Of a DNA stretch of 32,767 nt, positions 1 to 32,767 are shown in pieces. Source of the stretch: a virus. Both the position numbers and the translations under genes were made by a program. The stretch spans positions 1-32,767 of the IMG/VR virus record IMGVR_UViG_3300037069_002025, one strand, 5' to 3'. Positions within the stretch are counted from its first letter, which is position 1. Every line of letters starts with the position of its first letter. Below the pieces are notes generated by a model, which had not been told where the DNA came from, did not search any database, and saw nothing but the letters and a program-made list of their open reading frames with translations.

Positions 1-76
1 GGGCATACTTACCACTTGCGACAATGCCCGCGACGTACGCTGTGTCATTCGGTGGGGAAAGTGTGAGAAGTGTCAT
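1..76 (-). CDS. 5' end of an unidentified gene running off the left edge
   Basis: An ATG at 74-76 on the minus strand opens a frame that stays open to position 1 (25 codons, beginning MTLLTLSPPNDTAYVAG). GGGAG lies about 8 nt upstream. A sigma-70-like promoter (134-162) and a 40-nt leader nearly identical to that of the neighbouring HhH gene precede it, which is the main reason to call it real despite its short visible length. The product cannot be identified from 25 residues. The shared promoter/leader suggests it is co-regulated with the 166-774 gene. Confidence 0.6.
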   Translation of the reverse strand, partial: MTLLTLSPPNDTAYVAGIVASGKYA

Positions 77-80
77 TCCG

Positions 81-120
81 TGTGCTCCCATCTGCGAGAC
101 TGTGCGAGCGGTCCGTTTAC
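81..120 (-). repeat. Leader repeat, copy 1
   Basis: This 40-bp segment matches 779-818 with two mismatches. In both places it lies on the minus strand between a promoter -10 box and a start codon and carries the GGGAG ribosome-binding site, so it makes up most of the 5' untranslated region of each gene. It contains a TGCGAG direct repeat (plus-strand sense). Confidence 0.85.
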
Positions 121-133
121 CGCTCGCAAGGCG

Positions 134-162
134 AGTGTACCGCACGCGCGGTACTGTGTCAA
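134..162 (-). promoter_or_regulatory. Sigma-70-like promoter for the left-edge gene
   Basis: On the minus strand TTGACA (162-157) is followed after exactly 17 bp by TACACT (139-134). It begins just beyond the stop codon of the HhH gene and points to the ATG at 76. Confidence 0.75.
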
Positions 163-165
163 GTG

Positions 166-774
166 CTAACACAGTGATAGTTGCGTGGGAGTGTTCGCGA
201 CATACGCGCGCGGACCTAACACGGACGCGAAATACACATCATGCTGTGTGTGAGCGTATGCAGGTACACACTCGTATGCCTGCCATTGTGCGAGCGTTGT
301 ATTTATTTCACTGCTCGCCGCGATAGCGCGATAGCGCGTCACATCCGAAGGTGCATTTTTGATCCCTATTTTGCGCGCCATATGCACATCAATACATGGC
401 GCGTCCGGGAAACCTAGCAACGCAGCAGTAAACGTCGCTTTTGCGGCAGCAAGGTACGGGAAACTTGCGAGCACTCGCACAATGCGCTCGCTGTCATCAC
501 CCGCGAACAGAGAAATATCGTTCAACTTCTCGCACACAAGGTCCGCCGCGAACGATGGCATTTTGTGTGCTGGCAGTCCGCGCGGTTTCCACGTACCTGC
601 TACATATTCCGCATACAATCGTTCTTGCTGTTCTACGCGATTATGAATAGAGAAATACGCGAATGTGACGGCGTTGACTGCCATATCTTGCAAGCGTGCT
701 AGGTCCGCGTTGGCGACGTACCACAAGCGAAGTTCGCGAAGTGTCGCAAGGTTCAAAACGTATCGGCGTTCCAT
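166..774 (-). CDS. HhH-GPD (DNA glycosylase)-like protein
   Basis: This 202-residue protein probably belongs to the helix-hairpin-helix base-excision glycosylase superfamily. Around residues 105-138 it has a degenerate hairpin (FPYLAAAKATF, with Lys112 at the position equivalent to the Lys in LPGVGRKTA). This is followed by CIDVHMARKIGI, which matches the VDTHVxRvxxRLG segment carrying the catalytic aspartate (here Asp129). No C-terminal Fe-S cysteine cluster is visible. The frame is open upstream to 930, but ATG 774 is preferred: GGGAG sits 8 nt before it and promoter 832-860 lies immediately upstream. By family, a role in removing or processing unusual bases is expected; the substrate is unknown. 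Fold assignment is moderately sure; enzymatic activity is inference. Confidence 0.72.
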   Translation of the reverse strand: MERRYVLNLATLRELRLWYVANADLARLQDMAVNAVTFAYFSIHNRVEQQERLYAEYVAGTWKPRGLPAHKMPSFAADLVCEKLNDISLFAGDDSERIVRVLASFPYLAAAKATFTAALLGFPDAPCIDVHMARKIGIKNAPSDVTRYRAIAASSEINTTLAQWQAYECVPAYAHTQHDVYFASVLGPRAYVANTPTQLSLC

Positions 775-778
775 GTGC

Positions 779-818
779 TGTGCTCCCATCTGCGAGACTG
801 TGCGAGCAGTCCGTTTCC
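779..818 (-). repeat. Leader repeat, copy 2
   Basis: Second copy of the 40-bp leader (see 81-120), differing at two positions. It lies directly before ATG 774 of the HhH-GPD-like gene and includes its GGGAG ribosome-binding site. Confidence 0.85.
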
Positions 819-831
819 TGTCCGCACACGT

Positions 832-860
832 AAGGTAACACGGACCGCATATCCTGTCAA
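832..860 (-). promoter_or_regulatory. Sigma-70-like promoter for the HhH-GPD-like gene
   Basis: TTGACA (860-855) and TACCTT (837-832), 17 bp apart on the minus strand. The predicted transcript starts about ten bases before the conserved leader repeat. Confidence 0.7.
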
Positions 861-896
861 GTGCATACGCCGTCACAATGGCGCAAAGTGCCATAC

Positions 897-925
897 TTGA
901 CACGGACCGTATCAAGTGGTACCGT
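897..925 (+). promoter_or_regulatory. Sigma-70-like promoter, rightward
   Basis: TTGACA (897-902), 17-bp spacer ending GTGG, then TACCGT (920-925). An inverted repeat ACTTGA/TCAAGT (896-917) overlaps the -35 box and may be an operator. It is divergent to promoter 832-860 and would transcribe the 1012-1185 gene. Confidence 0.65.
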
Positions 926-1011
926 TCCACAATCCCGGATGATGGGAGCCTAGAAAGTGCAAGGCACTTCCCGGAAGTTACCTGCTGTCATCGAGAGAGG
1001 AGGTATCATAG

Positions 1012-1185
1012 ATGAAGCCTCTATTCACCGGAAAGTCACTTTACGTCGGTAACTGGCTATACTCCTGTCTACTATCTATCCCAGTGGAAGATCGTAACCT
1101 GGAGAAACGAACTATCCCGCAGGAAGGAGATAACCTGGAGAAAGCCTCGCGCGCACGCGCAGCCGGACGAGGCCAAAACGGTTGA
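1012..1185 (+). CDS. Small hypothetical protein (57 aa)
   Basis: ATG 1012 follows AGGAGG with an 8-nt spacer, one of the best Shine-Dalgarno sites in the window, and a rightward promoter lies at 897-925. The product begins MKPLFTGKSLYVGNWLYSC and ends in a basic tail; the coding sequence contains a repeated GATAACCTGGAGAAA-like segment near codons 27-43. It runs into the degenerate repeats that start around 1166, so its 3' end may be young. No family is recognised. Translation signals are strong, whereas coding quality is unproven. Confidence 0.55.
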   Translation: MKPLFTGKSLYVGNWLYSCLLSIPVEDRNLEKRTIPQEGDNLEKASRARAAGRGQNG

Positions 1186-1367
1186 TTCCGTGGACCCATC
1201 GCGCACCAAAATCCGGGCGCGTGAGGCCAAAACGAATGATTCCAGGGACCGACCGGGCAACGAAATCGGGACCGAGCGGGCAACGAAATGACGCGAGCGC
1301 ACGAGGCAAAAACGAATGATTCCACGGACCGGCTCCGCACCAAAGTCGGACCGACCGCACACCAACC
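1166..1367. repeat. Three degenerate direct repeats in non-coding DNA
   Basis: Three imperfect units begin near 1166, 1219 and 1299. Each has a core of the type GAGGCCAAAACGAATGATTCC followed by a GGACC..GCACCAAA..CGG segment. The middle unit contains an extra tandem pair of GACCGAsCGGGCAACGAAAT (about 1247-1289). Most of 1186-1501 (316 bp without a gene) consists of these repeats plus the 16-bp pair at 1408-1439. No convincing start codon with a ribosome-binding site is seen before 1502. Confidence 0.7.
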
Positions 1368-1407
1368 TCGTGACCCGGCTGGCGCAGTTCGCGACCCGGC
1401 AAGACTG

Positions 1408-1439
1408 CAACGCAATGTCCACACAACGCAATGTCCACA
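1408..1439. repeat. Tandem 16-bp repeat, two perfect copies
   Basis: CAACGCAATGTCCACA occurs at 1408-1423 and 1424-1439. ATGTCCACA matches the DnaA-box consensus TTATCCACA at 7 of 9 positions, so initiator binding is possible but not shown. Confidence 0.75.
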
Positions 1440-1501
1440 CAACACGGTGGCGGCTGTGCAAGCGCACAGTCCAACGACCGCACACACGAAAGAAGGAACA
1501 A

Positions 1502-2071
1502 GTGGCGACACCCATCACCCTCGATGAACTGGCCGAGTTGTGCAAAGAGCGCAAGATGACCTATGCCGATGCACGCGACTACCTCGACGGCGTGCGCACA
1601 CCGCCCCCGCGACACTTCACGCTGACCGAAGTGGACGACGCCGAACTCGACTGGCTCGAAAAACAGGCGCGGAGCGACTACGGCTTGACGCGAGCCGAGC
1701 AGCAGCGTGTGATCTTCACCCTCCGCCGACAGCGCGAACGGCACACAGATATGACCAACCTCGCGGTGCGGCTGCTCACCGCGAAGGACGGCGACATCGG
1801 CAGGTACAAAGAGCGTATCTGGATGTTGCGCCACGCACTGCAATACGCGACCATCCAGCCGCCCCGGTCGCTCGATGACATCCGCGACATCGCGACGAAC
1901 GCTCTTAGGCACGACAACGCGAAAGAACGCGAGATGAACGACAGCGAGCCGCCGAAGCAAAGTCGCGCTCTCGGCATCGACTACGCCATTGCAGGCGGCG
2001 ACCGAACCGTGACCGTGCAACGCCCCGGAGCATACAAAGGTCGCGACCGGCGAGAAAAAATAGGCTCGTAA
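1502..2071 (+). CDS. Hypothetical protein (189 aa)
   Basis: GTG 1502 is chosen because AAGGA lies about 7 nt upstream; the frame is open further upstream, but that part lies in repeats and has no ribosome-binding site. The protein is highly charged and mostly helical in appearance. An N-terminal segment (LDELAELCKERKMTYADAR) could form a small helix-turn-helix, and a basic Arg/Lys-rich end follows ALGIDYAIAGGDRTV near the C-terminus. No family is recognised. An 11-bp hairpin starts 15 bp after the stop codon. Confidence 0.7.
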   Translation: MATPITLDELAELCKERKMTYADARDYLDGVRTPPPRHFTLTEVDDAELDWLEKQARSDYGLTRAEQQRVIFTLRRQRERHTDMTNLAVRLLTAKDGDIGRYKERIWMLRHALQYATIQPPRSLDDIRDIATNALRHDNAKEREMNDSEPPKQSRALGIDYAIAGGDRTVTVQRPGAYKGRDRREKIGS

Positions 2072-2085
2072 CTTGAACCAGGAGA

Positions 2086-2110
2086 CCCCCTGCATACTAT
2101 ATGCAGGGGG
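2086..2110. terminator. Perfect 11-bp hairpin downstream of the 189-aa gene
   Basis: CCCCCTGCATA (2086-2096) and TATGCAGGGGG (2100-2110) form a perfect stem with a 3-nt loop. There is no T-tract on either side, so it may be a weak or factor-dependent terminator, an RNA-stabilising hairpin or an operator. Confidence 0.55.
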
Positions 2111-2138
2111 GCTAACTATTTGTGGCACAATACTTCTT

Positions 2139-2262
2139 CCAGGACGTATAACTTTAGTAGGGCCAGTAACTTTTTCCAGGACGTATAACTTTAGTAGGGC
2201 CAGTAACTTTTTCCAGGACGTATAACTTTAGTAGGGCCAGTAACTTTTTCCAGGGCCGATAC
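2139..2262. repeat. 37-bp tandem repeat array (iteron-like)
   Basis: Three identical 37-bp units (2139-2175, 2176-2212, 2213-2249) are followed by a decayed fourth start (2250 onward). Each unit carries two TAACTTT-type segments about half a unit apart, separated by a GGGCC core. The units are much richer in A and T than the flanking DNA. There are no spacers, so this is not a CRISPR array. Together with the hairpin at 2086 and promoter at 2330 it fills 2072-2394 (323 bp without a gene). Confidence 0.9.
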
Positions 2263-2329
2263 TTTGGGTGGGAGGGCACTTGACGTGGGGATGGTCGGGA
2301 GAGTTCGCACAACTCAACTTCCCAAACAC

Positions 2330-2358
2330 TTGACAAGACCCTCAACTCGTGGTAGTAT
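2330..2358 (+). promoter_or_regulatory. Strong early promoter
   Basis: TTGACA (2330-2335), 17-bp spacer ending in GTGG, TAGTAT (2353-2358). It stands about 36 bp before ATG 2395 and would start the long early operon. The -35 is preceded by CAC, as at other promoters in this window. Confidence 0.85.
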
Positions 2359-2394
2359 AGGGTGTGGTCAGGAACTTCATCGGGAGGGTCAACG

Positions 2395-2628
2395 ATGGAA
2401 GAAGGAAAGCACGGTCTGGTCGTCACGATGACGCGCACGTACCGCGACTATAAGGCAGCGGTTCGAGCCGGTCTGCGACGCGCACACTCCACCGGCACCC
2501 TCGCATTCGTCGGGATGCAGATGGACTGCAAGTTCCACATCAGCGATGACGAGCCTGAGACGGATTTTCGATACGACAGTTGGACGGTCTGCTCACCGAC
2601 CGGACGCACATGGCTAGGGAGGCGATGA
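2395..2628 (+). CDS. Hypothetical early protein (77 aa)
   Basis: First gene of the early operon, beginning MEEGKHGLVVTMTRTYRD. ATG 2395 is preferred over the upstream in-frame start at 2362, which lies essentially on the predicted transcription start. GGGAGG lies about 7 nt before 2395. The protein is mixed, with two cysteines, an acidic DDEPETD patch and a basic end. It stops one base before the next start. Function unknown. Confidence 0.75.
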   Translation: MEEGKHGLVVTMTRTYRDYKAAVRAGLRRAHSTGTLAFVGMQMDCKFHISDDEPETDFRYDSWTVCSPTGRTWLGRR

Positions 2629-2629
2629 C

Positions 2630-3049
2630 ATGGCGCAGTACACGGGTCTGCACACCGTTTTCTACACCGACAAGGAGTACAAAACGCAGGGGCACATCGG
2701 CGGCGTGTTCGGCAACTACCACGACGCGGAGACGCAGTGCGAGGTTCTGCACAGCACTGGCCGCTCCCTGGCAACATGGATCGAGAAGCGTGCGCCGAGC
2801 GTCGAGGAGTTGTGCCAGGACGCGGTGCAGGGTGCGCTCCGCGCGCAGGCCGCTGCCTTCCACACTTGCGAGCGCGTAATGGACAAACTCCAACACGTCT
2901 ATCTCGACTCGCCAGCGGAGTTGCAGGACACCCACCGCTACCTGCTCTCCAACAACCTTGCGCAAGCGGCGAAAGAACTCTCCGAGGCCGGTGCTGCTCT
3001 CCGGCGCGCGAAGATGGAACTCCGCACTGCACAGAAAGGAACGACGTAA
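2630..3049 (+). CDS. Hypothetical early protein (139 aa), helical C-terminus
   Basis: ATG 2630 follows an AGGGAGG site. The N-terminal ~45 residues look globular (MAQYTGLHTVFYTDKEYK); the rest, from about residue 55, is alanine- and charge-rich and predicted helical, consistent with a coiled-coil or helical bundle (AAKELSEAGAALRRAKMEL near the end). Tight spacing to both neighbours indicates co-translation. No known family is recognised. Confidence 0.78.
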   Translation: MAQYTGLHTVFYTDKEYKTQGHIGGVFGNYHDAETQCEVLHSTGRSLATWIEKRAPSVEELCQDAVQGALRAQAAAFHTCERVMDKLQHVYLDSPAELQDTHRYLLSNNLAQAAKELSEAGAALRRAKMELRTAQKGTT

Positions 3050-3050
3050 G

Positions 3051-3305
3051 ATGCAGTACCTCAACCCTCCGGGTCAGCGCGGCAAGTACAGCATTCAGGC
3101 ATTCAGCCCGTCCGCCCGCCGAGACCGACGCCCGCACATATGGGAGATTGGCACGACCGACAAACTGGATGTCGCGGAATACTTCGCAGCCAGCAACGCA
3201 CGCGGCGCGACCGAGACGAAGATCGTGGAGAAAACAGACCGTTACAGCAACATCGGCAGCGTGCTCGGTGTCTGGTTCGATGGTAAGAGAAGGGAAAGTG
3301 TCTAA
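3051..3305 (+). CDS. Hypothetical early protein (84 aa)
   Basis: ATG 3051 follows the previous stop by one base and has an AAAGGA site about 10 nt upstream; the earlier in-frame start at 2958 would overlap the previous gene by 92 bp. The product starts MQYLNPPGQRGKYSIQAF and is basic, with a VAEYFAASNARGATET segment. It overlaps the next start by one base (TAATG). Function unknown. Confidence 0.75.
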   Translation: MQYLNPPGQRGKYSIQAFSPSARRDRRPHIWEIGTTDKLDVAEYFAASNARGATETKIVEKTDRYSNIGSVLGVWFDGKRRESV

Positions 3306-3499
3306 TGCCTGTGCAGAGTGACCATCACGCCGGTCCGTGGAAGTATCAGGTGTGGGCAAATGCGGACCCCATGAAAAAGGAGAGTCCCTGGTATCTCTAC
3401 AAAAACTACCGCGCGATGCAAGCCGACGATGTAAACAAGATCGTAGTCGCCCTCGCTCGAACCGGGTACGGCGTGACGGTCAAAGAAAGGACGCAATGA
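3305..3499 (+). CDS. Hypothetical early protein (64 aa)
   Basis: The ATG overlaps the previous stop codon, and AGAAGGGAA provides a ribosome-binding site. The small soluble protein starts MPVQSDHHAGPWKYQVW. Its C-terminal half (DDVNKIVVALARTGYGVTVKE) resembles a helix-turn-strand unit. No family is recognised; operon position supports it being real. Confidence 0.72.
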   Translation: MPVQSDHHAGPWKYQVWANADPMKKESPWYLYKNYRAMQADDVNKIVVALARTGYGVTVKERTQ

Positions 3500-3500
3500 G

Positions 3501-3767
3501 ATGGCGCGCTACACACGAGGATTGTATGGGTACGCAACCTTTGGCACGGGGTCTACTCGCAACACCCGCGCGAGCACGCGGCTCAATCTGGTCGCCGGTA
3601 AGCCGACGACCGAAGCGCGCGAGTACCTGAAATCCCTCAAACCGGGCGTGCGCCCCCTCGTGCTGAACGAGGCAAAGCGGATCGCGGAGTCGAAGAACCG
3701 CGCATACGTGACCCGGCAGATGTGCCTCGACGCGCACGCCTGGGTCTTTGCCGAGCCATTGACGTGA
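3501..3767 (+). CDS. Hypothetical early protein (88 aa)
   Basis: ATG 3501 has AAAGGA about 9 nt upstream. The basic protein opens MARYTRGLYGYATFGTGS and has a helical second half. The CGTGACCCGGC motif (3707-3717) falls inside it and reads as VTRQ. A promoter for the next gene overlaps its last codons. Function unknown. Confidence 0.75.
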   Translation: MARYTRGLYGYATFGTGSTRNTRASTRLNLVAGKPTTEAREYLKSLKPGVRPLVLNEAKRIAESKNRAYVTRQMCLDAHAWVFAEPLT

Positions 3768-3787
3768 AACACGAAGCGTGGTAGGAT
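3759..3787 (+). promoter_or_regulatory. Internal early promoter
   Basis: TTGACG (3759-3764), 17-bp spacer ending GTGG, TAGGAT (3782-3787), 22 bp before the GTG at 3810. The architecture matches the promoter at 2330. It gives the downstream early genes a second input. Confidence 0.75.
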
Positions 3788-3809
3788 AACACACAGAAGG
3801 AGAAATGAC

Positions 3810-4046
3810 GTGGCGACGATACTGTACAGCGAGAAGGCCAGCGACCTGATGACCCGTGTGCGACGTACCTGCGGGAAGGAGCAAGCGTATCGAGTGGCAA
3901 ACCACGCCGACATGCTCCGCGCGAACCGCGAGTCCGAGAGCAACATGGTCTTTACCCACGACATCACCGACGCGCTCGAAGCCCTGAAACTGACAAAGAA
4001 AGTCGAGCGCAACGTGCCGTATGTCGATCCGAACCGAAAGGAGTGA
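3810..4046 (+). CDS. Hypothetical early protein (78 aa)
   Basis: GTG start with AAGGAG upstream, directly behind promoter 3759-3787. Small, charged and predicted helical (MATILYSEKASDLMTRVRR at the N-terminus). No transmembrane segment and no recognised family. The next gene's Shine-Dalgarno AAAGGAG overlaps its stop. Confidence 0.75.
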   Translation: MATILYSEKASDLMTRVRRTCGKEQAYRVANHADMLRANRESESNMVFTHDITDALEALKLTKKVERNVPYVDPNRKE

Positions 4047-4056
4047 CGCCACCGCT

Positions 4057-4278
4057 ATGACCGATATACCCGTCAAGGTTGTCAAGGAGACCCACGTTCG
4101 TCACCTGTCCGAACCGGCACAGGCCGTCCTCGACGGATACGAGGAACTGTTCGGAACGCTCGTCGCCTCGCAGATACGCGAACTCGCCATCGTGACCCGG
4201 CTGCACGGACCGACAACGCCGTGGGTGGTCGCAAAGGACATCGAGCGGGCGGCAGAGAGCATCGTCGGAAAGTCGTAG
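4057..4278 (+). CDS. Hypothetical early protein (73 aa)
   Basis: ATG 4057 is chosen for the AAAGGAG about 13 nt upstream; the in-frame ATG at 4021 would overlap the preceding gene. The protein is helical, with LVASQIRELAIVTRL in the middle; the VTRL codons contain a copy of the CGTGACCCGGC motif (4191-4201). The C-terminal helix AKDIERAAESIVGKS is typical of small DNA- or protein-binding phage products, but no family is recognised. Confidence 0.73.
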   Translation: MTDIPVKVVKETHVRHLSEPAQAVLDGYEELFGTLVASQIRELAIVTRLHGPTTPWVVAKDIERAAESIVGKS

Positions 4279-4300
4279 AACCGAAGATCGAAAGGATTGA

Positions 4301-4576
4301 GTGGCACCTGTGGACAGCACTTTGACGCGACTTCGCATCGCGTCGCACACCCCGAACGCATACGCGACCATCGCCTACATGAACGGCGACGGCATCGCGC
4401 GGGTCCGCACCATCAGCGACATCCACGAGCCGCAGATCGGCAAGGATGGCGCACTGTATGTCAAGGCACACGATGACTTCCGCGACGCGCCGCGCACCTT
4501 CCGCCTGGACCGGCTGCAACCGCTCGCGTTCTGGCAGAAGGCTCCGTACGGACCGCCGAAAGTGTTGGCAATCTGA
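4301..4576 (+). CDS. Small WYL-domain protein
   Basis: GTG start, 91 residues. Residues ~20-78 look like a single WYL (SH3-like) domain: ATIAYMNGDG, then R-x-I, a P-x-I-GKDGALYVKAHDD segment, and the closing RTFRLDRLQPL, which matches the basic RxFrLdRI end of the family. By family, WYL domains bind nucleic acids or small ligands and often control transcription. Here the domain stands alone, with no HTH, a form often met in phages. A regulatory role is inferred. Confidence 0.68.
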   Translation: MAPVDSTLTRLRIASHTPNAYATIAYMNGDGIARVRTISDIHEPQIGKDGALYVKAHDDFRDAPRTFRLDRLQPLAFWQKAPYGPPKVLAI

Positions 4577-4809
4577 TGCGCCGCCGAGTGACGAACATCG
4601 CACCGTACCCACACACGACCGAGAGAGAGCGTGAGGCGGCATATGCCGCCCACGTTCGCATCTCCATCGAGCGGGGGGAATCCCTACCCCTGCCGCCTTC
4701 ACCACGCCGCCGCACCAACCTCATCGCCCTACTCGCGATCAGGCTGATTCAACTGTTCTTCATCTGTTTCGCCATCGCCTGTGTGCTCGCGATGTTCCAC
4801 GCAATCTAA
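4576..4809 (+). CDS. Small membrane protein (77 aa)
   Basis: ATG overlaps the preceding stop (TGATG). The N-terminal 47 residues are basic and soluble, with EREREAAYAAHV. They are followed by one clear transmembrane helix, residues ~49-74 (LIALLAIRLIQLFFICFAIA), ending a few residues later. The topology suggests the charged N-terminus faces the cytoplasm. Early phage membrane proteins of this kind may affect host physiology or superinfection; none can be named. Confidence 0.75.
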   Translation: MRRRVTNIAPYPHTTEREREAAYAAHVRISIERGESLPLPPSPRRRTNLIALLAIRLIQLFFICFAIACVLAMFHAI

Positions 4810-4823
4810 GGAGACCAATCACC

Positions 4824-5027
4824 ATGTCAGACCGCAACAACCAGATCGCTGACCCCTTCGACAAGGTACACCGCGCGCTGTTCGTCTCGATCATGCGCGG
4901 TCGTGGTCACACCCGCCAGATGGCGCGTCGCGCGTGGCAGTTGCGCGCAAAAGGCGCAATCAAGCGTGTTTCCCACGAGACACAGCAGGTGTTCAACGAC
5001 GTGACACGAAAGTTAGTCGGCCAGTGA
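4824..5027 (+). CDS. Hypothetical basic protein (67 aa)
   Basis: AAGGAG precedes ATG 4824 with good spacing. The product is strongly basic (RGRGHTRQMARRAWQLRAKGAIKR), predicted helical, and could bind nucleic acid. It overlaps the next GTG by 4 nt (GTGA). No family is recognised. Confidence 0.75.
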   Translation: MSDRNNQIADPFDKVHRALFVSIMRGRGHTRQMARRAWQLRAKGAIKRVSHETQQVFNDVTRKLVGQ

Positions 5028-5308
5028 GCACCGAGTTGCAACGTGCGATTTACTTTCGCGGCGGCTCGATGGATGGCCGGTGTGCAATCGTCCCGCAGCA
5101 CGACTTATATCCGCTGTTGCGCGTGCCGATCTACCGTGATCCGTTCTTTGCACCCGTACTATTCGATGACATCTTCGCGCCCAGGCGTGATGAGGTAGAG
5201 GAATACAACCTGCGCCGCGATGCGCTCGGACAGTTGTGCTATGTCAAACGCGGCAGCGGGATAAAGTTGTCCGGTTGGGAATATGATGGAGTTGTAGACG
5301 ATGCCTGA
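5024..5308 (+). CDS. Hypothetical protein with GGxxDGR motif (94 aa)
   Basis: GTG 5024 sits in the GTGA overlap with the previous stop; the longer in-frame start at 4934 would overlap it by 94 nt. The product begins MSTELQRAIYFRGGSMDGRC and contains a later YNLRRDALGQLCYVK. This RGG-x-x-DGR...Y-x-L pattern resembles small orphan proteins common in phages of high-GC hosts, which are of unknown function. It overlaps the next gene by 8 nt. Confidence 0.72.
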   Translation: MSTELQRAIYFRGGSMDGRCAIVPQHDLYPLLRVPIYRDPFFAPVLFDDIFAPRRDEVEEYNLRRDALGQLCYVKRGSGIKLSGWEYDGVVDDA

Positions 5309-5630
5309 ACAAACCTTTGTCTGGACACTGCGCGCCGAGCAGACGTTCAAGAAGTTTCTCCGCACATGGCCGGGTGCGCCGAAAGAGATTGCCCGCGCGA
5401 TCATCGAGGCCGGTGCGTTCAAAGACGGCGAGACAACCATCGACCGCGATCACGTCATCCTGGGACTCAACCGCTACAACAGGTACGGCGATCGGGGAGA
5501 GATACCGTTCACGGACATCGAGATTATCGCCCTGCCGCCCTACGGCTTCCGAACCGTGGACCGCGACGAGATGGAGTCTCGACGCATCGCCCTCGCGACC
5601 CGGCAGGCCGAAGAATGGAGAAGCGAGTGA
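5301..5630 (+). CDS. Hypothetical early protein (109 aa)
   Basis: ATG 5301 lies within the end of the previous gene (8-nt overlap). The N-terminal helix (AEQTFKKFLRTWPGAPKEIARAI) resembles small proto-chlorophyllide-reductase-like helices (VPxxVRxKLRxxIExxA type), with a following IEAGAFKDGETTIDRDHV segment, but this likeness is weak. A near copy of the dispersed motif (CGCGACCCGGC) lies at 5597-5607. Function unknown. Confidence 0.75.
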   Translation: MPEQTFVWTLRAEQTFKKFLRTWPGAPKEIARAIIEAGAFKDGETTIDRDHVILGLNRYNRYGDRGEIPFTDIEIIALPPYGFRTVDRDEMESRRIALATRQAEEWRSE

Positions 5631-6088
5631 CCCACCCCGACACCCCGCGCACGACCGCGCCCGCGATGGAGGGCGACGCGCTGACGGCGGAGCAGGCGCG
5701 ATCTTTTCGTCTCATGGAGGACGAGATAGACGCCGCCCTCCTGCATGTTGAAAGCCTTCAAGCCGAGAACGCCGCCCTGCGCACCCGGCTGGCACGAACC
5801 GAGCAACTGCTTGCCACCGCGCGCCGTGTCGTGAGCAAGTTGATTGTGCGCGGCATTGCCAAGGACACCGAGACCGCCGCCCTGTGCGACCGGCTGGCGC
5901 GGGCTGAGGCGCGGGAGCGGGAGTTGCGGGAGGCATTGGAGATGTTTCTGTCCGAGTGGGGCGTGGCTCCCTATTCCCCTATTGCGGTGGGTATTTCGGA
6001 CAAGGTCGCTCTACGTGCCCGTGCCGCCCTTGCCGCCCCCACGGACGGTGCGCCCCCGCCCCGGCGCGATGAAGGAGAAACACCATGA
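5627..6088 (+). CDS. Coiled-coil protein (153 aa)
   Basis: GTG 5627 is preferred: it forms a GTGA overlap with the previous stop and has GGAG 6 nt upstream; ATG 5615 (four codons earlier) is the alternative. Residues ~20-110 carry heptad-like patterns (EDEIDAALLHVESLQAENAAL, then ALCDRLARAEARERELREAL), indicating a parallel coiled coil. The C-terminus is alanine/proline rich. It overlaps the next gene by 4 nt. It may be a structural or scaffolding-type adaptor; no family is recognised. Confidence 0.75.
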   Translation: MTHPDTPRTTAPAMEGDALTAEQARSFRLMEDEIDAALLHVESLQAENAALRTRLARTEQLLATARRVVSKLIVRGIAKDTETAALCDRLARAEARERELREALEMFLSEWGVAPYSPIAVGISDKVALRARAALAAPTDGAPPPRRDEGETP

Positions 6089-6333
6089 GCACCGCCAGAG
6101 AAGTCGTGAGGCTTTTTGACGAGGGCAAGACGCCGCCGCAGATCGCCAGTATCCTCGATCTACCGTACGAGGACGTGCATCGCTTCCTTGAATCACGCCG
6201 CGCACTACTCGCCGATCCGCACGTCGGCGTTGCCCGCGATCTGTTCCGCAAACTGGCGGATGAGCAGCGCGCGGCGGGCGATGGGGGTGTTATAAAACCT
6301 CTACACTTATTGATAAGTGTAGAGGTTTTATAA
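6085..6333 (+). CDS. Small HTH protein with palindrome-encoded tail (82 aa)
   Basis: The ATGA overlap sets the start. Residues ~5-34 (EVVRLFDEGKTPPQIASIL, then DLPYEDVHRFLE) have the look of a resolvase/sigma-region-4-type helix-turn-helix, so DNA binding is likely. The last 14 residues (VIKPLHLLISVEVL) and part of the stop codon are encoded by the 46-bp perfect inverted repeat at 6289-6334. The natural C-terminus may therefore have been replaced or extended by a terminator hairpin. Function otherwise unknown. Confidence 0.73.
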   Translation: MSTAREVVRLFDEGKTPPQIASILDLPYEDVHRFLESRRALLADPHVGVARDLFRKLADEQRAAGDGGVIKPLHLLISVEVL

Positions 6334-6334
6334 C
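6289..6334. terminator. Perfect 22-bp inverted repeat, bidirectional terminator-like
   Basis: Arms 6289-6310 and 6313-6334 are perfectly complementary with a 2-base centre. The core stem CCTCTACACTTAT is flanked by an AAAA tract on the left and TTTT on the right, the layout of a bidirectional intrinsic terminator. It is strikingly AT-rich compared with the surrounding genes and overlaps the 3' end of the HTH gene. The early operon continues beyond it, so read-through or regulated attenuation is expected. Confidence 0.85.
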
Positions 6335-6367
6335 ATCTCCGAACGGTCATGATGAAGGAGCATAACA

Positions 6368-6643
6368 ATGCCATCACCAGTATATCTCCACGACGGAGAG
6401 CACAAGATAACCGTCAGTTTCCGCAAGGAAGAAGATCGCGAACGGTTCAAAGCGCACTACCGCAAACTTGATGCGCTCGGTGTGCAGTATCGCGAGGAAC
6501 GGGACGCCGCTATCAGTGACCTCGATGCGCTCGAATATGCCGTCGAGCAGCATGTAGATAGGGATACGATGCAGAAGATCATCGCGACCAAGAAAGTGAG
6601 GCAGACTGATGCGAAAGGAGTTCGTGACCCGGCAGGAGTTTGA
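6368..6643 (+). CDS. Hypothetical early protein (91 aa)
   Basis: AAGGAG precedes ATG 6368. An N-terminal beta-like stretch (VYLHDGEHKITVSF) is followed by a charged helix (RKEEDRERFKAHYRKLDAL) and a second helical part. Its last 35 bases overlap the next gene, a longer overlap than elsewhere in this operon. Function unknown. Confidence 0.7.
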   Translation: MPSPVYLHDGEHKITVSFRKEEDRERFKAHYRKLDALGVQYREERDAAISDLDALEYAVEQHVDRDTMQKIIATKKVRQTDAKGVRDPAGV

Positions 6644-6797
6644 AACCTATCAGCGAACGGTGAAACGGTATCGCCCTGTGCAACTATGGCGTATCGCGAG
6701 CCTGGGTAACTTACCGATGCCAACGGTCAAAACTATAGCCGCGAACATCGCGTGGCTCAATGAGAAGTATGGAAAGATAGAGGACAAAAGTGACTGA
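6609..6797 (+). CDS. Hypothetical basic protein (62 aa)
   Basis: ATG 6609 has a weak GTGAGG ribosome-binding site and overlaps the preceding gene by 35 nt and the next by 8 nt. The product begins MRKEFVTRQEFETYQRTV; the VTRQ codons carry the CGTGACCCGGC motif (6623-6633). The second half (LWRIASLGNLPMPTVKTIAA) may form a helix-turn-helix. No family is recognised. Confidence 0.65.
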   Translation: MRKEFVTRQEFETYQRTVKRYRPVQLWRIASLGNLPMPTVKTIAANIAWLNEKYGKIEDKSD

Positions 6798-7356
6798 CAA
6801 CCCGACGAGTGAGGAAAAACCGTCCTGGTGGGCAGACGACTTTGACGAGCGTGAGCGTAACGAGATACGTTTCGCGCACATCTATCGCGGAGAGTTCCAA
6901 CACGGCACAGACGGCCACCACCGGCTCCTGCTCATCTCCAAACTCGCGACCACGCTGGACCTTCTCTCGGAGAGGGTGCGCGCTGCGGATAGCAACTATC
7001 GTACCTGTGCGCAAACGAACAAAGCGTTGCAGGAACGTCTCGATGACGTAGAAGAAACGCTTGCTGTCACGCGCGAGCAGTTTGCGTCTATGAGTGAGGA
7101 AAACCGCCGACTCTGGAACGCCCAGGCTGCGGCACAGGCGAGCACGACAATACCGAACGGCATGTACACCGAGCACCTGGAACACGCCCTCAATGCTCTT
7201 ATTCCGAACCGATCATGGTCCGGCAAACTGCGCGGGTACAAGAGCGACCGCGCATACAGCCTCGCGACCGACGAGGTACGGCGCGCACGCAACTGCTCGA
7301 ACGCAGAGGCACGCGCCCTCGTGGATGGTGCGCTCGCGGTACTGCGAAGGGGATAG
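6790..7356 (+). CDS. Coiled-coil protein (188 aa)
   Basis: GTG start with AGAGG upstream. Residues 1-45 are polar and tryptophan-containing (PSWWADDFDERERNEIRF). Residues ~48-115 form a heptad-patterned helix (NKALQERLDDVEETLAVTRE); the C-terminal ~60 residues are a basic, probably globular domain (SWSGKLRGYKSDRAYSLATD). No enzyme motif is seen. Coiled-coil early proteins often act as adaptors, but no role can be assigned. Confidence 0.75.
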   Translation: MTDNPTSEEKPSWWADDFDERERNEIRFAHIYRGEFQHGTDGHHRLLLISKLATTLDLLSERVRAADSNYRTCAQTNKALQERLDDVEETLAVTREQFASMSEENRRLWNAQAAAQASTTIPNGMYTEHLEHALNALIPNRSWSGKLRGYKSDRAYSLATDEVRRARNCSNAEARALVDGALAVLRRG

Positions 7357-7362
7357 AAAACC

Positions 7363-7581
7363 GTGGAAGAAAACGAAGTTGAGGAACTGGCACTGATCCT
7401 GGCACTCTCGCGTATCTGGAAACTGCGCGACAAGCACGCGCTCGTGACCCGGCTGGACTTCGCCGCGCTGTGGGCAGTCCTGCTCGCCGTCCTGTGGCTG
7501 TGCAATCGTCGGCGCGTTGCGGCGTTACATCCGCCGATAGTCACCCCGCCGTACTATGGGTACAAAGAGGAAGGCGATTGA
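7363..7581 (+). CDS. Small membrane protein (72 aa), last early gene
   Basis: GTG start behind AAGGGG. A helical N-terminus (EENEVEELALILALSRIWKLR) is followed by one transmembrane helix at residues ~32-47 (FAALWAVLLAVLWLC), a basic NRRR stop-transfer patch, and a proline/tyrosine-rich tail. A copy of the dispersed motif lies at 7443-7453 (VTRL). A terminator begins 20 bp after the stop. Function unknown. Confidence 0.72.
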   Translation: MEENEVEELALILALSRIWKLRDKHALVTRLDFAALWAVLLAVLWLCNRRRVAALHPPIVTPPYYGYKEEGD

Positions 7582-7600
7582 CGCACAGCACGCACAGAGA

Positions 7601-7630
7601 AAAGACCCCGCTCGTGCGGGGTCTTTCTTT
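7601..7630. terminator. Bidirectional intrinsic terminator
   Basis: AAAGACCCCGC (7601-7611) pairs perfectly with GCGGGGTCTTT (7616-7626) around a 4-nt loop, followed by CTTT. The A-rich left arm makes it work in both directions. It separates the converging early operon and primase-helicase gene. Confidence 0.92.
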
Positions 7631-7641
7631 ATGTCCGTCAC

Positions 7642-10074
7642 TCACCGTTTGATAACGAAGCCGCCAGAGAAGCCGCGCGCACCAACCTGCTCGTGCTCCT
7701 CGATCTGCAAGCCGGACCAGACGTTGCGACCGCGACCGTTTTGCCGCTCGTCTCGATCCTCGACGCCGCGCAGCACACCCTCGATGGCGAGCGAGCGGAT
7801 GCGATTCTGGAACACGACCGATGATTCCTCGCGCGCTGTCGGATCGTGCGTCGCGAGCCACGTCCGATACTGCGTGTACAGGTCCACTTTGAGCACAGAA
7901 TCGGCGCGGTCTCCGGTGATGCGCACCCAGTCCAGGTCACTGAGAAACTGCCGGATGCGGTCGCTCTCCTCGATGATCTGCTTCGTGCGGGTCTCCATCG
8001 CCATCGTCCGGCTGAACGTGCCGAGACGCATGAGGTCTTGCAAGCCGTCCAATGCGCGCGACAGGAACGCCGAGCGGATGGCCGGATCGTTGGAGAGTTT
8101 GATGCCGAAGTCCGGCACGACCGCACCGGCAGGCACAGTCGGACCGCTCGACACGATCAGCAGCCGCGAGCGCAACGCTTCGGTCGCACCAGCGGAGGAG
8201 AAGCGCGGTGTGTCGTTGGCAGAAAAGAGCATCGGTACGTGCAACTTTTCCTCGACGCGATCCTTGTTCTTGCGGTTGATCGAGACGGCATCGCCGCCCG
8301 ATAGAGCCTTCATCGTCTCGATGGTGGCTGTGCTGTGATTGACACCGGCCTCTGCGGAGACGTTCGCCAGCGCATTGAGCAGGGGTGCCAACCCGAAATC
8401 GCTGCTCATCTGTGTCGGGGTGACGTGCGAAAAGTTGTTCGGACCCAGGCAGTTCGCCAGCAGTTCGAGAAGTGCGGACTTGCCCGCCCCGTGCGGACCG
8501 ATAAGGTAGAAGATACCGCGCGTGAAGTACCCCCTATGAAGTATATATCCAACATATTGCCACCACACGCGCCGGTCGTCCTCGTCGGGGATGACGCGAG
8601 CGACAAACTCATCAACCCGTTGCAGTGCATACTCCGGGATATCTTTCTCCGAGCGGAAGTCCGTGGGAACGTGACGAAAACCGATGTGAACGGGCGTGTG
8701 CTCGCGCAACTCGCCGCTCTCGACGTTCAGCACGCCGTTGCGCACCACGAGCAGCGGACCCGGATCGTCCACCTGCACACGCCGATGCGGGACATCCTGG
8801 CGCGAGCGCAGGACTTTGTAGATGCTCTCCCGCTCCGCGAGCGTGCTGCCGTTGCGCGTTTCGAGCGCGACGCGGATGTGATCCATCAGCGCGTTCGTGG
8901 TATCTTCCTCATAGACCCCGGTGAGATGGTTGTACAGATAGGGTACGGCGTTGTCGCGGATTCCCACGAAGCACACGCCACCCTCGTCTGCTAACCATTC
9001 CGCCATCTTGTCGATCAGCACACGGCCACGTTTGTCATACATTGTGTCCGGTGCCGGTGCGGTGGCGTACATCGTGCGGTAGATCGTACGCTCCCAGTAA
9101 TCGTCGCGCTCGTTACCCTTGTCTCCCGCAACCCAGGCAGGGTTCGAGAACACGGCATATATCTCTGCCGCTATCTCATCATCGCTGTGCAATGCGTTGC
9201 GACCGATGCGCCAGAGTTCCGAACCGATGTAATAATCGTTCGCGCTGCGGTCGAGTGAGCCGTGCTCGTTCGTGGCCGCACCTGCGGCGATGGCACTCAA
9301 CTCGCTCTCGATGCGGTCTGCGACCATCTTCCCGCGCCGTCCGAGCGCACGTAATCGGGGAAGGTAGTCGGGCGGTAATGTCGTTTCTTTCATGTGGAGA
9401 GTAACTTTATTTTCGGCACTCACTGGCAACTGCGGTGCGTGAGCGAGCGCGAGCCTCGCGCGTTCGTCATAGTGGATAATCGTCGCCAGCGCGTTCTCGC
9501 GTCCCGGCTTGCGGTTGTATGTCCCGGCCAGTCGCATCACGCGACCGGCATTCTTCACAGCCGGATCGCCGCCGACATGACGCAAGCGGTCAGCGACCGC
9601 TGCACAGGCACCACGCACCGAAACAAGGTCGGTCGTCCACTCCGCGAGACGCCAGTAGGCGTGCAAGCCGCCGCCCGTGTCGATGACGAGCGAGGGTGTG
9701 TGACCCGGTATACACGCCATGATCGCAGCGTACGCCGCTTCCTTCGTGCTCCCGCTGCGAACGGTGTCCACATCGCACCAGATGACTCCCGCTCCCGTGG
9801 CGTCCTCATCGAGACCTTGACTTTCCGGTGTGGTTGGTGGTCGTGCGATAGGGGTGACGCGCACGAAGAAGTTGCTATCGGGGTGCGTCTCGCTCGCGTC
9901 GGTGAGTGCGCGGGCGAGTCCGGCGAGGCTTTGCGGATCGGGGTGGATCACCTTCGCACCCTGACCGCCGTTGTTGTCGATCCGTTTGTAGGCAACGAAC
10001 TCCTTTGCGTTGGCTCCCTCAAAGAGCATCTGCAACTGGATCAGTGCCTCGTTCATCGCTGTTTCACTTGGCAT
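7642..10074 (-). CDS. Replicative primase / superfamily 3 (D5-like) helicase
   Basis: 810 residues. The N-terminus is an archaeo-eukaryotic-type primase (PrimPol) domain: DVD at 101-103 within VIWCDVDTV, GGGLHAYWRL at 134-143 and AVKNAGRVMRLAGTYNRKP at ~172-190. A D5-type linker precedes the SF3 helicase: Walker A GPHGAGKS at 526-533, a degenerate Walker B around 569-576, motif C MLFSANDTPR at 615-624 and an arginine-finger-like RSRLL at 635-639. Together they should unwind and prime phage DNA at the fork. ATG 10074 has AGGGG upstream. It is transcribed opposite to the other replication genes. Confidence 0.93.
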   Translation of the reverse strand: MPSETAMNEALIQLQMLFEGANAKEFVAYKRIDNNGGQGAKVIHPDPQSLAGLARALTDASETHPDSNFFVRVTPIARPPTTPESQGLDEDATGAGVIWCDVDTVRSGSTKEAAYAAIMACIPGHTPSLVIDTGGGLHAYWRLAEWTTDLVSVRGACAAVADRLRHVGGDPAVKNAGRVMRLAGTYNRKPGRENALATIIHYDERARLALAHAPQLPVSAENKVTLHMKETTLPPDYLPRLRALGRRGKMVADRIESELSAIAAGAATNEHGSLDRSANDYYIGSELWRIGRNALHSDDEIAAEIYAVFSNPAWVAGDKGNERDDYWERTIYRTMYATAPAPDTMYDKRGRVLIDKMAEWLADEGGVCFVGIRDNAVPYLYNHLTGVYEEDTTNALMDHIRVALETRNGSTLAERESIYKVLRSRQDVPHRRVQVDDPGPLLVVRNGVLNVESGELREHTPVHIGFRHVPTDFRSEKDIPEYALQRVDEFVARVIPDEDDRRVWWQYVGYILHRGYFTRGIFYLIGPHGAGKSALLELLANCLGPNNFSHVTPTQMSSDFGLAPLLNALANVSAEAGVNHSTATIETMKALSGGDAVSINRKNKDRVEEKLHVPMLFSANDTPRFSSAGATEALRSRLLIVSSGPTVPAGAVVPDFGIKLSNDPAIRSAFLSRALDGLQDLMRLGTFSRTMAMETRTKQIIEESDRIRQFLSDLDWVRITGDRADSVLKVDLYTQYRTWLATHDPTAREESSVVFQNRIRSLAIEGVLRGVEDRDERQNGRGRNVWSGLQIEEHEQVGARGFSGGFVIKR

Positions 10075-10099
10075 AAGTTATTCCCCTAGAGATACTAAT

Positions 10100-10123
10100 G
10101 GGGCTACCAGTCACGGTAGCCCC
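10100..10123. terminator. Hairpin between two minus-strand genes
   Basis: GGGGCTACC (10100-10108) pairs with GGTAGCCCC (10115-10123) around 6 nt. No T-tract follows in the minus direction, so it may attenuate, or stabilise RNA, between the acidic gene (10142-10717) and the primase gene. Confidence 0.55.
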
Positions 10124-10141
10124 CTCGCCGGTCAGGGAACG

Positions 10142-10717
10142 TTAGGCTTTGGAGATTTCGCCGCCGTTGCTAATCGTCGGTGCCGCCTCGTTCTCATCGT
10201 CCGCGAAGATCGTGCTCGCGGTCACGATGGCGTCCGCGTAATCCTCCGGCGTTCCACCGAATATCGCGGCAAGCAGTTGCTCCTCCGGCGACGCCGCACG
10301 CACATCGCCCATGCCGACACGATGTGTCTCCGCGAACGAGATTTCGGAGGAGAAGGCGTACACCGGCACACGAAGGTCGGTGAGGTCATCTTCCTCGGAT
10401 TCCAGATCGCCACCAACGACGGCGATGCCGTCCAACTCGCGTGTCACGTCTCCGCACGCAACGAGCGCGTCGAGCGCGTCGGTGAGGATGGACATGTGCG
10501 GAAGGGTGAATAGGACGCTGGACTTTCCATGCGCCGAGCGCAGGACGACGTGATGAGCGGAGACCGGCATCTCGGCGTAGACCTCTACACCCGTTGCCTC
10601 TGCCCGTTCCTCATCGGTCAGGTGCATCTCCGTCAACATCATCCCGCGTGCAATGTTCTCTGCCTCGAAGGTGCTCAGGTCGTCGGTGCCGCTGTCGGTG
10701 CTCTGGTTCTCTGCCAC
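10142..10717 (-). CDS. Acidic hypothetical protein (191 aa)
   Basis: GTG 10717 is preceded by TAGGAG at 8 nt. A much longer open frame extends upstream to 11731 but crosses the divergent promoter region and lies antisense to the HNH gene, so it is rejected. The protein is very acidic (clusters such as DLESEEDDLTDL). The middle part (HHVVLRSAHGKSSVLFTLP) looks beta-rich. It lies upstream of the primase on the same strand, which suggests a replication accessory, but no family is recognised. Confidence 0.75.
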   Translation of the reverse strand: MAENQSTDSGTDDLSTFEAENIARGMMLTEMHLTDEERAEATGVEVYAEMPVSAHHVVLRSAHGKSSVLFTLPHMSILTDALDALVACGDVTRELDGIAVVGGDLESEEDDLTDLRVPVYAFSSEISFAETHRVGMGDVRAASPEEQLLAAIFGGTPEDYADAIVTASTIFADDENEAAPTISNGGEISKA

Positions 10718-10776
10718 GGTGCAACTCCTAACATTCCGCCCATAGTCTACCACTACATGAGGTTGACTTTCTATAG

Positions 10777-10804
10777 TTGACGGGCGGCGTAACTGTGGTA
10801 TCAT
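10777..10804 (+). promoter_or_regulatory. Promoter for the replication block
   Basis: TTGACG (10777-10782), 16-bp spacer ending in GTGG, TATCAT (10799-10804). It lies in the divergent intergenic region 10718-10861 and reads toward the HNH/HTH gene. On the minus strand GTGG-TAGACT (-10 at 10749-10744) may serve the acidic gene but lacks a recognisable -35 box. Confidence 0.6.
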
Positions 10805-10861
10805 ATCACGGTAGACGGTTCTTGGCAAGGGTCTGGAAAAACGTGATCGAAGGAGAGGGCG

Positions 10862-11590
10862 ATGTTTGCGACACAGTATGGATTGGAAAAGGTGCCGAAC
10901 ACCGGCCCCATTGCGGTGCGCGTCGAGACCGTATCCTCCGAGAAGGCGGGGCGTGTCTACGACAAGATCAGTGGATTGGAAAACGGACGCCTGTTGCGCT
11001 TCCGCTCCGATGTCACGTTGAAAGAATGGGTCTCTCGTGACCCGGCAAACCACACCCCTGTCACCATGCGGGAACTCGAAACGATGCTCGGCACAGCGCA
11101 CAAGACGATGACGAGGATCGCGGAGGATGGCGAAGCGGAGTACGAGCACATCGCGGGTGTGGCGTACCGGCGAGAACACGGCCATGCCAATGACGACCAC
11201 TATATCGCGGTCGGTCAGACCGACCGCTATGGCACGGTAATGAAGGACGGACAGGACATCGCACGGGTGGTCTACACCGCGACAAAGGGAGAGATTCCGC
11301 CGTCGATGAGCGTGTGCCATACCTGCCGAGTCTCGAACTGTGTCAACCCGGATCACCTGGGACTCACGGACAGGCACACGCGCACGAGCATGACGACAAG
11401 CCGGTTGAGTGCGGAACAGGTGCGCGATATTCGCCGTCTGCTGGACGAAAACCGCTCCGAGGACAAGGACACGATGGGGCGTCCGCGACGCAAAGAGGGT
11501 CAGTTGACGAACCGCGACATCGCCACGAAGTTCGGTGTCAGCGAGAGTATGGTATCGCGGATCGACTCGCGATCCCGCAAGGAGCGATAA
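10862..11590 (+). CDS. HNH-fold protein with C-terminal helix-turn-helix
   Basis: AAGGAG precedes ATG 10862; 242 residues. An unassigned N-terminal ~95 residues is followed by an HNH_3-like core: CHTCRVSNCVNPDHLG, with Cys152, His153, Cys155, Cys160, Asn162 and His165. C-terminally, LTNRDIATKFGVSESMVSRI (~215-234) is a typical HTH. This combination is seen in homing-type nucleases that recognise specific DNA, and could also act as a regulator. It heads the replication block. Usual basic DNA-contact repeats (NUMOD) are not evident. A copy of CGTGACCCGGC lies inside it (11036-11046), reading RDPA. Confidence 0.78.
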   Translation: MFATQYGLEKVPNTGPIAVRVETVSSEKAGRVYDKISGLENGRLLRFRSDVTLKEWVSRDPANHTPVTMRELETMLGTAHKTMTRIAEDGEAEYEHIAGVAYRREHGHANDDHYIAVGQTDRYGTVMKDGQDIARVVYTATKGEIPPSMSVCHTCRVSNCVNPDHLGLTDRHTRTSMTTSRLSAEQVRDIRRLLDENRSEDKDTMGRPRRKEGQLTNRDIATKFGVSESMVSRIDSRSRKER

Positions 11591-11591
11591 C

Positions 11592-12512
11592 ATGGGAGAC
11601 GCCAACCGCATTCTATCGGTTACAGAGATGTCCACATTTTTGCAGTGCCGCCACAAGTGGGCACTGACTTCCCCATCGAAAGAGGCGTTACAAGCGAAAG
11701 GCTTTCCCGCGCTGCCGCTCATCCTGGGCACGCTGACGCACGCCGGTTTGTCGGCACACGCGCTGCATCAGGATTGGGGTACGGCTGTGCAGGACGCCGC
11801 TGGCGAGTATATCGCGTCGGCACAGCACGAGAGCGACGAGGACAGGATCGAGCAGGCCGTACAGGAAGCGTGCGCCTGGATATGCGACTACATTGACGAG
11901 TATGGCGACGAACCGTTCTCGCCGCTTCGGGTGATCGCGAGCGAGCAGACATTCACGCTCGGCATCCACGAGCCGTTCACGGGAGAAATGCTCGGCACGC
12001 TCGTCGGCACATTCGACTACATCCTCACGGATTCCAACAATCGTTTATATATTGCTGATACGAAAACATACTCACCGCAGAACCGTCCTAGCCACGAAAA
12101 GTACGCACTCGACTTGCAGTTCAACACCTATGCATGGGTAGCACAGCAGATATTCGGTCGCTGCGACGGCGTGCTCTACGACGGCATCGAGAAGAAGCAC
12201 CCGGCGAAGTTCGAGCGTTTCATGCTGCGACCGGACGCCGCTGTGCTCGGCAACATCGCGGAGCAGGTGCGGCACATCTTCCGCGAGGCGTTCAGCGAGG
12301 ATTTCTACCCACTGCGCATCCTGGGTTACGAGTGCAACCGCTGTCCGGTGCGCGACCTTTGTTTCAGCGGACTGGCCGGTGAGGACACCGAATGGATCGA
12401 GCGGCAGAAGTACGAGCGTAATGCGCGCGGTTCGCGCTCTCGCGGCGCGGCAGGCGCAGCCCCGGCCACCGAAATCGGCAACCTCCAAGATTTCCTCGAC
12501 AAAACGGCTTGA
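11592..12512 (+). CDS. Cas4/RecB-like PD-(D/E)XK nuclease with Fe-S cluster
   Basis: ATG 11592 follows AAGGAG; 306 residues. Cys19, Cys248, Cys251 and Cys257 give the one-plus-three cysteine arrangement of a 4Fe-4S cluster as in Cas4 and AddB. The nuclease core shows GTLTH (His50), GTFDYIL (Asp142), YIADTKTY (Asp156, Lys158; the usual Glu of ExK is Asp here) and QFNTY (Gln176, Tyr180). By family it is a DNA exonuclease that resects ends. With the Sak4-like ATPase just downstream it probably makes 3' single strands for recombination. Residues after ~280 are a flexible glycine/alanine tail. Confidence 0.9.
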   Translation: MGDANRILSVTEMSTFLQCRHKWALTSPSKEALQAKGFPALPLILGTLTHAGLSAHALHQDWGTAVQDAAGEYIASAQHESDEDRIEQAVQEACAWICDYIDEYGDEPFSPLRVIASEQTFTLGIHEPFTGEMLGTLVGTFDYILTDSNNRLYIADTKTYSPQNRPSHEKYALDLQFNTYAWVAQQIFGRCDGVLYDGIEKKHPAKFERFMLRPDAAVLGNIAEQVRHIFREAFSEDFYPLRILGYECNRCPVRDLCFSGLAGEDTEWIERQKYERNARGSRSRGAAGAAPATEIGNLQDFLDKTA

Positions 12513-12543
12513 CACCTTTGCGGTGCGGTGGTAGACTACCACC
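12509..12543 (+). promoter_or_regulatory. Promoter with palindromic operator over the -10
   Basis: TTGACA (12509-12514), 17-bp spacer ending GTGG, TAGACT (12532-12537). A perfect palindrome GGTGGTAG-A-CTACCACC (12527-12543) covers the -10 box, a classic position for a repressor. It overlaps the end of the nuclease gene and drives the 96-aa gene and probably the genes downstream. Confidence 0.82.
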
Positions 12544-12584
12544 ACGCGGGGTACGATACCCCATCACACCAAAGGAGACAGGCG

Positions 12585-12875
12585 ATGGAAGCAGACGAGC
12601 AGGACGCGCAGGAGAATGACGAGGCATCGAGGGAGCCGGAATCGTACACGCCGGACGGCATGTTCGCCCGTCACTGCGCCTGCATGACGTTAGTGCATCG
12701 TGATGGTCAGTCTCAGGTAACGGGACCGCAGCGCGAGAGCATCGCGGAAGCGGTCGCAGACCTCGCGGCGTGCGAGCGCGGCATGCAGGACGAGTTCCGG
12801 TGGCAGTGGGAGGAGCGTCAGAGCGTTGCGCGGACGATTATGACCTATTTCTACCGCAATACGTTCACACGCTAA
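12585..12875 (+). CDS. Hypothetical protein (96 aa)
   Basis: AAAGGAG lies before ATG 12585, about 48 bp after the -10 box. The N-terminal 25 residues are very acidic, then ARHCACMTLVHRDGQSQ and a helical C-terminus (ESIAEAVADLAACERGMQDEF). No family is recognised. It is the only gene between the operator-controlled promoter and an intrinsic-terminator-like hairpin, so it may be expressed on its own, for example as a regulator or recombination accessory. Confidence 0.72.
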   Translation: MEADEQDAQENDEASREPESYTPDGMFARHCACMTLVHRDGQSQVTGPQRESIAEAVADLAACERGMQDEFRWQWEERQSVARTIMTYFYRNTFTR

Positions 12876-12894
12876 CACCCGTTCGTGACCCGGC

Positions 12895-12920
12895 ACGCGG
12901 ACCCCTGCGGGTCCGCGTTT
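12895..12920. terminator. Intrinsic terminator or attenuator before the Sak4 gene
   Basis: ACGCGGACCC (12895-12904) pairs with GGGTCCGCGT (12909-12918) around CTGC, followed by TTC. The T-tract is short, so partial read-through into the recombination genes is plausible. A CGTGACCCGGC copy (12884-12894) abuts its 5' arm. Confidence 0.75.
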
Positions 12921-12939
12921 CACCCCAAAGGAGAATCAG

Positions 12940-13722
12940 TTGTCAATCACCACGAAGTCTCACGGCCCTGCGGTCGCGTCGCGACCGGCCATCACCGCAA
13001 AAATCGTCCACGCGCAGGACATTTCGACGGCGATCCGTTTCAACGGACTCGTCTACGGCTTCTCCGGCGCGGGAAAGACGAGCCTCTTTGCATCCGCGAG
13101 CGACGCGGGGCAGAAGGTACTCTTTATTGACGCCGAAGCCGGTTCGTCCGGCCTCTCCGACCGCGAGAACATCGACATCCTCGTGCCGTCCGACTGGGAC
13201 GAACTTGGCGAGGCATACGCCTTCCTCGTGGGCGGCGAGCACGAGTACACGTTTGTCATCCTCGACTCGCTCACCGAAATCTCGCGCATGTCGCTCGAAC
13301 GGGTGGTCCGCGACGGCAAGACGCCGGACAACTTGCCGACGCTGCAACAGTACGGGCAGAGCAACGATCAAGTCATCCGCCTCGTGCGCGCCTTCCGTGG
13401 CCTCGCCACATCGGGCAACCTGGGCGTTGGATTCACCGCTCTCGCCAAAGAGGACAAGGATGATGCGACGGGCAAAGTGCTCGTGCGCCCGAACCTCTCG
13501 CCGGGTGTGCTCGGTCAGGTGACAGCCGCCGTGGACATGGTTGGCTATCTGGCGCAGGGCACAACCAAAGAGCAGACGCAGCGCATCCTCTCGCTCACGA
13601 ACACGGGCACGACGCTCGGCAAGTTCCGCGCACCGGCTTCGGTCACGATCCCGCCGCAACTCGTCAACCCCTCGATGAGCGATCTGCTCGCGCTGCAAAG
13701 CGTGACGCAGGGCGGGCGGTGA
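12940..13722 (+). CDS. Sak4-like RecA-fold ATPase (single-strand annealing/recombination)
   Basis: TTG 12940 is chosen for AAAGGAG 6 nt upstream; there is no ATG nearby. 260 residues with Walker A GFSGAGKTS (40-48), LFIDAEAG (61-68) and Walker B TFVILDSLTE (104-113): the compact RecA core found in phage Sak4 (AAA_24) proteins. By family these bind single-stranded DNA and promote annealing together with a phage SSB. The DUF669-like SSB two genes downstream and the Cas4-like nuclease upstream fit that pathway. The C-terminus, RILSLTNTGTTLGKFRAP, is typical. Confidence 0.9.
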   Translation: MSITTKSHGPAVASRPAITAKIVHAQDISTAIRFNGLVYGFSGAGKTSLFASASDAGQKVLFIDAEAGSSGLSDRENIDILVPSDWDELGEAYAFLVGGEHEYTFVILDSLTEISRMSLERVVRDGKTPDNLPTLQQYGQSNDQVIRLVRAFRGLATSGNLGVGFTALAKEDKDDATGKVLVRPNLSPGVLGQVTAAVDMVGYLAQGTTKEQTQRILSLTNTGTTLGKFRAPASVTIPPQLVNPSMSDLLALQSVTQGGR

Positions 13723-14105
13723 GCGCGATGGGCACCGTGCGACCGGCGACACAACGGACGGTAGACGGCCAGATGGATGCCGCCGCCGATATGTTCCTCG
13801 AACTGGAAGCGCAGTTCCAGAAGTGGGGTGTGCAGGATCACGATGATGATACGTGGACGCTCATCCTCATGGAAGAAATGGGTGAGGCTGCGGGCGCGAT
13901 CATCGACCTAAAATCCGAGCGGGGCGAGTTCGCGCATGACGTTCTCTATCGCATCCGCGAACTTGGCCGCGATGCGAAACGCGCACTCGAAGGAGACAAG
14001 CCGGACCGCATCAAGCCCGGTGAGCGTCACGATGTCAACCACGAGTTGACTCAGGTTGCGGCGGTGGCTATCGCGTTCATCGAGAACCGCAACCGCACAA
14101 AGTAG
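13719..14105 (+). CDS. MazG-like nucleotide pyrophosphohydrolase
   Basis: The GTG overlaps the Sak4 stop (GTGA); ATG 13728 is an alternative. Of 128 residues, ~32-115 match the all-alpha MazG-like fold: QKWGVQDHDDDTW, then LMEEMGEAAGA with metal-binding Glu52, Glu53 and Glu56, and the C-terminal HELTQVAAVAIAFIE helix. The family hydrolyses nucleoside triphosphates to monophosphates. In phages it may clean the nucleotide pool or lower (p)ppGpp-type stress signals. Its place among replication genes favours nucleotide metabolism. Confidence 0.85.
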   Translation: MSAMGTVRPATQRTVDGQMDAAADMFLELEAQFQKWGVQDHDDDTWTLILMEEMGEAAGAIIDLKSERGEFAHDVLYRIRELGRDAKRALEGDKPDRIKPGERHDVNHELTQVAAVAIAFIENRNRTK

Positions 14106-14152
14106 GCAGTAACCGCCGAGTGGCGGGTGTGCATAGTGCTAGGAGCACGAAA

Positions 14153-14605
14153 ATGGCTGGCCCAGTAGTAATAGATTTCACCAATGTTCAGACCGGGGGC
14201 ACGCCGGTCACGGAGGGCATCCACATCGCCGCCCTGTTCGACGCGACGATGGCGACGACCAAAAAGGGCGATCCGATGGTCAAGGTGACGTGGAAGTGCC
14301 AGGACGGTGACACCGACGCCGGACGGCAGGTGTTCGATCAGTACCCGATCATGGAATCGACGTACTGGAAGGTCAAGATGTGGCTCGAAGCGATGGGCGA
14401 GGATGTCAGCGGCTCGTACGACATCTCCGAGAACCTGCCGGGTCTCGTCGGTCGCCTCGCGCTGATCGAGGTTGAGCACGAGGAATACCCGGTTGGCTCC
14501 GGCAAGATGAAAGCGCGCGTGACGACGGTTCGCCCGTACGCCGAAGGCGAGACGGTCGTGCCAACCGGCCCGGTCAAGGCTCGCCGGGGTGGACGCCCCT
14601 TCTAA
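14153..14605 (+). CDS. DUF669-like single-stranded DNA-binding protein
   Basis: ATG 14153 with AGGAG upstream, preferred to the in-frame start at 14120; 150 residues. The pattern (GIHIAALFDATMATTKKGDP, then MVKVTWKCQDGDTDAGRQVFD, YWKVKMWLEAMGEDVSG) is that of DUF669-type phage proteins, which have an OB-like fold and are considered phage SSBs paired with Sak-type recombinases. The basic tail KARRGGRPF ends in an aromatic residue but lacks the acidic tip of bacterial SSB. Its location beside Sak4 supports the role. Confidence 0.8.
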   Translation: MAGPVVIDFTNVQTGGTPVTEGIHIAALFDATMATTKKGDPMVKVTWKCQDGDTDAGRQVFDQYPIMESTYWKVKMWLEAMGEDVSGSYDISENLPGLVGRLALIEVEHEEYPVGSGKMKARVTTVRPYAEGETVVPTGPVKARRGGRPF

Positions 14606-14621
14606 TCTCCGAGCGTTCTGT

Positions 14622-14643
14622 GCCGCTGCCTTCGGGCAGCGGC
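14622..14643 (+). other. UUCG-capped hairpin upstream of the resolvase gene
   Basis: GCCGCTGCC (14622-14630) pairs with GGCAGCGGC (14635-14643) around a TTCG tetraloop, unusually stable as RNA. No T-tract follows. Twenty-two bases later the resolvase ATG is preceded by GGAAGGAACTTCC, itself able to fold and hide the ribosome-binding site. RNA processing, stabilisation or translational control is suggested. Confidence 0.65.
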
Positions 14644-14665
14644 TACACAGGAAGGAACTTCCGTT

Positions 14666-15082
14666 ATGTACGTCCCTGCTCCTCCATATCGCGGCTTTAT
14701 CGTTGGCGTCGATCCCGGCGTCTCAACCGGACTCGTTCACATCTCCCCCACGGACACCATCCTCGAAGCCACAACCGCGCATTCCTGTGATGAGGTCGCG
14801 GAGTTCTTGGCGGGCATCGGTGAGGGTACGCTGTGCGTGATCGAGTCCTACGCGGGCGGCGGTCATCTGATGCGTGAGGGCATTATCACGCTCGAAACAC
14901 TCGGCTTTGCCCACGGATGGGCGAAACGCAGTAATATGTATATTCGCTTCCAGACGCCACAGGCGCGTCTCGCGTACGTCGGACAGGCACAGGTCGCCTT
15001 GCCGGGTCACGAACAGCGACATATGCGCTCGGCACTGGCACACGCGCTCTGTGCGCGAGAACACTTCGAGGTTCCCACATGA
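14666..15082 (+). CDS. RuvC-like Holliday-junction resolvase
   Basis: 138 residues, ATG with GGAAGGA upstream. RNase H-fold motifs: GVDPGVSTGLV with Asp16, CVIESYAGGG with Glu60, and a C-terminal HMRSALAHALCA helix. In related phage resolvases the last motif usually has Asp before Ala (DAlaHA); here Ser122 is at that position, so the metal site may use another residue or be weakened. By family it cuts branched recombination or replication intermediates before packaging. A reverse-orientation CGTGACCCGGC copy lies at 15001-15011. Confidence 0.82.
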   Translation: MYVPAPPYRGFIVGVDPGVSTGLVHISPTDTILEATTAHSCDEVAEFLAGIGEGTLCVIESYAGGGHLMREGIITLETLGFAHGWAKRSNMYIRFQTPQARLAYVGQAQVALPGHEQRHMRSALAHALCAREHFEVPT

Positions 15083-15234
15083 ATCCACGCAAGAACGATC
15101 CCGTCATCGAGGAAGTCACACTCATCTGCCTGCGCTGCATTATCGGCGGCGTGATGGTTTTTCTCACTCTGGACTTCCTGTTTCTGTTGCTGTGGTTGTT
15201 TCACCACTTTGTTATGTTCGTCGGGAGATACTAA
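15079..15234 (+). CDS. Tiny membrane protein (51 aa)
   Basis: An ATGA overlap with the resolvase stop opens a 51-codon gene starting MNPRKNDPVIEEV. Residues ~14-47 are strongly hydrophobic (IIGGVMVFLTLDFLFLLLWL), enough for one long or two short membrane helices. It ends two bases before the next start (TAAG-ATG). Tight coupling on both sides is the main support. It may be an early membrane-acting peptide; function unknown. Confidence 0.68.
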   Translation: MNPRKNDPVIEEVTLICLRCIIGGVMVFLTLDFLFLLLWLFHHFVMFVGRY

Positions 15235-15235
15235 G

Positions 15236-15829
15236 ATGCGTGACTTCAAGTCGTGGCTCCGTTACTGGACCTACCGCTCGAACTGGCGTTATGAGATGAA
15301 GAAAAGGGTAGAACGCTTGACCGTCGCGTTCGTGTGGCGTCTGCCGTCCGAGATTATCAAGTGGTCCGTGATACGCATGTGGGCACACGCCACGACAGGA
15401 CATTACGGCGACACTATCGCGAGTGATATTACCGTGTTCAAAATCGCTGAGCGTTGGGACACCGCTCTTGGCGGCGACCGGCGACGCTGCCGTGAACTAT
15501 TCCGCAAGGGCTACCACGGACCGCACATCGTCAAGAACGAGGATGTCGAGCGCGCGCTAGACGAAAGAGCGTTCGCCGCGAAGTACCCGGAGTCCGTCAA
15601 GATGCGTGCGGCTCAGGGGCAAGGGACGACCATCGGTGAGTTCTTGGACTGGTGCTCCGAAAACAACATGCTGCTTGCGTCCTACGGAGACAGCGACCGA
15701 CTCTGGCCGATCACTGAGCAGGTAGAGATGCTTCTGCGTCGCTACCTGGGCATCGACAGCAAGAAGTTTGACGCGGAGCAACGAGCAATGCTCGCGGAAC
15801 TGCGAGCCGCACAGGAAACGGAACAGTGA
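15236..15829 (+). CDS. Hypothetical protein (197 aa)
   Basis: ATG 15236 with GGGAG upstream. The basic N-terminus (MRDFKSWLRYWTYRSNWRYE) leads into LPSEIIKWSVIRMWAHATTG and GDTIASDITVFKIAERWD. This region looks conserved and helical and resembles orphan proteins of phages infecting high-GC hosts. The second half is acidic and helical. No catalytic motif is recognised. It lies between the resolvase and polymerase genes, so a replication-associated role is possible. Confidence 0.77.
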   Translation: MRDFKSWLRYWTYRSNWRYEMKKRVERLTVAFVWRLPSEIIKWSVIRMWAHATTGHYGDTIASDITVFKIAERWDTALGGDRRRCRELFRKGYHGPHIVKNEDVERALDERAFAAKYPESVKMRAAQGQGTTIGEFLDWCSENNMLLASYGDSDRLWPITEQVEMLLRRYLGIDSKKFDAEQRAMLAELRAAQETEQ

Positions 15830-15830
15830 G

Positions 15831-16067
15831 ATGAAACTACAGTTTTCTTTCCATATTCGTCGTATCCGTCACCACCTACGCGGGGGTGCGGATACACAAA
15901 CATGGCTGACGTTTACGCGCGTGTGCTTTCTCGGCGCGCTGGTTGCCAACTCCCTCGCCAATGTCACGCATCACAGCGTCATATCGTATGTCGGTCTGTC
16001 GCTGGCACTCGGCGCGAGTCATGGCGTGAGTCGTCTCTACAAAAGAAGGAACAGCGACCGTGGGTGA
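15831..16067 (+). CDS. Small membrane protein (78 aa)
   Basis: ATG 15831 comes one base after the previous stop. A basic amphipathic N-terminus (FSFHIRRIRHHLRGG) is followed by two moderately hydrophobic segments (residues ~26-45 and ~49-65) and a basic C-terminus, compatible with a two-helix membrane hairpin. It overlaps the polymerase GTG by 8 nt. The product is not recognised. Confidence 0.7.
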   Translation: MKLQFSFHIRRIRHHLRGGADTQTWLTFTRVCFLGALVANSLANVTHHSVISYVGLSLALGASHGVSRLYKRRNSDRG

Positions 16068-18576
16068 TGTAGACTACGAATACCTACTCTCCCTATGCGA
16101 CTGTGCGAAGTGCCCGCTCGCGAAAGACGGCAAGCCGGACCCCACGAGGGGTCCGGTTCTCGGATGGGGCAACGAGAACGCGCAAGTTGCTATCGTCGGT
16201 GAAGCACCTGGACGGCAGGAAGTTGTGCAAGATCGCCCGTTCATCGGTCCGAGCGGAAGGCTGCTCGACGCCATGCTGACGCACGCCGAGACCGAGCGAG
16301 ACAACGTGTTCGTAACGAACGCCGTGCTCTGCCGCCCGATACCGAAGGATGGCAAGGATTCCGCACCTGGCGTCGCCGCTGCTCGCGCCTGCCGACCGCG
16401 CCTGATCGCGGAGTTGCAGTCCGTCCACCCGGACGTAACCGTTGCGATGGGTAGCACGGCGGTCAAGTCCATCTTGCAGACAAACGATAGCGTCTCGCAT
16501 CGCAACGGCGCGTTGGAATGGAATGAGGAATATAACTCGTGGGTTATACCCACGTTCCACCCTGCGGCTGTGTTGCGCGGCAACCTCTCCGCGTTCGATG
16601 ACGAACTCGATGCCCTCAAACGCGCTGTGGGCCTCTCTACGGGGCGTATACCCTCGCCGCCCGTCATTCATCCTACGCCGTCCTACGACCTCGTACAGAG
16701 CGAGTCAGAGTGCCTGAACGCGCTGTGGGAGATTCGTGACTATGTTGAGTCGCGGAGAGGAGATGAACCAGCCGGTGTGCTGCTCGCGCTTGACATCGAA
16801 ACAGGCGGCAAGAACAAAGAGGATGGTTTGCGCTACCTCGACGGAGACTTGCTACTCGTCTCCATCGCATCGCCGGACAAAGCCTGGGTGTTCGATTACG
16901 ACGCTGTTCCGGGCGGCTCCGAGAGCGCAGATGTGTTCGCGCGCATGTTGCAAAGTCAAGACATCACCTGGGTCTTGCACAATGCGAAGTTCGACATCCA
17001 GTGGTTGCGTCATCACTTTGGCGCATACCCGTACCAGTGGCTCGATACCATGTGCTACGCGCTTGCGCTCACCGAGCGTGGCGACGGCGTGGGGTTGAAG
17101 AAACTCAGCCGCCAGTACCTCAACGCCGGTTTTTACGAGGATACGCTACAGGTGCCCAAAGACGCATCGTACTCCGCTGTGCCGCGCGAAGTGCTCGCGG
17201 AGTATGCCGCGTACGATGTGATCTACACGGTGCGCCTGCTGCCTGTGCTCGAACGCCTCGTGATCGCGGAGGGCACACAGAAACTCGTGCCGCTGCTGCA
17301 CGCTGCACAGCGGGCATTCGCGGATTGCGAGTACCACGGCACTGCGTTTGATCGCGACTGGGCAGAGCACCTGGACAAACTTTGGCGTCCGAAGATTGAC
17401 GAGATGACCTATCGGTTGCAGGAGTACGCGCAGAAAGCGGGTTTCGTCGCGTGGCAGTCCTTCAAAAAGCCCACGAAGAAACAAAAAGAAATGGTGCTCC
17501 TCAACCCCGGCAGCACGACGCAACTGGCATCGTTCTTCTTCGACACGCTGCGTCTCGAACCTCCGGGCGGCAAGCGGACCACCGGCAAGGAACTGCTCGA
17601 AGCCTACCCGGATCACGAAGCGGTCAAGTTGCTGATCGAGTTGCGGCGGTACGAGCACATGGTCCACACGTACATTGATGGCTTTGTCGATGACATATGG
17701 GGCGACGGGCGCGTTCACCCGGACATCCTGCTCTTTGGCGCGGTGACTGGCCGGTTGTCGATCCATAACCCTCCGCTACAGATCATCCCGAAGCACAATG
17801 TTGACCCGGAGATTGCCGACGCATTGCACAGGCTCTTTGTGGCGTCGCCGGGGCATACGTTCGTGAACGTGGACTACAAGCAACTGGAAATCCGTGTCGC
17901 GTGGCTGCTCTCCGGTGACGCCGCGCTCGGCCAGTCCGTGCTCACCGGAGACTTCCACCGGCAGACGGCGAGCACCGTCTTTCGCAAGCCTGCGGAGGAA
18001 GTCACCGCCGTCGAGCGGTTCCAGATGAAGGCACTGACGTTCGGACTGATGTACGGTCGCGGTGCGAACGCGCTCTCGAAGGGCGAGATGCGACCGCTCA
18101 CGGGCGGCGACGCGCGAATAGCACAGGCATACATAGATGACTTCTTCAAGAAGTACAGCGAGTATGCAAAGTTCTACCAGCAGTGCCAAAGGGACGCAAT
18201 GCACAACGGCTTCCTGGAAACGCCATTCGGTCGCAAGCGGCGATGGAACCTCATCTCAGCGGATACGGTCTCCGAGATTCGCACGCAGTCGGTGAACTTC
18301 CCCGTGCAGAGCGTCGCGAGCGACATCTGCCTCTCGTCGCTGATCCGCCTGAACAAAATCTTGCAGGATCGCGAGTGGGGTCATGTGCTCTTTACCGTCC
18401 ACGATTCTATCGTTATAGAGATTCACGATGAGTGTCTTGATTCGGCACTCCCCCTCATACGTAAAGAAATGACCCGTACAGACCTCTTACCTCTACAAGT
18501 ACCCGCTAACTTCTGCCTCGATGTTGATGTTGAAGTGGGTAAAAACTGGGGAGAAACGGCGGTGTGGCATGAATGA
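16060..18576 (+). CDS. Uracil-DNA glycosylase / 3'-5' exonuclease / DNA polymerase I fusion
   Basis: 838 residues from GTG (AAGGA upstream). Residues 1-190 form a family 4-type uracil-DNA glycosylase: candidate 4Fe-4S ligands Cys15, Cys18, Cys91 and Cys111, motif GEAPG (47-51) with DRPFIGPSGRLLD, and FHPAAVLR (166-173). The exonuclease has LDIET (Asp245, Glu247), NAKFD (Asp312) and YAAYD (Asp386). Polymerase motifs are A, VDYKQLEIR (Asp605); B, KALTFGLMYG (Lys657, Phe661, Tyr665); and C, VHDS (His781, Asp782). There is no 5' nuclease domain. All three active sites look intact. The product is the replicative polymerase; the fused domain may remove or sense uracil. The last ~170 bp are AT-richer than the rest. 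Confidence 0.95.
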   Translation: MGDVDYEYLLSLCDCAKCPLAKDGKPDPTRGPVLGWGNENAQVAIVGEAPGRQEVVQDRPFIGPSGRLLDAMLTHAETERDNVFVTNAVLCRPIPKDGKDSAPGVAAARACRPRLIAELQSVHPDVTVAMGSTAVKSILQTNDSVSHRNGALEWNEEYNSWVIPTFHPAAVLRGNLSAFDDELDALKRAVGLSTGRIPSPPVIHPTPSYDLVQSESECLNALWEIRDYVESRRGDEPAGVLLALDIETGGKNKEDGLRYLDGDLLLVSIASPDKAWVFDYDAVPGGSESADVFARMLQSQDITWVLHNAKFDIQWLRHHFGAYPYQWLDTMCYALALTERGDGVGLKKLSRQYLNAGFYEDTLQVPKDASYSAVPREVLAEYAAYDVIYTVRLLPVLERLVIAEGTQKLVPLLHAAQRAFADCEYHGTAFDRDWAEHLDKLWRPKIDEMTYRLQEYAQKAGFVAWQSFKKPTKKQKEMVLLNPGSTTQLASFFFDTLRLEPPGGKRTTGKELLEAYPDHEAVKLLIELRRYEHMVHTYIDGFVDDIWGDGRVHPDILLFGAVTGRLSIHNPPLQIIPKHNVDPEIADALHRLFVASPGHTFVNVDYKQLEIRVAWLLSGDAALGQSVLTGDFHRQTASTVFRKPAEEVTAVERFQMKALTFGLMYGRGANALSKGEMRPLTGGDARIAQAYIDDFFKKYSEYAKFYQQCQRDAMHNGFLETPFGRKRRWNLISADTVSEIRTQSVNFPVQSVASDICLSSLIRLNKILQDREWGHVLFTVHDSIVIEIHDECLDSALPLIRKEMTRTDLLPLQVPANFCLDVDVEVGKNWGETAVWHE
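16135..16156 (+). other. Hairpin inside the polymerase coding start
   Basis: CCGGACCCC (16135-16143) and GGGGTCCGG (16148-16156) form a perfect 9-bp stem with a 4-nt loop followed by TTCT, at codons 26-33. It closely resembles the terminator stem at 12895-12918 and could attenuate polymerase expression. Confidence 0.55.
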
Positions 18577-19033
18577 GAAAGACCTTACGCGGTTCCTCTC
18601 CAAAGTTCGCGTTTTACCGGATGGCTGTTGGCAATGGACCGGCTCCTTTTTCTCGAACGGGTACGCCTACTTCCATACAGGTACACGTCAATCGAGAAAG
18701 GCTAACTTAGGCCATAAAATCGCGTACGAGCATTTTGTTGGTCCTGTACCGAACGGCTTGCAGTTAGATCATGTTGCGACGTGTCGCCATCGTTGGTGCG
18801 TCAATCCCGCACACGTCGAGCCGGTGACAAGAAAGGTCAACATGCAGCGAGCGGTGCCGTTCAATCATCTTGGTGTTTATGATCGAGTGAAGCCCACACA
18901 CTGCCCGCAGGGGCACGAGTATACGCCAGAGAACACCTACATGTATGCAAACGGAAACTACTATTGCAAAGAGTGTAACCGGGCCGCGTCTCGTCTGACC
19001 TACCACAAAAAGAAAGGCTTGCAGCATGGTTGA
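18569..19033 (+). CDS. Free-standing HNH endonuclease
   Basis: ATG 18569 overlaps the polymerase stop by 8 nt; 154 residues. The core is HKIAYEHFVGPVPNGLQLDH with Asp67-His68, then Cys72, CVNPAHVEPVT (Cys77, Asn79, His82) and KVN (Asn91). A C-terminal zinc-ribbon follows: HCPQGHEYTPENT...YCKECNR (Cys112, His116, Cys133, Cys136). This is the common HNH_3 phage nuclease, a homing-type DNA nickase or cutter. GC is much lower than in neighbours (26 of 60 at 18661-18720), a sign of separate origin. It overlaps the helicase start by 8 nt. Confidence 0.9.
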   Translation: MNEKDLTRFLSKVRVLPDGCWQWTGSFFSNGYAYFHTGTRQSRKANLGHKIAYEHFVGPVPNGLQLDHVATCRHRWCVNPAHVEPVTRKVNMQRAVPFNHLGVYDRVKPTHCPQGHEYTPENTYMYANGNYYCKECNRAASRLTYHKKKGLQHG

Positions 19034-20324
19034 ACTCTACCCGCATCAGCAGGACGGCGCGACATGGCTGGAAGATGTCAGTCGCGGCATCCTCGACTGG
19101 CAACCAGGAACGGGTAAGACGTTCGCCGCGCTCGCGGCGAGCAACATGACTGATGTGCTCGTGGTTTGCCCCGCATACCTCGTGTGGAACTGGGAGGGTG
19201 CGATCAAAGAGATGTACCCGGATGCACAGGTCGTCATACCATCCGGCACACCGGCACAGAAGCGTGAGGCATTGAAAGACGCGCGAGAGTACGCCGATTT
19301 CGTTATCGTCTCGTATAACCTTCTCGCGGATCAATGTGCCGCTCTCGCAACCCATAAGTGGGGCACGGTCATCTTTGACGAGGCTCACTACCTGCGCGGT
19401 CGCGCGACGAAGCGCACCAAAGCCGCCGAGAAGTTGCAGTCGTACAACCTCTACCTGCTCACCGGCACACCCATCCGCAAGAACGCGGGAGACTTCTTTC
19501 CGTTGTTGCGGCTGTGCAACCGTCGCGAGTTCACGTCCTACTGGCGTTTCGTGCAGGAGTACTGCTACACGAAGGAAACTCCGTGGGCTACAGAGATTGG
19601 CGATGTTCGTGACCCGGCTGCGTTTCAGCGTCTCCTAGAGCCGTACGTCAGCCATTGCGCGCTGACCGATGTGTTCACGGACATCCCGGACGCGATTTGG
19701 ACGACAATCCCGGTGCTGATGACGCCGAAAGAGACGCTAGATCACAAGAAGATCAAGAAGGAATATCGTTCTCCGTCCGGCGAACCGCTTTCCGGCGCGG
19801 GGGCAGTTGTGCCAGAGTTGCGCCGTCTGACAGCGGCGGGGAAAAACAAAATCGAGGCAACGAAGCAACTGCTCGCGGATCACGACGATGAGAAGGTGAT
19901 CGTCTGGACATGGTACAAGGAGAGCGCGCAGGTGGTCGCGGAGTGCTGTGTGGCGAACGACCGGCAACGTTTCCTCGCGACCGGAGACTTGACGCCTCTG
20001 CGTCGCGCGGACGTGATCCGGCAATGGCTCGATACAGAGGATGGTGTGCTGGTCGCGACGCTCGCGAGTGTGGGCGAAGGGTACAATCTGCAAGACAGCC
20101 GGGTCGCGGTGTTCTACGAGATGGATTACCTGCCGAGCACCAATCTCCAAGCACTCGCGCGGCAACGTCGCCACGGGCAGACCGATACGGTACGCGCGTA
20201 CGCGGTCGTGGCGAAGGGAAGTATTGACACCGCGATTGCAAAGATCGCGCAACGTCGGGATACATCGAACAGCACGGCACAGGGGTTAGAGGCTGTACTA
20301 ACGGAGTTGATGAAAAATGCCTAA
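19026..20324 (+). CDS. SNF2-type superfamily 2 helicase/translocase
   Basis: 432 residues. Motif I PGTGKT (27-32), Ia VVCPAYLVWNW, II DEAH (118-121), III LLTGTPI (145-151), then in domain 2 VIVWTWYKES, LVATLASVGEGYNLQ (motif V) and QALARQRRHGQ (motif VI). These match compact phage SNF2-like ATPases that move along double-stranded DNA. It follows the polymerase and nuclease genes directly, so it probably serves replication or recombination. A CGTGACCCGGC copy at 19608-19618 reads RDPA. Confidence 0.93.
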   Translation: MVELYPHQQDGATWLEDVSRGILDWQPGTGKTFAALAASNMTDVLVVCPAYLVWNWEGAIKEMYPDAQVVIPSGTPAQKREALKDAREYADFVIVSYNLLADQCAALATHKWGTVIFDEAHYLRGRATKRTKAAEKLQSYNLYLLTGTPIRKNAGDFFPLLRLCNRREFTSYWRFVQEYCYTKETPWATEIGDVRDPAAFQRLLEPYVSHCALTDVFTDIPDAIWTTIPVLMTPKETLDHKKIKKEYRSPSGEPLSGAGAVVPELRRLTAAGKNKIEATKQLLADHDDEKVIVWTWYKESAQVVAECCVANDRQRFLATGDLTPLRRADVIRQWLDTEDGVLVATLASVGEGYNLQDSRVAVFYEMDYLPSTNLQALARQRRHGQTDTVRAYAVVAKGSIDTAIAKIAQRRDTSNSTAQGLEAVLTELMKNA

Positions 20325-20832
20325 CACCAGGGAAGCAACTGACAAAATGTGGCGCACGCGGCGGGCAAAATATGGCAAGAGCGGCGTGAGCGAGGGCGGT
20401 CTATCGCGTCTCCATCCGACGCCGCACACGCCGCGCATCTCGAAGGAGCGTGCGGACGCAACACCGTGGGGGTGGTTGCGGTGGCAGTTGAAACTGACAC
20501 AGACACAGATAGCGGAACTGACCGGCGCGCGGGTGGCGAGTGTACGGGACTGGGAGCGCGGTAAAAGCGTGCCGCTCTTGCAGTCGTACATTGCGATCCT
20601 GCGTCTCGCGAAGGAGAATGGGCTAGATCGCTCGTTCACGGCGCGCTCGCTCGAATATATCACCGAACACCCAACCGTGGCACAGGCGAAGAAGCGTCGC
20701 GCAAAGGAGCAACGCGAGGCGGAAGAAGAACAGCAATGGTTGGAAGAAGCGCGCCATGAAGCGTCGGCACCGATGGTGCGCATTCCGCCGAACGTGACGC
20801 TGCATCCAGGATGGCTCAGGAGGGCACAATGA
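20317..20832 (+). CDS. XRE-type helix-turn-helix regulator
   Basis: 171 residues; ATG overlaps the helicase stop by 8 nt. A basic N-terminus leads into an HTH_3 domain at ~48-105: WLRWQLKLTQTQIAELTGAR, VASVRDWERGKSVP, then IAILRLAKENG. The C-terminal third is a charged helix (AKKRRAKEQREAEEEQQWLE), maybe for oligomerisation. It is the best candidate in the window for a protein acting on the palindromic operator at 12527-12543 or on other repeats, though no link is shown. Confidence 0.83.
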   Translation: MPNTREATDKMWRTRRAKYGKSGVSEGGLSRLHPTPHTPRISKERADATPWGWLRWQLKLTQTQIAELTGARVASVRDWERGKSVPLLQSYIAILRLAKENGLDRSFTARSLEYITEHPTVAQAKKRRAKEQREAEEEQQWLEEARHEASAPMVRIPPNVTLHPGWLRRAQ

Positions 20833-21062
20833 GACTCGTGAAGATTGGTGCGATGTATCTCAATATGGATGGCGGTCCATGCGTCCACGACGAGGGCGAG
20901 CGGATCGTGCTGCGCGACATCCACAACATCGAAGTGCCGGTTGCGGAGATTGTCGAGCCGACGAACGTTGCCGACTTCCGCGACTGGCTCAACCGCCACA
21001 GCGAGGACATCTCAAAGCGCGGCGGCATCGGACCGCAGACCACCGGATCGGTTCGCCAGTAG
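20829..21062 (+). CDS. Hypothetical protein (77 aa), last gene of the replication block
   Basis: ATG 20829 in an ATGA overlap, with CAGGAGGG upstream. The sequence LVKIGAMYLNMDGGPCVHDEG, then IVEPTNVADFRDWLNRHS resembles small single-domain orphan proteins with a strand-rich start and one helix. No function is known. The bidirectional terminator starts 18 bp after its stop. Confidence 0.74.
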   Translation: MRLVKIGAMYLNMDGGPCVHDEGERIVLRDIHNIEVPVAEIVEPTNVADFRDWLNRHSEDISKRGGIGPQTTGSVRQ

Positions 21063-21079
21063 CACACCGAAGGACGCAG

Positions 21080-21111
21080 AAAAGGACGGAGTTTTGGTGC
21101 TCCGTCCTTTT
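21080..21111. terminator. Bidirectional intrinsic terminator between early and late blocks
   Basis: AAAAGGACGGAG (21080-21091) pairs perfectly with CTCCGTCCTTTT (21100-21111) around an 8-nt loop. The A- and T-runs on either side allow termination from both directions, where the replication and late operons converge. Confidence 0.93.
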
Positions 21112-21142
21112 CCATGCCCGCTTGTGAGAGGATACGCGCGGG

Positions 21143-21655
21143 TCAAGCCGGTGGAAGGCTCGTACCCTTCCCCGTTGGATTGGTCGCCAGTTTGAGGGCA
21201 TCGTCGCCGCTCGCCTCGGCATACTTTTGCAGGTACGAGACGAGCACCGTGATCGAACCCATGATGACGGCCATGACGAGGCTTTGCACAGCCGCCGCCG
21301 TGTAGTTACCGCCCTGGACGAAGTTATACAGCAGACGGAGCACGAGTGTCGCCAGCGCAGCCGCGAGGCTCGCGAGCGCGGTCCGCTGTGCAGCGGAGAG
21401 GGCGCGCAAGTGCGGATGGACATACGGCACACGCACCATCGGCACCGGATTGGCGACCGGCTCCGGCACAGGGACGCTCGGTGCAGTTGCGCCCGTCACA
21501 CTATCGGGCGTGACCGCCACGACGCGCGTGCCGTCCGCAATCCCGGTCGTCACCGTCGCGTGCTCGGTCACGACGTTCGTGAGTGGCGATGTGGTCACTT
21601 CGGCTGTTGCGGGGGCGGGTGTGCTCTCCGGTTCGGGTGTTGCTGTCGTGGACAC
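21143..21655 (-). CDS. Holin-like membrane protein (170 aa)
   Basis: GTG 21655 is chosen because AAAGGAG lies 8 nt upstream; in-frame ATG 21676 has no clear ribosome-binding site. Residues 1-75 are Pro/Thr/Ala/Val-rich and probably disordered. They are followed by two transmembrane helices, ~94-113 (SLAAALATLVLRLLYNFV) and ~119-141 (AAAVQSLVMAVIMGSITVLV), and a short polar tail. Being the last gene of the late block, beside an endolysin, suggests a holin or lysis regulator. The long disordered N-terminus is unusual for a holin. Confidence 0.68.
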   Translation of the reverse strand: MSTTATPEPESTPAPATAEVTTSPLTNVVTEHATVTTGIADGTRVVAVTPDSVTGATAPSVPVPEPVANPVPMVRVPYVHPHLRALSAAQRTALASLAAALATLVLRLLYNFVQGGNYTAAAVQSLVMAVIMGSITVLVSYLQKYAEASGDDALKLATNPTGKGTSLPPA

Positions 21656-21694
21656 GGGATCATCTCCTTTGTCAACCATTATGCCAATGCAAGC

Positions 21695-21724
21695 AGTGTA
21701 CCACGGATGAGAGATGCGCGCCAA
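21695..21724 (-). promoter_or_regulatory. Possible promoter for the holin-like gene
   Basis: On the minus strand TTGGCG (21724-21719) and TACACT (21700-21695) are 18 bp apart, with GTGG before the -10 as in other promoters here. The -35 box lies in the left arm of the inverted repeat 21711-21786. Confidence 0.5.
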
Positions 21725-21786
21725 GAGTGGATAGAAAAACATCGGTCGTGCCCTTACGTGTTTACTTTTCTCTTGGCGCGCGTCTC
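21711..21786. repeat. 17-bp inverted repeat with 42-nt loop
   Basis: GAGATGCGCGCCAAGAG (21711-21727) and its near-perfect complement at 21770-21786 (one mismatch, 12 bp perfect) enclose 42 AT-richer bases. The right arm overlaps the stop of the upstream 97-aa gene, and the left arm overlaps the putative holin promoter. Confidence 0.85.
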
Positions 21787-22078
21787 ATTCTGGCTTCTCA
21801 ACGGTCGTTCGATAGGTGACAGCACCCGGTTCGATAGGTCCGTGCGGATACGACATCCATGAGTCGAGCGTAAATCCAGCGGCATCTGCATGGTGCGGCA
21901 CGCGCTTGACATACACGCCGTCGCGAAACGGTGCGCGAACAATGTATGCGAGTATCTGGTGCCCCAATGCGTCACGCAGAGTGACGTATATATCAATAGT
22001 ATAGTAGCAATCCGCAATACGCTGCGACACGCCAACGACTCGGATGACGCCGTACGCGCGGGTGTCTGGTGTCAGCAC
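21785..22078 (-). CDS. Hypothetical protein (97 aa)
   Basis: GTG 22078 overlaps the end of the NlpC/P60-like gene by 7 nt, with a weak GAAG upstream. The protein seems strand-rich: MLTPDTRAYGVIRVVGVSQR, then CYYTIDIYVTLRDALG. Neither a membrane helix nor a known motif is seen. Placement in the lysis region hints at a cell-wall or tail accessory role, unproven. Confidence 0.68.
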   Translation of the reverse strand: MLTPDTRAYGVIRVVGVSQRIADCYYTIDIYVTLRDALGHQILAYIVRAPFRDGVYVKRVPHHADAAGFTLDSWMSYPHGPIEPGAVTYRTTVEKPE

Positions 22079-22536
22079 GGTATCTTCGCCTTCCGCGCGA
22101 TGTCGTTAGGAGAGATACTACGCGGGTCTCCAAACCCCTCGAAACCGGCGCGCGTCACGTACTCAGCCGCGAGCGCGGAGCAGATGTACTCGTTCTTCTG
22201 TCCGAGTATAACGTTTCCGTTAGTGAGGAAGTTTACGCCAAACGCAACAATATTCCATAGATCATACTTATCACCAACGACCGTCAGTAACCACTTGTCT
22301 GCTGCCGCCTTATCTTCCGCGTCAACTGGGAAGATCGCGGTCGCCGTCTTGACGTTCGTGTAGTACGGCGGTTGTGTCCGCACGATACCCGTTGATAGAG
22401 CCTCGATCAACGTGCCGTCTGACATGAGGACGCCCGCATGGTTGTAGATACCGTGCGTCGCCATCTGGATAGCGCGTGACTGCCAATCGCTCTCGCTGAC
22501 GAGAAGGATATTCACACTCGCGTCGTCCTCTGCCAT
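22072..22536 (-). CDS. NlpC/P60-like (permuted papain-fold, C92-type) hydrolase
   Basis: 154 residues; the ATG lies 12 bp after the endolysin stop (GGAG overlapping it). YNHAGVLMSDGTLIEAL supplies His33 and Glu45, and EYICSALAAEYV supplies a nucleophile-like Cys119, the order typical of permuted YiiX/YebB-like enzymes. By family these cleave peptide or amide bonds, in phages often in the cell wall. It would be a second lytic or tail-associated enzyme beside the amidase. No signal peptide. Confidence 0.75.
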   Translation of the reverse strand: MAEDDASVNILLVSESDWQSRAIQMATHGIYNHAGVLMSDGTLIEALSTGIVRTQPPYYTNVKTATAIFPVDAEDKAAADKWLLTVVGDKYDLWNIVAFGVNFLTNGNVILGQKNEYICSALAAEYVTRAGFEGFGDPRSISPNDIARKAKIPC

Positions 22537-22548
22537 CGCACACGCTCC

Positions 22549-23919
22549 TTATGCGTCGATGCCGACGCCATGCAAGCCGAGCGACTTGGCGTACATCGCG
22601 CCGAGACGGAGACCCTGCACACGCGCATCGCCCTGATTCTCCGGGAAGAAGCCGACAACCTCACGCTCGAAAATCTGCATCGTGCGCTTCGGTGAGCCTG
22701 CCGGATCGTCCGGCCACACGCCGTCGAACTCCTCGGTGAGCGGCCTGCCGATGAGGACCATGCCGCCGTTGCGGTTGTAGTACGCCTGGAAGCCGTTGGC
22801 GACTTCATGTTTGGTCACAGGATCAAAGTACGGTGCTGTCATCGGGGCATCTCCATGCAGCGCGCCGCTGCGGTATGGATAAACAAACTGCTGCATGAGC
22901 GGGCCGGGACAGGCGGTGCTGCTCATTTCCAGGTGCCCGTGCCACATGTCGCGCGGGAATCCGTAGATGGCGCACAGGCCGTCGCACAGGCCGGTGAGCG
23001 ATGCGAGAGCCACATCCGTCATCACGAGCGACGGACCACCCGGCACATGCACGGCGATCCCTGTGCCGTTGCCGCCCGGTGCCCATGACGCGCAGTGCCA
23101 CAGCACGCGGTCCATGTCGCGGCACTGGTAACGCTTGCCGTCGCGCGGATCGACCGAGATGTGATACATCAGGCCGTCCGGGTAGGCGGGGCTGCTCGCG
23201 GTGCCCCAGTTCTCGCCCATCTGGTAGTTCGTTTCGTTGATGAGCGTCTGCACAATGTCCATATCATCCGGGTAGTCAACCGCGCTGTAGTGGATCACGC
23301 CGCCGAGCGTCTGGTCTCGCACGCCGATATAGTTCTTGCAGGGTAACTGATCGCGAATGTCGATCAATCCCAAGTCTGCGATAGTTGTCACGTTACCCCC
23401 CTGTGCCGGTGCGGTGTTGTCAAGTCCAAACTCCGTCAAGAGCGCGTTCATGCGCGATAGGCACGAGGTCGCGTAGTCCTTCGCACTCGCCCACACACCG
23501 TTACCGATCTGCCCGACCTTCGTGATGCCGCCTGTGTGACCGGCATTGAGCGTGATCTGGTAGCGGGGATCATCATTCGCGAACGGGTTGCTCGCGCCGT
23601 AGATATACGTGAGCCAGTGCGCGCACTGCGCACGGATGCCATCCTGCGGAGTCGCGAACACCTTGCCCCACGCGCCATCGTCGGTCGCGCCGATGCCCGC
23701 AGGGTTGTTCGCCTGCAACGCTCGCGGTGAGGTCCAGTTCGCCGTTTCGTCCATGATTTCGGCGGCGATGAAGTCGCTATTCATACCTGTTCGCGCACAT
23801 TCTTGCCGGATCGCGACGCCGAGCGGAGGAGCCTGCGGATTGCGCGACAGGAACGCTTGGTCAATCTGCTCCGCAGAGACCACGCCGGTTCCCAGTAGTG
23901 GTGTGTCGAGTGTGTACAT
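22549..23919 (-). CDS. Modular endolysin: N-acetylmuramoyl-L-alanine amidase with extra domains
   Basis: ATG 23919 has GGGAG 10 nt upstream (TTG 23928 is less likely); 456 residues. An N-terminal ~30-160 glucosaminidase/lysozyme-like part (AAEIMDETANWTSPRALQANN, then FATPQDGIRAQCAHWLTYI) precedes a PGRP/Amidase_2 domain: VIHYSA (His210), MYHISVD, and HGHLEMSSTACPG (His329, Cys337) as zinc ligands. The C-terminal ~100 residues (FQAYYNRNGGMVLIGRPLTE...QIFEREVVGFFPE) resemble a LGFP-like wall-binding repeat. It should degrade peptidoglycan at lysis. No signal peptide, so a holin is expected. Confidence 0.88.
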   Translation of the reverse strand: MYTLDTPLLGTGVVSAEQIDQAFLSRNPQAPPLGVAIRQECARTGMNSDFIAAEIMDETANWTSPRALQANNPAGIGATDDGAWGKVFATPQDGIRAQCAHWLTYIYGASNPFANDDPRYQITLNAGHTGGITKVGQIGNGVWASAKDYATSCLSRMNALLTEFGLDNTAPAQGGNVTTIADLGLIDIRDQLPCKNYIGVRDQTLGGVIHYSAVDYPDDMDIVQTLINETNYQMGENWGTASSPAYPDGLMYHISVDPRDGKRYQCRDMDRVLWHCASWAPGGNGTGIAVHVPGGPSLVMTDVALASLTGLCDGLCAIYGFPRDMWHGHLEMSSTACPGPLMQQFVYPYRSGALHGDAPMTAPYFDPVTKHEVANGFQAYYNRNGGMVLIGRPLTEEFDGVWPDDPAGSPKRTMQIFEREVVGFFPENQGDARVQGLRLGAMYAKSLGLHGVGIDA

Positions 23920-23958
23920 CAGTAACAAACTCCCTGCCGCATCACGAATGATACCACA

Positions 23959-24483
23959 TCACGCGCCGCTGCGTGGTGGTTTCGTGCGCGGTGCGTCGTT
24001 GTACTCGTCGCCGCCTGTGTATCGGTTGCGCAGGCGTTCGTTCTCCTTTTCGAGCGCGGAGTTTGCACGCCGGAACGCGCGGTTCTGGTTGAGTACCTGG
24101 GCAACCTCGTCGCGCAAGTCCTTGATCGTCTGCTCCTGCTCGCGCACCGTTGCTCGCAAGTCCTCCACTTCCACGCGCAGTTTTGTCATCTCATTCTCCA
24201 TCCGCTGCGCTCGGTCAAGGGCTGTGCTTGCGCGCTCGCGGTCCGCACGGGCTTGTTCCTGCGACATCTGCGCGATTTTTTCGAGAGAATCCGCGACGGT
24301 GCGGATGCGCTCGTCCTCCGCGTCATCTGTCTCGATACTTACGCGCTGTTCTTCCACTTCCACACGGCGCGTGTCGTGGGAGCCTGGACGATGATTGAGG
24401 TAATAGGTGAGCAGCACAACGAGCAGTGCGCTAATCGAACTGACAATACCCAGTTGCGCGAGTCCGTGGAGGAAGTCAGACAC
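23959..24483 (-). CDS. Membrane-anchored coiled-coil protein (174 aa)
   Basis: GTG 24483 is chosen: AGGAGG precedes it by 6 nt, and it overlaps the previous stop by 8 nt. One N-terminal transmembrane helix (residues ~10-29, QLGIVSSISALLVVLLTYYL) is followed by a long coiled coil, ~60-155 (IAQMSQEQARADRERAS, VEDLRATVREQEQTIKDL), and a basic tail. The layout resembles i-spanin- or holin-associated proteins of lysis cassettes. For a host lacking an outer membrane a spanin would not be expected, so the role stays open. Confidence 0.75.
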   Translation of the reverse strand: MSDFLHGLAQLGIVSSISALLVVLLTYYLNHRPGSHDTRRVEVEEQRVSIETDDAEDERIRTVADSLEKIAQMSQEQARADRERASTALDRAQRMENEMTKLRVEVEDLRATVREQEQTIKDLRDEVAQVLNQNRAFRRANSALEKENERLRNRYTGGDEYNDAPRTKPPRSGA

Positions 24484-24925
24484 CTTCCTCCTCCTCACTA
24501 TCTACAATATCAGAGTGCCAGTCGAACAATAAGCCCGGACGCCGCTCGAACCATTCGATCATGCCATGCACAGCCAGGATGGGGAATACCGCCCACACCG
24601 CAATCAGCACAATCGCGGTTGCATCGAATGGGTGCAGAGACGAGACGATGCCCTGCACACCGATGAACGTGGTCGCCAGCGTGCTCCCACGCACCACGCG
24701 CCAGAGTGACAGCGCGGCGAGTCCGAGATAGACGACGATCCAGACGAATAAGAGCGGACTGTGGATGATGTGCTCGAACGAACGATTGTCCGGCTTCCTC
24801 TGTGTCAGCGGGTACGACGCAAGCAGCGCGGCGTACACGAGAGAGAGGATGAACCCCACGCGACCGGAGAACGGTATCTTCGCGACACGATTTTTTATGT
24901 AGAGAGCACGATTTCGTATCGCCAT
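24476..24925 (-). CDS. Membrane protein with three helices (149 aa)
   Basis: ATG 24925 has GGAG 7 nt upstream and is preferred to ATG 24955. A basic N-terminus (MAIRNRALYIKNRVAKIPF) precedes three hydrophobic helices (~22-39, ~58-79, ~99-122) and an acidic tail (DSEEEEGV). Three helices with a charged tail would suit a class I holin, so this is the rival holin candidate to 21143-21655. A TATACT box upstream (24967-24972, minus strand) lacks a good -35. Confidence 0.72.
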   Translation of the reverse strand: MAIRNRALYIKNRVAKIPFSGRVGFILSLVYAALLASYPLTQRKPDNRSFEHIIHSPLLFVWIVVYLGLAALSLWRVVRGSTLATTFIGVQGIVSSLHPFDATAIVLIAVWAVFPILAVHGMIEWFERRPGLLFDWHSDIVDSEEEEGV

Positions 24926-24973
24926 TATAAATCTCCACTGCGGAGCATTCATCACGCTCGCAAGTATAGCATG

Positions 24974-25609
24974 TTATCCGGCAGCAAGCCATTGCGACAG
25001 GTAATAGTTTTGTCCCGCTAAGGTCGGATGTCGCGTGTCGAAAAGCGTATCGGGCGTCTGACCGCGTAGGCTTACGTACGTCCAGCCGTACTCGATACAT
25101 GCCTGTGCAGTAATACGATCCATCAGCGCACGGGCCGTCATCCAGTCTCCGCGCATATCGACATTCATCTGCGAGCGCACAATGCCACTGCCGCCGATGA
25201 AAGGCAGACCGAAGATGTACGTGCGCGTTGGCTTATTCGCACCGAGCGCATTGAGTTTGGTGTTCAGACTCCCCCATCCTGCACGCCAATCCGCGAAAAA
25301 CGCCGGTAGCCCTGTGCCGAGCGGGGTGTTTGCGGCCATGCCGTAAAAGTCGTTTACGCCGTTCAGAAGCGCGAAAATGATGCCGGGTACGGTAATGTAC
25401 TGACCGACGCGGGAAGTAAAGTTCGGCAGCATTCCGAGCGCGCCGGGATAATCCATGAATGTTGAGCCAGAAATAGAAGGGGAGTTTATCGTGCCGGTAT
25501 TGACCGACGCGGGCTGCAACTGCGTGTATCCCTTTGCCGTGCAGTAACCTGTAGCCCACGAGTTGAACGAGGCAACAATAGAGTCTCCACCGATAATAAT
25601 GTTCGTCAT
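24974..25609 (-). CDS. SGNH/GDSL-family esterase
   Basis: 211 residues; ATGA overlap with the upstream gene. The three family blocks are present: GGDSIVASF with Ser10 nucleophile, LLNGVNDFYG (Gly/Asn oxyanion residues), and DTRHPTLAG with Asp191 and His194 completing the triad. By family it removes acyl groups from esters. Within a tail-gene cluster it probably deacetylates host capsule or wall polysaccharide at adsorption. It has no signal peptide. The exact substrate cannot be read from the sequence. Confidence 0.87.
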   Translation of the reverse strand: MTNIIIGGDSIVASFNSWATGYCTAKGYTQLQPASVNTGTINSPSISGSTFMDYPGALGMLPNFTSRVGQYITVPGIIFALLNGVNDFYGMAANTPLGTGLPAFFADWRAGWGSLNTKLNALGANKPTRTYIFGLPFIGGSGIVRSQMNVDMRGDWMTARALMDRITAQACIEYGWTYVSLRGQTPDTLFDTRHPTLAGQNYYLSQWLAAG

Positions 25610-25953
25610 GGCGTCGGTGGTCCGGGCACGACACCGTACCGCTCTTGTGGCAGCGATCCGTCGTCATTGAGCACCCAGGCGACTTCGCGCGCAGACACGA
25701 TTTCTCGCAAGGTCGCGATTTCGGAGGGCGCGTGTGCAAAGAAAAGTGCCTGTGTTCGCGCGTCGCCACCGAGCGGAACGGTAACGCTGTGCAGGACGGC
25801 ATCTGGCGTTGTGAACGCGACGGTTAGGTGATCTGCAATCTCGTCGTCATTCGGCAACGTCGGGTGCTGCCAGTGAGCAACCGGCACACGAACGATGTCT
25901 GCGCCGTACTGAAAGAGGCTGTCTGTACCATCAACACCGATGAACGTGAGCAT
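25606..25953 (-). CDS. Hypothetical tail-region protein (115 aa)
   Basis: AAGGAG lies upstream of ATG 25953. The protein begins MLTFIGVDGTDSLFQYGADI, is probably beta-rich in the first two thirds (HLTVAFTTPDAVLHSVTVPL) and ends VPGPPTP. The position between tail fibre paralogs and esterase suggests a tail tip or fibre accessory. No family is recognised. Confidence 0.73.
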   Translation of the reverse strand: MLTFIGVDGTDSLFQYGADIVRVPVAHWQHPTLPNDDEIADHLTVAFTTPDAVLHSVTVPLGGDARTQALFFAHAPSEIATLREIVSAREVAWVLNDDGSLPQERYGVVPGPPTP

Positions 25954-25970
25954 TGTTGTATCTCTCCTTA

Positions 25971-26930
25971 TCAGATAGTGTACGTGATCGTTGCACCGAA
26001 TATGTACGTGTCTGTGGAAAGAGCGGTTGGCACTATCGACACGACACAGCCATAATCGTCACTCGTGACGATACTCAACCCGGCAAGATTGGCGTCCGTT
26101 ACGCCGGGGTTTGGCGTATACGATATTGTCACCGATGCGGGAAGCGTCTGCAACCGTGCTCGCCACGGGACGCCAACATACTCGCCCTGTAAACTCATTG
26201 CGTCCGAGAAATAGCGCGCATTGAATGACATTGCACCAGAGTTCTCGTCAATGAGCCATTTTTCGAGCGGTGTAGTTAGCGGAAAGTAGTCGAGTGCGCC
26301 GACGCTCGGTTGAAGCGTTACGCTGTCAATCCAGAATGTGTCGGTAAACTCTGAAACAAAGTCTACGGTGATTGTGTTCGCTGTTGCCCCAACGACGTAG
26401 GAGCAGATAATCGTTGCGAATGCAGTAGGAGAGGCAACAGCGGACACAGCCGACGCCGCGCCGCTATCATCAAACAAGACGGCCTGCACACCCGCCCCCC
26501 ACACGCGGGCGCGCATTGTAACGGTTTTTCCGCGCAACTGTGCGGCGTCTTGTACCACCTGATAGACGACGCCAGGACTGCCGGAGGATACCATCTGTAA
26601 CGAGCCGCCGCTGCCCGTGTCCACGGGCGAAGAAACGCGCGTTGCTGTACCGTTGACGATCTTCCACCCGCTGAGAGCGTTTACTGCCACAGTACCCGCC
26701 GCCCACGGGCCAAACCCCCCAACCGCACCGCGTTCCATGCCGCCATTGATAAGCCATGTACGGCCACCTTGCGGCAGGTGATCGACACCCGTTCCTGCGA
26801 CCTTATCGGCGTTCGTGTTCGCAATAACCTCTTGCAACCAGCGTCCACTGTCGAGCACGTTGCTATCGTAGGTAGCAACGATAATCTGTCCGTTCGTCGG
26901 CTGTACAATCTCTGTTGGCCGCAGTGTCAT
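25971..26930 (-). CDS. Tail protein, paralog C (319 aa)
   Basis: The ATGA junction with the upstream paralog sets ATG 26930; the frame is open further but lies inside that gene. It starts MTLRPTEIVQPTNGQIIVATYD, then DSGRWLQEVIANTNADK and LINGGMERG, the signature shared by all three paralogs. Residues ~95-230 look like a jelly-roll carbohydrate-binding module (CBM4_9-like: LSGWKIVNGTATRV, FWIDSVTLQPSVG). The C-terminal part differs from its paralogs. Probably a tail-fibre or receptor-binding protein. Confidence 0.78.
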   Translation of the reverse strand: MTLRPTEIVQPTNGQIIVATYDSNVLDSGRWLQEVIANTNADKVAGTGVDHLPQGGRTWLINGGMERGAVGGFGPWAAGTVAVNALSGWKIVNGTATRVSSPVDTGSGGSLQMVSSGSPGVVYQVVQDAAQLRGKTVTMRARVWGAGVQAVLFDDSGAASAVSAVASPTAFATIICSYVVGATANTITVDFVSEFTDTFWIDSVTLQPSVGALDYFPLTTPLEKWLIDENSGAMSFNARYFSDAMSLQGEYVGVPWRARLQTLPASVTISYTPNPGVTDANLAGLSIVTSDDYGCVVSIVPTALSTDTYIFGATITYTI

Positions 26931-27928
26931 CAAAACACCCCCGCGTCCACGACAACGACCATATTGAGCGAATAATACGGACCCGTGCCTCCCGTGTCGA
27001 ACAGAACTTGTCCAATCTCCGTTGTCGTGATGCTCGAAAGCACAAGAGCGACTGAGTTGTTTGTATCTGCGGGCACCCCGCTCGCGGTGATCGACGCGGT
27101 TGGTAAGGCGACCATCGGCAAAGGAAAAACGATTTCCCAAGACTCCTGATTGTGCGACCCGCCAGAGGTTGTGCGTATGTTATACGAGAAGTGTGTCGTG
27201 AAGTACCTTCGCTGACAGTTGAGAAGGTCAAGAGCGGGATTCGTAGGCTGGAAAGCGACCGGACCATCGGTGCGTGTCGCCATAAAGTTGTCAAAGTACA
27301 GCGTCCCTGTACTATCATCCGCGACATACGACACGCTTATTGTTACCGCAGTGCTTCGTACGGTAAGCACTGCGTTCACCGTTGTCCACCCCGCGCTTGC
27401 GCCTACCACCGCAGATGTGACGACGTTTGACTCGTCGCCGCCAGCGGTCGTGTCCCACATTTCAACATGACCCGCGAAGGAGCCGGGTGTAAAGACGCGG
27501 CCAGAGAAAGAGACCCTTTCCCCCTTGAAAGCGTCAATCTCATAGATCGTCTGCCAAAGTGTCGCCGCGTTCGTGCCGTCTTGTACGCATTTCAGAGAGT
27601 ATACACTGCTGTCCGTGGTGGCTGTTTCGCGGCTCCATGTGCCGCCTTGCACACGCCAACCGTCAGAGGGGCACTGGTTCACGGTAGTCGCATTCCACGG
27701 TCCCGGACCCCGCTGAGATATGGAAAAGCCGCCGTTACAGAGTAGGTTTCGGGAAAACCACGGCACCCCGCGACATCCTGCGGGATCGACACCGCCACCT
27801 TCATTATTGGTGTTGGTCAAAATCTCCTGAATGTACTGACCGTCTTGCAGCACAGCAGCGTCGTACCCGCTGGCTGTTTCCAGTTGGTTGAACGTAACAG
27901 CAGTAAGCGTCCCTGGTGATAGTGTCAT
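26930..27928 (-). CDS. Tail protein, paralog B (332 aa)
   Basis: It starts in an ATGA-type overlap (4 nt) with paralog A. The N-terminus MTLSPGTLTAVTFNQLETAS, VLQDGQYIQEILTNTNNEGG and LLCNGGFSISQRG matches the other two paralogs. The middle again has jelly-roll features (WRVQGGTWSRETATTDSSVY, LYFDNFMATRTDG), and LDLLNCQRRYFTTHF marks the start of a C-terminal domain related to paralog A's. Likely adsorption or fibre protein; GC content is lower than in the replication genes. Confidence 0.78.
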   Translation of the reverse strand: MTLSPGTLTAVTFNQLETASGYDAAVLQDGQYIQEILTNTNNEGGGVDPAGCRGVPWFSRNLLCNGGFSISQRGPGPWNATTVNQCPSDGWRVQGGTWSRETATTDSSVYSLKCVQDGTNAATLWQTIYEIDAFKGERVSFSGRVFTPGSFAGHVEMWDTTAGGDESNVVTSAVVGASAGWTTVNAVLTVRSTAVTISVSYVADDSTGTLYFDNFMATRTDGPVAFQPTNPALDLLNCQRRYFTTHFSYNIRTTSGGSHNQESWEIVFPLPMVALPTASITASGVPADTNNSVALVLSSITTTEIGQVLFDTGGTGPYYSLNMVVVVDAGVF

Positions 27929-28905
27929 GGCACATCATATTGTAATGAGATAGCGTCCGCTATCGAAGATGTGTCTGTCGTTGCTGCCGTACCCACATAC
28001 TCCGTTCGCATCGAGTCCGTCGCGACGCTGAGCATCGAGAACGAGGTAATGTTCGTCCGCGTACCCGTGGTCGTAAGCGTCGCAACTGGCGTGCCCGCCA
28101 TCGCGACGGGATATGGCACGTTGACATCGCGCGTCTCGGACACTACCTGCGTGCGCCAGCGGGCTGTGCTTTTGACTGTCTGATAATAACGCCTGCACAA
28201 GAGGGCTTCTTCGCCCTTCGGTCGCTGGATGTAGTCAATCGGTGCCGGAGCCATTGCGAGCATCACGTTATCAACATAGACGTTACAGGTTGCATCGAAC
28301 GCGATCTTGACATACAGGAATGTTGTGGCGGCGTTTACGGTCAGCGAGGTCGTGATCGTGTGGTACACGCCATCACCGATAGAGCGTACAGTCGCGCTCG
28401 TCGCCGCGCTGTCCTGGATGTAAGCATACATCCCTGTGCTGCTCGCGAGGCAGCGAACAGTGAGATAGACGGTCTTACCCCGGAACTCCGCGAAGTTCTC
28501 GACGCTCTGGTAGAACAGTCCCGCTTGACTCGCCGCGTGTGTGTACACGAGGTTTTCCGAGAAGGAACTTCCGGCGTCCGCGTTTGTCGCCGTCGTCTGC
28601 CAACCGAGCGTCGCGGCACCCGTCACCTGTGCCATCCAGCGATCCACGGCCATTGATGCCGTCGAGGTAGCCGAACCCGCGTTGGTGCCAAACTTCTGGT
28701 TTATCTCAAAGCCGCCGTTCACCAAAATATTCGGGTAGTATCCCACTGCGCCCGTGATCCCGCTGGCCGGTATTTTGTCACTGTTCGTACCCGCGATCAC
28801 TTCTTGCGCCCAGTTGCCCTGCTGGACAACGGCGAGGTTCCATTCTGCTGCGGTCACAATATCGCCGTCAACATGGTTCGCAGGTAGTGTCGGTCGTACT
28901 GTCAT
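27925..28905 (-). CDS. Tail protein, paralog A (326 aa)
   Basis: ATG 28905 with AGGGG upstream. MTVRPTLPANHVDGDIVTAA, VVQQGNWAQEVIAGTNSDK and ILVNGGFEINQKFGT define the family N-terminus. A jelly-roll-like middle (DRWMAQVTGAATLGW, NVYVDNVMLAMAP) and a C-terminal domain beginning RPKGEEALLCRRYYQTVKST follow. This ending (CxRYYxT) is common in phage tail-fibre proteins. It is the first of three tandem paralogs in transcription order and likely binds the host surface. Confidence 0.8.
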   Translation of the reverse strand: MTVRPTLPANHVDGDIVTAAEWNLAVVQQGNWAQEVIAGTNSDKIPASGITGAVGYYPNILVNGGFEINQKFGTNAGSATSTASMAVDRWMAQVTGAATLGWQTTATNADAGSSFSENLVYTHAASQAGLFYQSVENFAEFRGKTVYLTVRCLASSTGMYAYIQDSAATSATVRSIGDGVYHTITTSLTVNAATTFLYVKIAFDATCNVYVDNVMLAMAPAPIDYIQRPKGEEALLCRRYYQTVKSTARWRTQVVSETRDVNVPYPVAMAGTPVATLTTTGTRTNITSFSMLSVATDSMRTEYVGTAATTDTSSIADAISLQYDVP

Positions 28906-28914
28906 TTCTCACCC

Positions 28915-30204
28915 CTAGTATGCAAAAATAGTGCTCGTTGCCAATGTTGACGTACCAAGAATCCAGGGCGGTGTGCCCGCCTGCGCCGTGTCGCTGAGTT
29001 GCAGCGCGACTTGGTGCCCCGCTAGGTCAGCAGCGATAGTATGAGTAACCTTCTCGACAAAAAGTAACTTATTCAAACTTGCCGATGCCGGTTGTGTTTT
29101 GAGCACCTGCACCGTGTCTCCCAACTCCAACTGGAATAGTATATTCCAGGGAGCCACTGTATTATTAGCCAACCACGCATCGCCGTCAACCGTTATCGAG
29201 TGAACTTTGACGGCTGGCGTTTTATAGAGCGAGAGTAGCCACTGGGCGAGCGTCAACGAGCGCGCCGGATCGAGTTGCGGCAAGGAGAGCGAGAGCGTAA
29301 AGAGTCCGTACCGCGTCTGACTTGCGGAATCCTGCGCCTCTTGCATTATGTTGTCATACCCCGTCACCTGTATATCATTGTAGAGGTTGAGCAGCGTCAT
29401 GTCATAATCGAGCGGTTGCAGGTACGGCACGACATTCGCGGTGTTATGCACACCGAACTGATCGAACACGTACCCGCTATTGTAGAAGTTTCCGCGCGCA
29501 GAGAACTTCCCGAATCGCGTGCGGTAGGTCGGTACACCCGTGCGGTCCACATAGATGACCCCGCGCGTCGCGGTCGTGAGGTCTTGGAGGGCTTGCGAGG
29601 CCGCGACGTTCGCATACGTGATCGGTTCCATCATCTCCGTGTTCGCCGCAGGTCCAATCACGACAGGCGTGAGAGTGTCCGTGCCGACGATACTGCATAT
29701 CCACTGAAAACGGGCTTGATCCGTCTCCGCTGGACGCGCGGCGTTGAGATAGCATGTTGCCGCCTTCGAGAGCCAGTCCGCGCAGGTAATCGTCACGTTG
29801 CTGTCCACCGCGCCGACATCCACCGGCTTGTATGACTCGACATAGCCGTACCAGAGCGGATACCACGGTCCGGTGCCAAACTGCGCTTCGAGGGCGATCT
29901 GGCGGCGCGGCACAAGGTTCGGGTAGTAGGGCGAAGCGGCGTTGAGCGGCGAGTAGCGACCGTCACTGTTGCTCACGACAAACGTGGCCGTGCCCGCCTG
30001 GATCGAGCCGAGTTCGTCCGTGCGCCCGCGCGACATCGTGGCGGATAGCAGGTACGGTACAACGGTCAACCCCGCAGTTGTCGATGTCGCCGTGTGCAGG
30101 ACGGTGCCGCCTGTCAGAGCGGAGACGCCGAGCATCCAGCCGGTCGTGTTCGTCGTCACGTTCAGCGACAGGCGATAGTTTGGTACGTGATCCGAGAAAG
30201 CCAC
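28915..30204 (-). CDS. Minor tail protein (429 aa)
   Basis: GTG 30204 has AGGAG 7 nt upstream, overlapping the tape measure stop. Residues ~53-125 (LLSATMSRGRTDELGSIQAG, FVVSNSDGRYSPLNAASPYY, then WYPLWYGYVESYKP) form the pattern of siphophage minor tail proteins encoded right after the tape measure in high-GC-host phages. They are thought to belong to the distal tail/baseplate hub. The C-terminal half has LGDTVQVLKTQPASASLNKL and VEKVTHTIAADLAGHQVALQL, also typical. It joins tail tube to tip and fibres. Confidence 0.85.
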   Translation of the reverse strand: MAFSDHVPNYRLSLNVTTNTTGWMLGVSALTGGTVLHTATSTTAGLTVVPYLLSATMSRGRTDELGSIQAGTATFVVSNSDGRYSPLNAASPYYPNLVPRRQIALEAQFGTGPWYPLWYGYVESYKPVDVGAVDSNVTITCADWLSKAATCYLNAARPAETDQARFQWICSIVGTDTLTPVVIGPAANTEMMEPITYANVAASQALQDLTTATRGVIYVDRTGVPTYRTRFGKFSARGNFYNSGYVFDQFGVHNTANVVPYLQPLDYDMTLLNLYNDIQVTGYDNIMQEAQDSASQTRYGLFTLSLSLPQLDPARSLTLAQWLLSLYKTPAVKVHSITVDGDAWLANNTVAPWNILFQLELGDTVQVLKTQPASASLNKLLFVEKVTHTIAADLAGHQVALQLSDTAQAGTPPWILGTSTLATSTIFAY

Positions 30205-30214
30205 CCCGCTACTC

Positions 30215-32767
30215 CTAACTCAGATTGAGTTTGACGTTGCGCCGCTTCATGCGCTGCAAGCCGTTGTAGACCGCCATCGTCAGCGAGTCCTCCGTCAGCA
30301 CGTTACCCGCCACATGCACATGCACTTGCCCGACGTTGATGCCGTCATTGCCGCCAGAACCGGATGCGCCATGTGCGGCCATCTGATTCTCGTTCAGCAC
30401 CCATTCGCGGCCATTCTCCGCGAACGTGTACCCCTGCCCGCTCGCGCCGATGCCCCAAACCGGCTCGGTCAGCACACCGCCATTCGCGAATGGCCGCGTC
30501 TTGTACGTCGCGCGGATCGCCGGGGTGAGCGAGTTCCACCATTGCAGGTTCATGGCGAGTTGCTGCGCCGCCGCGTCGGTAGGGCGGGCGGTCGTGACCG
30601 GCGTGAATGATGATGCAGCGGGCTTGGTGTCCGCTGCCGCCGCCGCCCCGGACTTCGCAGGTGTGTTCGTTGTCTTACCCGTCAGTGCGCGATAGACACG
30701 ATCCATCTCTGCATACTGGGCGTCGGAGGTCTGAACGGCGGTTGACGAGATGGCAACCACATCCTTGAACGTGGCGGTTGCGCCGTCCACAATCGCCTTG
30801 TTCGTCTGCGACGTGATACCCTTTATGGTATCGCTCGTCGTCTGCGTGTCCGTCACCTGCGCCTTGTTCGCGTTCGTCGTGACTGTGCCGAGACGCCGCG
30901 TGTAATCCTGCGTCTCACCGAGACGGCGGGTGTAGTCGGTCGTCTGCACCGTGCCCAGGTTGCGTGTGTAGGTTTGCGCGCTCGTGATGCCGTTCGCGTT
31001 TGCGGTTGTCTGCACATCTCCGATGCGCCGCGTGTAGGTCTGCGCATTCGTCACGCTCGCGTCGTTCGCGGATGCCTGGTTCGTGGTCAGATCATTGTTG
31101 TGCGCGATTGCCGCATCCAACATGGTCTGTTGCGTGTAGTTCGTCGCGTCCACGACCGCCTGCCCGCCCTGCGTCGTCGCGTCGGTGACGGCCTGCATCG
31201 TGTTCGTGTGCGCGTCAACAGTTGCCGCGCCCTGCGAAACGGTGGCGTCTGTCACCCCCTGCATGGTACTCTGCACCGAACCGCCGAGGCTCGACACGAA
31301 ATCTTGCACAGCGGTCACTGCCTTTTGGAAGGCAGTGACGAGCGCGTTGGTCGCGTCGATCAGCGTGTTCGTGGTCCCGCTGATCGCAGAAGGTGATGCG
31401 GCACTTGCGCTCCCGTTCGTCAACGTTTCGTTGCCCTGCGCCGTCGCGCGCTGTGAGGCGAGCGATGGCTGCGAGCGCGTCGCCGTATGCGCCGCTACCT
31501 CGTGCGCCGCGACGTTATGACCCTGCACGGTGTAGGTGTGCCCGTACGCATTGGTCGCGGTGTGCGTCGCGACATGATGCGCCGCGACGGTGTGCGCCCG
31601 CACGTTGTAGGTGATTCCTTGCGGACCGCCCGCGCCGATACCCTGACCCATCGGTATGACGTACTCCGGTCCGTCCTCACCGAACGAGTAGGTCTGACCG
31701 CTCGACAGGCCGACACCGATCACCGTTTCCGGGATCATGCCGCCCGCAGCGTACGGATTGGTTGTCCAACCCTTTGCCGGTCCGAAGAATCCCGGACCGC
31801 GCCATCCTGTGCCCTCCGGCACAGTGCCGAAGGAACTGCCGCCCGGACCGGCAAAGTTGACGTGCCCGACGCCATCCCACGGGTAGTAGACGATTGCGCC
31901 CACGGGCGGTGTGCCGCCGTTCAACGGTTGCGCGTTGCTGTGCGTCTCCGCGTCCGGCTCGCGCGCATAGCGCATCCCCAACCGCTGCATCACGTCACCG
32001 ACGAACTTCTCGCACCACATATAGACGCCGGGTGTCTGCTGCGCCATGTCAAGGATCACGTTGCCGCCAGGATAACCAACAGCCACACCCGTCATGCCGC
32101 TGCCACCCGACGCCGCTGGCGGTGCGGGGAGTGCGCTCTTGACGCCATCCATCATCGCTTGAATGCCCTTGACCGCCGCATCCTTGACGGTGGACATGAT
32201 GCCGGTGCCGATGTTGCCGAGCACACCGCTGCCGGTGATGCTCGGAACATGCACAGCGGACATCGCCAGGTCAAGGACTTTCTGCGCGCCGTTTGCGATG
32301 AAGTCGCGGACGCCGCCCGCCACGTCGGACGCCAAGTTCCCCACCGTGTTTGTCACCGCATCCCACGGACCGGCACCGAGACCCATGAGGCCGCTCGGTC
32401 CAATCGGCGCGCCCTGCGGAGACTTGCCGCCGTTGATCGCCTTGAAGATGTTGATGGTCTCCTGCGCGGTGAATACCTGCGTGCCCTCTGGTGGCACGAG
32501 CAGTTCCTTGCCGTTCTCGCCCGCGATGATCGGACCGCCTGGTGTCACACCGCCGCTCGCAAAGGTAGGCACTTTTGTGAAGTCACCGTTCTTCATGCCG
32601 ATGTCGATGTGCAGTTTGTCGCCAACCCACGAGATTGCATCGCGGATGCCGCCGATGAAGCCGTTGATACCCTTCGCCGCCTCGTTGAACGGACCGGCCA
32701 TATGGTCTTTGAACGCGCCCATGATCGCGCCGATGCCATCGCGCGCCTTCTCGAACGGCGAGAGATT
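30215..32767 (-). CDS. Tape measure protein, C-terminal part, with a peptidase-like domain
   Basis: The frame is open to the right edge, so the N-terminus lies outside; over 850 residues are visible. Three repeats of the FAxGG...AGENGxExxVP kind (about 30390-30495, 31635-31745 and 32480-32575) are characteristic of tape measure C-termini. At ~31750-32085 a cysteine-peptidase-like (CHAP/NlpC) domain appears: MWCEKFVGDVMQRLG with Cys, and GHVNFAGPGG with His. Alanine/threonine-rich repeats fill 30850-31470. It sets tail length and may open peptidoglycan during DNA entry. Confidence 0.87.
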   Translation of the reverse strand, partial: NLSPFEKARDGIGAIMGAFKDHMAGPFNEAAKGINGFIGGIRDAISWVGDKLHIDIGMKNGDFTKVPTFASGGVTPGGPIIAGENGKELLVPPEGTQVFTAQETINIFKAINGGKSPQGAPIGPSGLMGLGAGPWDAVTNTVGNLASDVAGGVRDFIANGAQKVLDLAMSAVHVPSITGSGVLGNIGTGIMSTVKDAAVKGIQAMMDGVKSALPAPPAASGGSGMTGVAVGYPGGNVILDMAQQTPGVYMWCEKFVGDVMQRLGMRYAREPDAETHSNAQPLNGGTPPVGAIVYYPWDGVGHVNFAGPGGSSFGTVPEGTGWRGPGFFGPAKGWTTNPYAAGGMIPETVIGVGLSSGQTYSFGEDGPEYVIPMGQGIGAGGPQGITYNVRAHTVAAHHVATHTATNAYGHTYTVQGHNVAAHEVAAHTATRSQPSLASQRATAQGNETLTNGSASAASPSAISGTTNTLIDATNALVTAFQKAVTAVQDFVSSLGGSVQSTMQGVTDATVSQGAATVDAHTNTMQAVTDATTQGGQAVVDATNYTQQTMLDAAIAHNNDLTTNQASANDASVTNAQTYTRRIGDVQTTANANGITSAQTYTRNLGTVQTTDYTRRLGETQDYTRRLGTVTTNANKAQVTDTQTTSDTIKGITSQTNKAIVDGATATFKDVVAISSTAVQTSDAQYAEMDRVYRALTGKTTNTPAKSGAAAAADTKPAASSFTPVTTARPTDAAAQQLAMNLQWWNSLTPAIRATYKTRPFANGGVLTEPVWGIGASGQGYTFAENGREWVLNENQMAAHGASGSGGNDGINVGQVHVHVAGNVLTEDSLTMAVYNGLQRMKRRNVKLNLS

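Follow-up and report, generated by a model that had tools for sequence, protein, structure and literature searches.

A dispersed, strand-asymmetric DNA site in the early region of a phage genome fragment and its possible role as a nick motif

The phage fragment and its gene blocks

The stretch of DNA analysed here, called the window, spans an entire virus record (32767 bases). None of the window proteins scanned was recognizable as a terminase, portal or capsid protein, and the record is therefore a fragment of a phage genome. A rightward early/replication block extends to ~21 kb and faces a late block that runs leftward and includes endolysin and tail genes. The rightward block comprises small ORFs and genes for an HNH nuclease, a PD-(D/E)XK exonuclease, a Sak4-like recombinase, a family A polymerase, a second HNH nuclease, an SNF2-type helicase and an HTH_3 protein. 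A primase gene lies inside this block and runs leftward. Gene limits are our own ORF calls and may shift by a few codons.

Searches with the polymerase, helicase, Sak4 and tail proteins recovered only one near-identical fragment (L009) and distant homologs. No relative combining diverged genes with a conserved copy of the motif described below was found among them. 17/18 differences from L009 lie within 18421-19703, a 1.3 kb patch that falls on the second HNH and helicase genes and looks as if it had been exchanged by recombination or homing.

Short palindromes are depleted in the window. AGCT, AATT and TTAA are absent (65, 27 and 15 expected, respectively), as are 40/64 six-base palindromes, including 24/41 of those expected more than 5 times. 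Gapped palindromes such as CCGnCGG and CGAnnnnnnTCG are also absent, while CGCGCG, GCGCGC, TCGCGA and CGTACG are spared. The observed/expected ratio for palindromes is 0.32, compared with 0.46-0.70 in six comparison phages. Avoidance this extreme suggests one or more hosts with many Type II restriction systems and heavy restriction pressure. Non-temperate phages have lost all of their Type II sites more often than temperate ones have (PMC6286503), and the palindrome purge indicates that this phage is probably virulent.

An oriented motif in the early block

The 11-mer CGTGACCCGGC is the most frequent 11-mer of the window, with nine exact copies, while the next non-overlapping 11-mers have at most 4. 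Dinucleotide shuffles predict 0.07 +/- 0.26 exact copies, and 14 matches with at most one mismatch were found where 1.8 are expected. The initial annotation had listed nine exact copies with eight in one direction, and a recount bore out their positions and strands (8 plus, 1 minus). For comparison phages with no known dispersed site, the top 11-mer has only 3-6 copies, and the promoters of T7 reach 11. The two single-mismatch copies reported earlier, CGCGACCCGGC, do exist, though slightly displaced from the positions first given; they lie at 1390-1400 and 5594-5604. A third CGCGACCCGGC copy, on the minus strand at 20098-20108, lacks the flanking T.

When the copies are combined into a profile, the signal lengthens to YTCGYGACCCGGCWR (13-14 bp). 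Eleven sites score at least 21 bits (Table 1), the next best match scores 15.2 bits and all others are lower. Flanks beyond the YTCGYGACCCGGCWR positions have no comparable conservation. Phage nick (sci) motifs occur as ~9-14 strict repeats, a range that includes the 11 strict copies found here.

Table 1. Strong motif sites and candidate site-recognizing proteins in the window
Feature	Sequence	Position	Strand	Context
Site 1	TCGTGACCCGGCT	1368..1380	+	intergenic leader upstream of gene at 1502
Site 2	TCGCGACCCGGCA	1389..1401	+	21 bp downstream of site 1
Site 3	ACGTGACCCGGCA	3706..3718	+	inside ORF 3501-3767, frame VTRQ
Site 4	TCGTGACCCGGCT	4190..4202	+	inside ORF 4021-4278, frame VTRL
Site 5	TCGCGACCCGGCA	5593..5605	+	near 3' end of ORF 5301-5630, ATRQ
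Site 6	TCGTGACCCGGCA	6622..6634	+	overlap of ORFs 6368-6643 (RDPA) and 6609-6797 (VTRQ)
Site 7	TCGTGACCCGGCT	7442..7454	+	inside ORF 7363-7581, VTRL
Site 8	TCGTGACCCGGCA	11035..11047	+	inside HNH-nuclease gene 10862-11590, RDPA
Site 9	TCGTGACCCGGCA	12883..12895	+	intergenic, 12875-12940; strong hairpin follows
Site 10		15000..15012	-	sole reversed copy; antisense inside ORF 14666-15082, which has a weak Holliday-junction-resolvase match
Site 11	TCGTGACCCGGCT	19607..19619	+	mid-gene, SNF2-type helicase 19026-20324, RDPA
HNH endonuclease, possible C-terminal HTH		10862..11590	+	candidate nickase
Second HNH endonuclease (phrog_826)		18521..19033	+	candidate nickase
HTH_3 (XRE-like) regulator		20317..20832	+	candidate binding protein under an operator reading

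The sites are uneven in both strand and location. The plus strand carries 10/11 (p=0.012) and the first 21 of 32.8 kb holds 11/11 (p=0.008), while the 11.7 kb of late genes has no strong site. The confinement to the early and replication blocks first described thus holds within the window, which is a genome fragment. 6/11 sites are deep, lying 30 nt or more inside genes. The exact copies at 1369 and 12884 are both intergenic, where only one such copy had been reported; the one at 1369 is counted as such because the following gene most likely starts at the GTG at 1502. The single antisense copy was confirmed. The leader that holds sites 1 and 2 also contains degenerate repeats (GAGGCCAAAACGAATGATTCCA, GGACCGACCGGGCAACGAAAT and others) at 1160-1460.

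The coding copies do not encode a common peptide. One frame gives VTR(Q/L) or ATRQ and another gives RDPA; site 6 falls where two genes overlap and is translated in both frames, and site 10 is antisense. With 8 sites coding in these different ways and 3 intergenic, the motif shows the frame independence of nick motifs. Synonymous codon resampling, a null that preserves codon usage, gave a mean of 2.25 copies, 2 of which are the intergenic copies left unresampled, and a maximum of 4 in 500 trials, far below the nine observed. VTR occurs 8 times in the called proteins and is encoded GTG ACC CGG in 4/8, compared with ~0.16 predicted by codon usage. RDP is encoded CGT GAC CCG in 3/4 occurrences, and the RDPA of the helicase is not conserved among homologs from four phages. 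A protein motif is ruled out by the differing frames, the resampled nulls and the helicase homologs.

The word composition of the window is distorted by the palindrome purge, and for that reason we considered an artefact of chance, codon usage or composition. Its probability is negligible: the shuffle and codon-resampling nulls already refute it, and the low counts of the top 11-mers in the comparison phages speak against it as well. YTCGYGACCCGGCWR is a DNA-level, strand-asymmetric recognition site, and the initial proposal of an oriented DNA site rather than a protein motif is upheld by the resampling, the frames and the helicase homologs. In L009, 4/4 covered sites are intact, and site 11 is preserved between SNPs at 19604 and 19625, but at 99.8% identity the divergence is so low that this retention is weak evidence of conservation.

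Nick motif, operator and other readings

In three unrelated groups of phages the DNA carries programmed nicks, which have been recognized for 50 years and have no known function (PMC11780129). Phage tf has 14 strict TACT/RTGMC sites on a single strand; each of them is nicked, and near-miss words are left intact (PMC3517423). Across the 542 motifs of 61 nicked relatives, 88% are within genes, mostly but not only on the coding strand (PMC11780129). According to work cited in PMC3517423, the nicks of phikF77 are repaired soon after infection and appear again at a late stage.

Our best explanation, put forward tentatively, is that the site may be a motif for localized single-strand nicks, with a new sequence, in a lineage that has no cultured relatives. 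Of the candidate roles in the initial annotation, that of a phage-nuclease site agrees best with the measured precedents, the nick motifs. A phage nickase would recognize the asymmetric 13-14 bp YTCGYGACCCGGCWR site and cut one strand at fixed places, producing interruptions late in infection, during late replication or before or during packaging, like those of the tf/LUZ24-like phages, the phiKMV-like phages and T5. The nickase could be one of the two HNH proteins, whose presence in the window was counted toward this reading; no link between them and the site was found. The nicks may serve packaging, recombination or defence evasion. At the reversed site 10 either the other strand would be nicked or the site would not be used. 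The cutting, its restriction to one strand, the phage nuclease and the purpose of the nicks are all things that we infer for this phage.

The tf genome was put through the same analysis. 14/14 sites were on one strand, 12/14 were in the early unit and 9/14 were at least 30 nt inside genes. Its coding copies use two frames (TVT, YC), and some are antisense to genes. The window motif resembles this sci motif of the tf/LUZ24-like phages in having 9-14 strict copies, a one-strand bias, concentration in the early half and sites mostly in genes in several frames. Both genomes have a convergent layout, with a rightward early/replication block against a leftward late block, and tf is lytic, which accords with the virulence that the palindrome purge suggests for the window phage. 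In contrast, the two sequences have only GTGAC in common, possibly by chance, and the tf motif is shorter at 9 bp. Tf and its group have no opposite-strand site, whereas 1/11 is reversed here, and the tf nicks were demonstrated experimentally, whereas our motif is known from sequence alone. No window protein matched those of tf or phiKMV at E<=0.01. The phiKMV-like consensus CGACxxxxxCCTACTCCGG is likewise long, strict, oriented and on one strand of a virulent phage, but it has only 3 copies in phiKMV, each overlapping an annotated phage promoter, whereas the sites here are not at promoters. Nicking in such phages is the work of sciA/sciB-type genes; the sci genes of T5 map to the late region, whereas the HNH candidates of the window are in the early block. 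If the nick reading is true, this would be a fourth, unrelated nicked lineage with a new, longer motif, which would suggest convergent use, and such phages could be found by a purely sequence-based route.

The main rival, next after the nick motif, is operator-type silencing, which we regard as possible but rather doubtful. The site would then act like the dispersed, asymmetric operators ("stoperators") of the Cluster A mycobacteriophages L5, D29 and Bxb1: a phage repressor or silencer would bind it as a monomer, and initiation or elongation would be blocked depending on its orientation. Cluster A stoperators are 13 bp, asymmetric and mostly in one orientation relative to transcription (PMC9283540, PMC6550527). 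The window sites are like them in length, asymmetry, dispersal and copy number, and 10/11 are in the sense orientation. Sites 1 and 2, 21 bp apart in the leader, could form an operator pair, the window encodes an HTH_3 protein, and the sites cluster in the early block. Location is where the two systems part. D29 and Bxb1 served as the Cluster A comparison genomes. Stoperators belong to promoters and short intergenic spaces, and 12/14 exact D29 sites are intergenic or at gene edges. Deep sites make up 2/14 of the exact D29 sites (p=0.08 against the 6/11 here) and 4/24 when one mismatch is allowed (p=0.04), while the fraction in tf does not differ significantly from that of the window (p=0.70). 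This comparison of tf with D29, small in numbers and with one genome of each kind, favours nick sites. Cluster A stoperators also occur in both arms, including the late arm of D29, whereas the late block of the window has no strong site. They are tied to a known two-domain repressor, of the L5 gp71 type (HTH plus stoperator domain). Among the proteins scanned in this fragment neither an L5-type repressor nor an integrase was seen, and the HTH_3 protein is of another type. The palindrome purge suggests a phage that is not temperate. It weakens a reading based on a lysogeny repressor and agrees with a virulent phage like tf. The regulator binding site suggested at the outset stays the chief competitor of the nick reading. 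To our knowledge, stoperator silencing has been described in actinobacteriophages only, and if the site is an operator, stoperator-like silencing would be shown outside that group.

The remaining readings are less probable still. It is unlikely, though conceivable, that the site belongs to a previously unknown strand-specific DNA-processing system in a phage lineage without cultured relatives, with a specificity and mechanism that are new and do not reproduce those of tf or L5; the phage DNA would then be protected or routed, under extreme restriction pressure, by programmed nicks or by bound proteins. Slightly less likely is a Chi-like site that guides recombination or replication for a host or phage enzyme, e.g. 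RecBCD/AddAB. There is one site per 3 kb, the phage encodes an exonuclease and a Sak4-like recombinase, and bacterial Chi sites are also oriented, dispersed and frame-independent. Known Chi sequences are host-encoded, found genome-wide and 5-8 bp long, whereas this motif is longer and missing from the late block. When 84,980 species genomes of bacteria and archaea were scanned for twin motifs, only local tandem repeats, coding coincidences and palindromic Pirellulales repeats came up, and none of five genomes then counted for the motif had a phage-like density. The Chi-like role proposed in the initial annotation is accordingly disfavoured, as is a host Chi-like or uptake sequence, since none of the genomes scanned carries the motif densely. 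An RNA-level element in early transcripts, acting through regulator binding or antisense pairing, would agree with the 10/11 sense-oriented sites, but we consider it very unlikely. Six sites that were folded share no secondary structure (z-scores -1.4 to +1.6) and Rfam had no window match at E<=0.5, which together speak against a structured RNA. One strong site is antisense and positions within genes are scattered. Lowest among these, and highly improbable, is a partition or nucleoid-type binding site, such as the dispersed centromere of N15, or some other part in structuring the DNA. The copies are dispersed, strict and orientation-biased, but neither ParA nor ParB was recognized among the window proteins scanned, and the motif is non-palindromic, unlike the palindromic centromere repeats of known phage-plasmids. 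Two other candidates were set aside: pairing to the 3' end of 16S, judged by eye, has a mismatch at an invariant position, and promoters for a phage RNA polymerase would match T7 in number, but the sites are mid-gene and not upstream of genes.

Other repeats in the scanned genomes and the window

Dispersed copies were found in no other viral contig, either in the twin scan or among the matches listed in the 14-mer scan. The twin copies of L013, L022 and L024 were rejected as a VTRQ/VTRL coding coincidence near tRNA genes. In Pirellulales (Planctomycetota; L029, L033, L034, L036, L038 and L040) the scan met a repeated palindromic REP-like element, GGCCGGGTCGCGACCCGGCC, which is unrelated to the phage motif.

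The window itself contains further repeats. Tandem 37-bp repeats (ACTTTTTCCAGGACGTATAACTTTAGTAGGGCCAGTA) at 2132-2272 are AT-rich relative to the genome average and are flanked by a terminator-like hairpin and, at 2330, by a sigma-70-type promoter; they are possible iterons or a control region. A 48-bp direct repeat (81-128 and 779-826, 90% identical) lies in the left end, which looks non-coding. Between two small genes, at 6283-6340, is a 28-bp inverted repeat with a 2-bp loop (CCTCTACACTTAT / ATAAGTGTAGAGG).
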